A DNA stretch of 52,706 nucleotides. It comes from Saprospiraceae bacterium. Lineage in GTDB: Bacteria; Bacteroidota; Bacteroidia; Chitinophagales; Saprospiraceae. The stretch covers positions 1 through 52,706 of the forward strand of contig JAIPBL010000043.1 in NCBI GenBank assembly GCA_021739645.1. The letters are read 5' to 3'. This document shows positions 1 through 52,706 of the stretch, piece after piece (the stretch's first letter is position 1; each line of letters opens with the position of its first letter). The translations under genes and the position numbers were made by a program. The notes beneath the pieces are model-generated. The model was not told the origin of the DNA. It searched no databases and saw only the letters and a program-made list of their open reading frames with translations.

Positions 1-1
1 T

Positions 2-60
2 GCCCTGAAAGGGCTTTTATTGCCAAAAAAGGCCCGCATATATCCGTTTTGCGGGGTTTT
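2..60 (+). terminator. Two short terminator-like hairpins at the window edge
   Basis: GCCC (2-5) pairs with GGGC (11-14) around a 5-nt loop and is followed by TTTT. A second stem, CCCGCA (33-38) with TGCGGG (50-55), is followed by GTTTTG. Both look like intrinsic terminators for a plus-strand gene ending left of the window; that gene is not visible. Confidence 0.5.
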
Positions 61-205
61 GTTTATTCGCCATAAAATAATGGACATTAAATATGCTCCC
101 CGCAGGATTGATTTAATGGCTTCATGTGCTGCTGCATGAAGCTGGTTTATCATTTGAATCGGGCTGGGGGAGTTTTTTCACAGTCTGCGTTAAACAATAC
201 TCATC

Positions 206-490
206 ATGCAACTCGAAGAAATAAAGTCTAAAATCACCCCCATCCTGCTCAAGCACCAGGTAAAGCGGGCAGGGATTTTCGGCTCTATGTCCACGGGGGA
301 ATTCACCAAAAAAAGTGATGTGGACATACTTGTAGAATTAGGCAAGAAAATCAACCTATTGGAATTCGTGAGCATCAAATATGAATTGGAAGATTCGTTG
401 GGCCGCAGCGTGGATTTGGTGGAGTATGATGCGATAAAACCAAGACTGAAAAACCGTATCCTTTTAGAAGAAATCAGAATATATGGCTAA
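206..490 (+). CDS. mntA: MntA-like minimal nucleotidyltransferase (antitoxin of a HEPN/MNT pair)
   Basis: This 94-residue protein is a stand-alone minimal nucleotidyltransferase domain. The signature is visible: Gly26-Ser27, then Asp38 and Asp40 (SDVDILVEL), and a third acidic position near Asp70 (SVDLVEY). In characterised HEPN/MNT modules the MNT protein neutralises the HEPN RNase, in known cases by adding AMP to a tyrosine of the HepT active site. The next gene starts 8 nt inside this one in another frame, the usual translationally coupled order for this pair. Family and partner are clear from sequence and context; the modification chemistry here is inferred from the family. Confidence 0.85.
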   Translation: MQLEEIKSKITPILLKHQVKRAGIFGSMSTGEFTKKSDVDILVELGKKINLLEFVSIKYELEDSLGRSVDLVEYDAIKPRLKNRILLEEIRIYG

Positions 491-840
491 GAAAAAACGA
501 GACGACCTGGTTTCCCTTGATGATATTCTTGAAAGCATCGAGAAAATTGAAGATTACATACATGGTATGAGCGAAAGGGAATTTGAACTTAGTTCGGAAA
601 AGCAAGACGCCGTTATCCGAAGGATAGAGATAATTGGCGAAGCAGTGAAAAACATTTCCGAAAAGACAAGGGAAGAGTACCCTGACGTTCAATGGAGGCA
701 AATAGCTGGAATGAGAGACGTTGTTATCCACCAAATATTTTGGCGTGACAATTGGATTGGTCTGGAGAGTGGCAAATTCTGAGATTCCAGCCTTGAAGGA
801 AAAAATTCAGCAAATAAAGGATGAAATAGAAAATGAGTAA
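483..840 (+). pseudogene. hepT: HepT-like HEPN (DUF86) toxin, frameshifted in the catalytic motif
   Basis: From ATG 483 the frame encodes a HepT/DUF86 protein up to GMRDVVIH (Arg78-x4-His83), then drifts and stops at 780. Shifting by +1 just after the His codon (dropping one base near 732) restores K-Y-F-G-V, a downstream Trp, and a typical HepT tail rich in K, E, I and Q, ending at TAA 838-840. The family active site is R-x4-H-x-Y, so the break falls between the His and the Tyr that the MNT partner would modify. As written the protein is 99 residues instead of about 118. This may be a real inactivating mutation or a sequencing error. The pairing with the upstream MNT gene supports the family call. 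Confidence 0.8.
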
Positions 841-933
841 TTCCCAATATTTCATCCAATTCACCGAATTAAGCTAAATTCAGTGCATGAATTCACTGTA
901 TTCGGCTTAATTCGGTGAATTGAGACAATACCC

Positions 934-1689
934 CTACTTCTCCCCCACCACCTCCACGCCCTTCGGCAGCAGCAGCCTCTCCAACGGCGGATCCTTTTCC
1001 AGCTCCATTTGCAGGCATCGGCGGCCAATGGGGATATTGTTCACATAAGACTCCTCGGCCAACGTTAAACCCTGCCACATATAGAGGCGAATTTTAGGCG
1101 TAGCCTTCACCCATACATCACATTCGGTCGTGCCGACATTTGCCTTGCCTGCGGGCGTCATTCCCATGTTTTTCAGCATTTCGTTGCCGACTACCACCAT
1201 GTCCTTGGTATTGTACTGGTCAGCTGTTTTGATAATTGACTGGCTATCGAAGTACCTGGCTTTTTTTGTTTTCACATCGTAAACATAGCGGCGCTCACCT
1301 TCGAGGTATTGTGCCTCATCCGTCTCTTCGTTGAAAGTGCCCAATTCCGTGCTGGTACGGGTGTACTTGGCCTCCCGCCAGCCCCAGTGGTCGAAGAAGA
1401 TATGCTCCGTGCCGTTAACCGCCCCATCGAGGCGAAAGATAAGCGCTCCCTTTTCAATGCCGTATCGTTTGTAACCAGCCGCCACCATCTGCTCGGCAGT
1501 GCGGGGAGTCCCAGCAATATGAGGTTTTACGACAGGCTGCACCTCCGGCGCAGGCCTTGAAACAGCAACCGTGTGTGGCTGTGGGGCGGTCATTTCCAGT
1601 GCGGCTTCCACCGTTTTATCATCGTTGGTACAGGAAAAAAGGGACATTGCCAGGAAGGTGACAGACAGTAAGCGCCAATTGGATTTCAT
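934..1689 (-). CDS. Lipoprotein of unknown function
   Basis: The open frame runs further upstream, but the start at 1689 gives a proper lipoprotein signal: MKSNWRLLSVTFLAMSLFSC, with the lipobox Cys at residue 20. The mature part (about 230 residues) begins with an Ala/Pro/Val-rich linker and continues as a soluble domain with many beta-prone stretches such as GALIFRLDG and YVYDVKTKKARYFDS. I do not recognise a named domain. It is probably anchored to the outer membrane or periplasmic face. It lies alone on the minus strand, 252 nt beyond the end of the large surface protein gene, and no promoter is obvious. Confidence 0.75.
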   Translation of the reverse strand: MKSNWRLLSVTFLAMSLFSCTNDDKTVEAALEMTAPQPHTVAVSRPAPEVQPVVKPHIAGTPRTAEQMVAAGYKRYGIEKGALIFRLDGAVNGTEHIFFDHWGWREAKYTRTSTELGTFNEETDEAQYLEGERRYVYDVKTKKARYFDSQSIIKTADQYNTKDMVVVGNEMLKNMGMTPAGKANVGTTECDVWVKATPKIRLYMWQGLTLAEESYVNNIPIGRRCLQMELEKDPPLERLLLPKGVEVVGEK

Positions 1690-1838
1690 CGAAAAACAGG
1701 ATTGCGTTGGGGAGGGCGGTTCTGGTGTTGCAATTATGTTGCCTAAAACGATTCTTTCCTTTCTAAGCTGTGACCTGCATAAAACCCTCACGTCCAATCA
1801 ATCAAATGTCTGTGTTCCAATTAATTTTTGGAATATAC

Positions 1839-1876
1839 GAAGGGCTGCCACGAAACGTCGAGGCAGCCCTTCTTTT
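1839..1876. terminator. Perfect 11-bp hairpin with T-run on plus strand
   Basis: The stem GAAGGGCTGCC (1839-1849) pairs with GGCAGCCCTTC (1862-1872) and TTTT follows on the plus strand. It lies downstream of the minus-strand gene ending at 1942. For minus transcripts the stem is preceded by A's and has a poor T-tract, so it may act more as an RNA 3'-end stabiliser than as a classical terminator. Confidence 0.6.
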
Positions 1877-1941
1877 GAGTTTTGAGTTTCGGGTTTTGAG
1901 TATGAGGCCCAACTTGAAACTCAAAACCCAAAACTCAAAAC
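1873..1941. repeat. Intergenic 7-mer inverted-repeat element (unit GAGTTTT)
   Basis: The left arm is a tandem of GAGTTTT, GAGTTTC and GGGTTTT units; the right arm is its approximate reverse complement (AACTCAA, AACCCAA) and runs into the stop codon of the adjacent minus-strand gene. It belongs to the window-wide family discussed in the findings. Confidence 0.8.
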
Positions 1942-4900
1942 TTATTCAACCAGCACCAGTTTACCCGTCACCGCTTCGCCCGCCGTTTGTAGCCGGAAGA
2001 AGTAAGTGCCTGCCGCTAGCAAATCCAACCGATTGATTTTCAGCTCATTGTAGCCCACAGCAAAGCTGCCCTGTTGTGTTTTCATCAACCTTCCGGCAGC
2101 ATCAAACACAGTCAGGGTAGCTTCCTGCGCTTCGGAGAGCGTGAAACCAATGGCAGTGGATTCGCTGAATGGGTTAGGGCTTATTTTTAGGGATGAGGAA
2201 TGAGGGGTGAGGGGTGAACCCTCAAACTTCAACGCCACATCCAGCAGCTCGCCGTTTTCAAAATAGGCTTCTGCCCGTGTAAAGTCGGAGCTGATGCGGA
2301 GTGCTTCCGAGAGGTTGGCGTTTTCCCTTGCGGAAAAAGTTAGGCTGAAAAGCACGGCATCATCTGGCAAGTTGGTGGGCATGATGTCGTTCCACGAAGT
2401 GGTCAAAACGCCCTCATCCAGCAAACGGAATCCAAAGTTGGCCTCGCTCAGAGAAGCCAGTTCGCCCATTTCAACCTGCTGAAAATCAAGCAGTTCCGTA
2501 TCGAACCGCAGCGTGAACTGATAGCCGACAATGTCCCTGAAATTTTTCACCGTAAAATCAACACGCTGCGCCTGGCCTGCTTTCAATGCCTCGTCACGCA
2601 CTGGAAGTTGGAGCGTTTCACCGCTTCGTTCTTCAGCCGGAGCATCAAAATCGTTCGGTGCGGCATTGCCGTTCACGTCGCCGATTTTTATGGCGATAAA
2701 ATCCACGGCGGTCATGTTGCCCGCAAAATCGTTGATATTGTAAACCTCCGGGAACGGCTCCTGGAACGGGTTCAACGGGTCTGGGAAAACATAGCTGGCA
2801 TCCACAAACCGCCACGACTGGTTGTTGGCAAACTTATTCGTGATGTGCAGCACTGCCTTCTGGATTTCCACGATGTCGAAGGTCGTCACCGAATTGGAGT
2901 GGTTGGCGTCGGCAGCGATGATTTTGTACGGCGAGTCCAGCGTATCCATGTTGAGGATGTGCCGCCTGATGACCACGATATCGAAGGTCGAAACGCCGTT
3001 CACCAGATTGGTATCCTTTGCTGGCGCAACGGTGTAGTCACCACCGAGCGGCACAGCCGAAAAGCCAAAATTGCCGCTGGCATCGGTCATGGCCGACTGC
3101 GAAAGCGGGTCGTTTAGGTTGACGTGGACAGCCTGCACATTGAAGCCCATTTCGTTGGTGATGGCACCGCCAACCCCTGCGAAGAGCGGGTTACTACCAC
3201 AAAATCCCATGTTGTCCTGCACGATGAGGAAGGTGGTGCAAAAGTCTTGGTTGCCGCTGGCATCCGTCACCCACAGCTCAATGGGTTGCTGGCCGAGGTC
3301 GTCGCAGTCGAACGTAGCGCTCGTATTGTTGACGTTTGGTGAAAACGATAAAATTACCGGGCCACAATTGTCGGAGCTGCCCGCATCAAAATCGCTGGCC
3401 CAAGTGGTCACCATGCCCGTCTGCATCAGCTCGATGACGAGGCCGTTTTTGCAGTACGGCGTTGGCTTTTTATCATCTTTTACCAAAATGGAAATCGAAC
3501 AAGTGCCGCTGTTTCCGCAGCCGTCGGAGATGACGTAGTTGGCCGTGTAGTTGCCGGGGTTCACGTTCGGGAACGGCCCATAGCCGTTGCCGAAGCTACT
3601 CGTGATGCTCACGCTCACGTTCTGGCTGCAATCCTGGATATTGGTCACCTGCGGCAATGTGATGGTCGCCTTGCAGTTGGCGCCCACTGCCACCACCATG
3701 TTGGAGGGGCAGGTAAAAGTCGGCGCTTGGTTGTCGGTCACCATGATGATTTGCGCCTTTTCCCAGATGCCGGTATTGCCGCCAGGCACGTAAGTACACC
3801 AATTGATGACTTTCCAGGTACGCACTATTTTGAAACAGGCCGGGCCGGACACCGTGAACACCTGGTCAGTGAAATTGGTGGCCAACAGCTCGCAATCGCT
3901 CGTGGTGACTGGGGCATTGTACGGTGCAGGCAAATTGGAAGGTATCAGGTCGTTCAGGCTCACGCAACCCGAAACGGCGTAGTCAGGTGGGAAAACAATG
4001 TTGGCGGGCGTGTTGTCCACCAAGTTGATGGTCTGGACGCAGGTGCTGACATTTCCGTTGCCGAGTGTCGCTTTCCAGGTTCGCACGACGCTGCCCACGT
4101 TGCACATGTTCAGGTTGGTGACATCAGTGTGGGTGACGACGGGCGTTCCGCAAGCTGCCGACGCTGTGGCCGTTCCCGTGAGGCTCAGGTCGTTCGGGTC
4201 TTGCGTACAGTTGATGGTCAGGTTGGCCGGACAAATGATGGCTGGCTGCGAGTTGTCGGTCACGTGTACCGTCACCATGCAGGAGTTCGTGTTGCCGCTG
4301 GCGTCGGTGCCCTGCATTTGCACGGTCACGTCGCTGCCCGAGTCGTCGCAACAGAATTTTACCGAAGGTCCATAAATTGGCTGCGTACCGCAAGCCGCCG
4401 TCATGCGCCGCACGGTGAAGGCCACGTTGCTGCAATTGTCGTAGCTGCCGTTGTTGAAGGTATTGGGGTAAACCAGTGCCATGCCGTTGCTGTTGAGCGT
4501 CACGGTGGTGTATGAAACGCATATCATGGTCGGCGAGTCGTCGTCCACCACGGTCAGTTTCATGGTGCAGGTAGCGAGGTTTCCGCAGCCGTCCGTGACG
4601 TTGTAGGTGATGTTGTAAACCCCCACGCTCACGTTGTTGATGACGCCGCCATTGCCGTTAACTTGCCCCACTGGCGTGTTCATCGTTACGGTAAAACTGG
4701 TGGAACAATCATCGGAAATACCGACTGGGGGCAGTATCACCGTGGCTTTGCACTGCGTAGCAGAAGTGGTGCCAGCCGTCAAGTCGGCAGGGCAAGTAAG
4801 CGTTGGCGGGTGCGTGTCTTTCACCGCAATAATTTGAACATGTGTTTGAATGGTGCTGGTGCACCAGCTCACCACGGTCCAGGTGCGCAGGATTTTGTAG

Positions 4901-5763
4901 CTGGCTTGGCAAAGCGGGATGGTCTGGTCGCTGTACGTGACGGCCATGTTGCAGTAGCCCGTGCCGTTGGGTATCGGGAAGCCGCCGATACTGGGTGCGC
5001 CCGTGTTGGCGGGGGTAGTGTTCGGGTTTACGCAGTCGAGCATCGGTGCACCGAAGCCGTCGAGGTGCGGTGGCCAAGTGATGTCGGCCACGGTCGGCTT
5101 CAGGATGTTGATGGTTTGGGCACAGGAACTGACGTAACCACCCAAGTCCACCGCCATCCAGGTGCGGGTGATGATGGCGGTGTAGTTGGTGCCAGCGCAA
5201 CCAAGCACCTGGGTCTGGCTGGTGTGGCTGATGGTGAAATCGGAGCAGTCCGTAGCAGTGGCCGTGCCGGTGCTGGCCGGTGTGGTTGGCGCCGTGCAGG
5301 CCACCACTACGTTTGCTGGACAGGTGAGTGTGGGTGCGAGTTTGTCCTCGATGTTAATGTAGCCCCAACAGGAGTTTCCCGAAGCCGTGTGCTTCACTTT
5401 CGCAATCAATGTCTGACCGATATGGGTCGCATTCACCACCGGACTGGTGGGGATGGGCGCATTGTTCAGGTTCATGACGGTGACTTCAAAAGCCGACGGC
5501 CCGTTTGGTGAGCAGTTCGTCGGGTTCTGGAGAATCATGTTGTAAAGAATCGTGCCCTGGCAAGTAGCCGGGAGCGAGACGTTCGTGGAGTTGGAGCAGG
5601 CCATGCTGCACTGTGCGTTGAGTGTCGTGGCTGCCGATACGCTGAGGAGCATCAGGCTGCCTTGTAGGAATAGGTGCTTGAAGGCACTTTTGAAAACGGA
5701 CGTTTTGGTTAAAGAACGGAAAAATGCCCGGTTTTGGAAAACGGGTGTAATCGTTTTTTTCAT
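1942..5763 (-). CDS. Large T9SS-secreted multidomain surface protein (HYR-like repeats, dockerin-like, cohesin-like)
   Basis: A 1273-residue secreted protein. An N-terminal signal ends near ATTLNAQ (about residue 51). Residues about 60-890 are Cys-rich, HYR-like immunoglobulin-fold repeats with recurring motifs such as TLTCPANVVV, DGCGNLATC and VVDDDSPT. Around 900-1030 are dockerin-type loops (DANHSNSVTTFDIVEIQKAVL and GDVNGN), followed by a cohesin-like beta-sandwich (VDFTVKNFRDIVGYQFTLRFD) to about 1185. The last 85 residues form a T9SS type A sorting domain (SPNPFSESTAIGF, AAGTYFFRLQ). It is expected to be exported through the outer membrane and attached to the surface. A minus-strand promoter near 6376 implies a 5' leader of about 600 nt. 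Adhesion is inferred; domain order and secretion route are well supported. Confidence 0.88.
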   Translation of the reverse strand: MKKTITPVFQNRAFFRSLTKTSVFKSAFKHLFLQGSLMLLSVSAATTLNAQCSMACSNSTNVSLPATCQGTILYNMILQNPTNCSPNGPSAFEVTVMNLNNAPIPTSPVVNATHIGQTLIAKVKHTASGNSCWGYINIEDKLAPTLTCPANVVVACTAPTTPASTGTATATDCSDFTISHTSQTQVLGCAGTNYTAIITRTWMAVDLGGYVSSCAQTINILKPTVADITWPPHLDGFGAPMLDCVNPNTTPANTGAPSIGGFPIPNGTGYCNMAVTYSDQTIPLCQASYKILRTWTVVSWCTSTIQTHVQIIAVKDTHPPTLTCPADLTAGTTSATQCKATVILPPVGISDDCSTSFTVTMNTPVGQVNGNGGVINNVSVGVYNITYNVTDGCGNLATCTMKLTVVDDDSPTMICVSYTTVTLNSNGMALVYPNTFNNGSYDNCSNVAFTVRRMTAACGTQPIYGPSVKFCCDDSGSDVTVQMQGTDASGNTNSCMVTVHVTDNSQPAIICPANLTINCTQDPNDLSLTGTATASAACGTPVVTHTDVTNLNMCNVGSVVRTWKATLGNGNVSTCVQTINLVDNTPANIVFPPDYAVSGCVSLNDLIPSNLPAPYNAPVTTSDCELLATNFTDQVFTVSGPACFKIVRTWKVINWCTYVPGGNTGIWEKAQIIMVTDNQAPTFTCPSNMVVAVGANCKATITLPQVTNIQDCSQNVSVSITSSFGNGYGPFPNVNPGNYTANYVISDGCGNSGTCSISILVKDDKKPTPYCKNGLVIELMQTGMVTTWASDFDAGSSDNCGPVILSFSPNVNNTSATFDCDDLGQQPIELWVTDASGNQDFCTTFLIVQDNMGFCGSNPLFAGVGGAITNEMGFNVQAVHVNLNDPLSQSAMTDASGNFGFSAVPLGGDYTVAPAKDTNLVNGVSTFDIVVIRRHILNMDTLDSPYKIIAADANHSNSVTTFDIVEIQKAVLHITNKFANNQSWRFVDASYVFPDPLNPFQEPFPEVYNINDFAGNMTAVDFIAIKIGDVNGNAAPNDFDAPAEERSGETLQLPVRDEALKAGQAQRVDFTVKNFRDIVGYQFTLRFDTELLDFQQVEMGELASLSEANFGFRLLDEGVLTTSWNDIMPTNLPDDAVLFSLTFSARENANLSEALRISSDFTRAEAYFENGELLDVALKFEGSPLTPHSSSLKISPNPFSESTAIGFTLSEAQEATLTVFDAAGRLMKTQQGSFAVGYNELKINRLDLLAAGTYFFRLQTAGEAVTGKLVLVE

Positions 5764-6014
5764 CGGATTACTTAATTTGTTGTGTAAAAATCGGTTAATA
5801 AATCGGTGTAAGAATTGCCTTGATTTTTATGGCCAAACTTTTTCAACCAACTGAAAATCAAGCTATTGGAATCATAATCTGTTAATAGCAGACATAATAA
5901 TCTACCAGGCCAAACAGCAAGCTGTTTAACAAAAAGCCTTCCTCCAAAATATCACCGGGCCAACGAAGGGTATGCCCGGAGCTTAGTTCCAGTAAGTGTG
6001 GTAAATTCCTGAAG

Positions 6015-6109
6015 TGTGCTTATTGGGTTATTATATGATTGGGATATTGAGATATTGGCAACCTTGCCAATCCTAAAATATCACTATATCATCATAACAC
6101 AATAGCACA
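6015..6109. repeat. Long imperfect inverted repeat with 7-9 nt units in 5' leader
   Basis: The left arm (6015-6061, units like GGGATATTG and AGATATTG) and right arm (6064-6109) are near reverse complements separated by CC. The ends match as TGTGCT/AGCACA and TTGGCAA/TTGCCAA. It lies inside the predicted leader of the minus-strand surface-protein gene and resembles the window-wide intergenic family. Confidence 0.7.
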
Positions 6110-6375
6110 AGAGTGTGCAGTTAAAACGATAGCATCGGCGCCGCCTAGCGCAGTTCGTTGCATACCGCAACTAGCCGAATCTATATGTAAAAGGGTAGAT
6201 AAAACGATGGCCTAAGGACGCTTCACGAAGCGTTCAAAATGATTGGTTTGGCCTTAAAGATTTCAGGAAAGATAAGATGAAGTAAAAAAGCGGAATACGA
6301 GTGTGCTAAGTTTTGGATAATACTTTTCATGGGAAAATCGGTTACGGATTATAAAATCGGTTCGTTCAAGTGAGG

Positions 6376-6406
6376 CAAAGGTAAATAACTAGTTTGTATT
6401 AGCAAA
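6376..6406 (-). promoter_or_regulatory. Bacteroidota-type promoter, minus strand
   Basis: Read on the minus strand: TTTG (6403-6406), 19-nt spacer, TACCTTTG (6376-6383). This matches the Bacteroidota -33/-7 consensus. Transcription would start near 6369 and run to the gene starting at 5763. No closer match was seen for that gene. Confidence 0.65.
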
Positions 6407-6594
6407 TGGTTTTTTAAAATATTTAATGTGTGCCCTACCCTTTATGCCTATCCTGCTTTGCCACGTTGAGATTAGCTTTGGCAAAACAGCCTAAATTGAA
6501 CTGACACCAATGACCCGTCTTTCAAAACATAAATTTGAAAATAAAATAATTTTCAAAATTGTCGTTTGAAAAAAAAAAAAAACCACCTCAAAAT

Positions 6595-6625
6595 TTTGCA
6601 ATATTGTGCCAAGAACATACATTTG
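6595..6625 (+). promoter_or_regulatory. Bacteroidota-type promoter, plus strand
   Basis: TTTG (6595-6598), 19-nt spacer, TACATTTG (6618-6625). It would start transcription near 6632 and drive the T9SS gene array beginning at 6927 with a leader of about 295 nt. Confidence 0.7.
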
Positions 6626-6851
6626 CCAAGTGGAATAATTGGGCAACTTTCAATGCCCTTCTTTAGAAAAAATTTGCTTACCCATCGTTTTCAAACCCAG
6701 GCGGCAAGCGTGTGCCGTTTGAGGTCTTGTTGATTGCTGCAGCCGACACGCAGCAACCTGTATGATTGTCCAATTTCCGTTGGAAGTTTCTTAAAAAAAG
6801 TGAAGAGCATTGAGCTTGCCAATGCCATGTGCCCAAATCGCAAAAAGAAAA

Positions 6852-6880
6852 ACGGCCCCACTGCGCCAACAGCGGACCGT
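6852..6880 (+). promoter_or_regulatory. Leader hairpin with CGCCAA loop
   Basis: ACGG...CCGT closes a bulged stem capped by CTG-CGCCAA-CAG. The same CTG-CGCCAA-CAG cap, flanked downstream by a similar TTAA(C/T)CAATTAAAT block, precedes the paralogous gene at 12286. The hairpin lies 46 nt before the start codon. It could be a terminator/attenuator remnant or a shared leader structure. Confidence 0.5.
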
Positions 6881-6926
6881 CCGATGATTAACTTATTTCG
6901 TTAACCAATTAAATCAGTGCAAAATT

Positions 6927-9900
6927 ATGAAAAAGCATGAAAAAGACTTGACAAAATTTCGTTTGCCTGCCATGGCTGGGCAATTGCATCGGTGCTTGTG
7001 CGCTTTTCTTTTGTTGATTAGCCTTTGCATCTTGCCTTTAGGGGCACAAACTCCCTGTGAGCCAGAGGCACAGTTTCTTGCCACAGTTACACACAACAAG
7101 CTCAATCTCCAAGCCGCTATGCCCAACGTGGAATATACGACCTACTCATGGTCAACTACTGGTCTCAGTGGGCTTATGGGGGCTGGGAAGGCAATTGAAA
7201 TTGACTTGCCTTCAACAGAAACAAATTTTACCGTAACGTTAAGTGTAGTCAATGATTACCTAAATGCCACCTGTAGCAAGGTCGTTGCTTTGTATACAAG
7301 GTGTGACACAGCGAATTTTACCTACATCATAAATCCAGACCAATGCACAGTCAGCTTTATGCCTACTAACTCAAATGTCATTAGCCACCATTGGGAGTTC
7401 GGTGATGGGACTTCATCTAATGAGGCAGCGCCTGTTCACTTTTACCCGCAGACAGGATTCTACATAGTAGTACATACAGTAACCCAATCAGGGCCAAATG
7501 GTGAAATCTTTGTTTACACATGTTTAAAAGGAATTTGGGTAGAATGTAACGGTGGTGGTGGCGGTGTAATCCCAACAGACGAATGCTGTAGGCTAAAAAC
7601 ATGCTTCATGCATCCTATTCAAGACCCCAACTATGCTTACTATTGGGAGTTCGGTGATGGCAAGACCAGTACCGAAATGAACCCTTGCCATTATTATGAC
7701 AATGTATCAACCTATCCAGTTAGCATGGGTGGTACTCCAACCGTCACTGTGAAAAGATGTTACACCCCTCTGGGAGGAGTTCAGACTTGTCTGGATTTCT
7801 CAGTGAGCCTGGTCAGTAGCCAACACCCTGCGGCGATTTATGTAGGAGAACCAGGACTTACTACCTCAATCTACGTTGTTAGCAGTATAGATGGTCAGCC
7901 ATTATTCCCCGGCAACTCTTTGCAAGGGCCCTACAATGGCCCCAATGGCACGGTGCCAAAAGAAGTCCACATCATGGGAGAGCTTCAGTTCAATAAAAGT
8001 TTTGACTTCCTCAATTTTGTTGACTTCTGTATGGATCCTTGTGCTGGAATGGTTGTGGAACACCATCGCAACCTGAAGTTCGACAACAATATTAGTGTAA
8101 GGAATAAATGTTGCCTCTGGCGTAGCATTGATATTGACCATTCCGCAACTTTTACTTCATCAAACGATAATACCATTCGTGGGGCTCAATACGGGCTGAG
8201 AACAAAAAGCGATATGGCAGTGATGGACATCAGCGAGACCCATTTCGACTCAAACTGGGTGGGCATCTTCCTGCGGCACCCGCTCACCATCAGCAGGTTC
8301 GATAACAATACTTTCGTCTCTGACTACACCGACCCGCATTGCACCCCTTTGCCAGGAATCCCGCCACCTTCCTGCGACAATGAGGTACAGGTCATGGCTC
8401 AGGTTCCGCACCTCCAGCGTGGCTTTGCTGGCATCGTAGGCAAAAACACCATCCTCAACCTGCCTGCAGGTAGCGTCGGAAGCAATAACGATTTCACCTA
8501 CATGGACAACGGCATCTGGTTGCACGACTCCGATGCAGAGGTTCGTCGGTGCAACTTCCTTGAAATCAAGGACTTGGCCTATGGTTCAAAGAGTGGCAAT
8601 GCCATCCGTTCCAATATCTACAATGGCTCCCATTCGCTGAGACAATGGGGCAACGGCACTTCCATAACTGAAACCACCACCGGAATCAGGATGTATGCCG
8701 ACTCCTACGGCAACATTTTGGACAGCCGAAACAATAGCATAACCGTGAGCAAGTATGGCTACCGCCTCGAAATAGGCGGCACGCTGGCACAAGGAAGCGT
8801 CATCAGGGACAATAGCATCCAAAGCGACCTTTATGGTATTGACGCTACCAAGAAAAACGCTGAAAATGTACCCTCCCACCTGAGCATCGCCATGAACAAC
8901 GTCACCGTAAATAACGGAACCGATGAAGGTATTGGCATTCTAGTGAATGATGCCGTACCACCCATAGCGGCCACCACCATCCATGACATACACGTGCTGG
9001 AAAACGGGGTCACCCTGAACAATGGAAGGACTGGCATAGAGGTCAGCAATTTCAGAAACGCCGATGTGGCCTTCAACGTGGTGCATGTGAACGATACAGG
9101 GGGCGGTGGGGTAGACCCGTTCCCGCCAATGGGAATCTATTTGGAAGGTGGTAATAAGAACCTCGTTCGCTGCAACACCATCATTGGAACTTTCCCAGGT
9201 GGTGCCCAGCATTCTATTGTCACCGAGAAAAGCTACGATAACCTTATCTCCGGAAACGGACTCAGTTCCACGGCCATCGGCATTGATTTCAGGAACTTCT
9301 GTGGCACCACTACCGACCTGACCTGCAATACCATGCAGAACCACTTAGCCGGGCTACGCTACTGGGAAGATGCACGAACGGGAAATCAATACTACAAAGG
9401 CAACCAATGGCTCGGCACTTGGCCACAGAGTACTATAGGTGCTTGGCATTTATCAACGGATGAAAATGTTATTTGGGATTCAAAATACAGGGCCAAACAA
9501 GGCACCAACCAGTGGCCACCAAGTATTGATGTCATGATAACCAACCCCGCTTGGTTTACCAATGCTGGTAATTTGGTCATTTGCAACACTGGCTGCGACG
9601 TAATGCTGCAACCGGACAGCACCAATGAACTTGACATGGCCATTAGCAGTTCCAACCTGAGTGTACCTGCCAATAGTGATATTTATAATTGGGACGCCCG
9701 CCGCTACCTCTATGGCAAACTGTCCGCTAACGCTGTATTGGCTAATCAGAGTACGGCCTATTCTTCTTTCTTGAACAACCAAAGCAGTACCACGGTCGGG
9801 TTGCTGTACAACTCGGCCGCTCAGGTGCATGGGCTTTTCAACCTATCATTGAGTACCAGTCAAGCTTTGGATGCCAACCTAGCGGCCATTGAAGCGGCCC

Positions 9901-10625
9901 GTACCAATATCTCGGACATGGACGCCAGCTTGGCATCAGGAATTCTGACGGAAGAACAGCAAGCAAGTCTGTTGGCAGACAAAGAAACCGAATTGACAAA
10001 CCTGGCCAATCTTCAGTCCAGCACTACCCAAATAGCGACGCAATTGGCCAGCGACCGTTCAACATCTGCCGCTGCCGTTATTTCCTCCAACGGCGGTATT
10101 GCCGTCACAGCTCAATTCGAACAAAACGAAAAGACCCTGCTCGACCTCTACCTGAACACGGATGCTAAAAACCTACCCGCTACCTTGGCCCAAAAGGCAC
10201 AAGTATTAGGCATAGCGCAGCAATGCCCCGAATCGGGCGGGTACAGCACGTATTGGGCTAGGGCATGGTACTGTGCCATGACGGGCGTTGTGGTAAAACC
10301 TTCAAACTGTCTTTATGCATCGGAAAGGAGTTCAGAAGGAAATATCTTGCCTCAAGTGGTTGCCGAGGTGGAAGGTTTCTTCACGCTAACACCCAACCCC
10401 GCCCAGGATTTTGTGCTGGTACAATTGGGCACTGATGCAGATTGGACGGATGCCACCCTCAGCTTACTCGATGCCACTGGGATTATCCGCATGACCGAAA
10501 TGATTGGACAAGGAAGGAATGAAATGAATCTGCCTACAACGACCTTGGATAACGGTCTCTACTGGGTGTCCATCAAAACACAAGATGGAACATTCAGGCT
10601 TCAGCGCCTTGCAGTCATTAGATGA
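6927..10625 (+). CDS. T9SS-secreted parallel beta-helix protein with PKD domains
   Basis: A 1232-residue protein. It has a signal peptide (cleavage near LPLGAQ, residue 41), two PKD-like domains with the WEFGDG motif at about residues 154 and 239, a right-handed parallel beta-helix of NNTF/GNAIR-type coils from about 395 to 810, a helical segment from about 905 to 1120 with a heptad-like stretch, and a C-terminal T9SS sorting domain from about 1151 (TPNPAQDF, LDNGLYWVSI). The helical segment shares W-D-x-RRYLY-x-KL, AQFEQNEK and WAR motifs with the paralog at 12286. It heads the plus-strand array. GC content rises abruptly near 8210, between the PKD and helix parts. It is likely a surface adhesin or glycan-binding protein (inferred). 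Confidence 0.87.
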   Translation: MKKHEKDLTKFRLPAMAGQLHRCLCAFLLLISLCILPLGAQTPCEPEAQFLATVTHNKLNLQAAMPNVEYTTYSWSTTGLSGLMGAGKAIEIDLPSTETNFTVTLSVVNDYLNATCSKVVALYTRCDTANFTYIINPDQCTVSFMPTNSNVISHHWEFGDGTSSNEAAPVHFYPQTGFYIVVHTVTQSGPNGEIFVYTCLKGIWVECNGGGGGVIPTDECCRLKTCFMHPIQDPNYAYYWEFGDGKTSTEMNPCHYYDNVSTYPVSMGGTPTVTVKRCYTPLGGVQTCLDFSVSLVSSQHPAAIYVGEPGLTTSIYVVSSIDGQPLFPGNSLQGPYNGPNGTVPKEVHIMGELQFNKSFDFLNFVDFCMDPCAGMVVEHHRNLKFDNNISVRNKCCLWRSIDIDHSATFTSSNDNTIRGAQYGLRTKSDMAVMDISETHFDSNWVGIFLRHPLTISRFDNNTFVSDYTDPHCTPLPGIPPPSCDNEVQVMAQVPHLQRGFAGIVGKNTILNLPAGSVGSNNDFTYMDNGIWLHDSDAEVRRCNFLEIKDLAYGSKSGNAIRSNIYNGSHSLRQWGNGTSITETTTGIRMYADSYGNILDSRNNSITVSKYGYRLEIGGTLAQGSVIRDNSIQSDLYGIDATKKNAENVPSHLSIAMNNVTVNNGTDEGIGILVNDAVPPIAATTIHDIHVLENGVTLNNGRTGIEVSNFRNADVAFNVVHVNDTGGGGVDPFPPMGIYLEGGNKNLVRCNTIIGTFPGGAQHSIVTEKSYDNLISGNGLSSTAIGIDFRNFCGTTTDLTCNTMQNHLAGLRYWEDARTGNQYYKGNQWLGTWPQSTIGAWHLSTDENVIWDSKYRAKQGTNQWPPSIDVMITNPAWFTNAGNLVICNTGCDVMLQPDSTNELDMAISSSNLSVPANSDIYNWDARRYLYGKLSANAVLANQSTAYSSFLNNQSSTTVGLLYNSAAQVHGLFNLSLSTSQALDANLAAIEAARTNISDMDASLASGILTEEQQASLLADKETELTNLANLQSSTTQIATQLASDRSTSAAAVISSNGGIAVTAQFEQNEKTLLDLYLNTDAKNLPATLAQKAQVLGIAQQCPESGGYSTYWARAWYCAMTGVVVKPSNCLYASERSSEGNILPQVVAEVEGFFTLTPNPAQDFVLVQLGTDADWTDATLSLLDATGIIRMTEMIGQGRNEMNLPTTTLDNGLYWVSIKTQDGTFRLQRLAVIR

Positions 10626-10632
10626 TGATTGT

Positions 10633-10672
10633 GGCTGCCCCGTGAACCGTTGGCGAGAGGCACGGGGCGGCC
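10633..10672 (+). terminator. Strong intergenic hairpin between array genes
   Basis: The arms 10633-10644 and 10661-10672 pair over 12 bp with one G-U; the 16-nt loop contains GTTGGCG. The following TTACTTTAT is a weak T-tract. It starts 8 nt after the previous stop and ends 27 nt before the next ATG, so it may be a partial terminator or an mRNA processing/stability element. Confidence 0.6.
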
Positions 10673-10698
10673 TTACTTTATCTTCAAACACAATTCAA

Positions 10699-12201
10699 AT
10701 GAAAAAACCCATATTGTTCATCCTGATATCAGCAGTCGGTCTCGCATCCTTCGCCCAAAAACACGATTACAACTGGATAGTGGGATACGACAGCGCCGAT
10801 CCCCTCGGCATCAGCGAGACTATGCTCCTCACCTTCAACACTGACCCACCGTCAGCAACTTGGCATCCCGTTGCCTTTGGCCTCGTCGGTACGAGAGCGA
10901 CCATGAGCGATACAGGTGGTACCCTAATATTCTACTCTAATGGCATCAAAATCCACGACGCCGACGACCAACTCATGCCCAACGGTGATAGTATCAATGT
11001 TGGAGAAGTGGCTTTTGCTCATTGGGATGGCTACATCTCAGCCTTTGGGATGTTCTGCTTGCCCTATCCTGGAAATCCTGACAAATACTTCATCAGTCAT
11101 ACAAGGCTAGAATATTATACCTCCCCGGCTATCATTGTCCCCGACCTACTCTATACAGTGGTGGACATGAGCCTCAATAACGGCAAGGGTGCAGTCACTC
11201 AAAAAAACCAGCAAATCAAGAGGGGCTTCTATCTAGAAAGACCTAGCGCTGTACGTCATGCCAATGGAAGGGACTGGTGGGTTGCCGTTCCTGAGCTACA
11301 CAAAAACAGCATCTTCACCTATCGGTTATCACCTGAAGGCGTGGTGGATACCATGCCACAAGTTATTGGGTACAAACCATCTTGGCCAGACTCCGCCATT
11401 GCCCCAGGCCAGAACTTTTTCTCCCCGGACGGATATCGCTACATAGACATTGACTATGTCAACGGAATACGAATCTACGACTTCGACCGTTGCACCGGGC
11501 TGTTCAGCAATTATCGGTGGATCAAGTTCCCTGTGACGCCAAAGGCGGGCTACGGAGCCATGTCCCCCAATTCCAGGTTCCTATACCTCACCACCGACAA
11601 CAGCAACCTCATGGTGCAGTTCGACCTTTGGGCCGACGACATCGCCGCATCCGCTGATACTGTGGGTATCTTTGATGGCTTCATCGAGGACGCATACGAT
11701 GCTAGGTTTCTGGATATGGCCCTTGGGGCCGACGGCAAGATTTACAGTGCTTCCAACACTAAGCACATGCATGTCATCAATGACCCCGACGTAAAAGGCA
11801 CGGCTTGTGGTTTCGTCCAAAGACAGGTATCCCTGCAAAGCTTCGGCAATGCCCCACCCGTCTACCCCAACTACCGCCTCGGCCCCATAGACGGCAGCCC
11901 CTGCGACACGCTGGGGATTGATGTGGCGGCGGAGGAAGTGGTGCCTGTGGAAGCTGCTGTTTTTGGAATTTACCCCAACCCAACTAGGGAAGCGATTAAC
12001 CTGACTGGTCAAGTGCCACTATATGGAGATACCAATTGGGAATTGTACAATTCCTTGGGCAAAACCGTAATGGCCGAGCGTCTGTCTCCTGGAAGCCAAT
12101 TCCAAACCATTGCACTCAAAGGATTGGCTTCCGGCATTTATTATTACAAATTAACCACGGATGCAAAAACCATCCAATCAGGTAAAATAATCATCCAATG
12201 A
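10699..12201 (+). CDS. T9SS-secreted propeller-like surface protein, paralog 1
   Basis: A 500-residue protein starting at ATG 10699, chosen because MKKPILFILISAVGLASFAQ is a good signal peptide; the longer frame would overlap the previous gene. The mature part starts KHDYNWIVGYDS and carries motifs shared with the paralogs at 15094 and 16613: HANGRDWW, a FSPDG strand, FDRCTG, and GSPCDT just before the tail. The spacing of repeated strands suggests a beta-propeller, but I cannot name the family. The last 75 or so residues are a T9SS type A sorting domain (YPNPTREAINL, LASGIYYYKL). Surface location is well supported; ligand unknown. Confidence 0.85.
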   Translation: MKKPILFILISAVGLASFAQKHDYNWIVGYDSADPLGISETMLLTFNTDPPSATWHPVAFGLVGTRATMSDTGGTLIFYSNGIKIHDADDQLMPNGDSINVGEVAFAHWDGYISAFGMFCLPYPGNPDKYFISHTRLEYYTSPAIIVPDLLYTVVDMSLNNGKGAVTQKNQQIKRGFYLERPSAVRHANGRDWWVAVPELHKNSIFTYRLSPEGVVDTMPQVIGYKPSWPDSAIAPGQNFFSPDGYRYIDIDYVNGIRIYDFDRCTGLFSNYRWIKFPVTPKAGYGAMSPNSRFLYLTTDNSNLMVQFDLWADDIAASADTVGIFDGFIEDAYDARFLDMALGADGKIYSASNTKHMHVINDPDVKGTACGFVQRQVSLQSFGNAPPVYPNYRLGPIDGSPCDTLGIDVAAEEVVPVEAAVFGIYPNPTREAINLTGQVPLYGDTNWELYNSLGKTVMAERLSPGSQFQTIALKGLASGIYYYKLTTDAKTIQSGKIIIQ

Positions 12202-12212
12202 CCTAAAGACAT

Positions 12213-12242
12213 GGTGTGCCGCTGCGCCAACAGCGACCCGCC
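12213..12242 (+). promoter_or_regulatory. Leader hairpin with CGCCAA loop (second copy)
   Basis: CGCTG (12220-12224) pairs with CAGCG (12231-12235) around CGCCAA; outer pairs extend the stem to 12213-12242 with two mismatches. With its downstream block it repeats the structure found before the gene at 6927. Confidence 0.5.
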
Positions 12243-12285
12243 CGATTTTCAACTTTTTTCTTAATCAATTAAATCTCTTTTCAAC

Positions 12286-15039
12286 ATGAAAAAGCATGTA
12301 AAAAACTGGAGAAACGCCAATCAACTGAATTGGCAAAACATTCCTCGGCTTTGCTGTAAACTGGTGCTGCCGCTGCTGCTGTGGGGGGTGGTAACAGCCA
12401 ACGTGACAGCAACTAGCTTGGACTATTGCCCCTGTATTGATAGCGGCTACAACATTGGGACACCCAATGACCCAACGAGTGTGACCAACTTGGGGTCGAG
12501 CGGATTGCCAACGGGAGGAGTTTCCGGTGCCTGCATCAGTATCAACGGCAAGCTCCGAATCACACTCGACTACACCTTCACCAACTGTGGCTTTGTGATG
12601 AACGAAGGGGCTGAAATTGAGGTGGTGTCTGGTAAGACACTTACCGTTCTTAACAGTTCATTGGTGGGGTGCCTAAAGATGTGGAAGGGAATTACAGTAA
12701 CCACAAACGGCAAATTGTTTATGGAAACCAGTACCGTAAGAGACGCTCAATATGCCGTACAGATGAAGAACCTTTCAAACTATCATCTATTCGACAACAC
12801 TTTTGATGCCAACTATGTGGGGTTTTATGTAGCCTCAGTATCACCTAGCCAAGGCAATTCCATTGCCCCTATTTCAGGCCCAAATGCTTTTGCGGAAAAC
12901 CATTTTCAAAAAACCTTTCAATTACTTCCGCCCTATCAAGGCCAGACTCCATCACCTGGAGGTGTGCCCTATGCAGGTATCCTTGTCAACAATCTAAACG
13001 CCTTCACGGTTGGAAGTCAAACCAATGGCAGCATTGTGAACCATTTCACCAACTTAAGGAACGGCATAATTTCCAATGCCTGCCTTAACAACGTCTATTC
13101 AGGATTGGACATCACTAACTTGTCTTCTGAAGGCATCGGGGTTTATATCTACAAGCCCGCTGGAAAGATAACTGTCCGAAACTCAACCATGTCAAACCTT
13201 AGGTATGGCGTCTCGGGCTTCCAATGCAAGGAAGTTGATATCCTTAGCAATACCGTTACTACCAACCTGCATGGGTTCAACCTTTATGGGTCCACCAAGG
13301 GGGCACTTATACAAGGCAATACCGTGGTCAATGACCCAGCCATGCCTTCGAGTACCCATTCTATCGTCATCCTGCAAGGGAGCAACGGAACGAGTCCGCA
13401 CAGGGTCTTGAACAACACGCTCACACCTAGAAAGGATGCCATAAGTCTTCAAAACTTGAATGGAAAACTGGTGGTTCAAGGAAACGTTATTTCTTTGAAT
13501 TCCACTTTGTCATCACCTTATGGCGTATTCGGGTATTATTTATCAGGGCCAACAACCATTAGTGACAATATCATCACCAAGTCAAGTGGAATAAACAACA
13601 GTGGTGCGGGCATAGTCATGGCCACCTGCAAAAACTCCCAAATCACTACCAACACCATTTCAGGGGCAGTTGGAGCACGGCTGAGTGCTGGTATTATCTC
13701 ATCTGACTCACCGTTGCAGTTGTTCTGCTGTAACAACATTACCCAAACGAAAATAGGAACTGTCTTGGGTGGAGCTTCAAACGACACCCGTTTTGCCAAT
13801 TCCATATTTGGGGCGCACGAGGTGGGGCTGCAAGTTGGTGGCCAGATTTCCCCGCAGCCCAATTATGGGAATACTTGGGTAGGTGCAAGTTCGTCTCTTT
13901 GGGACGCACAGTATTTGGGAAGTAATCAAAACATTTCAAACTCCCTGTTCACTACCGACCATGCGCTTATCCCCAATGGGTATTCAAAAATCAAAGTACC
14001 CACAGGTGCAATGCCAAGCCAATGGTTTGTATTCCAAGGAACCGACCCAACCTGCGGTAGCCAGGTAAACTGCGGCGTAACGCCCTTCCCGCTGGTAGGC
14101 GACAGCCCCAACGACTTCAACGGCAACGTGTTGACGGGCGCCGACCTATCCGCACTGACGCCGCCCACCAGCAACTACACCATGGACCAGGTGCTGAACT
14201 GGAATACGCAGCGCTACCTGTACCAAAAACTGACGACCCACACAGGCTTGGTCAGCTGGTCGGCAGCGGTCACTGCGTTCTACAACAATGCCCAGAATGG
14301 CCCGGTTGGGCAGTTCTATTCCGTCCATGAAGGCATTAGGACGCTTGGGTTCCCACCTTCTTCGATGAGCGCAGGCTACGACCAGCTCTTGCAGGGCATT
14401 GAAACAGAGACAGACGCTTACCAGTTGGATTTGAAGCTGCAAGACTTGGCTTACATGGATGCGCAAATTGCATTGTGGAAGTCGAACCGCATCAATGAAC
14501 TGGTTACGGAGTTGAATGGCATCAGCACTACCGCCCAGTACCAACAGAACGAAAAGGACATGCTGCTGCTCTACCTCCAGACGGTGGCACAGGACATCAC
14601 CAGCTTTACGGCTGCCCAACAATTGGCCATTGACGCGCTCGCCAACCAATGCGCCCTCGACGCTGGCTCGGGCGTGAATTGGGCAAGAATGATGCGGCAG
14701 TATTACGCTGAAGGCTGGGACTGGCAGGACGATTGTATGCCATTGGCCTATCGTTCCGAAGAAACGGCAAGCCAAGCAATTGCAGAAAACAAAGCGGCTA
14801 CTTTGTACCCCAACCCAGCGAATGGGCAAGTAACCCTATCGTTCAATGAACCTTTGAAGGATGGCGGTTCAGTCACCATTTACGACCTGCAGGGCAGGTC
14901 ACTTTTTTCAAAAGAAGTGCCACCCGGCGACGGTGAGGCCATACTGGCCACCAATAGTTTACCAAATGGATTCTACACCGTGAAGTTAACGGCAGATGGA
15001 AGGGTTTTAAGTGCCCTGAAACTGGCCATCGCACATTGA
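12286..15039 (+). CDS. T9SS-secreted parallel beta-helix protein, paralog of the 6927 gene
   Basis: A 917-residue secreted protein. The signal peptide ends near NVTATS. It lacks the PKD domains of its paralog; the parallel beta-helix runs from about residue 110 to 530 (WKGITV, NTFDANYVGF, GNTVVND-type coils). The helical segment at about 628-822 shares W-N-x-QRYLY-x-KL, AQYQQNEK and WARM motifs with the paralog. A T9SS type A sorting domain starts near 838 (LYPNPANGQVTLSF, LPNGFYTVKL). DNA composition changes from AT-richer to GC-richer near 14040, close to the helix/helical-segment border. Start context and leader match the paralog (MKKH start after a shared leader). Surface adhesin role is inferred. 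Confidence 0.87.
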   Translation: MKKHVKNWRNANQLNWQNIPRLCCKLVLPLLLWGVVTANVTATSLDYCPCIDSGYNIGTPNDPTSVTNLGSSGLPTGGVSGACISINGKLRITLDYTFTNCGFVMNEGAEIEVVSGKTLTVLNSSLVGCLKMWKGITVTTNGKLFMETSTVRDAQYAVQMKNLSNYHLFDNTFDANYVGFYVASVSPSQGNSIAPISGPNAFAENHFQKTFQLLPPYQGQTPSPGGVPYAGILVNNLNAFTVGSQTNGSIVNHFTNLRNGIISNACLNNVYSGLDITNLSSEGIGVYIYKPAGKITVRNSTMSNLRYGVSGFQCKEVDILSNTVTTNLHGFNLYGSTKGALIQGNTVVNDPAMPSSTHSIVILQGSNGTSPHRVLNNTLTPRKDAISLQNLNGKLVVQGNVISLNSTLSSPYGVFGYYLSGPTTISDNIITKSSGINNSGAGIVMATCKNSQITTNTISGAVGARLSAGIISSDSPLQLFCCNNITQTKIGTVLGGASNDTRFANSIFGAHEVGLQVGGQISPQPNYGNTWVGASSSLWDAQYLGSNQNISNSLFTTDHALIPNGYSKIKVPTGAMPSQWFVFQGTDPTCGSQVNCGVTPFPLVGDSPNDFNGNVLTGADLSALTPPTSNYTMDQVLNWNTQRYLYQKLTTHTGLVSWSAAVTAFYNNAQNGPVGQFYSVHEGIRTLGFPPSSMSAGYDQLLQGIETETDAYQLDLKLQDLAYMDAQIALWKSNRINELVTELNGISTTAQYQQNEKDMLLLYLQTVAQDITSFTAAQQLAIDALANQCALDAGSGVNWARMMRQYYAEGWDWQDDCMPLAYRSEETASQAIAENKAATLYPNPANGQVTLSFNEPLKDGGSVTIYDLQGRSLFSKEVPPGDGEAILATNSLPNGFYTVKLTADGRVLSALKLAIAH

Positions 15040-15053
15040 TAAATCTTTAACTT

Positions 15054-15083
15054 GGGAGGCTTGTTGGCGCAAGCCTCCCTTTT
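15054..15083 (+). terminator. Intrinsic terminator with GTTGGCGC loop
   Basis: A perfect 9-bp stem GGGAGGCTT/AAGCCTCCC (15054-15062, 15071-15079) with an 8-nt loop GTTGGCGC is followed by TTTTC. It lies 14 nt after a stop and 14 nt before the next ATG, so it could only partly separate the two genes. The loop motif recurs in the 10633 hairpin. Confidence 0.7.
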
Positions 15084-15093
15084 CATTTTCATC

Positions 15094-16596
15094 ATGAGAC
15101 CATTTCTTTTCCTTTTTTTTGTTTGTTCAACCCTGTCAGCCTTTGCTCAAAAAGAGGACTATTTCTGGTTCTTCGGCAGCAAGACCCCTCCCGACAGCAT
15201 TTATTCCACCTGTACCATTGACTTCAACAACAGCCCACCGCAAATCAACCTGCGCTACGAGTTCATTGGCTTCAACATGACAAATGCCAGCATCTCGGAC
15301 TCCCTTGGCAACCTCCTTTGCTATACCAATGGCGCTGTGCTATTCAATGCCGTAGGGGATGTCATCGAAAACGGGCACGACCTGCACTCGCCTACTTCTT
15401 TCCCATTTGGGTTTACTGCATTACAAGGTGGTATCATATTTCCGTTTCCAGACCATGCAGATAAGTTTATTTTTATTTCAGGCGTCATGAAATTGGATGC
15501 AATTGCAGACCCCCATCTCAATCCAATGACCTACACCACCATTGACATGACTGCGAACAATGGCGCAGGCGAGGTCATCGAAAAAAACATGCCGTTCAAT
15601 TATGACACCCTGCACTTCGGCAAGCTCCATGGCCTGCCCCATGCCAACGGTAGGGACTGGTGGCTGGTGGTGCCGCCGGACAAGGACAAGAACGAGTTCT
15701 ACAAGTTCCTCATCACCCCTAATGGTGTTAGCCTCTACGACAAGCAACAGCTTGGCGATCTGGCATACCCTGGGCTGGGGCAGGCCGTTTTTTCGCCAAA
15801 TGGCGAGTGGTACGCCATCTATGATTGGTTTGGGATTATTGGCTCCTTCCAAGGCAGCAGCATCCAGTTGTTCCGTTTCGACCGATGCACGGGCCAACTG
15901 AGCGACCCTATCAAGATGGTCTATGAAAACCTTGGGCTTCCTGGTGGCGTCGCCTTCTCTGCAAATTCAAGGTTTATGTATGTTTCCGCATGGGACAAAA
16001 TCCACCAGTTTGACCTTTGGGCAACTGATGTCCTCGCCTCGAAAATAACTGTGGCAGAATATGATGGCTTCTTGGACGAACGGGGGCTGGCCACCCGGTT
16101 TTTCACCATGAAACTCGCCCCTGACAACAAGATTTACATCAGTGTCTCAAACTACGACTCACGCTACCTGCACGTCATTGACCAACCCGACTCGCTCGGC
16201 ATTGCTTGCAACGTGCAGCAGCACAGTGTCGTGTTGCCTATCTACAACCTGTTCTCCATCCCAAACACGCCTGTATTTCGCATCGGCAAGATGGTGGGCA
16301 GCCCGTGCGATACCATCTTGAGCAGTAGCGTGGAGGTGAACCCAGATTTAGTGAAGTTTGAGCTGCACCCCAACCCTGCTTCTTCTTTTGTGGAAATCAA
16401 CTGCGAACTGCCTTCCGGCATAACAGCAAGCTGGCAGCTTTTCAATATAGCGGGCCAACTGACCAGCCAAGTAGAATTGACTAATACTGGCCAAAATTTG
16501 ATTTCGCTGGAGGGGCTTCAGAGTGGACTGTATGTTTACAAAGTAATCTATGAAAATCAGGCCGTGCAGCACGGGAAGCTGGTCATTGCTAAATAA
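15094..16596 (+). CDS. T9SS-secreted propeller-like surface protein, paralog 2
   Basis: A 500-residue protein, exactly as long as the 10699 paralog. ATG 15094 gives the signal peptide MRPFLFLFFVCSTLSAFAQ; an upstream ATG at 15052 would put the terminator stem in the coding region. Shared motifs: KEDYFWFFG at the mature N-terminus, HANGRDWWLVVP, SPNGEWYAIYDWFG, FDRCTGQLS, QFDLWATD, EYDGFLDERGL, RYLHVIDQPDSLG and GKMVGSPCDT. The C-terminal T9SS sorting domain begins at HPNPASSF. It is closest to the next gene, with near-identical DNA around the sorting-domain start (16369-16412 versus 17911-17954), which suggests tandem duplication. Function beyond surface display is unknown. Confidence 0.86.
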   Translation: MRPFLFLFFVCSTLSAFAQKEDYFWFFGSKTPPDSIYSTCTIDFNNSPPQINLRYEFIGFNMTNASISDSLGNLLCYTNGAVLFNAVGDVIENGHDLHSPTSFPFGFTALQGGIIFPFPDHADKFIFISGVMKLDAIADPHLNPMTYTTIDMTANNGAGEVIEKNMPFNYDTLHFGKLHGLPHANGRDWWLVVPPDKDKNEFYKFLITPNGVSLYDKQQLGDLAYPGLGQAVFSPNGEWYAIYDWFGIIGSFQGSSIQLFRFDRCTGQLSDPIKMVYENLGLPGGVAFSANSRFMYVSAWDKIHQFDLWATDVLASKITVAEYDGFLDERGLATRFFTMKLAPDNKIYISVSNYDSRYLHVIDQPDSLGIACNVQQHSVVLPIYNLFSIPNTPVFRIGKMVGSPCDTILSSSVEVNPDLVKFELHPNPASSFVEINCELPSGITASWQLFNIAGQLTSQVELTNTGQNLISLEGLQSGLYVYKVIYENQAVQHGKLVIAK

Positions 16597-16612
16597 CCCA
16601 ATTATCATCAAC

Positions 16613-18148
16613 ATGAAGTATCACATGAAATTTCTTGCACTTGTTTTCTCAATGATGGCCGCTATCTCCTCCTATTCCCAAAAAGAAGATTACGTCTGGA
16701 TGCTAGGTGGTGGTGTCAACATACCGGATACACAATACACCCTTCTTGTCATGGACTTCAAAATAGGACTCCCAACTTTCTCCAATACCTATTTACAATA
16801 CCCTGAAATGGAAGCCCCAACTAATACAAGCATTGCCAATGCAAGCGGCAACTTGGTCTGCTATACCAATGGGATTAGTATCTACAACGCCAACCATGAA
16901 ATCATTGAAAATGGTGCTGACTTACATTCCCCAACTTCTTTTCCCGGTGGTTATACTGCTGTGCAGGGGGGGATTTTATTGCCATTTCCTGATAATATCG
17001 GAAAATATATGTTGCTGTCGTGCAACGATATTCATTTCTATCATGATGGTTGGCTAACACCTGGCTGCTATCCTACCACCTATACGATTATTGATATGAA
17101 CGAGAATAATGGGGCAGGGAAAACGCTTGAAAAAAATATCCCCATCAACTTCGATACACTACTTTATGGACAGTATCTAGGCATACAACATGGCAACGGT
17201 AGGGACTATTGGACAATTGGTGCCCCAACTTATGACTCAAACAAGTTTTACAAATACTTAATTGACCCGACTGGCATTAAGCTTCACGACACACAAGAAA
17301 TAGGGCTAAATATTAACCCTGGCCTCGGCCAAGGTGCCATTTCTCCAAACGGTGAAAACATTGGCTATTATGAGTGGTTCGGCATAGCTGGAATTTCTTC
17401 GAATGTCAGCATTGACCTTTACCATTTCGACCGCTGCTCCGGTGAGCTGTCCGACCATACCCAAATCATCTATCCAGGGTTGCAAGCCCCCGGCGGCATC
17501 GCCTTCTCCCCCAATTCCCGATTTGTCTATACTCCCGCTTGGGACAAAATATACCAGTTCGACCTCTGGGCAACGGACATCCCCGCTTCCCGCATCACCG
17601 TGGCCGAGTACGACGGCTTCCTCGACGAGCGGGGGCTGCCCACCCGCTTCTACCAGCCCAAGCTGGCTCCAGACGGGAAGATTTACATCACCGTCTCCAA
17701 CGTCAACTCCCGCTACCTCCACGTCATTGACCAGCCCGACTCGCTGGGGGTGGCCTGCAATGTGCTCCAGCACCACATCCAGATGCCCACCTATCACGAC
17801 GCCTACATGCCGAACCACCCCGTCACCCGGCTGGGCAAGATGGTGGGCAGCCCGTGCGACACCATCCTGAGCAGCAGTGTGGAAGTGAAACCGGATTTGC
17901 TCAAATTTGAACTGCACCCCAACCCTGCTTCTTCTTTTGTGGAAATCAATTGTGAACTGCCCATCGGCAAAACGGCAACCTGGCAGCTTTACAGTGCTGC
18001 GGGTCAGTTGGCGAAACAGCTAAAACTGACGAACGGGGGCCAAAATTTGGTTTCATTGGAAGGGCTGCCAAATGGGCTTTATGTTTACAAAATAACCTAT
18101 GACGACAAGGCCGTGCGGCATGGGAAGCTTGTAATTGCTCGAACTTAA
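16613..18148 (+). CDS. T9SS-secreted propeller-like surface protein, paralog 3
   Basis: A 511-residue protein from ATG 16613 (ATG 16625 is an alternative and also gives a signal peptide, MKFLALVFSMMAAISSYSQ). It has the same architecture and motifs as the 15094 gene (KEDYVWMLG, GNGRDYW, FDRCSGELS, QFDLWATD, EYDGFLDERGL, RYLHVIDQPDSLG, GKMVGSPCDT) and a T9SS sorting domain at HPNPASSF. It starts 17 nt after the previous stop with no terminator, so it is probably cotranscribed. The first half is about 40 percent GC, but the stretch near 17450-17890 reaches about 65-70 percent, which suggests a mosaic made by recombination. Confidence 0.86.
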   Translation: MKYHMKFLALVFSMMAAISSYSQKEDYVWMLGGGVNIPDTQYTLLVMDFKIGLPTFSNTYLQYPEMEAPTNTSIANASGNLVCYTNGISIYNANHEIIENGADLHSPTSFPGGYTAVQGGILLPFPDNIGKYMLLSCNDIHFYHDGWLTPGCYPTTYTIIDMNENNGAGKTLEKNIPINFDTLLYGQYLGIQHGNGRDYWTIGAPTYDSNKFYKYLIDPTGIKLHDTQEIGLNINPGLGQGAISPNGENIGYYEWFGIAGISSNVSIDLYHFDRCSGELSDHTQIIYPGLQAPGGIAFSPNSRFVYTPAWDKIYQFDLWATDIPASRITVAEYDGFLDERGLPTRFYQPKLAPDGKIYITVSNVNSRYLHVIDQPDSLGVACNVLQHHIQMPTYHDAYMPNHPVTRLGKMVGSPCDTILSSSVEVKPDLLKFELHPNPASSFVEINCELPIGKTATWQLYSAAGQLAKQLKLTNGGQNLVSLEGLPNGLYVYKITYDDKAVRHGKLVIART

Positions 18149-18183
18149 ACCAACGTATTTTCATCATCTAAACCATATTCAAC

Positions 18184-19893
18184 ATGAATCCAGTATCCAA
18201 CTACGTTTTTCGATGTATGCTTTGCGTGGCTTTTATGCTATCTCAATTTTTCGCTTCGGCGCTCACCTGTAAGAACGGGGTTTTTGTCACCCTGAATGGC
18301 GACGCAGAAGCTACTGTTTCTGCTGAAGAATTTGTGCTGTATAGCAATTCCTGCTGTGGCTCTGGTCTCAATTACGACCTATCGCTCAACAATGGCGCAT
18401 CTTTTCAGCCCAACGCCACACTCAATTGCGACGACCTAGGGCAATTGCCTATCCGAGTTAGATTTACCGACTGCTTAGGAGTCGTCAATTTTTGTGAATC
18501 TTTTGTAATCGTTCAAGGAAATCTAGGCATTTGCGATGTTGGTTGTGGAGGCTGCTGCCTGCCAAATGTCAAATTCCAGCCTTTAACGGTTTCCTTTTAC
18601 GACGACTATTCCCTCAAGCTCCATGCTTCGTGGTTTAATGATGGGAGTTATTCGGATTGCGCCACCGGGGCTTTGCAGTTCTCCTTTTCATCAAACCCCA
18701 ATGACACACTCAAAACCTATACCTGTGATGACCTCGGCCAATCTGCTGTACAGCTTTGGGTAACGGATGCCGGAGGTAACCAGTCTTTCGGCGAGACGTT
18801 CGTCATTGCTCAATTCGCATTTGGTGACTGCACAGGCACAGGGCCTTGCTTGCCCGCTCCGGTTGCTTACAATGGCATTGTTGTACCACTGAACCCTGTC
18901 GGGGAGGCCAGTGTCCACGCAAGGGGATTCGACTTGGCCAGCCATGTCAGCACCTGTAGCAGTGCGACAAGCTTTACCATGGCTTTTTCCGATGACCCAA
19001 ACGACACTTTGGCCTTTTTTACCTGTGATGACGTGGGGCAGCAGCTTGTCCAAATCTTCGTTCACGACAACCTCGGCAATGTGAACTATATTGAAACCTT
19101 CGTGATTGTTCAAGATTTGTCTGACTACTGTGACCCCTCTGGCAACCTCGTGCCGCCCAACGACGACGTCTGCAATGCCTACGACATCAACTACCTCATC
19201 AACTCCGGTTGCAAGGAGTACTTTTTCAACATCGGCGCAGATGCCGGCACCAGCGAAGTGACCCCGCCCATGGGAGCTTGCGGTGTACCCAACACTTGGT
19301 GCGACGCTGCGACTGTGGCCGAAAAAACGGTTTGGTTCAAATTCGAAGCACCTGCCACCCATGAAATCGCCATCACCACCACGGGCATGAACACCCAATT
19401 GGCATTGTGGACAGCCGAATCTTGTGGCGTGCTGAAGGCGGGTTTTGCGGCATTGATTGCCGCCAACGACGATGACCTGTCCTTGACCGGAGGCGGCTCC
19501 CGGCTGGTAGCCGAGTGTTTGGAGGCTGGAAAAACGTATTACGTGCAGATGGATGGCCACAGCAATACGGAGGGTGTTTTTGGGCTAAATTTTACAGCAA
19601 CTGGGCCACCTTGTGACGTTTCCACATCAGAAAGCAAGCTCATAGAAAACGGGTTTGCCATTTTGCCGAACCCAGCTTCTGCGCTTGTAAACCTAGGTGT
19701 TCAAACACCTGCCAATTGGCTGGGCGGCCAAGCTGTCATGACGGACGTTGGTGGCAAGGTTGTCCTTGTACAAAATATTGATGGAGAAAACATACCATTA
19801 TATATTGACCACTTATCACCAGGTATTTATTTCTTGTACCTCCGAAACGGCAGCATCGCAACCACCATGCAAAAACTCGCCATTTTCCACTAA
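18184..19893 (+). CDS. T9SS-secreted protein with three HYR-like repeats and a PPC-like domain
   Basis: A 569-residue protein with a signal peptide ending near FFASA. Three repeats of about 95 residues (roughly 25-120, 125-225 and 230-325) each carry a C-D-D-(L/V)-G-Q core followed by a strand and ESFVIVQ/ETFVIVQ; the same C-D-D-L-G-Q motif occurs in the large minus-strand protein. Residues about 330-480 resemble a bacterial pre-peptidase C-terminal (PPC) beta-sandwich (VWFKFEAPATHEIAITTTG, YYVQMDG). The C-terminus is a T9SS sorting domain (LPNPASALVNL, LSPGIYFLYL). It follows the propeller genes by 35 nt and closes the array. Surface binding role is inferred. Confidence 0.84.
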   Translation: MNPVSNYVFRCMLCVAFMLSQFFASALTCKNGVFVTLNGDAEATVSAEEFVLYSNSCCGSGLNYDLSLNNGASFQPNATLNCDDLGQLPIRVRFTDCLGVVNFCESFVIVQGNLGICDVGCGGCCLPNVKFQPLTVSFYDDYSLKLHASWFNDGSYSDCATGALQFSFSSNPNDTLKTYTCDDLGQSAVQLWVTDAGGNQSFGETFVIAQFAFGDCTGTGPCLPAPVAYNGIVVPLNPVGEASVHARGFDLASHVSTCSSATSFTMAFSDDPNDTLAFFTCDDVGQQLVQIFVHDNLGNVNYIETFVIVQDLSDYCDPSGNLVPPNDDVCNAYDINYLINSGCKEYFFNIGADAGTSEVTPPMGACGVPNTWCDAATVAEKTVWFKFEAPATHEIAITTTGMNTQLALWTAESCGVLKAGFAALIAANDDDLSLTGGGSRLVAECLEAGKTYYVQMDGHSNTEGVFGLNFTATGPPCDVSTSESKLIENGFAILPNPASALVNLGVQTPANWLGGQAVMTDVGGKVVLVQNIDGENIPLYIDHLSPGIYFLYLRNGSIATTMQKLAIFH

Positions 19894-19898
19894 AAAAA

Positions 19899-19928
19899 GC
19901 CCCCCCTGACGAAAACCGTCAGGGGGGC
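19899..19928. terminator. Very stable hairpin ending the T9SS array
   Basis: The stem CCCCCCTGACG (19901-19911) pairs with CGTCAGGGGGG (19917-19927). A run of seven A's precedes it, giving a T-tract only on the minus strand. It begins 5 nt after the stop at 19893 and probably ends or protects the array transcript. Confidence 0.7.
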
Positions 19929-20085
19929 GAAACGTATATGTTGATTGTTTTTAAAAAAACAAGCTTCTGTTTCAATTATGACTTTTAAGATTTTCAGTGC
20001 TTACGATTATCCAGATTCAGGAGTTACTGGCCACAATACTGGATTTTCACATTATAAAAATAGAGCACTGCATAGAGAAGATGAG

Positions 20086-20200
20086 GTCGAGCTTGCTTTT
20101 TTAAGCTCCCACCTGACAAGTTTACAGTCGTAGCTTGCTTTTCCATGCTCCCACTGTGAACCAAAGTCGAGCTTGGAATTCCGAGGTCTAGCGTGGCCAA
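20086..20200. repeat. Degenerate direct repeats (GTCGAGCTTG...) upstream of atpD
   Basis: GTCGAGCTTGCTTTT at 20086, GTCGTAGCTTGCTTTT at 20128, GTCGAGCTTGGAATTCC at 20166 and GTCTAGCGTGG at 20186 form a decaying series; the first two also share GCTCCCAC downstream, and each contains a small palindrome. They lie 50-170 nt before the atpD promoter. The rest of the 19929-20251 gap shows nothing recognisable. Confidence 0.55.
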
Positions 20201-20251
20201 GGATAGCTCCTTGAAAACTTTCCCAATTTTTTCAAAAACCTTCTCACTTCG

Positions 20252-20281
20252 TTTGCAAACTACCCCAAAAGTGTATCTTTG
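20252..20281 (+). promoter_or_regulatory. Promoter of atpDC
   Basis: TTTG (20252-20255), 18-nt spacer, TATCTTTG (20274-20281). It predicts a start near 20288, about 68 nt before the atpD ATG. Motif and spacing match the promoter in front of atpB. Confidence 0.75.
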
Positions 20282-20334
20282 CGCCGATTTTCGGGAGGGG
20301 GTTTCCAAACAAATGGGAACTTTTCAACCGATAA

Positions 20335-21864
<1,530 letters not shown>

Positions 21865-21939
21865 TTGAAAATGGAGAATTGAAAATTGAGAATTTGCCAC
21901 GTGCCATTTTCAATTTTTAATTCTCAATTATCCATTTGG
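21865..21939. repeat. Intergenic 7-mer inverted-repeat element between atpD and atpC (unit GAAAATT/GAGAATT)
   Basis: It begins directly after the atpD stop and ends one base before the atpC ATG. Left-arm units are GAAAATG, GAGAATT, GAAAATT and GAGAATT; the right arm contains the reverse-complement series TTCAATT, TTTAATT, CTCAATT. It must be transcribed in the atpDC message and can form a long stem. Confidence 0.85.
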
Positions 21940-21940
21940 A

Positions 21941-22246
21941 ATGAATATTACCATATTAACGCCCGATAAGGAGATTTTTCACGGTGAAATTGTGTCGGTA
22001 AAAGTGCCGGGCACCTTGGGTGAGTTTCAAGTACTGAAAAACCACGCTCCCATCGTTTCTTCCCTCAACAAAGGCACGGTGACGCTGGTGACAAACGGTG
22101 GGCCGCACCGTATTTATAACGAAGAAACCAGCACCATAGAAACCCAATCACAACCGGGGAAGACGGTTTCCTTTCAAATTGGTGGTGGCTTTATCGAAGT
22201 CTTGAACAATGAAATTTCCCTGCTGGCCAGGGGCTTGAAGAAATAG
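21941..22246 (+). CDS. atpC: ATP synthase F1 subunit epsilon
   Basis: A 101-residue protein matching the N-terminal beta-sandwich of ATP synthase epsilon (MNITILTPDKEIFHGEIVSVKVPGT... by pattern, GEFQVLKNHAPIVSSL). Epsilon is part of the central stalk with gamma and couples proton flow to catalysis. It is shorter than the roughly 135-140 residues of enterobacterial epsilon: the C-terminal two-helix inhibitory domain is missing, as in many Bacteroidota. It is cotranscribed with atpD and followed 28 nt later by an intrinsic terminator. Confidence 0.93.
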   Translation: MNITILTPDKEIFHGEIVSVKVPGTLGEFQVLKNHAPIVSSLNKGTVTLVTNGGPHRIYNEETSTIETQSQPGKTVSFQIGGGFIEVLNNEISLLARGLKK

Positions 22247-22273
22247 TTTTATTTTTTTATTTCGCTGTTGTTT

Positions 22274-22305
22274 AAGGGAAGAGTTTCAAAAGCTTTTCCC
22301 TTTTT
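22274..22305 (+). terminator. Intrinsic terminator after atpDC
   Basis: AAGGGAAGAG (22274-22283) pairs with CTTTTCCCTT (22293-22302) with one G-U pair; five T's follow the run of C's. Confidence 0.8.
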
Positions 22306-22346
22306 CATTTTCTAGCGAAACCTATTTAAAATCAGCCAGTTACCTT

Positions 22347-22399
22347 AACTGCCAACTGCCAACTGCCAACTGCCAACTGCCAACTGCCAACTGCCAACT
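22347..22399. repeat. Tandem 7-mer repeat AACTGCC x7 (single arm)
   Basis: Seven perfect AACTGCC copies plus AACT end inside the stop codon of the minus-strand gene at 22398. The unit is the 3'-arm type of the GGCAGTT elements seen at 33.7, 45.6 and 49.5 kb. Only a trace of an opposite arm (CAGCCAGTTA) is present. There are no spacers, so it is not a CRISPR array. Confidence 0.9.
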
Positions 22400-22784
22400 A
22401 AAGCTGCTTGTCTATCTCAATCAACTCCTCCAAGCTAAACTCACCGAACCAGTCCCTCAATTTCAGCCGTGCTTTGATGCGTACCTCATCGTTCACGTAG
22501 GCAGCAATGGTCACGAGGCCAAAACTCAAAACGCCGAGGTCGTCGGTGTAGCCGATGATGGGCGTCAAATCGGGTAGTGCATCTAAGGGCATGATGAAGT
22601 AGCCCAGAACGCCGATGATGATTCGCTTGGCCCAAATCGGCGTGTCGCTGCGGCGATAGGAGTAGAATAACAACAGCACGCTGTACACTACCTTCAAGCC
22701 CGCATGTTTGGCAAAATGCTGGATTTTTTTCAGCAGCCTGTTCTCTGTGAACTGGCGAGCGTATTTGTCAAAAGGATTTTTCAT
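22398..22784 (-). CDS. YkvA-family (DUF1232) membrane protein
   Basis: A 128-residue protein with the DUF1232 core: WAKRIIIGVLGYFIMPLDALPDLTPIIGYTDDLGV by pattern, with the family D-x-x-P-D-x-x-P-x-x-G-x-x-D-D signature. Two hydrophobic segments (about 35-50 and 55-100) suggest a small inner-membrane protein. No biochemical role is established for the family. The stop codon falls in the AACTGCC tandem repeat. It lies 20 nt downstream of the next minus-strand gene, so the two are probably cotranscribed. Confidence 0.8.
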   Translation of the reverse strand: MKNPFDKYARQFTENRLLKKIQHFAKHAGLKVVYSVLLLFYSYRRSDTPIWAKRIIIGVLGYFIMPLDALPDLTPIIGYTDDLGVLSFGLVTIAAYVNDEVRIKARLKLRDWFGEFSLEELIEIDKQL

Positions 22785-22804
22785 AAAAAAATAAAAAGGC
22801 TAAC

Positions 22805-23146
22805 TCATTCTCCCATCGCTTTTAGCAGTTGCTCGTACACCTGCACCCGCTTGCGATTGAGTCCGAACGAGCCTGTTTTTAGGATGGTGTAAATGAAATA
22901 CGCCATCCCAGCCAGGAAAATCGTGACGGTCAGCGAGCTGAACCTAGTCTTGAACAGCGCCACAGCGTAGGCCACAAACCAAATTGGACCAACCCATTTG
23001 TCCCGGGTCATCAGGTAGTTGCACTGTCCTATTTGCTCCCGCAACCAATCCACGCTGATTTCCTGCTCCCGTAACTTGGCCTGCTCTTTTGCGGACAATT
23101 CACTAATAATGCTTTCAAATTCTTTGGGTTGCAATTTTTTACCCAT
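22805..23146 (-). CDS. Small membrane protein of unknown function
   Basis: A 113-residue protein if it starts at MGKKLQPKEF (ATG at 23146); the open frame continues to 23212 but the extra residues look non-coding. Residues 1-45 are charged and helical (ELSAKEQAKLREQEISV). Two hydrophobic segments follow (about 52-68, IWFVAYAVALF, and 72-90, LTVTIFLAGMAYFIYTIL), then a basic tail. I do not recognise the family. It is likely cotranscribed with the YkvA-type gene downstream and separated by 99 nt from the rhomboid gene upstream. Confidence 0.65.
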   Translation of the reverse strand: MGKKLQPKEFESIISELSAKEQAKLREQEISVDWLREQIGQCNYLMTRDKWVGPIWFVAYAVALFKTRFSSLTVTIFLAGMAYFIYTILKTGSFGLNRKRVQVYEQLLKAMGE

Positions 23147-23245
23147 TTCTTGATTCTGTTTTTTAAAAATAGATGGAATGCCAATTTGGCGGGATGAAAT
23201 TACGAATTCCAACGGGACACGCTCGTTTTTTGCGCAGCGGCCATC

Positions 23246-23935
23246 TCAAGCCTGTTCCGGCTCCAGCTCGTCCGTTTCGAGTTCGACGGTGTCCAAATGG
23301 CCAGTGATTCGGAATAAGAAGCCAAGGACAAGACCGATTGCGAAGCCGCCAATATGCGCCCACCACGCCACGCCCCCGCCCATCCCGCTAGCCAGTGAGG
23401 AAGTGCCATAGGTCCACTGCTGAACAATCCAAAGTCCAAGGAAAATCCAAGCAGTGATTCGGAATGGAAAAACAAGGAATAACATTTTAATCCTTGAAGT
23501 CGGAAACATGACGAGGTAGGCGCCCATCACCGCCGAGATGGCCCCGCTGGCACCTACCATTGGCATCTCGCTGCCCATGTTGAACCAGATATGCGCAAAC
23601 ACCGCCACGAAACCACCGAAGAGATAAAATAGGAGGAATTTCAGGTTGCCCACGGTTGCTTCAATATTGTCGGCGAAGACCCAGAGGAAGAGCATGTTCC
23701 CGATGAGGTGCCACCAGTCGCCATGCACGAACATGCTGGTGCCGAGGGTGAAGAGGTCGGTGCCATGCGTGATTTCGGTGGGGATGGCGCCGAAGTACAG
23801 GTCAAACGCCTCCTGTTGCTCGATATTCAGGCTAAATTTATAAAGGAAAAATAAAATGTTCAGCACGATGAAGCTGTAGCTGAACCATGGCGTGTAGCCG
23901 CCTTTTACCTGGTCGTCGCCGATGGGAAAAATCAT
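23246..23935 (-). CDS. Rhomboid-family intramembrane serine protease
   Basis: A 229-residue polytopic membrane protein. The rhomboid fingerprint is visible: HLIGNMLFLW (His76, Asn80), catalytic Ser130 in GASGAISAVMG, and partner His194 in WWAHIGGFAIG. Rhomboids cleave transmembrane helices of client proteins within the membrane. ATG 23935 (MIFPIGDDQV) is preferred; the longer frame to 23989 reads into an intergenic repeat. The C-terminal 20 residues are acidic. No substrate is suggested by the neighbours, which are other small membrane proteins. Confidence 0.93.
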   Translation of the reverse strand: MIFPIGDDQVKGGYTPWFSYSFIVLNILFFLYKFSLNIEQQEAFDLYFGAIPTEITHGTDLFTLGTSMFVHGDWWHLIGNMLFLWVFADNIEATVGNLKFLLFYLFGGFVAVFAHIWFNMGSEMPMVGASGAISAVMGAYLVMFPTSRIKMLFLVFPFRITAWIFLGLWIVQQWTYGTSSLASGMGGGVAWWAHIGGFAIGLVLGFLFRITGHLDTVELETDELEPEQA

Positions 23936-23940
23936 TTTAT

Positions 23941-24012
23941 GAGGATTTGAGGATACGAGGATTTGAGAATGCGAGCGGAAGCCAATCAAATCCTCAAATC
24001 TTCAAATCCTCG
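23941..24012. repeat. Intergenic 8-mer inverted-repeat element (unit GAGGATTT)
   Basis: Left arm: GAGGATTT, GAGGATAC, GAGGATTT, GAGAATGC, GAG. Right arm: CAAATCCT, CAAATCTT, CAAATCCT. It lies between two minus-strand genes, starting 5 nt from one ATG and ending 3 nt from the other gene's stop. The same unit occurs at 38.8 kb and 46.9 kb. Confidence 0.88.
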
Positions 24013-24015
24013 TTT

Positions 24016-24372
24016 TTACAAGTCCCAGAAAGAACGGGGCCGATTGTAAACCTTAATCGTATCGGAAATGGTGTCAGCAAAATACCAGATGACCACACCT
24101 GCCACGGGCAAATAGGCAAAATCGCCCACTAGGTGCATCCAAATTGGCAAGCTGACGGCCAGTATGATGGATGTTTTCACGTAGTTCAGTCGCTTGATGT
24201 GGCGGTAAACATAAAAAAGGTGGAAGGCGCTAGCCAGTTGCCAGATGCCCAGCACCACCAGCATGACGTTGGTGGAGGCGATGCCTGATGCGAAACAAGC
24301 GAGCAGCACGATGGCCACAATCAGCAGAGCTTGACCCAACAGGTCTATTTTCATCCTGAATTTTGAAATCAT
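24016..24372 (-). CDS. Four-helix membrane protein of unknown function
   Basis: A 118-residue protein that is mostly hydrophobic: predicted segments near residues 10-30 (GQALLIVAIVLLACFASGIA), 33-53, 64-82 and 88-103, joined by short basic loops (YRHIKRLNYVK). The C-terminus is polar (YNRPRSFWDL). No family is recognised. It shares the minus strand with the rhomboid gene across a repeat element, so it may be the first gene of that small operon. Confidence 0.65.
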   Translation of the reverse strand: MISKFRMKIDLLGQALLIVAIVLLACFASGIASTNVMLVVLGIWQLASAFHLFYVYRHIKRLNYVKTSIILAVSLPIWMHLVGDFAYLPVAGVVIWYFADTISDTIKVYNRPRSFWDL

Positions 24373-24374
24373 AG

Positions 24375-24445
24375 TAAGAATAGACTATAGATTTTAGACA
24401 TAGACGTTAGACTTGAGATACCTTTGCCTGTCTAATGTCTCAGCA
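24375..24445. repeat. Intergenic 7-mer repeat element (unit TAGACNN)
   Basis: The left arm has TAGACTA, TAGATTT, TAGACA, TAGACGT, TAGACTT. A short right arm, GTCTAATGTCTCA, starts near 24430. It lies between divergent genes and contains a TACCTTTG box (24419-24426). Confidence 0.65.
24419..24426 (+). promoter_or_regulatory. Possible -7 box for the nitroreductase/pabB pair
   Basis: TACCTTTG matches TAnnTTTG and lies 37 nt before the ATG at 24463. No good TTTG was seen at the expected upstream distance, so this is a weak call. Confidence 0.45.
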
Positions 24446-24462
24446 AACCCAAAGTTAATACA

Positions 24463-25044
24463 ATGCCTTTTACTCCCGAACTCGTTTCCGAACTGATACG
24501 CAAGCGAAGGTCTATTTTTCCTAAAACTTATAATCAAAAGCCCATTCCAATGGCCATCATCGAGGAGGTATTGGAAAATGCCAACTGGGCACCCACCCAC
24601 CGGCTGACCGAACCTTGGCGTTTCAAAGTGTTCACTGGCCCGGCGCTCGAACGGTTGGGTGATTACCTGGCCGATTTTTACAGAAACAACACACCCGAAG
24701 AACAGTTTTCGGAGGCTAAGTTTACAAAGTCTAAAGAAAACCCACGGCGCTCGGCTTGCGTCATCGCTATTTGCATGAAACGGGACGCCGAGGAGCGTGT
24801 GCCTGAGTGGGAAGAGGTTGCCGCAGTAGCCTGCGCCGTGCAAAATATGTGGCTTACCTGCACTGCCCACCATGTCGGCAGCTATTGGAGCAGCCCAAAG
24901 GCTGCACTGGAAGCCGACGAATTCCTGGGGTTGGAGGCGGGAGAACGCTGCCTCGGCCTCTTCTACATGGGCTATCACGACCTGCCGGAACTGCCCGGTA
25001 AGCGTTTGCCAATTTCAGATAAAACAACTTGGGTTGTTGAGTAA
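24463..25044 (+). CDS. Nitroreductase-family flavoprotein
   Basis: A 193-residue protein of the FMN-dependent nitroreductase superfamily. The N-terminal RKRRSIFPKTYNQKP motif corresponds to the phosphate-binding R-R-S region; NANWAPTHRLTEPWRF is the conserved A-P-(S/T)-x-x-x-x-P-W core; the C-terminal GYHDLPELPGKR matches the usual G-Y-P-x-x-x-P region. Such enzymes reduce nitro, quinone or related substrates with NAD(P)H in the cytoplasm. The substrate here is unknown. The reading frame of pabB follows within about 10 nt, so the two are probably cotranscribed. Confidence 0.9.
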   Translation: MPFTPELVSELIRKRRSIFPKTYNQKPIPMAIIEEVLENANWAPTHRLTEPWRFKVFTGPALERLGDYLADFYRNNTPEEQFSEAKFTKSKENPRRSACVIAICMKRDAEERVPEWEEVAAVACAVQNMWLTCTAHHVGSYWSSPKAALEADEFLGLEAGERCLGLFYMGYHDLPELPGKRLPISDKTTWVVE

Positions 25045-25054
25045 AAATGCAGCA

Positions 25055-26347
25055 TTGACGAGACTTTCAGAACAATTCCAACTCCCGTCGGGTCATGATT
25101 TCAAGCAGCGGGCTTTCGATTGGGCGGCCAGTTTCGACGTGGCTTGCTACCTCGATAGCAACGGCTATCAAGGCGTCATCGGTGGTGAACATGATTGCCT
25201 GCTGGCGGTGGGTGCTGCTTCGCAAATTTGCCTCACTACCGAACACGGTGCTTTCGATTCGCTTAAATCATTTGTGGATGAAAAACAGGATTGGCTTTTC
25301 GGCTACCTGACCTACGACTTGAAAAATGACGTGGAGCCTCGCCTCGCTTCCAATAATCTTGATGGAATCGGCTTCCCAGCGCTTCATTTTTTTCAGCCGG
25401 AGGTAGTCATCGAAATTTCCTCAGAAACTACTAAAATCCACAGCCTGCAAGAAAGTCCTTTGAGCATTTTCCAATCAATATGTAAAGCCCTACCCCAAAA
25501 CTCGAAACTCGAAACTCAAAACTCAAAACTCCTTTCCCGCATCTCCCGCTCCGACTACCTCGACACCGTGCACACCATCCGCCAGCACATCCTTCGGGGC
25601 GATATTTATGAGATGAATTTTTGCCAAGAATTTTTTGCGGAGAACTATCAGCTCGATGCTCCGGCTACTTTCCGAAAGCTGAACAGCCTTGGCAAGGCCC
25701 CTTTTTCCAGCCATTATCGCCTGAACGACCGCTACTTGCTTTGCGCCAGCCCAGAGCGTTTTTTGAAAAAAACGGGACAAAAACTCCTATCCCAGCCCAT
25801 AAAAGGCACGATGCGACGGGGCCGAACTACCGAAGAAGATGCTGCATTGCGCCAGCAACTCCTCAAAAGCCCAAAAGATCGCTCGGAAAACGTGATGATT
25901 GTTGACTTGGTCAGAAACGACCTTGCCCGTTCTTGCCGAGCTGGCTCAGTGCAGGTGGAGGAGTTGTTTGGGGTTTACCAGTTCGAGCAGGTTTTCCAGT
26001 TGATTTCGACGGTGAGCGGCGAGTTGGAAACGGACGTTCATCCGGTGGATGCTATCCGACGGGCCTTCCCGATGGGTTCGATGACCGGCGCGCCGAAAGT
26101 GCGCAGCATGGAGCTGATTGAATTGTATGAAAAAACGAAACGGGGGCTATATTCCGGGACAGTTGGGTACTTCACGCCGCAAGGTGATTTTGATTTCAAT
26201 GTGGTGATTCGCAGCATTTTATACAACGCTGCCGACCGCTATCTCTCCTTCCAGGCCGGCGGCGCCATCGTGTTCGATTCCGTGCCAGAATTGGAGTACG
26301 AGGAGTGTTTGCTGAAAGCACAAGGGATGTTCAAAGTGCTCATTTGA
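25055..26347 (+). CDS. pabB: Aminodeoxychorismate synthase component I
   Basis: It converts chorismate and glutamine-derived ammonia to 4-amino-4-deoxychorismate for folate synthesis. Chorismate-binding motifs are clear: PIKGTMRRG, KDRSENVMIVDLVRNDLAR, and GSMTGAPKVRSMELI through YSGTVGYF near the C-terminus. The open frame extends back into the nitroreductase gene without an ATG; TTG 25055 is my best start (about 430 residues), and TTG 25034/25037 are alternatives. Oddly, five 7-mer repeats of the intergenic type (25497-25531) lie in frame just before the catalytic core and encode NSKLETQNSKL. They replace ordinary linker sequence and make the frame sensitive to slippage. Confidence 0.88.
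   Translation: MTRLSEQFQLPSGHDFKQRAFDWAASFDVACYLDSNGYQGVIGGEHDCLLAVGAASQICLTTEHGAFDSLKSFVDEKQDWLFGYLTYDLKNDVEPRLASNNLDGIGFPALHFFQPEVVIEISSETTKIHSLQESPLSIFQSICKALPQNSKLETQNSKLLSRISRSDYLDTVHTIRQHILRGDIYEMNFCQEFFAENYQLDAPATFRKLNSLGKAPFSSHYRLNDRYLLCASPERFLKKTGQKLLSQPIKGTMRRGRTTEEDAALRQQLLKSPKDRSENVMIVDLVRNDLARSCRAGSVQVEELFGVYQFEQVFQLISTVSGELETDVHPVDAIRRAFPMGSMTGAPKVRSMELIELYEKTKRGLYSGTVGYFTPQGDFDFNVVIRSILYNAADRYLSFQAGGAIVFDSVPELEYEECLLKAQGMFKVLI
25497..25531 (+). repeat. Five tandem 7-mers inside pabB
   Basis: AAAACTC, GAAACTC, GAAACTC, AAAACTC, AAAACTC (35 nt). These are 3'-arm units of the GAGTTTT/GAGTTTC intergenic elements at 1.9 and 48.5 kb. Gain or loss of one unit would shift the pabB frame. 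Confidence 0.9.
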
Positions 26348-26543
26348 TATTTTTCTTATTTTATATGAGTGTTTTGGCAAGGTAATTGTCTAAGGAACCA
26401 ATGTAGTTAGTTGGCGCAATTTCAGCTTTTTACACAAGTCGATTTTTGTTAACGTTTGCGCCTATCCAAATTCGAAATTTACTGATACTCAATACGTCCC
26501 ATGCAACATTTGTACATTAAATGTAAAAATCCACTGGCACAAC

Positions 26544-26765
26544 TTGGCTGTGCTTGGAGGGTTGCATGGGGTTGTCTTTCCCACTCATAAGTACTTCCCT
26601 TTCAGCCTTCCGATATTTTTGAATACTATTTCCTTCATCTCAAAAACGGTTTGGGCTATGATTATCTTTCAATTGGCAATCGGAGCATTTATTCTTGGTG
26701 GTGGCGTCATCACGCTGACCAACTGGCTGTCTGAACGGCTGGACAAGAAGCATTTGAGTGCCTGA
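26544..26765 (+). CDS. Possible small membrane protein
   Basis: A 73-residue frame; a shorter 35-residue product from ATG 26658 (MIIFQLAIGAFILGGGVITL...) looks more protein-like, with one transmembrane helix and a charged tail (SERLDKKHLSA). No family is recognised. The 196-nt gap before it (26348-26543) contains only a small palindrome, TACATTAAATGTA at 26513-26525. It could be chance. Confidence 0.35.
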   Translation: MAVLGGLHGVVFPTHKYFPFSLPIFLNTISFISKTVWAMIIFQLAIGAFILGGGVITLTNWLSERLDKKHLSA

Positions 26766-26767
26766 GA

Positions 26768-26806
26768 TTTGAGGGTTTGGGCCAGCCTCCCAGCTCAAAC
26801 CCTCAA
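26768..26806. repeat. Short intergenic inverted repeat (TTTGAGGGTTTG)
   Basis: TTTGAGGGTTTGGG and the complementary CAAACCCTCAA arm flank about 14 nt. The right arm includes the stop codon of the minus-strand oxidase gene and so encodes its last residues. It resembles the two-arm family but with few units. Confidence 0.6.
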
Positions 26807-27745
26807 TTGCTCTACCACCTCAAAAGCGCACCCCCACGACACGGTGTACCCGCCGCCGCCATGCCCATAATTATGGACAATATTGGTGGCTGGCTCCCGC
26901 TCCAATCGAATCGTCGTTCTACCGGGCCGCAAGCCCACTGCTACCGACCTCACTACCGCCGTTGCCAGCGCTGGCAACAAGTTCTGGCAACGGCGCAGAA
27001 TTCCCACAGAATCTTCTTCATTCGGGCTTTCATCGTCATTGGATAACCCCCCAAGGGGCAATTGCGCCGTGCCACCGAGCACGGTGCAATCTTTTCTCGG
27101 GAAAATATAGGCCAACGCATTTGGCCCGTCGTCGTCGGCGAGGTAGGGCAGCCCTGGCATCGGATCCACTTTCAAAATCTGTCCACGAATTGGAAACACG
27201 GCTTTGTCGCCGGTGAGCTTTCCTGCGGCAAGGCCCGTGCAGTTGATGAGCCAGTCTGGGGTCATAGCCATTTTGGCGAGGCTTTTTACTTCGCAAACGG
27301 TCAGTTCACCTCCATTCTCAAGGAATTTTTTTTGTAAAAAAGGCAGGTAAATCGGCGTCTCAATCATTGGCACACGAGCAAAGAAACCGTGCTGGTAGCC
27401 TGCTGGCAAGTCGCTTGCTGCGGCCTTCCAAAACCTCCCCGCTGGCATTGCATCAACCCAATCCGGAACATCAGGACTGTTGGCGAGGGTGAGTAAATTT
27501 ACCATCGAAACACCGCTTGAGGTGTCTTCCGACATTTTTTCAAAAACATCGTAACTAACTCTACTCCAACGGTTTACAAGCTCCAACGGCTCCACATGGA
27601 AGGGCATCCAAATCGCTGCCGCCACTGCCGATACGGTTGCCTCCGGCAAATCTTTTGTAAAAATATGCACCTCGTGTCCCGCTTCTTGCAAAGCAATCGC
27701 CGTGGTCAAACCAATGACGCCGCTGCCGATCACTGATATTTTCAT
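26795..27745 (-). CDS. D-amino-acid oxidase-like FAD protein
   Basis: A 316-residue FAD-dependent oxidoreductase of the DAO superfamily. The N-terminal Rossmann loop is VIGSGVIGLTTAIALQEAGHEV (Gly8, Gly10, Gly13 pattern). The C-terminal region carries VGLRPGRTTIRLE and NYGHGGGGYTVSWG, which closely resemble the substrate Arg and FAD-binding segments of D-amino-acid oxidases. Such enzymes deaminate D-amino acids to keto acids with H2O2. Its start overlaps the stop of the M20 gene by 4 nt (ATGA), so the two are translationally coupled. Substrate specificity is inferred from the family only. Confidence 0.88.
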   Translation of the reverse strand: MKISVIGSGVIGLTTAIALQEAGHEVHIFTKDLPEATVSAVAAAIWMPFHVEPLELVNRWSRVSYDVFEKMSEDTSSGVSMVNLLTLANSPDVPDWVDAMPAGRFWKAAASDLPAGYQHGFFARVPMIETPIYLPFLQKKFLENGGELTVCEVKSLAKMAMTPDWLINCTGLAAGKLTGDKAVFPIRGQILKVDPMPGLPYLADDDGPNALAYIFPRKDCTVLGGTAQLPLGGLSNDDESPNEEDSVGILRRCQNLLPALATAVVRSVAVGLRPGRTTIRLEREPATNIVHNYGHGGGGYTVSWGCAFEVVEQLRV

Positions 27746-28938
27746 TGGGTTTTCGAATCTAATTCACAAACTGCCAACCAACTCATCAACCCCATGCCCA
27801 CCAGTAGGCTATCCTCGTCCACGTCGAAAGTATCGGTGTGGATGGGCGATGTAATGCCACGTGCAGCGTTACCTGTTCCAAGCCGGTAGAAGCAAGCGGG
27901 TATTTTTTGCGAATAAAAGGCAAAGTCCTCCGCCGTCATGCGCATGGGCAGGTCAATGACGTTTTTCTCACCGAGAAAATCTATGGCATTTTGGCGGGAG
28001 CGAAGGGTCAGCTCCTCGTCGTTTTTGAGGAAAGGGTAGCCCCGCTCGATATGGAAATCGCAGCTTCCACCCATACTTTCCGCCAGCGTTTCCGCCATTT
28101 TTTTCATCAAAACATGCGCTTTGGCTCGCCAGTCTTCGTCCATGGTGCGGAAAGTGCCCTCCAGTATTACCTCGTTCGGGATGATGTTGGTAGAGCCGCC
28201 CGTCGAGTTGATTTTGCCGAAGGTCACCACCGTGGGTACGATGGGATTTCCATTTCGACTAACGATTTGTTGCATTGCCACCACGATATGCGAGGCGATG
28301 AGCACGGAGTCAACTGTCTCATGGGGCATGGCGCCGTGGCCGCCTTTCCCACGCACGGTGACGTACAACTCGTCGGCACTGGCCATGAACATACCGGGCC
28401 GAAACCCGACTTTTCCAGCTGGCATGGCCGGCAGCACGTGCTGCCCGATAATATTGGCTGGAGCGGGGTTTTCCAATACGCCTTCGGCTATGAGGATGGA
28501 AGCGCCACCGGGCAGCCGCTCTTCCGCTGGCTGAAAAATCAGCTTGATGGTTCCCTCAAATTCACTTCGCAACTCGTGAAGTATTCGGGCTGCTCCCAAC
28601 AGTGAGGACGAGTGGACATCGTGGCCACAGGCGTGCATAACTCCTTGATTTTGAGACTTGTACGGCACGTTGTTCATTTCAGTGATGGGTAGCGCATCAA
28701 TGTCAGCTCGCAGTGCGATGGTCTTGCTTGCCGGGTTTTTGCCCTCGATGTACGCCACCACGCCGTTTACGCCCCAGCCGTGTTCGTGCCGGATGCCATA
28801 TTCGGCCAGCTTTCCGGCAATGAACTTTCCGGTTTCCACTTCGTGGAACGATAGCTCTGGGTGACTGTGCAGGTGCCGCCGGATTTCGATTGTCTCCGAA
28901 TGGAAGCCCGCTGCGAGTTGTTTGATTTTTTCTTTCAT
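27742..28938 (-). CDS. M20 family amidohydrolase (hippurate/N-acyl-amino-acid hydrolase type)
   Basis: A 398-residue zinc amidohydrolase. Metal-binding motifs are visible: ALRADIDALPI, MHACGHDVHSS (His and Asp ligands), PAEERLPGGAS (Glu general base and ligand), and a late His in SPIHTDTFDVDE. Members cleave N-acyl or aromatic amides from amino acids and lack a signal peptide, as here. The gene is coupled to the D-amino-acid-oxidase-like gene, suggesting a pathway that frees an N-acylated amino acid and then oxidises it; this is inference. Upstream is a 7-copy 21-nt tandem repeat. Confidence 0.93.
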   Translation of the reverse strand: MKEKIKQLAAGFHSETIEIRRHLHSHPELSFHEVETGKFIAGKLAEYGIRHEHGWGVNGVVAYIEGKNPASKTIALRADIDALPITEMNNVPYKSQNQGVMHACGHDVHSSSLLGAARILHELRSEFEGTIKLIFQPAEERLPGGASILIAEGVLENPAPANIIGQHVLPAMPAGKVGFRPGMFMASADELYVTVRGKGGHGAMPHETVDSVLIASHIVVAMQQIVSRNGNPIVPTVVTFGKINSTGGSTNIIPNEVILEGTFRTMDEDWRAKAHVLMKKMAETLAESMGGSCDFHIERGYPFLKNDEELTLRSRQNAIDFLGEKNVIDLPMRMTAEDFAFYSQKIPACFYRLGTGNAARGITSPIHTDTFDVDEDSLLVGMGLMSWLAVCELDSKTQ

Positions 28939-29381
28939 AATCAGAAATCAATTGAACTGGCAACCTTAGTCGCTGATACAGATGGCAAAGATGCCTAACC
29001 GGGTCTGGCATGGGGATAAAAACATTATCAACTTCAATAAACACAACGCAAAATGCAATAAACACGCTGTCAAATTAAATAAATTTATAAAATGATACAA
29101 TAAACATAGCATAAAATACAATAAATATATCATAAAATATAATAAACACGCCATCAAACAGAATAAACACAAACCAAATCACTAAAAATTTTCATTTTAT
29201 TTTATTTGTCAACTATTCACCTTTACAGTAGATAGTTTCTAGAAAAATACTTTTGCTGGCTAAAAAATATCTCCCCTGAAAATACTGCAAAATATAAAAA
29301 GATTACAATCTTTGTCTCACCAGTTATTTTAATGCCTGGCACCTGAAATAAAGAACTTTAACTCAATAACCTTTTGATATT
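28939..29381. other. AT-rich gap with tandem repeat
   Basis: No convincing gene. It holds the 21-nt tandem array at 29035-29181, a CATCTTTG box (minus, 28986-28993, one mismatch to TAnnTTTG) that could serve the M20 gene, and TACTTTTG (plus, 29248-29255) that could serve the gene at 29382. Confidence 0.5.
29035..29181. repeat. Seven-copy 21-nt tandem repeat
   Basis: Seven consecutive 21-nt units, most beginning (C/T/G)AATAAAC or a variant and ending in CAAAA/TAAAATA-like sequence, at 29035, 29056, 29077, 29098, 29119, 29140 and 29161. There are no spacers. Because 21 is a multiple of 3, the minus strand is open and would encode a hydrophobic heptapeptide repeat (CLLYFMI-like). It lies 97 nt upstream of the M20 gene. 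Confidence 0.85.
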
Positions 29382-30112
29382 ATGCCCCCGCAGCTAAATT
29401 CCCAGGGCGTCACGACGAACTTCCCGCCGTCGCCCAATTCCTCGCTTCCAGCTTCAACCGTGACCTGACACTTTTCACCGACTATAGCCCTGACTTCGGT
29501 GTCCCGTATCCCGCCGACTTCACTGGCCTGATTACCGAGGTGACCGGAATTGTCTTCCCGGAAAAACTGACCAAAGAGGGCAAATTGGTGACCGCCCGCA
29601 TCGTTGCCAGCCTCGAACGGCTCAAAGCGCTCAACAACCTCACCGGAAGTTACGTCAAGCGGGCGGGCGATGCCCTCACCGTCGCCCCTACAGACTTCGG
29701 GTGCCGGGCGCTCCGCAGGAGCCTCAACCGGGGCGACGTGGAAGGGGCTATCACCGACCTCCGTTTCGTGCTCCAGAACATTACCGCCAACCTGACCGCC
29801 CTCACGGCGAAGGGCTTCAAGGCAGCGACCCGCATCGAAATGGCCGCCCTGCCCGCCAGCCTCACCGCCGACAATACCCTCCAAAACGACAACCTTGCCC
29901 TCCGCAACAAGCTCGTCAACGGGAACATTGGCCGCTTCGACCGCCTCTATGTCGTCATGCGTGATGTGTCCGAAGCGGGGAAGATCATTCACAAAACCAT
30001 TTCCGGTACGCCGGAACGGGTGGCGGATTATACGATTGCAACCTTGCTGAAAAGGGTGAGGAATGAAAGGAAGGCGAAGGGCGGGGAACCAACGCCGCCG
30101 CCGGGCGGGTAA
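29382..30112 (+). pseudogene. Hypothetical protein, apparently frameshifted near its 5' end
   Basis: The long frame (190 residues from GTG 29540) is open upstream to 29378 with coding-like sequence (FPGRHDELPAVAQFLASSF) but no start codon. An ATG at 29382 in the neighbouring frame reads MPPQLN and then meets this frame at about 29397-29400, so one missing base would give a protein of about 243 residues beginning MPPQLNFPGRHDE. The body is helical, rich in Leu, Ala, Arg and Asn, and ends in a Pro/Gly tail. Function is unknown. GC content (about 60 percent) is higher than in the flanking gaps. Alternatively the true start is GTG 29540. Confidence 0.6.
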
Positions 30113-30212
30113 ATTAAGGTTTATCAAAAATCAGTTGTACTCCAAAAAATAAAAGACACCAGGCGTGACCTGGCGTATAATTTTTACCGTTTACAAATAA
30201 AATTTCAAAAAC

Positions 30213-32099
30213 ATGAAAAAAGCAAAAAACTTGAGAACTAGATTCAGGATTTTGGTATTTATCAGCATCTTCTGGTGTACCACTGTTCCATTACAAGCAC
30301 AAGTATTGCCAAAACTGCTGCAAGGTAGCAGCCTCACTACACAGAATCTCAATACATCGCAATTGGCCAACTATCAAAATCTGGCTAATCGTGAATTTGT
30401 TTCTTCTGTCAGCCTCATCACATTGAACAGTTTGGCCGGATCATCCGATAATGGTGAAATCAAGGCACAGTTACCCGGAAGCTCCTGCGGGGAGGTGACT
30501 TTCAAGACTAAAATTGCTGAGTACGTTTCTGAAAACAATTACCTTTGGGAAGGAGAGTTAAAGACCTTGGATACTTGCGGGTGTACTGATGGGTATTTCG
30601 TGCTGGAATCCCAAAATGGCCGGAAACTGGGCCATATCACTTTGGACGATGATTACTACGAAATCAGGGAAATCGGAGGAGGGCAGTATGCATTGGCAGC
30701 ATTCTCTTTTGAGAATTGGACTGGAGTGGAATGCACTGTTGGGAATGACACAAGTGAATTTACATCTCCAGTGATAGTTGGAAACCGCGACGAAAGCCAC
30801 TGTGTAATAAGGGTACTTATCTTATACAACCAAACGGCATTAAGCGAGCTTGGAAGTAATAATGCCATGAACGACTTAATTTTTGATGCTTGGAATCAGA
30901 TGAAAATATCCCTTCAAAATAGCGCAGTCACTGAGGAGCAGTTAAAGTTAGAATTGGCTGGAATTCAGGCGATTAATTTTACGCAAATCTTAACCGACCC
31001 TTATTTGGAAATTGTAGAAAACCTGAGTACAAATAGCACAATTATGGCTCTTCGTGATGCCACAGAAGCCGACGTCGTGGCTTACATTACAGGTGACGAT
31101 TATTTTTTAGGCAGTTATCAAAGTGCAGGAGCATCGGGAGGACCAGGTGCTGATGAATCATTGGCATACTTTCTAGTTGAGCAAGAATTTGCCACGTCCA
31201 GGCATACATTTGCACATGAGCTGGCGCACATTTTTAATTGTCGTCATGATTTTCTCGCAGACGATACACCCGGCATTATGCATGGCTTTAAGTTTGATAT
31301 TGGAAGGTGTAGGGAAAAGATGCGCAAAACTATTATGCAATCATTAGAGGATGGTAAACACCGCATTTCACATTTCTCAAATCCCAGCGTAGCGTACGGT
31401 GGTTCAGCGACCGGGACATCAGATCGTGAAAACAATGCGGAACAACTTCGCTCCACCGCATGTACAGTAGCCGACTTCAGGGTTAGCAACGACGAACTGG
31501 TGGTCACTATAGCTGGCTCCAAAATTGGCTGTCCATGTAATACAACAACGTTGACGGCGAATTTGTCGGGCGGTCCATCCGGCACTTATGCCTTTGAATG
31601 GAGCATTAGCGAGGATGGGGGTATCAACTATGGAGGCATCGAAAGCACCACATCTACCTTACAGACTGAATTCCCCTGCCCTGACGAAGGCATCTTCAAG
31701 GTTCGCCTCAAGGTGACAGACCCGAACAGTGTTGTGGTCTATAAATATGTCAACATTACCGCCTCAAACAACCCACCAAATGAGGAACAATGCGGGCATG
31801 GCGGACATCTAATAGGTGGCGGTGATAGCAAACTACTCAAAGACAATATTGCTGTGTACCCGAACCCAACCTCTGGGAAGGTAAATATTGTCTTTAAAAA
31901 AGAAGTGGCTGGTCTAGTATTTGCCAGGATAAATACCTTGGAAAGTAACACCATTTGGCATGGCAATTTGGGCTATTTCGAAATCGGACAAAATTCTGTC
32001 GAAATTCCCATCGAAAAACTGTCTTCTGGTTTCTATTCTGTCACCTTATTGGATGACGAAGGAATTAGAACTACAAAAATGGTAGTCAATAATAATTAA
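30213..32099 (+). CDS. T9SS-secreted metzincin metalloprotease (reprolysin-like)
   Basis: A 628-residue secreted protein. The signal peptide ends near VPLQAQ. A propeptide-like region runs to about 200. The zinc site HELAHIFNCRHD (His335, Glu336, His339, His345, then Asp) fits the metzincin form HExxHxxGxxHD with Asn at the usual Gly; a Met-turn candidate, Met356 in GIMHGF, follows closely. A PKD/Ig-like domain with Cys residues covers about 430-525, and a T9SS type A sorting domain starts near YPNPTSGKV. It is likely released or attached outside the cell, where it degrades proteins or acts on neighbours (inferred). The strong hairpin after its stop makes it a single-gene unit. Confidence 0.87.
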   Translation: MKKAKNLRTRFRILVFISIFWCTTVPLQAQVLPKLLQGSSLTTQNLNTSQLANYQNLANREFVSSVSLITLNSLAGSSDNGEIKAQLPGSSCGEVTFKTKIAEYVSENNYLWEGELKTLDTCGCTDGYFVLESQNGRKLGHITLDDDYYEIREIGGGQYALAAFSFENWTGVECTVGNDTSEFTSPVIVGNRDESHCVIRVLILYNQTALSELGSNNAMNDLIFDAWNQMKISLQNSAVTEEQLKLELAGIQAINFTQILTDPYLEIVENLSTNSTIMALRDATEADVVAYITGDDYFLGSYQSAGASGGPGADESLAYFLVEQEFATSRHTFAHELAHIFNCRHDFLADDTPGIMHGFKFDIGRCREKMRKTIMQSLEDGKHRISHFSNPSVAYGGSATGTSDRENNAEQLRSTACTVADFRVSNDELVVTIAGSKIGCPCNTTTLTANLSGGPSGTYAFEWSISEDGGINYGGIESTTSTLQTEFPCPDEGIFKVRLKVTDPNSVVVYKYVNITASNNPPNEEQCGHGGHLIGGGDSKLLKDNIAVYPNPTSGKVNIVFKKEVAGLVFARINTLESNTIWHGNLGYFEIGQNSVEIPIEKLSSGFYSVTLLDDEGIRTTKMVVNNN

Positions 32100-32106
32100 T
32101 CAGCAT

Positions 32107-32154
32107 GCATCGGGACATGTAGACATTGTCTACATGTCCCGATGCAAATTTTTT
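32107..32154 (+). terminator. Very strong intrinsic terminator (17-bp perfect stem)
   Basis: The arms 32107-32123 and 32129-32145 pair perfectly over 17 bp around a 5-nt loop, followed by AAATTTTTT. It lies 7 nt after the protease stop. Confidence 0.9.
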
Positions 32155-32159
32155 AGATA

Positions 32160-32693
32160 ATGCATAATTCAATGCTTATTCTTCTTGCTGCTTTTGTTAT
32201 CGCTGGATGCAAGAAAGATGACGATGCAAATGAACCAGAGTATGGGACTGTAGAAATCACAAGAAATGGAGAGTATTGGGAAGCAAGTATCTGGGCAGTT
32301 AAATTTCCAGCAGATAGCACGAAACTCGAAATAACTGTCTTTAAGAATACAGGCGAGTGTGAGCTTTGCTCAGAAAGTGTAAACCTTCATAATATCCCAG
32401 TCATACCGGGTCACTACTCGATTATTAAGCTGGCACCTTTTCACCCAACAGAAAATGTTGTTGCAGTTTATGGAACTACTGTTGACGATGGAGATGTCGG
32501 AGGGGATTATGGGTTCCCGACAGCTGATAGCTTGGGTAATTTTATCGAAATTGAGTCTTATGATTCCATAACTCAGGAAATATCGGCCACATTCAATGTT
32601 TCAATCATAGTTAATAAACCAAAATATGATGAAACCCTGCCGGACACGCTGCGGTTTGAAAATGCAAGATTTAAAGTGAAGGTGAGAAAGTAG
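32160..32693 (+). CDS. Small lipoprotein of unknown function
   Basis: A 177-residue protein with a lipoprotein signal (MLILLAAFVIAGC, Cys at about residue 18) followed by the acidic linker KKDDDANEPEYG common in surface-exposed Bacteroidota lipoproteins. The rest is a beta-rich domain (VEITRNGEYWEASIWAVKF, ISATFNVSIIVN) with two Cys in GECELCSES. The family is not recognised. It begins 6 nt after the T-tract of the preceding terminator, so expression may depend on read-through or an unseen promoter. Confidence 0.7.
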   Translation: MHNSMLILLAAFVIAGCKKDDDANEPEYGTVEITRNGEYWEASIWAVKFPADSTKLEITVFKNTGECELCSESVNLHNIPVIPGHYSIIKLAPFHPTENVVAVYGTTVDDGDVGGDYGFPTADSLGNFIEIESYDSITQEISATFNVSIIVNKPKYDETLPDTLRFENARFKVKVRK

Positions 32694-32848
32694 AAATTTG
32701 GACAACCTATTATCTTGTGAAAAGGAGCCCACTAGCATCAACCTCTAACTTGCTATACCCTCCGGTTTTTATGCAGACCAAGTGGCAACCTCCTGCCCGC
32801 CGTCCTACTTGCAAATTACGACTTAACTTCACTGGGTTTTTGATAAAA

Positions 32849-32898
32849 AAAATTGCGCACAGAGGCTAACTGCCATCCGTGCGCAATTTTATTTTTTT
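32849..32898. terminator. Bidirectional terminator between convergent genes
   Basis: AAAATTGCGCAC (32849-32860) pairs with GTGCGCAATTTT (32879-32890). A-rich 5' and T-rich 3' flanks give T-tracts on both strands. It serves the plus lipoprotein gene and the minus lolA gene. Confidence 0.88.
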
Positions 32899-32914
32899 TG
32901 GGAAAGTAACTGGG

Positions 32915-33598
32915 TTAATCCACCCGTAAGTCCTCGAATTTACAGTCTAGACATTCAGTTTTGTTAAAAGTAAAAGTGCTGGCTGTCACCGTCTTGTTTA
33001 GGGTTAACTTATTGACAGTCAGCGTATAGCGTGAACCGTCTTTGCCAAATGATTTTATGCTGACGACTTCCAGCGTCTTTTTGTCGAGCGTCAGGCGAAC
33101 TTTGGAGTAGTCCGAGCTTTTTGTCGTAGGCTTGAACTCAATTTGCTGCACCACCTTTCCATTTTCGCTAAATTCGTTGGTGATGGCGTACTCGTAATCC
33201 TTCCAGGCATAAGCTTTCAGAAGGTCTTGAGGAGAGGAAATACCGCCGTCGCCTGCATCCTCGTCCACGTCGTTGATTTGCACCTGTTTGTTTTTGGGGA
33301 TGTGCAACCAGACCGATTTGCCATCAGACACCATTGTCCGGTCGTTGAATTTTAGGCGGTATTTTTCGGCTTGTTGAATGAGCACACCTTTTTGGGTTTG
33401 GGTGGGCTGCCGAGGCATTTCAATATCTAGGCTAAATTCGGCTTCCAACGTACCATAAGCCTCGTATTTCTTTCGCATTTTCTCCAAAACAGCCTTGGCT
33501 TCTGGGTCGGAAACTTCCGCCTTGGCAGCCATGGGTTTCTGGGCAAAAAATGTCGTGGAGACAAAGGTCAGGAGTAAAGCAAGCATTAATTTCTGCAT
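32915..33598 (-). CDS. lolA: Outer-membrane lipoprotein carrier LolA
   Basis: A 227-residue periplasmic protein with a signal peptide ending near STTFFAQ. LolA accepts lipoproteins from the LolCDE transporter and delivers them across the periplasm. The sequence shows the family layout: SDPEAKAVLEKMRKKYEAYGTLEAEFSL-type start by pattern, KGVLIQQAEKYRLKF, a WLHIP strand, and KVRLTLDKKTLEVVSIKSF in the second half. A C-terminal CLDCKFEDLRV pair of Cys is unusual. No LolB is expected in this phylum. The gene stands alone on the minus strand. Confidence 0.9.
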   Translation of the reverse strand: MQKLMLALLLTFVSTTFFAQKPMAAKAEVSDPEAKAVLEKMRKKYEAYGTLEAEFSLDIEMPRQPTQTQKGVLIQQAEKYRLKFNDRTMVSDGKSVWLHIPKNKQVQINDVDEDAGDGGISSPQDLLKAYAWKDYEYAITNEFSENGKVVQQIEFKPTTKSSDYSKVRLTLDKKTLEVVSIKSFGKDGSRYTLTVNKLTLNKTVTASTFTFNKTECLDCKFEDLRVD

Positions 33599-33698
33599 GG
33601 TTCTTCAATTTTTAGTTCAGTTGTCTAACGCTTCAGACTAGAATTTATTCACTGCGCCACACCTATGAGGGGTTAAATTTTGTTTAAAACCCCATAAA

Positions 33699-33765
33699 GG
33701 CAGTTGGCAGTTGGCGGTCATTACCGGATTCCAAGGACTCGACTGCCAACTGCCAACTGCCAATT
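33699..33765. repeat. Intergenic 7-mer inverted-repeat element (unit GGCAGTT)
   Basis: The left arm GGCAGTTGGCAGTTGGCGGT and right arm GACTGCCAACTGCCAACTGCC flank about 20 nt. The right arm ends 2 nt before the stop codon of the minus-strand barrel gene. Confidence 0.88.
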
Positions 33766-33766
33766 C

Positions 33767-34342
33767 CTATTCTTTCCCCCATGACCAGCCGAAGCGTAGC
33801 GACAATTGGGCGAAGGGTGCAGAGGCATCCCCGTCGTTCGGTTTGGGCAAATTGGTATTGGATACGAAGCGATAGCCACCCTCAAGTCCCATGCGGAACC
33901 AGCGGAAAAGGTTCACTTCAATGCCCGCCGAAGGCTGTACCACGAAGATATTGTCCTCCGGCTCGTCCTTCACCTTCAAGGTGCCGCTTCCAATCAGGAA
34001 ACTCACCCTGGGGTGAACCACTTTATAGGACTGGTAGCTGTAGCCAATCAAGAAACCGCCATAATCAATATCGTATTTCCTGTAATTGCCATTGTAGGTG
34101 GTAGATTCTGAGCCGCTTGAGCCGCCAAAGCCAAGCAGTAGCGACTTGCTGAACTCCAATCCAAAAAAACCTCCGAACATGCCGTGGTTTTCGCCATCAA
34201 AACCGGCCAGCCCAATGTTTGAACCGCCCCAAAGGCCAGAAAACTTCAGACCGGTTTTCCCAATCAGGGTTTCGTCCTTTTGCGCAAGCAAAGTGGTAAG
34301 GGAAAAAGTTAGGATAAAAATTGAAGCAAAATACTTTTTCAT
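33767..34342 (-). CDS. Outer-membrane beta-barrel protein (small, OmpA/OmpX-like fold)
   Basis: A 191-residue protein with a signal peptide ending near TTLLAQ. The mature chain alternates short amphipathic strands and loops (GLKFSGLWGGSNIGLAGF, YGGFLIGYSYQSY, PRVSFLIGSGTLKV, MGLEGGYRFV) and ends in the aromatic-rich strand AQLSLRFGWSW, the usual outer-membrane assembly signal. It is predicted to be an eight-stranded barrel. Function is not indicated. It shares the minus strand with lolA, separated by a repeat element. Confidence 0.78.
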   Translation of the reverse strand: MKKYFASIFILTFSLTTLLAQKDETLIGKTGLKFSGLWGGSNIGLAGFDGENHGMFGGFFGLEFSKSLLLGFGGSSGSESTTYNGNYRKYDIDYGGFLIGYSYQSYKVVHPRVSFLIGSGTLKVKDEPEDNIFVVQPSAGIEVNLFRWFRMGLEGGYRFVSNTNLPKPNDGDASAPFAQLSLRFGWSWGKE

Positions 34343-34690
34343 AACAATATGGATTTGGTTTGGCGGCCAAGTTACGATGAAGTGAGCTTGAGCAGCAAAT
34401 TTTCAGAGACTGGCTTCGACCAAATGCTATTTTTTGCGGAGCAAAGGTCGAAAGGCGGCTCTGTTAACTTGATTTTACAAGATTCTGACAAACCTATCAC
34501 AGGGGTAAATGTTGATCAGGTGTCTTTAGTTTACATCCGAGTAGAAACCTATACACCCAAAAGTTATGATTTTAGTTGGTGAAAAATGGGCTCCGGCAGG
34601 CATTTGTGCTTGACCGGGGCTTTTTTTGAAAGAGGTTAGACAAGAGACATTCGATTTGAGTGTGGGCGATGCGTCTGAATTTACAGCCTC
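34343..34690. other. Intergenic gap with terminator
   Basis: No supported gene; a 77-residue plus frame here has no protein-like features. The stem GCTCCGG (34590-34596) / CCGGGGC (34614-34620) has T7 on the plus side and ATTTTTC on the minus side, fitting a terminator for the minus acetyltransferase gene. Confidence 0.6.
34590..34627. terminator. Terminator hairpin near the acetyltransferase gene
   Basis: A 7-bp stem with one G-U pair and a 17-nt loop; T's flank it on both strands. Confidence 0.65.
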
Positions 34691-35263
34691 TCATTTCCAA
34701 TCCCAAAGCACAATCTCCCAATGGTCGGTCTCGTCCTGATAAGTGTGTATCGTCTTGAAGCCTACCCGGTGGTGTGCCCGGACAGAACGCACATTGCGAC
34801 TGGCTACTTCCGTGACTACAAAGTCAAATTTTTCCTGAAAAAGCTCCCGGTGCTGGTGGTACAGCCCATCGAAAATGCCGATACCTCGATAACCATCCGC
34901 TACGCAGACTTGGCCCATGACGTAGTATTGGTACTCGGGAACTTTTTTGCCCAAATAATCAAGGTTGTCAAAAAGATGGAACATCGGCTTGAGCACTGGA
35001 ATCAGCTCTTGGAATGAGGGCAGCATCACCAGTGCATAACCCGCTACCCGGTCGCCGTCTTTGGCGACGACTTGCGGGATGGCCTCGTTCATTTTTTTCA
35101 ACAAATCAAAATTGTGCTGTACCGTGACGAAGCCTTGCGAATTGGCTACGTCAGCTGAAACTTGGGTGGAGTGGTTGGCGTGCTGCAGGGCAAGCACTTG
35201 GCGAATGTCGTCATCGCTGGCAATGGTAGTAAAGCAGATATGGGCGGGATAGCGGTCGCTCAT
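34691..35263 (-). CDS. GNAT-family N-acetyltransferase
   Basis: A 190-residue protein of the GNAT fold. The acetyl-CoA pyrophosphate loop is in QVCVADGYRGIGIFDGLY (R/Q-x-x-G-x-G form: Tyr-Arg-Gly-Ile-Gly). It is preceded by the strands YALVMLPSF and YYVMGQVCV and followed by FVVTEVASRNVRSVRAHHRVGFKTIHTY, the typical N-x-x-(S/A)-x-x-x-(H/Y)-x-x-x-GF motif. It would transfer an acetyl group from acetyl-CoA to an amine; the substrate is unknown. It lies 19 nt downstream of the CBS-domain gene on the same strand, so it is probably cotranscribed. Confidence 0.88.
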   Translation of the reverse strand: MSDRYPAHICFTTIASDDDIRQVLALQHANHSTQVSADVANSQGFVTVQHNFDLLKKMNEAIPQVVAKDGDRVAGYALVMLPSFQELIPVLKPMFHLFDNLDYLGKKVPEYQYYVMGQVCVADGYRGIGIFDGLYHQHRELFQEKFDFVVTEVASRNVRSVRAHHRVGFKTIHTYQDETDHWEIVLWDWK

Positions 35264-35282
35264 GTTGCCAAAAAGAATTGAA

Positions 35283-36608
35283 TTATTGTTCTCCGGTGAC
35301 CGAGTTATTGCCGTCTGACACGGTGCCGAGGTACTTGGCCAGTACCAATTCGGGGCTGGCTTGGAACATTTTCAGTACCGTTATTTCATAGTTGCCTACT
35401 TTAATGGTCTCGCCCTCAACGGGGATTTCATCGGTAATATGTTGCAAAAGGCCAGACATGGTATGGTACTCCTCACTCTCAGGGAACGGCTCCGGTAGGT
35501 ACTCGTTGATGTCGTCCAACGGGTTCTGTGTTTGTATTTTATAGGAATTTTCCTCCATTTTTTCCACAATGGGCGTCTCTGTGTCGTACTCGTCCTGTAT
35601 CTCGCCGACCAATTCCTCGATGATGTCTTCCAACGTGATAAGGCCCACCGTGCCGCCAAATTCGTTCACGGCAATGGCCAACTGTGCTCGTTCTTTTTGC
35701 ATCAGGCGCAGCAGCTGCAGCACTTTTTTGTTGGAGGAAACATAAAGTACCGGGCGCATGATTTCCCGGATGTTATTGCCTTTTTGACGGGAGAGCAGCA
35801 ACAAGTCCTTTGAGGTAACAAAGCCCAACACGTTGTCAATGGTGTCGTTGTAAAGTGGGTAGCGGGAATAGCCTTCCTGCATTGCAAAATCGATGGCCTC
35901 CTCCAATGGTGTTTCCACCTCGATGGCCGAGATTTGAGTGCGTGGCCGCAATACCTGCCAAACAAAACGGTCGTCGAAGTCGAAAACGTTCTGGATGAGT
36001 TCCCGCTCCGAGTCGTCAATGGCTCCGCCTTCGGCGCTTTCGGCGATGATGAGTTTCAGTTCCTCCTCCGAGTGGATACCCTCATGTTCCAGTATCGGCT
36101 TGATGCCGATGAGCTTGAGAATGAAATTGGCGAACCCATTTAAGAGGATGATAAAGGGCTTGAAGATGATATGGAAAATGCGCAACGGAGCTGCGATGGC
36201 CAGCGTCGTGTTGATAGGGTGGCGGATGGCCAACGACTTGGGAGCCAACTCGCCAAATACGATGTGAAGCACCGTGATGGTAGCGAATGCGATGGGCAGC
36301 GCAATTTGGTGGGCGAGTACCTCGTCCACTTGCAAATTGAACAACTCCATCGTATTGATGATGATTTTGGAGACTACGCTCTCACCTATCCAGCCAAGGC
36401 CGAGGGAGGCGAGTGTGATGCCCAATTGCGTAGCAGCAAGGTAACCATCGAGATTGCTCACAATGCTCTCGGCCATTCGGGCGGTGAAACTTGCCCCGGC
36501 GCGAACCTGCAACTGTGAAATCCGAACCTTTACGATGGCAAATTCTGCGGCAACGAAAAACCCGTTCAGGAGAACTAATAAAATCGTAATTAATATATCA
36601 ACGACCAT
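35283..36608 (-). CDS. CNNM/CorC-HlyC family CBS-domain transporter or channel-like protein
   Basis: A 441-residue protein with the standard three parts: an N-terminal DUF21/CNNM membrane domain (about 1-190, opening with VVDILITILLVLLNGFFVAAEFAIVKV by pattern), a CBS pair (about 210-330, VLRPRTQISAIEVETPLEEA and VLGFVTSKDLL), and a C-terminal CorC_HlyC domain (about 350-430, TMSGLLQHITDEIPVEGETI). Homologs are linked to magnesium or cobalt efflux; HlyC/hemolysin naming is historical. The E-F-G-G-T-V-G-L-I-T-L-E-D-I-I-E-E motif is intact. A TACATTTG box lies 72 nt upstream. Confidence 0.93.
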   Translation of the reverse strand: MVVDILITILLVLLNGFFVAAEFAIVKVRISQLQVRAGASFTARMAESIVSNLDGYLAATQLGITLASLGLGWIGESVVSKIIINTMELFNLQVDEVLAHQIALPIAFATITVLHIVFGELAPKSLAIRHPINTTLAIAAPLRIFHIIFKPFIILLNGFANFILKLIGIKPILEHEGIHSEEELKLIIAESAEGGAIDDSERELIQNVFDFDDRFVWQVLRPRTQISAIEVETPLEEAIDFAMQEGYSRYPLYNDTIDNVLGFVTSKDLLLLSRQKGNNIREIMRPVLYVSSNKKVLQLLRLMQKERAQLAIAVNEFGGTVGLITLEDIIEELVGEIQDEYDTETPIVEKMEENSYKIQTQNPLDDINEYLPEPFPESEEYHTMSGLLQHITDEIPVEGETIKVGNYEITVLKMFQASPELVLAKYLGTVSDGNNSVTGEQ

Positions 36609-36679
36609 GTAGGTGACTTGCGTCTTGTTGGAGAATCCATTTTCTACGGGAAAGCCCCGTAATAGTTAGGAAATTGGCG

Positions 36680-36687
36680 CAAATGTA
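36680..36687 (-). promoter_or_regulatory. Possible -7 box for the CBS-domain gene
   Basis: On the minus strand this reads TACATTTG (TAnnTTTG). A matching -33 TTTG at the usual distance was not found. Confidence 0.45.
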
Positions 36688-36764
36688 AGCGTTTTTTGAA
36701 TGATAGGATGATATCAATGCTAAATGATTGGCTGTCGGGGTAGCAGCCGCTCCGTTTACCCCAA

Positions 36765-36808
36765 AAAAAAGACCCTGTAGCGTTGGGAACACTAACAGGG
36801 TCTTTTTT
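36765..36808. terminator. Strong bidirectional terminator
   Basis: The arms 36765-36778 (AAAAAAGACCCTGT) and 36795-36808 pair perfectly over 14 bp. It ends the minus-strand BlaR1-like gene, whose stop is at 36831. Confidence 0.9.
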
Positions 36809-36830
36809 CTTGAAATTGGTACGCAAGACA

Positions 36831-38810
36831 TTATTGGACAACCACCGTTGTGCTGCCCAAAATGTTGCCTTTTTCGTCACGGAGACTGACGAATACGGTT
36901 CCTTTGGAAAGGCCATTTGAGAACAATCCCTTTGTGCCAATATGCACGGTTGACACCTCCCCTTCGTAGTCAGGAAAAGTTTTTTCCATTACATCACCAC
37001 TTTTTGAAGCATCGTAAAACATTATTGAAACCTTTCCTGCTGGGGCTTTGAATTTTACGTCAAAGCCGTTAGCACTGGCTGGATTGGGATATACTTCAAA
37101 CAAAACTCCTTCCTTTTTTTCAGCACCGTCCAATTTAAACTTCACAGGCAACGTAAACGATACCGCCACTGGCTTCCCATCTTTTTTTCCTGGCACCCAA
37201 TTTGGCATTTGACCAACGACTCGGAGCACCTCCTCGTCGCAGCCGCTGCCCACGCTTTTCACAATTTCTGGGTTCGTCACGCTACCGTCCTTTTCAATGA
37301 TGAACTTGACAACGACCATGCCTTGAACCCCTTTTTCACGGGCCTCGGCTGGGTATTTAATATTGCCAAAAATAGCTTGCATCAGCTTCGCATTGGAACA
37401 GCTTTTCCGCTCATCACCTGTCTTGTCTTCGCAGCCTGCCATGACCGGCATTTCGTCAAGGTCGTCCAGGGTCAGGGGTTTGGATGCCTCGGTCTTTGGC
37501 GGATCACCATCCAATGCAAACCGAACGGGCAACTTTAACTCCGTCCGAACAGGCTTGCCATCCTGTTTTCCAGGAATCCATTTGGGCATAGCCCGAATCA
37601 CCCGCATAACCTCTTCGCCAGTGCCTCCCTCGCCACCTTTGAGGATGTCAACATCGTAAATGGAGCCGTCCATGTTCACCACAAACTTCGCCACCACGAG
37701 ACCCGTAAAGCCTTTTTCTTTGGCTTCCTTCGGAAATTTGACGTGGCTAATGAGGTACGCCATCATTTTCTGTTGGGCACATTGGCTGCGTTCGTCAGTC
37801 TTGGCCAAGTCTTCGCAACCGGGGAAGCGTGGCATCTCTTCCACCGTCTGGAAAACAGCATCACCATTGGGTACGGTGTCAGTCAAAACGAGATCGGTGC
37901 CTGTTTCAAACAATTGATTGTCAGGCAGTAAAGTAGGGGTTGGCGTTTTTTCCACAAATGAAAAAGCCAAGAGTAGCATGGCCACGGCGGGCAGCATGGC
38001 AAGGTACTTCCAGGAAGCCCTTTTCGAGGATTCAGTTTTAGTCATCATGACAATACGTTTTTTTAATTGTGAAGAAAAAAGTGAATTAGAAATGGCAACC
38101 TGCATTCCGGGGTGCGATTGCCTGAGTAACAAACGGCCGTATTGTTTTTTGTCGAAACCCGCCGTCACATGAGCGTCGGCGAGGTACTCGTGGGTAGTTT
38201 TCACAGCTTTTTTATAAAAATAGACGAACGGTACGCACCAGGCGAAGGCCGCCACCAGTTCGAGCAGCACCACGTCGTGGCTGTGCTTTTGGAAAATATG
38301 TGCCTCCTCGTGCCGCATGATCGTGCGGCGTTCTTCCTCCGTCGTCACGAAGTTTTTGCTCCAAAAAAGGTTGTCGAAAAACGAGAAAGGCAGGTGCGGG
38401 GCGCTCGTCTTCACGAAGCGGTAGCCGCTGGAAGGTGCTATTTCGCTGTGGCGGTAGAGCCTTTCAATTTGTGAAAGCCCGTAACCAAACCTAGCCAAGG
38501 ATATCACTACTCCTAGCCAGTAAATCCACAACACAATAGCCTGAAAATCAATGCCTTGCTCCCGTTGCGAAGCCGTGATAACAATGGTCTCCAGCTGTTG
38601 TACCCCTACTGTGATGGGCTGCAACAGGTACGCTGGCGATGCCTCCGTTACCGTCAAGTCAATGTCCAGCACCGGGATGACCAAGCCCAGCAGCAATGTG
38701 CCGAGCAGGTACCAGCGGTTCGTGCGGTGAAAGGTTTCCGAACGCAGCAGCAGGTGGTAGATGCCGTAAAAAACGGCCCAGCAAAAGGTGGCTTCGAGCA
38801 AATAATTCAT
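36831..38810 (-). CDS. M56/BlaR1-like membrane metallopeptidase with two TonB C-terminal domains and a T9SS-like tail
   Basis: A 659-residue protein. Residues 1-290 form an M56 (BlaR1/MecR1-type) membrane peptidase: helices near 1-20, 33-50, 90-110 and after 275, with the zinc motif HEEAH and downstream EYLADAHVT. Two tandem TonB C-terminal-type domains follow (about 330-430 and 440-545), each with EMPxxxGCED, YPAEAREKG/FPKEAKEKG and W-(I/V)-PGK-(Q/K)-DGKPV. The last 90 residues match a T9SS type A sorting domain (FEVYPNPASANGF, LFSNGLSKGTVFVSL), which is odd on an inner-membrane protein. BlaR1 proteins sense a signal and cleave their BlaI repressor, encoded just upstream here. The signal is unknown. 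Confidence 0.87.
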   Translation of the reverse strand: MNYLLEATFCWAVFYGIYHLLLRSETFHRTNRWYLLGTLLLGLVIPVLDIDLTVTEASPAYLLQPITVGVQQLETIVITASQREQGIDFQAIVLWIYWLGVVISLARFGYGLSQIERLYRHSEIAPSSGYRFVKTSAPHLPFSFFDNLFWSKNFVTTEEERRTIMRHEEAHIFQKHSHDVVLLELVAAFAWCVPFVYFYKKAVKTTHEYLADAHVTAGFDKKQYGRLLLRQSHPGMQVAISNSLFSSQLKKRIVMMTKTESSKRASWKYLAMLPAVAMLLLAFSFVEKTPTPTLLPDNQLFETGTDLVLTDTVPNGDAVFQTVEEMPRFPGCEDLAKTDERSQCAQQKMMAYLISHVKFPKEAKEKGFTGLVVAKFVVNMDGSIYDVDILKGGEGGTGEEVMRVIRAMPKWIPGKQDGKPVRTELKLPVRFALDGDPPKTEASKPLTLDDLDEMPVMAGCEDKTGDERKSCSNAKLMQAIFGNIKYPAEAREKGVQGMVVVKFIIEKDGSVTNPEIVKSVGSGCDEEVLRVVGQMPNWVPGKKDGKPVAVSFTLPVKFKLDGAEKKEGVLFEVYPNPASANGFDVKFKAPAGKVSIMFYDASKSGDVMEKTFPDYEGEVSTVHIGTKGLFSNGLSKGTVFVSLRDEKGNILGSTTVVVQ

Positions 38811-38812
38811 GA

Positions 38813-38893
38813 TGAGGATTTGAAGATGCGAGGATTCGAGTATCTGAGCGGATGCAGGTCAAATCCTCGCATCCTCAAATCTTCAAATCCTCA
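38813..38893. repeat. Intergenic 8-mer inverted-repeat element (unit GAGGATTT), between blaI- and blaR1-like genes
   Basis: Left arm: GAGGATTT, GAAGATGC, GAGGATTC, GAGTATCT, GAG. Right arm: CAAATCCT, CGCATCCT, CAAATCTT, CAAATCCT. It starts 3 nt beyond one ATG and ends 6 nt from the other gene's stop. Same unit as at 23.9 and 46.9 kb. Confidence 0.88.
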
Positions 38894-38898
38894 AAAAA

Positions 38899-39261
38899 TC
38901 AATCTTTCAGCTTTTCAATCAGTTCCGACAGTTCGTCCTTGTCAATGTTTTCCTTTTTCACGAGGAAGGAAACGAGGTTGTTCATCGAGCCATCGAAATA
39001 GTCGGCAACAAAGCGGTCGAGGGTGCTTTTCGTGTAGTCCTCTTTTGAAATGATGGGGAAATACTCGTGGGTGCGACCATAAGCCTTGTGCGACACGAAG
39101 CCCTTGTCCTCCAAAATTCGGACGATACTCGACACCGAACTTTGTGGCGTTGCCTTGCCCTTCAGCGCCTCGTAGTGCGGCATGATGTCGCTCACAAGGC
39201 AGCGCTCCAGCCGCCAGATGATGTGCATGATTTCCTCTTCTGCCTTCGTCAATGGTATCAT
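38899..39261 (-). CDS. BlaI/MecI-family transcriptional repressor
   Basis: A 120-residue winged-helix protein of the BlaI/MecI family: an N-terminal TKAEEEIMHIIWRLERCLVSDIM helix set by pattern, the recognition region TPQSSVSSIVRILEDKGFVSHKAYGRTHEYFPI with the wing, and a helical dimerisation tail (STLDRFVADYFDGS, LSELIEKLKD). It normally represses its own operon until the partner BlaR1-type peptidase triggers cleavage. The partner is the next gene. A good promoter and a 16-bp palindrome lie upstream. No beta-lactamase gene is nearby, so the regulated targets may be elsewhere. Confidence 0.93.
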   Translation of the reverse strand: MIPLTKAEEEIMHIIWRLERCLVSDIMPHYEALKGKATPQSSVSSIVRILEDKGFVSHKAYGRTHEYFPIISKEDYTKSTLDRFVADYFDGSMNNLVSFLVKKENIDKDELSELIEKLKD

Positions 39262-39288
39262 ATTTTTCCTTTTTTATTGGAACTGAAG

Positions 39289-39319
39289 CAAAGGTATTTC
39301 TAAATTTTTAGCTGTGCAA
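39289..39319 (-). promoter_or_regulatory. Promoter of the blaI/blaR1-like operon
   Basis: On the minus strand: TTG (39317-39319), 20-nt spacer, TACCTTTG (39289-39296). The start would be near 39282, about 20 nt before the ATG. Confidence 0.72.
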
Positions 39320-39337
39320 CTATTTTATTGGTTTTAT

Positions 39338-39353
39338 AACGTAAAAATACGTT
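39338..39353. promoter_or_regulatory. Palindrome, candidate BlaI-type operator
   Basis: AACGTA-AAAA-TACGTT, a perfect 16-bp palindrome, lies about 20 bp upstream of the -33 box of the blaI-like promoter. BlaI operators are dyads with TACA/TGTA cores, so TACG here is related but not identical. Assignment is by position only. Confidence 0.4.
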
Positions 39354-39588
39354 TAAACGGATTTTGCACAAAATCTGCCTCCCAAAACTGGAGACAGGCT
39401 ATTCAATTCATTCCAAGGTTTTATTAATCAGTCGTGGCGTGGGCGAATCACAGGGCGGATGAGTATCCGTCGTGGCGTATTTGGCGGGTATTTCGCATTT
39501 TGGCAGGTTTCATACCACCGCTTCAAGAAAAATACCTGAAATTGCAGGGCTTTTCATCGAATGCCTTTACCAAAAAAAATATTGACTT

Positions 39589-40842
39589 ATGAAATCAAAG
39601 ATTTACGCACTGTTTTTCACCTTGTTTTTTTTCGCTGGCGCAAATGCCCAATCGAACCTTTTCATTGATACCAGCTACACCGCCGAGCAGATGGTGATGG
39701 ATTTTTTCGCCAACTCCTGCGCAACACCCAGCAATGTGACCTACAACGGAGCGCCCGCCACTATGGCATTTTTTGAGGGAGCAAACACGAACCTCGGCGT
39801 GAATGCAGGCATCGTCATCAGCACAGGCGACGTTACGCTAATCGCAGCGGATGCGTCCACTTTTGTGACCGGTGCAATGTCGGGTGCTGGCGACAGCGAC
39901 CTACAGAACTTGAACAGTGGCGGTTTTCCGAGCTATGATGCTGCCGTGTTGGAGTTCGACCTGACCGTGACGGACGGCGGCGACATGAATTTTCAGTACG
40001 TTTTCGGTTCTGAGGAGTACCCGGAATGGGTTGGCACAAGTTTCAACGACGTTTTCGGCTTTCTTTTCAATTCCCCATCTAACCCGAACTACACCAACAT
40101 CGCCCTGATACCAGGCGCTGGCATTCCCGTTTCCATCAACAATGTGAATGGCGGTTTGAACAGCCAGTACTACATCGCCAACGACACGCTCGGTAACGCC
40201 GACATTGTTTTCGACGGCATGACCACACCGCTGCTGGCCAGTTTCATGGCCGTTGATAACGAGACCTACCATATAAAGATAGGTGTAGCAGATATTTCGG
40301 ATGCGGCTTTCGACTCTGGGGTTTTCATCGGCATTGAGAGCCTCTGCGGCGACAGCCTGCTCACGCCGCCAGCCGAGGCCATCGCCACTGTGACGGGCAA
40401 CACCGTTACTTTCCAGAACAACAGCCGCTACGCCACTGTTTGGCATTGGGATTTTGGTGATGGCACTACTTCCGACGAGCGCTATCCCGCTCCGCACACC
40501 TATGCACAGGATGGCCAGTACACCGTCATTTTGACTACCCAAAATTGGTGCTGCACGGACAGCTACACCATTCCGGTTCAGGTCGGTGCTTCCGCAACGA
40601 ACGAGGCGACCTCAAGACCGTTTTCTATCCAACCAAACCCTGCCACCGACTACGTTCAACTCACGTTGGCCAACCTAGAAACCGTTGATTATCAGCTGCT
40701 TGACCTCGCTGGACGGACAGTGCTGTACGGTACGACAACGAGCGGCACCAAGCTGGATTTGCGGGGATTGACGCCCGGCGCTTATTTGTTTTTGGTGAAA
40801 AACGAGCGGGGCGTGTACACGGAGAAGTTGATGGTGAAGTGA
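39589..40842 (+). CDS. T9SS-secreted protein with choice-of-anchor L and PKD domains
   Basis: A 417-residue secreted protein. Signal peptide: MKSKIYALFFTLFFFAGANAQ by pattern. Residues about 22-255 match the choice-of-anchor L domain (GVNAGIVISTGDV, LEFDLTVTDGGDMNFQYVFGSEEYPEWVG, FNDVFGFLF). A PKD domain follows (about 265-335, WHWDFGDGTTSDERYPAPHTY) and a T9SS type A sorting domain closes the chain (QPNPATDYVQL, LTPGAYLFLV). It is probably displayed on the cell surface; its binding target is unknown. It is not linked by strand to its neighbours. Confidence 0.88.
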   Translation: MKSKIYALFFTLFFFAGANAQSNLFIDTSYTAEQMVMDFFANSCATPSNVTYNGAPATMAFFEGANTNLGVNAGIVISTGDVTLIAADASTFVTGAMSGAGDSDLQNLNSGGFPSYDAAVLEFDLTVTDGGDMNFQYVFGSEEYPEWVGTSFNDVFGFLFNSPSNPNYTNIALIPGAGIPVSINNVNGGLNSQYYIANDTLGNADIVFDGMTTPLLASFMAVDNETYHIKIGVADISDAAFDSGVFIGIESLCGDSLLTPPAEAIATVTGNTVTFQNNSRYATVWHWDFGDGTTSDERYPAPHTYAQDGQYTVILTTQNWCCTDSYTIPVQVGASATNEATSRPFSIQPNPATDYVQLTLANLETVDYQLLDLAGRTVLYGTTTSGTKLDLRGLTPGAYLFLVKNERGVYTEKLMVK

Positions 40843-40877
40843 TTTTGAATAAAAACAAAAGTGAAATCGGCGGGCCG

Positions 40878-41786
40878 CTACAGGTGGCTCGCCGATTTTG
40901 TTTTTGGGAATTTCCCCAATGTTTTTTTCAAAAAAGGATAGCTGAAAACGACGACCAAAATCAGCGCCACGCCCCAGTAGAACCCAGCCGAAAGTTCCTT
41001 TTGCTCACCGAGGATGACCCAGGCGAGGAAGATGCCGTACACGGGTTCCAGGTTCACGGTGAGGGTGGAGGCGAAGGCGGACAGCACCTTCATGGAGCGC
41101 AGGGCGAGTACCCAGGTCAGCGTTGTGCAGAGCAGTGCCAGCACGAGCAGCATGGCAAAATCTTTTGCCGAAGGCCACAAAACCGCACCCGGCTCGGCAT
41201 GGAAAAAGAACGGCAGCACAGCGCTGAGAAAGAGCCAGGCGCTGGTCATTTCGATGAAGGTGATGGGAAGCGGCTCGGCGTTGTCAATCCATTTTTTATT
41301 GAGGGTACTGAACAGCGCCGCCAAAAAGCTGGACAGCAAACCGACGAGGATGCCCATGTACATTTTCACTTCCACGCTCTGCACGATGAGCACCATGCCC
41401 GGCACGATAAGGAAGCCGATGAATATTTCGGTCCAGTTCAGTTTTTTGCGGAGCAAAAGCGGCTCGATGAGTGAGGTAAAAAAGGCGCAAGTGGCCATGC
41501 AGACCAGCGTGATGGAGGCGTTGGAGAGTTTGATGGCGCCGTAAAAAGTAACCCAATGAAGGCCAGTGAGCACCCCAACGAACCCGAACTGGAGCAGGTT
41601 GCGACGGGACAAGTGCTTAATGTTCAGCCCATTGCGAAGCAAAAAAAGCACGCTGATGGCTGTGATGAGCACCCGCCACCAGACCAGCGCCAGCGCCGAG
41701 AGCTGTATCAAGTCGCCGAGGATGGCCGTGAAGCCCCAGAGGAACACGGCGAGGTGGAGTTCGAGATAGGCCCGGGTCTGGGTCAT
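40878..41786 (-). CDS. EamA/DMT-superfamily transporter
   Basis: A 302-residue polytopic membrane protein with ten predicted helices in two EamA halves. Half one runs from LHLAVFLWGFTAILGDLI to about residue 130; half two starts near MYMGILVGLLSSFLAALFSTL and includes LTVNLEPVYGIFLAWVILGE, the conserved EamA P-x-x-x-x-L-x-x-x-x-L-x-E segment. Members export metabolites or amino acids; the substrate is unknown. ATG 41786 (MTQTRAYLELH) is chosen, because the extra 22 residues of the longer frame are encoded by an intergenic repeat. Confidence 0.9.
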   Translation of the reverse strand: MTQTRAYLELHLAVFLWGFTAILGDLIQLSALALVWWRVLITAISVLFLLRNGLNIKHLSRRNLLQFGFVGVLTGLHWVTFYGAIKLSNASITLVCMATCAFFTSLIEPLLLRKKLNWTEIFIGFLIVPGMVLIVQSVEVKMYMGILVGLLSSFLAALFSTLNKKWIDNAEPLPITFIEMTSAWLFLSAVLPFFFHAEPGAVLWPSAKDFAMLLVLALLCTTLTWVLALRSMKVLSAFASTLTVNLEPVYGIFLAWVILGEQKELSAGFYWGVALILVVVFSYPFLKKTLGKFPKTKSASHL

Positions 41787-41787
41787 C

Positions 41788-41822
41788 TTTGGAAATTGGT
41801 TGAATTTGGGAATTTGGGAATT
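41788..41822. repeat. Single-arm repeat before the EamA gene (unit GGGAATTT)
   Basis: GGAAATTG, GTTGAATTT, GGGAATTT, GGGAATTA in series starting 2 nt from the EamA ATG. Only one arm is seen. Confidence 0.6.
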
Positions 41823-41925
41823 AATGAGGTGCAAAAGAACAAAAATCGGCATTGCTTGTTGGGAACGGGTTGTTTGATTTTAGCTAGCGACGACAAAAAG
41901 AAACGACGATTCATCAAAACACTCA

Positions 41926-42405
41926 ATGTTTATGGCACTCCAAACTGGCGACAAAGCGCCTGATTTCAAACTCTACAATACGGAAAGGGTAGAGGTATCG
42001 CTAAACGATTATCAAGGCAGAAACCTTCTCATCCTATTTTATCCGGCAGCTTTCACAAGTGTATGCACTAAGGAGCTTTGCAGCACCCGTGACGACATCG
42101 CCTTCTATCAGGGCATCGGAGCCGATGTGGTGGCGGTGTCGGTGGATACTGTTTTTACCCTCAAGCAGTACAAGGAAGAACAAGAATTGAACTTTCCACT
42201 TCTTTCCGATTTCAACAAGGAAATGTCGGAGGCTTATGGCACATTGTACAACGAATGGATTTTGGGCATGAAGGGCGTGAGCAAGCGGTCCGCTTTTATT
42301 GTGGACAGCAAAGGAATAATTCGATACGCAGAAGTTTTGGAAAGTGCGGGAGATTTACCGAACTTTGGCGCCATTAAAGCGACTTTGAAAGAACCTGGGA
42401 ACTAG
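41926..42405 (+). CDS. Peroxiredoxin (AhpC/TSA, BCP/AhpE-like)
   Basis: A 159-residue thiol peroxidase. The peroxidatic Cys47 is in FYPAAFTSVCTKELC, with a second Cys52 five residues later, the spacing of BCP-like atypical enzymes. Other family marks are GDKAPDFKL, VDTVFTLKQY and the conserved Arg in VSKRSAFIVD. It reduces H2O2 and organic peroxides in the cytoplasm. ATG 41926 (MFMAL) or 41932 (MAL) could be used. It precedes clpS by 69 nt on the same strand. Confidence 0.93.
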   Translation: MFMALQTGDKAPDFKLYNTERVEVSLNDYQGRNLLILFYPAAFTSVCTKELCSTRDDIAFYQGIGADVVAVSVDTVFTLKQYKEEQELNFPLLSDFNKEMSEAYGTLYNEWILGMKGVSKRSAFIVDSKGIIRYAEVLESAGDLPNFGAIKATLKEPGN

Positions 42406-42463
42406 GAATTGGGGTTTCTTTTCCGCTTCTCAATTTTCAATGTTTTCAATTTTCGAATTTTCA
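42396..42463. repeat. Intergenic AT-rich repeat with TTTTCAAT units
   Basis: A short left part (GGGAACTAGGAATTGGGG) and a series TTCTCAA, TTTTCAA, TGTTTTCAA, TTTTCGAA, TTTTC lie between the peroxiredoxin and clpS genes. This is a degenerate member of the two-arm family. Confidence 0.5.
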
Positions 42464-42474
42464 TCTTTAAAGCC

Positions 42475-42777
42475 ATGCCTTACAAACCACTCTACGAAGA
42501 AGATATTGATGTGCTCATTGAAGAGGAAGTTACGGATGACACCGGGACAGGTGGGCCGTCGCAGCTCATTGTTTACAACGACGAGGTAAACACGTTTGAA
42601 TGGGTCATAAAATGCTTCGAAGATGTACTGCGTCACAGCAACACACAAGCCGAGCAGTTGTCTATTCTTATCCACACAAAAGGCAAAGCGACCGTAAAGA
42701 CAGCTTCGTTGAAAGAACTGAGGCCAAAGAAAGACGCTTTGGTTGAGCGTGGTTTGTCCGCCGTCATCGAAGACTAA
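42475..42777 (+). CDS. clpS: ATP-dependent Clp protease adaptor ClpS
   Basis: A 100-residue adaptor that delivers N-degron proteins (Leu, Phe, Trp, Tyr N-termini) to ClpAP-type proteases. The core is IVYNDEVNTFEWVIKCFEDVL: the YNDE-x-x-T-F-x-x-V motif lines the N-degron pocket. The second half (AEQLSILIHTKGKATVKTAS) matches the family His-x-x-Gly-x-(A/C) region. An acidic 30-residue N-terminal tail precedes the core. ATG 42475 is used; the longer frame reads repeat DNA. It lies 155 nt upstream of aat, the enzyme that makes N-degrons, a meaningful pairing. Confidence 0.93.
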   Translation: MPYKPLYEEDIDVLIEEEVTDDTGTGGPSQLIVYNDEVNTFEWVIKCFEDVLRHSNTQAEQLSILIHTKGKATVKTASLKELRPKKDALVERGLSAVIED

Positions 42778-42854
42778 GCACTGATTGTATGATACTTGGT
42801 CGGCTGCGGTAAAACGTGGTTGGCCATCCATGAGAATTAGAGATTTTCATTCTC

Positions 42855-42891
42855 ACGGGCAAGGAGAAGTCTTATCCTTGCCCGTTTTTTT
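42855..42891 (+). terminator. Intrinsic terminator after clpS
   Basis: ACGGGCAAGGA (42855-42865) pairs perfectly with TCCTTGCCCGT (42875-42885), then T7. Confidence 0.9.
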
Positions 42892-42898
42892 ATTTTTG
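42891..42898 (+). promoter_or_regulatory. Possible -7 box for aat
   Basis: TATTTTTG fits TAnnTTTG and lies 34 nt before the aat ATG, but it overlaps the terminator T-tract and no -33 element is clear. Confidence 0.4.
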
Positions 42899-42932
42899 CG
42901 CAAACATCACTACCTTAGAAACAAACCAAATT

Positions 42933-43622
42933 ATGCCCGTCTTTTGGCTAACAAATGAGACTATTGGATTTCCCTCGCCAGAACTGGCCTCTGAAGAAGG
43001 CATCCTCGCCGTCGGGGGAGACCTTTCCCCAAATCGGCTTCTGACAGCCTACCAAAATGGCATCTTCCCCTGGTTTAATGAAGGAGAGCCTGTTGTCTGG
43101 TGGTCGCCCGACCCCCGGATGGTGCTCTTCCCCTCCGAGCTAAAAGTGTCGAAAAGTATGCGACCTTTTTTCAACCAGCAAAAATTCAGCGCGACACTCG
43201 ACCAAGCGTTCGAGATGGTAATGCAGCAATGCCAAGCGCCACGAGAAAAGCAATGGAATGGCACTTGGATTACACCAGAGATGCTCGATGCCTATTGTCA
43301 ATTACACGAAATGGGGTACGCCCATTCCGTGGAGGTATGGGAAGGGGAGCAATTGGTGGGCGGCCTTTATGGCGTTGCGATTGGTAAGTGTTTTTTTGGG
43401 GAGAGCATGTTTTCAAAGGTGAGCAATGCATCCAAATTCGGTTTTATTTTTTTGGTAAAAAAGCTGGAATCACTCGGGTTTTGGCTGGTTGACTGCCAAC
43501 AAAAGACCCGTCACTTGGGCAGTTTGGGCGCCAGAACCATTGTCCGGAAAGATTTTTTGGAAATTTTAAAGAAAAACGAAACGCAAGAGTCCGTGATAGG
43601 GCATTGGGGCAGGCTTCTTTAA
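42933..43622 (+). CDS. aat: Leucyl/phenylalanyl-tRNA--protein transferase
   Basis: A 229-residue enzyme that transfers Leu or Phe from aminoacyl-tRNA to protein N-termini beginning with basic residues, creating N-degrons read by ClpS. Family signatures are clear: FPSPELASEEGILAVGGDLSP by pattern, AYQNGIFPWFNEGEPVVWWSPDPRMVLFP, WITPEMLDAYCQLHEMGYAHSVEVW and GKCFFGESMFSK. Length is normal. With clpS just upstream it forms the two-gene core of the bacterial Leu N-degron pathway, although a terminator separates them. Confidence 0.96.
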   Translation: MPVFWLTNETIGFPSPELASEEGILAVGGDLSPNRLLTAYQNGIFPWFNEGEPVVWWSPDPRMVLFPSELKVSKSMRPFFNQQKFSATLDQAFEMVMQQCQAPREKQWNGTWITPEMLDAYCQLHEMGYAHSVEVWEGEQLVGGLYGVAIGKCFFGESMFSKVSNASKFGFIFLVKKLESLGFWLVDCQQKTRHLGSLGARTIVRKDFLEILKKNETQESVIGHWGRLL

Positions 43623-43795
43623 TTGCCTTGATATTTCAAAATAATTAGCTGCGAATTGCGCTTGTGCAGAACATACTATCTCGATATTACTGCAACGCAG
43701 AACATAAAAAGACAACTTTGGGGTTTGTTTGCACAAGCCTTCATCACTACCCAAAAACAAAGTTTTCAAACAAGAAAAAAAATAAATGTTGCTTT

Positions 43796-43824
43796 TTGAA
43801 AAGAGACTGGAATGGCTACCTTTG
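43796..43824 (+). promoter_or_regulatory. Promoter of the atpBEFHAG operon
   Basis: TTG (43796-43798), 18-nt spacer, TACCTTTG (43817-43824); predicted start near 43831. It therefore rules out the ATG at 43812 as the atpB start. Motif and spacing are the same as for atpD. The rest of the 43623-43795 gap shows nothing notable. Confidence 0.78.
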
Positions 43825-43871
43825 CACCGCTTTTCAAAAAGCGGGTCGAAATGCCAATAAAATTAAAACAG

Positions 43872-45188
43872 ATGCGTCGCTATATATTAAGCTTCATTTT
43901 TCTTCTCAGCCTTTCCGTTTTTGCATTTTCACAAGAACACAACGAGCCACAAAGTGGCGGGCAGCCAACTGGTGAACATCCAGCCGGTGGTGAGGTGGAG
44001 CACGGCGACCCCGGCGCAATAGACCACCAAGACCACGGCACGGAAGCCCATGATGCAGGGTGCGGCCCTCAGGAGGAGCACGAGTTTGACCCAGGTGCAA
44101 CGGCTTTTCACCACATCGCCGACCAAAACATCTACAGTATTGGACCATGGAATTTCCCACTCCCTTGCTTTCTGTACGCCCCAGACCACGGCTGGTCCGT
44201 TTTTTCCTCTGGCAAATTTCATGCGGATGCACACGGCAATGGCCATGTAGCTGTTGACAAATATGTGCTCGTAGAAGGCATGGTGCAGCGCATAACTGAC
44301 CCGACTTTCCCGGATGGCGAAGTTGAAGTGGCGCACCACCCTTATTTCCAGAAAGTAAAACGGGGAGATGGCGGCGAGAAAGAAATAGCATCCATCTGCT
44401 ACGAATCCAAATTATACCCTGCCGAAGACCGCAGCACTGCTGACGGCGGCCTGTTCGGCGGCGGCATTACCTCGTTCTACGATTTTTCTTTGACGAAGAA
44501 TGTCACTTCGATGATTTTCATTTTTGCATTACTTTCCTGGATGTTCCTATCCATTGCGAAAGCATACAAAACTCGGGACGGCATGGCGCCTAAGGGCATG
44601 CAGGGCTTCATCGAGCCAATCTTTATTTTCATTCAAGACGAAGTGGCCAAGCCATTTTTAGGGCATAAATGGGAGCAATACCTGCCGTTCCTCATGGCGC
44701 TTTTCTTTTTCATTTTGGCACTTAACCTTTTTGGTCAAATCCCATTCCTGGGTGGCTCGAACGTTTCTGGCAACTTGGCAGTAACGATGGTTTTGGCCAT
44801 TATCACCTTTTTGGTGGTGAACCTCAGCGGCAACAAGAACTACTGGGAGCATATCCTTTGGATGCCCGGTGTACCAGCATGGGTAAAAGTCATCCTCACA
44901 CCGGTTGAATTGCTGGGTGTGTTCATCAAGCCGATGACCCTGATGCTTCGTCTTTTTGCGAACATCACAGCAGGCCACATGGTAATGGTCATTTTCGTGA
45001 GCTTAATCTTTGTGTTTAGTAATAATGGTATAAACGTAGGTGCAGGTTACGGCACAGCCATCGGCTCAACGTTGCTGACCTTGTTCATGATGACCATCGA
45101 ATTGTTGGTGGCCTTCATTCAAGCGTTCGTGTTCACCATCTTGACTGCCTCCTACATCGGAGCAGCCACGGAGGAGGCGCATCACTAA
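43872..45188 (+). CDS. atpB: ATP synthase Fo subunit a
   Basis: A 438-residue protein from ATG 43872, giving the signal-like start MRRYILSFIFLLSLSVFAFSQ; ATG 43851 is also possible. After the leader comes a long His/Glu-rich periplasmic region (to about 200), typical for Bacteroidota subunit a, then the membrane domain with the proton half-channels. The essential Arg is in MTLMLRLFANITAGH; the last helices read LLTLFMMTIELLVAFIQAFVFTIL by pattern and carry the conserved Glu and Gln. It works with the c-ring to convert proton flow into rotation. First gene of the operon. Confidence 0.95.
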   Translation: MRRYILSFIFLLSLSVFAFSQEHNEPQSGGQPTGEHPAGGEVEHGDPGAIDHQDHGTEAHDAGCGPQEEHEFDPGATAFHHIADQNIYSIGPWNFPLPCFLYAPDHGWSVFSSGKFHADAHGNGHVAVDKYVLVEGMVQRITDPTFPDGEVEVAHHPYFQKVKRGDGGEKEIASICYESKLYPAEDRSTADGGLFGGGITSFYDFSLTKNVTSMIFIFALLSWMFLSIAKAYKTRDGMAPKGMQGFIEPIFIFIQDEVAKPFLGHKWEQYLPFLMALFFFILALNLFGQIPFLGGSNVSGNLAVTMVLAIITFLVVNLSGNKNYWEHILWMPGVPAWVKVILTPVELLGVFIKPMTLMLRLFANITAGHMVMVIFVSLIFVFSNNGINVGAGYGTAIGSTLLTLFMMTIELLVAFIQAFVFTILTASYIGAATEEAHH

Positions 45189-45280
45189 ATTGTTGAGATT
45201 GCTGAATTGTTTGATTGTTATTTCCCCTCACGGCAATCAAACGACTCAAACAATCCCAACAATAAGACAATACAACAATC
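45189..45280. repeat. Intergenic inverted-repeat element between atpB and atpE
   Basis: The left arm (TTGTTGAGATTG, CTGAATTG, TTTGATTG) starts directly after the atpB stop; the right arm (CAATCAAACG, ACTCAAACAATC, CCAACAATAAGACAATACAACAATC) is the rough reverse complement. It is in the operon message. Confidence 0.8.
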
Positions 45281-45297
45281 TTTTTTATAACCTTTAA

Positions 45298-45516
<219 letters not shown>

Positions 45517-45542
45517 TTATTGCTGCGTTTCGCAAAAAAAGA

Positions 45543-45585
45543 GGCAGCCTACGGTGACGGTTGGTCACTGGGGCTGCCAATTTTA
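45543..45585 (+). terminator. Hairpin after atpE
   Basis: The outer stem GGCAGCC/GGCTGCC (45543-45549, 45572-45578) encloses an inner stem GTGAC/GTCAC; AATTTT follows. Inside an operon this could be a partial terminator or a 3'-end stabiliser that lets atpE mRNA accumulate. Confidence 0.65.
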
Positions 45586-45587
45586 AA

Positions 45588-45655
45588 GTTGGCAGTTAGA
45601 CAGTTGGCAGTTGGCAGTCAAGTCAATGGCCAAATTCAAAAGCCAATAATTTAAT
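45588..45655. repeat. Intergenic repeat element between atpE and atpF (unit GGCAGTT)
   Basis: The left arm GTTGGCAGTTAGACAGTTGGCAGTTGGCAGT by units; the right arm is degenerate (AATGGCCAAATT, AAGCCAATAATT). It lies just after the atpE hairpin. Confidence 0.75.
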
Positions 45656-45676
45656 CGAAAGAAATAACAAATCGTC

Positions 45677-46189
45677 ATGATTTTTCTAATAGATTTTACA
45701 CCAATCAAGCCGGACTTCGGCCTCATTTTCTGGACGACCATCATCTTCCTGATTTTCTGGCTGATGATAGGCAAGTTCGCCTTCCGTCCCATCGCTGCTG
45801 CCCTGAAAAAGCGGGAATCAGACATCCAAGGCTCGCTCGACGAAGCCAAGCGGGTGCGGCAGGAAATGCAAAACCTCAAGTCAGAAAACGAGGCACTCCT
45901 CATACAAGCCCGCGAGGAGCGTGCACAGATTTTGAAGGAAGCCAAAGAGGCTGGCAACCGGCTTGTAGATGAAGCTAAAGGCAAGGCCAAGGTGGAAGCG
46001 CAAAAGATTGTTGCCGATGCCAAAGAGCAGATAGAGCACCAAAAAATGGCTGCCATCACCGACCTGAAAAATCAGTTAGGCGCTTTCTCCATTCAAATCG
46101 CCGAGAAGGTCATCCGCCGAGAACTCAGCACCAACAAGGAGCAGGAGGGTTTCGTGAATGATTTGGTGAAGGAAATTAAGCTTAATTAG
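45677..46189 (+). CDS. atpF: ATP synthase Fo subunit b
   Basis: A 170-residue peripheral stalk protein with one N-terminal membrane helix (LIFWTTIIFLIFWLMIGKF) and then a long charged helix/coiled coil (KKRESDIQGSLDEAKRVRQEM, AREERAQILKEAKEAGNRL). A dimer of b holds the F1 head still through subunit delta. Length and layout are normal; the C-terminal IAEKVIRRELSTNKEQ motif is well conserved in the family. Confidence 0.96.
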   Translation: MIFLIDFTPIKPDFGLIFWTTIIFLIFWLMIGKFAFRPIAAALKKRESDIQGSLDEAKRVRQEMQNLKSENEALLIQAREERAQILKEAKEAGNRLVDEAKGKAKVEAQKIVADAKEQIEHQKMAAITDLKNQLGAFSIQIAEKVIRRELSTNKEQEGFVNDLVKEIKLN

Positions 46190-46257
46190 TTATGAGTGAT
46201 GAGTTATAAATTTGGCACTGCCAACTCATAACTCATAACTCATAACTCATCACTAAC
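46190..46257. repeat. Intergenic 7-mer inverted-repeat element between atpF and atpH (unit GAGTTAT)
   Basis: The left arm (TTATGAGTGATGAGTTATAA) starts at the atpF stop; the right arm (AACTCAT, AACTCAT, AACTCAT, AACTCAT, CACTAAC) ends 4 nt before the atpH ATG. Confidence 0.85.
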
Positions 46258-46261
46258 AAAG

Positions 46262-46828
46262 ATGAGTGTTCAAAGAATAGCATCAAGGTACGCCAAGTCG
46301 CTGATAGACCTTGCCCAGGAGCAAGGCAAGCTAGAGCGGATACTGGAGGACGTGGAGTCTTTCCAGAAAGTGGCCAATAACCGTGACTTTTTGCTCATGC
46401 TGCGGAGTCCTGTCGTAAAAGCCGATACCAAAGGGAAGGTGTTCAACCAACTTTTCAAAGGTAAATACGATGAAATGACCATGGCCTTTTTACAAATTTT
46501 GCTCCGCAAAGGCCGGGAAGCGCAGTTGGCAGAAATCGCTGACGAGTACATCGCTCAGTTCAAAGCAATCAAGCATATCTCCACGGTAAAATTGGTTACA
46601 GCTACAAAACTGAGCGATGAAGCAGTGAAAAGCATTCACGACAAGCTCCTCGCCAGCACCTCCACCGACAAAATCGTGGAGTTGGTTACTAAAGTGGATG
46701 AAGGCCTTATCGGCGGCTTCATCATTGAGTTTGAGGACAAACTATACGATGCTAGCGTCGCCCACAAGCTGAGCAAAATGAAAAAGGACTTCAAAGACAA
46801 CCTTTATATATCGCAAATAATGGCTTAA
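46262..46828 (+). CDS. atpH: ATP synthase F1 subunit delta
   Basis: A 188-residue protein of the delta/OSCP family linking the b stalk to the top of F1. The N-terminal six-helix domain starts RIASRYAKSLIDLAQEQGKLE (family A-x-x-Y-A-x-A-L pattern); the C-terminal part has the conserved VDEGLIGGFIIEFEDKLYDASV, matching the delta signature G-x-x-x-x-x-G-D-x-x-x-D-x-S with minor change. It lies in the normal gene order between b and alpha. Confidence 0.95.
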   Translation: MSVQRIASRYAKSLIDLAQEQGKLERILEDVESFQKVANNRDFLLMLRSPVVKADTKGKVFNQLFKGKYDEMTMAFLQILLRKGREAQLAEIADEYIAQFKAIKHISTVKLVTATKLSDEAVKSIHDKLLASTSTDKIVELVTKVDEGLIGGFIIEFEDKLYDASVAHKLSKMKKDFKDNLYISQIMA

Positions 46829-46835
46829 CGAAGGG

Positions 46836-46928
46836 TTGAGGATGCGAGCATTTGAGCATTTGAGGATTTGAGCGGCTCATCCGCTGTCCCCTCGAATCCT
46901 CAAATCCTCAAATCTTCGAATCCTCAAA
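46836..46928. repeat. Intergenic 7-8-mer inverted-repeat element between atpH and atpA (unit GAGGATTT)
   Basis: The left arm (GAGGATGC, GAGCATTT, GAGCATTT, GAGGATTT) and right arm (CGAATCCT, CAAATCCT, CAAATCTT, CGAATCCT) flank a small AGCGG/CCGCT hairpin. Same unit as at 23.9 and 38.8 kb. Confidence 0.88.
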
Positions 46929-46938
46929 CAATAATAAT

Positions 46939-48525
46939 ATGATTGACGTAAAACCAGACGAAATATCCGCCATACTCAAACAGCAATTGAGTGGATTTAG
47001 CTCGGCTACCGAACTGGAAGAAGTAGGTACAGTGCTTCAGGTCGGCGACGGTATCGCCCGTGTTTACGGCCTGAACAAAGCACAGGCTGGTGAATTGGTT
47101 GAGTTTTCTACCGGCGTACAGGCCGTGGTGCTCAACCTTGAGGAAGACAACGTGGGCGTGGTGCTCATGGGGCCCAGTGACCATATCCGGGAAGGCTCCA
47201 CGGTGCGCCGCACAGGCCGCATCGCCTCCATCGAAGTAGGTGAGGAGTTCGTAGGCCGGGTAGTGAACCCACTTGGACAGCCCATTGACGGCAAGGGCCC
47301 TATCGGCGGCAAAAAGTACGAAATGCCACTGGAGCGCAAAGCTCCTGGCGTCATCTACCGCCAGCCGGTGAACGAGCCGCTACAAACGGGCATCAAGGCA
47401 ATTGACTCCATGATTCCGATTGGCCGTGGCCAGCGGGAGTTGATCATTGGCGACCGCCAAACAGGCAAGACGGCCATCGCCATTGACACCATTATCAACC
47501 AGAAAGAATTTTACGACCGGGGCGAACCGGTTTTCTGTATCTACGTTGCGTCAGGACAGAAGGCTTCAAACGTGGCCAACGTGGCCAAGACGTTGGAGGA
47601 TGCAGGTGCCATGGACTACACGGTCATTGTATCCTCTTCCGCTTCCGACCCTGCACCGCTGATTTTCTATGCGCCATTTGCAGGTGCTTGTATCGGTGAA
47701 TACTTCCGTGATACGGGTCGCCCAGCACTCATCATCTACGATGACCTTTCCAAGCAGGCCGTGGCCTACCGGGAAGTATCGCTGCTGCTGCGTCGCCCAC
47801 CAGGACGTGAAGCCTACCCTGGCGACATCTTCTACCTGCACAGCCGCTTGCTCGAACGTGCTGCGAAGATCATCAACAACGACAAGATTGCGCAGAGCAT
47901 GAACGACCTTCCGCCAAGCCTCTTGGAGGCAGGTATCGTGAAGGGTGGTGGTTCACTCACAGCATTGCCCATCATCGAAACACAGGCTGGTGACGTATCG
48001 GCATACATCCCGACCAACGTAATCTCCATCACCGACGGTCAGATATTCCTCGAAACCAACCTGTTCAACTCCGGTATCCGTCCTGCCATCAACGTGGGTA
48101 TCTCTGTGAGCCGGGTAGGTGGTTCAGCGCAGATTAAGTCCATGAAGAAAGTATCTGGTACGCTGAAGATTGACCAGGCCCAGTACCGGGAGTTGGAGGC
48201 ATTCTCCAAGTTCGGTTCCGACCTTGATGCTTCGACGGTGGCTGTACTTGAAAAAGGCAAGCGCAACGTGGAAATCCTGAAGCAACCACAGTACTCCCCG
48301 GTTCCGGTGGAGAAGCAGGTGGCCATGATTTACCTCGGCACCAAGGGCTTGGTCAGGGAGGTTCCCGTGGAGAAAATGAGGGAGTTCGAAGAGATTTTCC
48401 TCCTGAAATTGGAGCAGCTACACCCAGCAGTCCTCGAAGATTTCCGCAAGGGAGGCCTCAGCAATGAGTCTTTGGCCATCGTGGAAAAACTCGCAGGAGA
48501 ATTGGTGAAGCAGTACAAAAAATAG
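46939..48525 (+). CDS. atpA: ATP synthase F1 subunit alpha
   Basis: A 528-residue subunit; three copies alternate with beta in the F1 head and bind nucleotide at noncatalytic sites. The P-loop GDRQTGKT is at residues 171-178. Other marks: [49 protein letters not shown] (the alpha signature region), and [22 protein letters not shown] by pattern. Length is typical for Bacteroidota. It is flanked on both sides by repeat elements. Confidence 0.98.
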
Positions 48526-48605
48526 TTTTGAGTTATGAGTTTCGAGTTTTGAGTTTCGAATTGTCAAACGGGCAACTTGAAACTCGAAACTCGAAACTCG
48601 AAACT
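48526..48605. repeat. Intergenic 7-mer inverted-repeat element between atpA and atpG (unit GAGTTTC/GAGTTTT)
   Basis: The left arm starts directly after the atpA stop (TTTTGAGTTATGAGTTTCGAGT by units) and the right arm (AACTTGA, AACTCGA, AACTCGA, AACTCGA, AACTAAA) ends 8 nt before the atpG ATG. Same unit as at 1.9 kb and inside pabB. Confidence 0.9.
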
Positions 48606-48612
48606 AAAAAGA

Positions 48613-49506
48613 ATGGCAAACTTAAAAATAGTACGGGAGCGCATCACCTCTGTGCAGAATACGCAACAGATAACGAAAGCCATGAAAATGGTTTCGGCAG
48701 CCAAATTGCGCAGGGCGCAACAGGCCGTTCAGAAGATACGCCCTTATGCCGACAAGCAGAACGAGATGCTCCGCAACATCCTGTCGAACCTCGGTGGACA
48801 GGCCAGCACTTCGTTTGGCGTAGAACGCCCATTGAAAAAAGCCTGCGTTGTGGTCGTTACCTCCAACCGGGGACTTTGCGGTGCATTCAACACCAACGTA
48901 ATCAAGGAAGCTATCCTGGCCATTGAAGGCAAGTACGCTGAAGCAAGGGACTCGGGCAACCTCACTATTTTGCCCATCGGCAAAAAAGGAAATGATGTGC
49001 TGCGCAAGCGGTATCCAAATGCCACCTTCAACCGGAATTTTGTTGAAATATTCAGCGACCTCAGCTTCGACAACGTAGCGCAGGTTTCACAAGTGCTAAT
49101 GGACGAGTTCGAAGCTGGCAATTTCGACAGCATTACGGTGGCTTATGGCCGTTTCAAAAACGCAGCGACCCAGTTCCCCGAAGCAGAGCAGTGGCTACCC
49201 GTTCCAAAAATGGAAGCTACGGGCGACGGCAACAAAGCCCTGGCCGATTATACTTTCGAGCCAGACATGGAGGGCCTCCTCAATGTCCTCGTGCCGAGCA
49301 TCCTCCAGACCACGTTCCAGAAATACCTGCTGGACACCCACGCCTCCGAGCACGGCGCTCGTATGACGGCCATGGACAAGGCCACGGAGAACGCCAACGA
49401 GATGTTGAAAGACCTGAAACTCATGTACAATAAAGCCCGCCAAGAAGCCATTACCGGGGAAATCCTCGAAATCGTTGGAGGCGCTGCGGCTTTGGAAAGT
49501 GCTTAA
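48613..49506 (+). CDS. atpG: ATP synthase F1 subunit gamma
   Basis: A 297-residue central shaft protein. The N-terminal helix is ANLKIVRERITSVQNTQQITKAMKMVSAAKLRRAQ by pattern; the middle has VVVTSNRGLCGAFN; the C-terminal helix has ENANEMLKDLKLMYNKARQEAITGEILEIVGGAAAL by pattern, the gamma signature. ATG 48613 is chosen because 12 further upstream residues would be encoded by the intergenic repeat. It is the last gene of the operon. Confidence 0.97.
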   Translation: MANLKIVRERITSVQNTQQITKAMKMVSAAKLRRAQQAVQKIRPYADKQNEMLRNILSNLGGQASTSFGVERPLKKACVVVVTSNRGLCGAFNTNVIKEAILAIEGKYAEARDSGNLTILPIGKKGNDVLRKRYPNATFNRNFVEIFSDLSFDNVAQVSQVLMDEFEAGNFDSITVAYGRFKNAATQFPEAEQWLPVPKMEATGDGNKALADYTFEPDMEGLLNVLVPSILQTTFQKYLLDTHASEHGARMTAMDKATENANEMLKDLKLMYNKARQEAITGEILEIVGGAAALESA

Positions 49507-49507
49507 A

Positions 49508-49682
49508 AGTTTGCAGTTCGACAGTTCGACAGTTGGCAGTCAGTTTCTGCTAAACCCAACTTTCCCAACTTTAATAAAAAAAGGCTTATTTGCTCTTGCG
49601 ATAAGCCTTTTTTCATTGATAAACTGTCCATCTGAAGAACCGATAATCTGACTGCCCACTGCCCACTGTCGAACTGCAAACT
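49508..49682. repeat. Split inverted-repeat element (units GCAGTTC/GCAGTTG) enclosing the atp operon terminator
   Basis: The left arm 49508-49543 (AGTTTGCAGTTCGACAGTTC by units) and right arm 49648-49682 (CTGACTGCCC...CTGCAAACT) are reverse complements over about 35 nt but are separated by 104 nt that hold a perfect terminator stem. The right arm touches the next ATG. Confidence 0.85.
49578..49613 (+). terminator. Intrinsic terminator of the atpBEFHAG operon
   Basis: AAAAAGGCTTAT (49578-49589) pairs with ATAAGCCTTTTT (49601-49612); T's follow and A's precede, so it works on both strands. Confidence 0.9.
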
Positions 49683-50852
49683 ATGTTTACCCACCTCATC
49701 CACTTCCGCCACCACCCAGCCGTCCGTTCCACCGGGCTACTGTTCGGCTTTTTCGGGCTGTTGTTCGGCACGTGGGCAGCGCTCATCCCGTTCATCAAAC
49801 AAAAATTCGGGCTAGACGAGGCACAGCTTGGCCTCCTGTTGCTCTGCCTCCCCGGGGGCATCACGCTGATGAACCCGCTCTCCGTTCCCATCCTCCACAA
49901 ACTCGGTGCGGTACGCTCCGCCATCATCGCCTTGCCGCTCGCTGCGGCGCTTTTCATCCTGCCCTTCGCCATGCCGAACGTATGGCTGACCGGGGCATCG
50001 TTGTTTCTGGCAGGCAGCATTTTCTCGATGGTCAATGTGTCCATGAACACCTGCGCCTCGCAAATAGAGCAGCGGCTCGACCTGCGCATCATGTCCACCT
50101 GCCACGGACTCTGGAGCACCGGGGCCATGGTCGGGTCGGCACTGGCCAGTGTGGCCACAGGCTGGGGACTGATACCACTGGTCTACGTCGCCCTCGTTTT
50201 TGTGGTGGAAACCATCGCTGTTTTATTCCTGAAAAATGGGCTTGCGGGCGTTCCCGACGAACCACACCCCGCCACGGAGGGCGTCAAAACGCCCAGCGGT
50301 TTCATCTTCCCGAACAAGGCGCTCTGGGTGCTGGTGGCCATCAGCCTCGGCACCAATTTGACGGAAGGCACCCTATCCGACTGGTCGGCGGTGTACCTGC
50401 GGGAGGTGGTGGGCAGCCCAGAAGCGATAGCTGGGTGGGGCTTTTCCGCCTATGCTTTTTTCATGGCGAGTGGGCGCTTCCTCGGCGATGCGCTGATTGG
50501 GCGATTTGGCAGCAAACCCGTACTTCAGATGGGCGGCTTGGTAGCTGCCGCCGGACTGTTGCTGGCTGTTTTTTTTCAAAATACGCCCACCGTGTTGGTT
50601 GGCTTCGCAATGGTGGGGGCGGGTGTATCCCTCGGTGCTCCGATTCTCTACGCAGCGGCGGCCAAAGTGCCCGGCATGGCCAAAGGCGCTGGCCTCGCCA
50701 CGATGAACACGTTTGCGATGATTGGCTTTCTCGGTGGTCCGGCAGTCATCGGCTTTGTGGCCAAGGCATTCAGTTTGCCAGCGGCGTTTGGGCTGGTGGC
50801 TTGTTCGGCGCTGTTTTGGGCTTGGCGGGCGGGGAAGATGGAGGAGAATTGA
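49683..50852 (+). CDS. MFS transporter
   Basis: A 389-residue membrane protein with twelve predicted helices. The N-terminal half has GLLFGFFGLLFGTWAALIPFIKQKFGLDEAQLG, a typical MFS opening by pattern, the loop between helices 2 and 3 (SVPILHKLGAVRSA), and NVSMNTCASQIEQRLDLRIMSTCHGLWSTGAM, which resembles YbjJ/sugar-efflux-type members. The second half starts near PNKALWVLVAISLGTNLTEGTLSDWSAVYL. The substrate is unknown; it probably exports or imports a small molecule by proton exchange. Confidence 0.88.
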   Translation: MFTHLIHFRHHPAVRSTGLLFGFFGLLFGTWAALIPFIKQKFGLDEAQLGLLLLCLPGGITLMNPLSVPILHKLGAVRSAIIALPLAAALFILPFAMPNVWLTGASLFLAGSIFSMVNVSMNTCASQIEQRLDLRIMSTCHGLWSTGAMVGSALASVATGWGLIPLVYVALVFVVETIAVLFLKNGLAGVPDEPHPATEGVKTPSGFIFPNKALWVLVAISLGTNLTEGTLSDWSAVYLREVVGSPEAIAGWGFSAYAFFMASGRFLGDALIGRFGSKPVLQMGGLVAAAGLLLAVFFQNTPTVLVGFAMVGAGVSLGAPILYAAAAKVPGMAKGAGLATMNTFAMIGFLGGPAVIGFVAKAFSLPAAFGLVACSALFWAWRAGKMEEN

Positions 50853-50872
50853 GAATTGAAAAATCGAAGATT

Positions 50873-50976
50873 CACGCAAGTAATGGAACGCACCCACTGT
50901 TCCAGTAAGTGTTCAGCGAAGCGGTACTTGCGTGTTTGAAGCAGGCTCACCGCATGTGCCGCTTCGCTGAACACTT
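50873..50976. repeat. Interlaced inverted repeats (a-b-a'-b')
   Basis: a: CACGCAAGTA (50873-50882) with a': TACTTGCGTG (50925-50934). b: AAGTGTTCAGCGAAGCGG (50907-50924) with b': its perfect 18-nt complement (50959-50976). A small TGGAAC/GTTCCA stem lies between a and b. The two long pairings interlock, so they either form a pseudoknot or exclude each other. Confidence 0.85.
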
Positions 50977-51033
50977 GATAGAACTATTGCTTTTTCGGCG
51001 ATACTAGGTTGTGTTTTCCTTGAAATGTGGAAC

Positions 51034-51069
51034 ACTTGGCACAACTGGTGAAAGACTTGACACAACTGG
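51034..51069. repeat. Two-copy 21-nt direct repeat
   Basis: ACTTGGCACAACTGG (51034-51048) and ACTTGACACAACTGG (51055-51069) repeat with a period of 21 nt. Function unknown. Confidence 0.7.
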
Positions 51070-51110
51070 GAACTACGGCTTTTTCGACGATTCAAAGTAC
51101 GGAACGGTTG

Positions 51111-51154
51111 GTGTAGCTGACGTGCCGCCGTTTAGGCGGCATGGTCAGCTACAC
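51111..51154. repeat. Long hairpin directly upstream of the intron
   Basis: GTGTAGCTGAC (51111-51121) pairs with GTCAGCTACAC (51144-51154), continued by TGCCGCC/GGCGGCA around the loop GTTTA. It lies 5 nt from the intron 5' end and may be part of its target site. Confidence 0.85.
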
Positions 51155-51159
51155 ATTGT

Positions 51160-51799
51160 GTGTGCCCCGAATGGGCATCAAAGATGACCAATCAGAGGCT
51201 ATCGAAACAAAGATAGCTAGGAATTGGAAGTCTTTCACTCTAGGGAGATGCAAGTTCTCCTCACGCTAAAGTAAGTATGCGTGTAGCAAGCCGCAAGGGT
51301 TTTCGCCGTGAGGTGAAGTCTGAAGTAAGCGGGACTGCAAAAGTTGGCATGTACGAACAGGAACCGCATAAGAGGCATGGATGGGCCGTCGAGGTGGCAC
51401 AACACACCGAAGGCAGAACTTACACCAGCCCATCGGTGTAGATGCGGGCAGGGTCAGCGGAAAGAGGATGCACCTTACCGGGGGAGGTCTGGGACTGCCG
51501 GAGGCGAAGCAGAGCGAACTTGTCTAGCAAAGGCTACCAGAAGTCAGCAGAAGCCATAGTAGCGGTTGGTTGAGATACCAATCCGTGAAGGGCAGAACAT
51601 GGAACAGTCTTCCAGCGATTCGATTCTTCTGCCGAAGTTGAAGCCGAACGGCGGATATTGGCAGGACGGACGGGTACAGGAGAAGACAGGACAAAGCTGA
51701 AAAGTGGCGTCGTTCCATGAACCGCCGGATACGTGGTCCGTACGTCCGGTGGTGTGAGAGGGCAGAGGTGGTCATTTTGGCCACCTTTCCCTACTCAAT
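51160..51799 (+). mobile_element. Group II intron without its reverse transcriptase
   Basis: The 5' end GTGTGCCCCGAATGGGC fits the group II start GUGYG with a GCCC/GGGC stem. Internal motifs (CTGAAGTAAGC, GCAAAAG, CATGTACGAACAG) fit domain I of bacterial introns. Domain V is at 51721-51753 (ACCGCCGGA...TCCGGTGGT around TACG-TGGTC-CGTA), followed by GTGAGAGGG, a domain VI stem AGGTGG/CCACCT and the 3' end CCCTACTCAAT. Between about 51599 and 51703 a short frame (MEQSSSDSILLPKLKPN by pattern) ends in a stop where an intron protein of some 400-500 residues would be expected. The ribozyme looks almost complete at about 640 nt, so it could splice if a protein is supplied elsewhere. Exact ends are inferred. 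Confidence 0.82.
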
Positions 51800-51810
51800 T
51801 CTACTTTTTT

Positions 51811-52290
51811 TTATTTATTGAACATCAATATTATGTTTTTTGTAATTCTACCCAAGAAAAGCCCAGTTAATAGCCCAAATTGAATAGCATAAGAATATGA
51901 TATTTGGTTAAACAATAAAGGTGCAATCAATGCTATAATAAAAATCAGGACAACTATTTTGGAAATATAATTTAACAATTTTTCATTAACTCTTGTAGAT
52001 ATCAGAATTGAGAAGAAAGTTAAGAATGAAGAAAATACCATTATTAAATATCCTGAAACACCTTTTTCGCTAATTTTCATCTTACCATAAATGAAAAACA
52101 ATATAACTACTACTGCAAGTAATGAAAAATCGAGGATTACTGTTTTCAAGTCTTGCTTCATGTTTTTTGTATTCTTCAAAGTAACATTGAACAAAATCCA
52201 AGAAAATGAAGCAACAAAAATCATCCAAATAAAGTCTGAATGATTGACGCTCTTTAATAGGTTTTCAAAAACTTCTATTGGGCTGTTCAT
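51811..52290 (-). CDS. Hypothetical membrane protein
   Basis: A 159-residue, very hydrophobic protein with about five predicted helices (SDFIWMIFVASFSWILF, LDFSLLAVVVILFFIYG, GYLIMVFSSFLTFFSIL, ISKIVVLIFIIALIAPLLF, AIQFGLLTGLFLG). No family is recognised. The DNA is about 30 percent GC, well below the rest of the window, suggesting recent acquisition or a different genomic context beyond the intron. It is coupled to the next gene by a 4-nt overlap. Confidence 0.65.
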   Translation of the reverse strand: MNSPIEVFENLLKSVNHSDFIWMIFVASFSWILFNVTLKNTKNMKQDLKTVILDFSLLAVVVILFFIYGKMKISEKGVSGYLIMVFSSFLTFFSILISTRVNEKLLNYISKIVVLIFIIALIAPLLFNQISYSYAIQFGLLTGLFLGRITKNIILMFNK

Positions 52291-52547
52291 TTGCTGTTTT
52301 TAATACTTATTGTACCAATAATAATATCAGAATTCAAACTCATGGCGGTTGAATCTTCAAGCATTAAATAAATTTTTTTTTCGTTTTCGTATAAAATCGA
52401 AAATGTATCTAAATTAATTTCCTTTATTGCTCTGTTTTTTATTTCTGCTGTATCTTTTAAAATAATTTGCTTTTGATATGGATGTCCGCCGCCCAATTCA
52501 TATTTTATGTCACCGTAGATGTTTTGCCCAAAAATCAAAGAATACAA
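52287..52547 (-). CDS. Hypothetical protein, start uncertain
   Basis: An 86-residue frame whose only in-frame start is TTG 52547. The frame stays open upstream to about 52606 and would add a hydrophobic stretch (SLINYIFPLIYLLYSLIFG), so the real protein probably has an N-terminal membrane anchor and an unseen or non-ATG start. The remaining domain (YQKQIILKDTAEIKNRAIK, LDTFSILYENEKKIYLML) is charged and beta/alpha mixed. No family is recognised. Very AT-rich. Its stop overlaps the start of the downstream membrane-protein gene by 4 nt (ATGA). Confidence 0.5.
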   Translation of the reverse strand: MYSLIFGQNIYGDIKYELGGGHPYQKQIILKDTAEIKNRAIKEINLDTFSILYENEKKIYLMLEDSTAMSLNSDIIIGTISIKNSK

Positions 52548-52706
52548 TAAATAAATTAGTGGAAATATGTAATTGATTAGCGAAAAGTAATCATTTTTTT
52601 GAAGCCCCGAAAATTATTGCAATAGAAAGCTGTGTAGAACAAATAATTTTTAACTTTCGGCATGTTGACAAAAGGAGCCTTATCGGACAAAAGCAAAGAG
52701 GAATTA
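52548..52706. other. AT-rich window end
   Basis: Apart from the probable 5' part of the preceding minus-strand gene, nothing recognisable is seen; the window ends before any further gene. Confidence 0.4.

Follow-up and report, generated by a model that had tools for sequence, protein, structure and literature searches.

The gene junctions of a Saprospiraceae (Bacteroidota) genome hold palindromic elements whose arms are tandem runs of 7- or 8-nt units, and relatives often have such an element in the same gap with other letters, so that place and rhythm appear to be retained and the sequence rewritten. We propose that these are STRR-type heptamer and octamer palindromes that live in operon gaps and are kept there as self-folding, renewable spacers, a reading to which we assign a probability of about 0.45. 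The window, by which we mean the whole stretch of 52,706 nt under analysis, was scanned together with 60 further pieces of the genome (973,890 of 6,157,607 bases in all). An ungapped detector, which misses bulged elements, found 15 hairpins with arms of at least 15 nt in the window, 9 of them 7/8-periodic in both arms. Over the 973,890 bases, with arms of at least 16 nt, 50 of 154 hairpins had lag 7 (30) or lag 8 (20) in both arms; these 50, including 9 in the window, are the strict two-arm elements counted below, a number biased slightly upward by three of the 60 pieces (C5, C36 and C108), which were placed on unit-pattern matches. Lag 9 (n = 3) and lag 6 (n = 1) bring the periodic hairpins to 54. 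Chance origin is ruled out by shuffles of intergenic DNA and of each gap's own letters; a single shuffle of intergenic DNA left no hairpins there, a control that did not cover the 20 of 54 periodic hairpins that a crude ORF mask put as mostly ORF-covered. The features of the window are as follows.

1878..1942, unstranded: two-arm element, unit TTTTGAG (7), loop 17
6015..6109, unstranded: two-arm element, unit of 8, ATTGGGAT-like, absent from the original prediction
21863..21936, unstranded: atpD-atpC element, unit GAAAATT/GAGAATT (7), its two arms confirmed at 21867-21932
22346..22400, unstranded: lone arm, about 7.6 copies of AACTGCC; a partner was looked for and none found
23941..24011, unstranded: two-arm element, unit GAGGATTT (8)
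33699..33761, unstranded: two-arm element, unit GGCAGTT (7)
38813..38893, unstranded: two-arm element, unit GAGGATTT (8)
45189..45281, + strand: atpB-atpE element, ATTGTTGA-like unit, bulged; lag 8 in the ungapped scan, lag 9 in gapped arms
45586..45618, + strand: atpE-atpF, one-armed GGCAGTT run 3' of a conserved hairpin; second arm not significant
46188..46247, + strand: atpF-atpH element, unit TTATGAG (7)
46836..46927, + strand: atpH-atpA element, unit GAGGATTT (8)
48526..48610, + strand: atpA-atpG element, unit TTTTGAG/TTTCGAG (7)
49508..49682, + strand: atpG-next, two arms, GACAGTTC/GGCAGTT-like, 98 nt apart
49573-49617: intrinsic-terminator-like hairpin enclosed by the atpG-next arms

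Two-arm elements had been predicted for the atpD-atpC, atpB-atpE, atpF-atpH, atpH-atpA, atpA-atpG and atpG-next gaps, and at each of these the palindrome score exceeds all 60 shuffles of the gap's own letters. The same holds for the sites named at 1.9, 23.9, 33.7 and 38.8 kb, but not for the one at 24.4 kb (8.5 versus a shuffle maximum of 9.5). A two-arm element had also been claimed for atpE-atpF; what lies there is the one-armed run beside an unrelated conserved hairpin (8.5 versus 10.5). At the Rfam gathering score no element in the window was matched, the sole matches being two group II introns.

Each arm is a tandem run, and the perfect and near-perfect 7/8-nt runs support the tandem growth first suggested for these elements. 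Tandem stretches number 37 at lag 7, 19 at lag 8 and 8 at lag 9, with at most 2 at each of lags 5, 6, 10 and 12. The 5' arm is rich in G, T and A and the 3' arm is its complement: the left arm has more G than C in 52 of 54 periodic hairpins and in all 34 elements of the 14 blocks from the genus (the window contributes 9), compared with 47 of 87 non-periodic hairpins, 30 of which have the opposite bias. Lone arms carry G on the sense strand in 2 cases and on the antisense strand in 5, too few for a strand preference. The 50 elements reduce to 30 consensus units, in keeping with one design built from many units. The accompanying claim that they are not copies of one sequence is thus right as to the diversity of units, but identical units do recur at dispersed loci, in 36 pairs (simulation mean 2.8, maximum 11). 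Variant letters within units are mirrored between the arms in 97 cases and not in 54, against 45.7 mirrored with right-arm units permuted (p ≤ 5e-4), so that the arms do co-vary, as had been proposed. Stops in all three frames were considered as the purpose of the 7/8-nt rhythm and rejected, a stop triplet being present in only 28 of 50 units. A search with unit patterns gave 20 matches versus 0 for the reversed-pattern control; a second search of the same genome gave 59 versus 28, the reversed pattern also matching because GAGTTTTGAGTTTTGAG is identical when read backwards.

The elements are sorted by place. Gaps hold 44 of the 50 (39 co-directional, 2 convergent and 3 divergent), with 5 in called genes and 1 at a contig edge; gene calls come from our own hexamer script, which missed some probable genes, such as ORF 10585-12201. 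The 87 non-periodic hairpins are spread as 31 co-directional, 22 convergent, 7 divergent and 27 that lie within or overlap genes or stand at edges. Counted by gap, elements occupy 37 of 436 co-directional, 2 of 110 convergent and 3 of 115 divergent gaps (Fisher 0.0012; this and the other p-values were computed without kinship, and related genomes are not independent). They lie a median of 4 nt past the stop codon and 14 nt ahead of the next start, and in 28 of the 39 co-directional cases the distance from the stop is between -3 and +9 nt. Once the element is removed, at most 40 nt remain in 24 of 37 gaps, versus 21.6% of 399 element-free co-directional gaps (1e-7). The 12 nt past the 3' arm are A-rich (197 of 480 letters).

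The original prediction was staked on close relatives having such structure at the same junctions, and they often do. In the genus set (63 atp junction rows from 14 genomes, 11 atpG-next rows left out), 31 rows passed the thresholds; a passing element occurs at atpF-atpH in 9 of 13 genomes, atpH-atpA in 9 of 13, atpA-atpG in 8 of 11, atpB-atpE in 4 of 13 and atpE-atpF in 1 of 13. Among these congeners a site tends to keep its period and to exchange its unit. The period found most often at each site accounts for 27 of the 31 elements (permutation p = 6e-4), yet of 106 same-site pairs drawn from different genomes only 13% have at least 40% of their 5-mers in common. Replacement of units is nevertheless incomplete, since unit likeness between genomes is higher at the same site than at different sites (mean 0.195 versus 0.101; p = 3e-4, labels shuffled within genomes). 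In other Bacteroidota, 26 elements fall in 372 kb of atp clusters (20 of 79 loci) versus 7 in the surrounding 588 kb (p = 5e-6); beyond the genus the elements in atp gaps are sparser and often have other units than here. Density differs strongly from genome to genome. In Mucilaginibacter sp. SMC90, 400 kb sampled evenly as 20 pieces yielded just 2 elements, a number too small for statistics, and the spacer role proposed below therefore cannot be general. A set of 20 pieces was taken from seven other genomes, 19 being chosen on GAGTTWY pattern matches; its 29 hairpins include 5 periodic ones (4 of lag 7), and the pattern-match arrays there appear by eye to be mostly single-armed.

Selection for foldable RNA as such, which the original prediction had suggested, is not supported by the arms. 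Mismatches between arms, read in the mRNA sense over three sets, comprise 61 G.U and 82 A.C, with no G.U excess, which weakens models where RNA folding matters much. The conserved atpE-atpF hairpin of the same operon served as a control and gives 41 G.U to 15 A.C (Fisher 1.3e-4), with its register picked per sequence for most Watson-Crick pairs and with L145 and G072, apparently one genome, both counted. The ratio is also unbiased in non-periodic atp hairpins (15:14) and shows no clear bias in non-periodic co-directional hairpins of the same genome (11:7), and therefore the test separates only strong pair-by-pair selection. In two relatives (G061 and G066), the atpH-atpA arms have drifted to different units. 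With their mirrored variants and no G.U bias, the arms look as if they are kept alike through DNA copying and not by fine RNA-pairing selection.

We suggest that arrays grow and shrink via 7/8-nt slippage and that the second arm may be produced, and later renewed, by fold-back copying that starts at the 3' end of the G-rich strand, a mechanism that would account for the fixed polarity. The likeliest role would be that of an intra-operon spacer insulating the start region of the next gene. In Flavobacterium johnsoniae, an A at -3 and scarce base pairing around the start (about -20 to +20) tune initiation (PMC6847099). A self-pairing, easily renewed spacer could separate the terminating ribosome and upstream mRNA from the A-rich, unstructured initiation region used by SD-less Bacteroidota, giving the next cistron its own start, and this shielding may be the reason that elements are retained in operons. 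Such a function would need a self-folding spacer of some 45-90 nt and no particular letters. The spacer is not required, as the atpF-atpH gap is at most 38 nt long and without an element at 37 of 72 named Bacteroidota loci. The wider proposition that many Bacteroidota use self-renewing DNA palindromes as cistron insulators, with position, rhythm (7/8) and polarity kept and letters rewritten by fold-back copying and slippage, no sequence or RNA base pairs being conserved, is one we put forward tentatively and consider doubtful.

These short, element-free atpF-atpH gaps also suit a nearly neutral or selfish repeat DNA, which would arise anywhere by slippage and fold-back and survive only in operon gaps, without function, since coding DNA, the promoters of divergent gaps and the terminators of convergent gaps would not tolerate palindromes. 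So do the lack of an RNA-pairing bias, the ability of arms to drift apart, dispersed loci with common units and the variable density. However, convergent gaps should tolerate insertions, yet just 2 of 110 hold elements, and gaps of at most 40 nt make up 1,006 of the 68,859 bases of element-free co-directional gaps, yet by remainder 24 of 37 elements are there. The same junctions moreover recur across genera and beyond, with atpA-atpG foremost at 30 of 86 in the set that counts both L145 and G072. We regard neutral repeats as a possible but somewhat unlikely account. Intercistronic RNA hairpins under selection for their effect on mRNA stability or processing, comparable to the E. coli BIME/REP 3'-end stabilisers or to further 3'-UTR hairpins, would agree with the position directly past stop codons in operons, the median folding energy of -38 kcal/mol and the non-periodic hairpins that other lineages have at certain of these atp gaps; the 61:82 ratio beside the 41:15 control makes this account distinctly improbable.

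Dispersed mobile palindromes (MITE- or REPIN-like) copied by a transposase would account for unlinked loci with identical units, and the genome has seven matches to Y1_Tnp, the RAYT-type domain, six of them above the cut-off. A single mobile sequence is ruled out by the 30 different units, and no common loop or flank was seen by eye when elements with the same unit were compared, for the four commonest units. The loci with unit AGTTTTG have in common, by eye, an odd unit variant bearing GGG, which mobility could also explain. REP/BIME are palindromes in gaps after genes. The REP palindromes of enterobacteria are tagged GTAG or CGTC (cf. PMC3733652), whereas the elements here have tandem 7/8-nt arms and no conserved sequence, GTAG being absent from all 50 and CGTC present in one; REP/RAYT membership is rejected for want of the tags, and mobility of any such kind is very unlikely. 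Intrinsic terminators or attenuators would likewise be stable hairpins past stop codons, but TTTT follows within 12 nt of the 3' arm in only 3 of 40 elements (8 of 31 non-periodic hairpins), convergent placement is seen in 2 of 50, five elements are internal to atp clusters (four of them in atpB-G and one in atpD-C), and the terminator-like hairpin at atpG-next is a separate structure within the loop between the arms. Placement and the lack of a U-tract leave termination with hardly any credibility; the elements are neither terminators nor REPs.

Their nearest known counterparts are heptamer arrays: the Xanthomonas GGGAATC inverted pairs, the cyanobacterial STRRs and the Nostoc trnL P6b stem. 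STRRs are dispersed tandem heptamers, mostly single arrays, that can lengthen RNA stems; they were reportedly described in cyanobacteria by Mazel in 1990, and one in RNase P RNA is said to have been described by Vioque in 1997. The elements here have tandem heptamers in common with STRRs but come from another phylum; like STRRs and the Xanthomonas arrays they are dispersed in gaps and built of tandem 7-nt units, in 30 of the 50, the other 20 having lag 8. Excerpts of Rehm et al. 2015 (PMC4692102) describe heptamer repeats of GGGAATC in Xanthomonas and GGGGA(C/T)T in Nostoc/Anabaena, and mention three tandem heptamers in Calothrix. In Xanthomonas, two GGGAATC arrays are convergently inverted as potential stem-loops in 70 and 75 cases, and most sites lie between the same genes in two species while length and sequence vary (PMC4692102). 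As here, intergenic heptamer copies are many and few lie between divergent genes; unlike here, each genome there has a single type of unit, whose potential to form G-quadruplexes was studied, in place of 30 units in 50 elements, periods of 7 and 8 and stop-to-start placement in operons. Neither GGGAATC nor GGGGAYT occurs among the 30 seven-nt units here. In the P6b stem of the Nostoc trnL group I intron, with heptamer classes TDNGATT and NNTGAGT, the motif has repeatedly switched class as a whole, with little change in structure (PMC4476775). Here too stems are built on a heptamer motif that is replaced while structure persists, and 7 of the 30 units fit NNTGAGT (random mean 0.8, maximum 5) and 2 fit TDNGATT (random 0.9). 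That case concerns one cyanobacterial intron site and two classes, in contrast to the many sites and units here, where elements lie between protein genes and Rfam matches at the gathering score include no group I intron in the window. TAACTGA direct repeats occur in Beggiatoaceae, some cyanobacteria and five Bacteroidetes (MacGregor 2015, PMC4679880, in excerpt); they are heptamers in gaps as well, mostly within several nt upstream of starts, but with one unit and one inverted case in 170 sets, unlike the inverted design here, and TAACTGA is absent from the 30 seven-nt units. For heptamer hairpins in Bacteroidota, a search of the open-licence literature returned nothing closer than MacGregor 2015 and Rehm 2015. 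The design thus has precedents: heptamer arrays and inverted pairs of them have been described, and "categorically new" would not hold.

The functional role of bacterial heptamer repeats remains to be elucidated, in the words excerpted from Rehm et al. (PMC4692102). In the present lineage repeats of this type are ordered by location (in operon gaps, running from stop to start), by polarity and by rhythm, and orthologous gaps show their units being replaced, so that the old question of why 7 nt is favoured in bacterial repeats, and whether such repeats have any function, can be put to direct tests. A G.U/A.C check should precede any reading of intergenic hairpins in these genomes as RNA structure, since they may be products of copying at the DNA level. 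Between atpE and atpF, many Bacteroidota have a covarying hairpin with a GGTTG loop. At 26.75 kb, the window holds a further palindrome of weak period, with a score of 13 versus a shuffle maximum of 8.5.

Palindromes with both arms built from 7- or 8-nt units occupy most gaps of both atp clusters in the window, which is one entire contig (C35) of a genome totalling 6,157,607 bases whose closest named relatives by AtpA, among the matches listed, are Saprospiraceae MAGs. TRF, an inverted-repeat search, and our own hairpin scan were concordant. When each gap was compared with 60 shuffles of itself, the palindrome score exceeded all of them at 1.9, 6.0, 23.9, 26.75 (where the period is weak), 33.7, and 38.8 kb and likewise at atpD-C, B-E, F-H, H-A, A-G, and G-next. 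The scores at atpE-F and 24.4 kb stayed within the shuffled range. The original prediction of two-arm elements thus stands for most atp gaps and is weak at the latter two sites. The features of the window discussed here are as follows.

25496-25531: lone heptamer run CTCGAAA/CTCAAAA, within the ORF at 24872-26347 (pabB/trpE-like by eye)
29050-29167: AT-rich tandem array of period 42/21, AAAATACAATAAACACGCCATC...
45536-45586, + strand: GGTTG-loop hairpin at atpE-atpF, with near-invariant loop CGGTTGG
49507-49682: atpG-next element, heptamer arms 98 nt apart around an ordinary terminator-like hairpin
51302-51593: group II intron RNA domains (Rfam RF02001 and RF01998), close to the contig end

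In the genus genome G070 (locus L062), the same atpG-next gap also has heptamer arms about 100 nt apart with a terminator-like hairpin between them, so the loop of an element can hold another hairpin. Lone runs of 7- or 8-nt units lay within called genes in 13 of 28 cases in the genome sample.

We scanned 973,890 bases of the same genome, comprising the window and 60 pieces, 3 of which were placed on known pattern hits. This sample held 154 hairpins with arms of at least 16 nt, and in 54 both arms had the same period (7 in 30, 8 in 20, 9 in 3, and 6 in 1). After one shuffle none was left in intergenic DNA, while presumed ORF DNA, which a crude mask left unshuffled, retained 28 hairpins, 14 of them periodic. 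The 50 elements of period 7 or 8 have a median length of 71 nt, with arms of 26 nt and a loop of 17.5 nt. Their placement is that of mainly operon-gap elements, as judged from a co-directional bias, stop-to-start spacing, and short residual gaps: 39 lie between co-directional genes, 2 between convergent and 3 between divergent genes, 5 within called genes, and 1 at an edge. Counted by gap, an element was present in 37/436 co-directional, 2/110 convergent, and 3/115 divergent gaps (Fisher, 0.0012); background gaps of at least 60 nt numbered 321, 70, and 108, respectively. The median element begins 4 nt after a stop codon and ends 14 nt before the next start. Once the element is subtracted, no more than 40 nt of the gap is left in 24/37 cases, compared with 21.6% of 399 element-free co-directional gaps (1e-7), and among co-directional gaps of 55 to 120 nt, 24/136 hold a strict element. 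Nonperiodic hairpins were placed convergently in 22/87 cases, as expected of terminators.

The elements have a fixed polarity, the G/T/A-rich arm coming first on both strands. G exceeds C in the 5' arm of 52/54 periodic hairpins, of 34/34 elements in genus blocks (including the window's 9), and of 31/33 in 79 named atp loci; among the 87 nonperiodic hairpins, 47 had more G and 30 less. The 50 elements fall into 30 consensus units, and identical-unit pairs numbered 36 against 2.8 expected (maximum, 11). The view that they are one design rather than copies of one sequence therefore survives in that units are many, but it needs amending, since some units are dispersed within the genome. A separate 9-nt two-arm CAGATTT family, CGCAGATTTTGCAGATTT...TTCCTTCGGAAAAATCTGCG, differs from the 7/8-nt elements; its three copies (L133:10908, L139:6455, and L141:10483 among the pieces read) resemble each other in the loop.

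These elements are a variant of described heptamer repeats. Rehm et al. 2015 (PMC4692102) describe Xanthomonas heptamer arrays, with 70 and 75 cases as convergent inverted pairs, most sites having the same neighboring genes in two species and their role being given as unknown. MacGregor 2015 (PMC4679880) describes TAACTGA direct repeats ahead of start codons, five Bacteroidetes included, and cites Mrazek 2007 for heptamers as the most abundant longer simple repeats in most genomes; in Nostoc (PMC4476775), the heptamer-built P6b stem of trnL shifted class repeatedly while its structure stayed similar. What marks the present elements is that they have many units per genome, a period of either 7 or 8, a fixed polarity, and a place in operons, a combination that we did not find described in the open-licence literature searched.

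Selection acting pair by pair on the mRNA would favor G.U over A.C among sense-strand mismatches. The counts were 26:29 in 44 elements of this genome, 14:23 in 25 of the family, and 21:30 in 25 from named loci, or 61 G.U against 82 A.C when pooled, whereas the atpE-atpF hairpin of the same operon gave 41:15 (innermost 8 pairs, 59/102 junctions; P = 1.3e-4 for the difference between the two). The proposed selection for a foldable RNA is thus not borne out, although strong selection is all that this test can register, ordinary hairpins having given 11:7 in co-directional gaps of this genome and 15:14 elsewhere in the atp gaps. The arms do covary, as had been anticipated: 97 variant letters of the left arm are mirrored in the right and 54 are not, where permutation of right-arm units predicts 45.7 mirrored. 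At atpH-A of G061 and G066, two genus genomes, GAGGACTT makes up the left arm, and the right arm is complementary to GAGTGTTT; the arms, drifting separately, have been homogenized to different units, with 3/8 pairs per unit broken. The missing G.U bias, the in-register mirrored variants, and the separate drift favor copying between arms combined with slippage within them, which would explain these results as fine selection on RNA pairs would not. The units of the G-rich strand, rich in G and T, could mispair with themselves, and fold-back copying may start from this strand's 3' end; if it does, fixed polarity would follow.

Across 63 atp junctions in 14 genomes of the genus, the elements above our thresholds recur at atpF-H (9/13 genomes), H-A (9/13), and A-G (8/11), with fewer at B-E (4/13) and E-F (1/13). 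The atpF-H unit is TTATGAG in the window's genome (G000), G066, G067, and G069, and elsewhere GGGATGA (G061), GGTGATT (G068), ATGGTGA (G065), or an 8-mer (G064 and G070). The commonest period per site covers 27/31 elements (permutation P = 6e-4), being 8 in 9/9 at H-A and 7 in 8/8 at A-G. When units of one site were compared across genomes, just 13% of the 106 pairs had at least 40% of their 5-mers in common, yet same-site unit likeness (0.195) exceeds that between units of different sites, whether taken across genomes (0.101) or within one (0.155); units thus appear to turn over while leaving a trace. G065 has no element at atpB-E and retains the leader upstream of atpE, and G071 and G062 had none at the thresholds used, with ordinary hairpins at some of their atp gaps.

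Beyond the genus, 20 of the 79 named loci contained elements within the atp cluster, 26 in 372 kb, compared with 7 in 588 kb around it. Under a looser rule, all genomes read gave 30/86 at atpA-G, 21/103 at F-H, 11/106 at H-A, and 6/97 at B-E. Pedobacter and Mucilaginibacter use another dialect of units (AGTATCA, AGATATG). Mucilaginibacter sp. SMC90 has just 2 elements in 400 kb, both co-directional and 2 and 7 nt past the stop, which argues against a simple rule. The fixed 7-mer pattern GAGTTWYGAGTTWYGAG matched in 39/395 genomes of the phylum.

To our knowledge, Bacteroidota lack Shine-Dalgarno sequences. Past the 3' arm, the next 12 nt are rich in A and seldom contain a U-tract, and in Flavobacterium johnsoniae initiation is favored by an A at position -3 and by little pairing around the start (PMC6847099). 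A self-closing element placed between the stop codon and an A-rich start region would separate two cistrons, and such separation is our best guess at a role from place and shape. Not far behind is the reading that the elements are tolerated repeats without function, which is brought close by the 37/72 named atpF-H gaps of no more than 38 nt and by element densities that differ among genomes.

The atpE-atpF hairpin, which follows the c-subunit gene, is a candidate structured RNA. Its GGTTG pentaloop is closed by a C-G pair, and its stem covaries strongly in many Bacteroidota. CG[AG]TTGG with at least 22 nt on each side occurs at 65/102 atpE-atpF junctions; in the 51 of these that were aligned, two-sided pair changes filled 178 cells compared with 65.6 after shuffling, and the covariation score was 0.692 compared with 0.238. 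Rfam at the gathering threshold gave no match at the hairpin. Our covariance model found a single copy in the window's genome, at atpE-atpF, and matched in 21/118 genomes of the phylum, counted irrespective of place. In atpE-atpF gaps of Chitinophagaceae and others (e.g., loci L180, L185, L198, L205, L210, and L215), the recurring motif TGCATCC..GCANAGGGC..GGATGCA replaces the GGTTG hairpin and is perhaps an alternative structure at this site.
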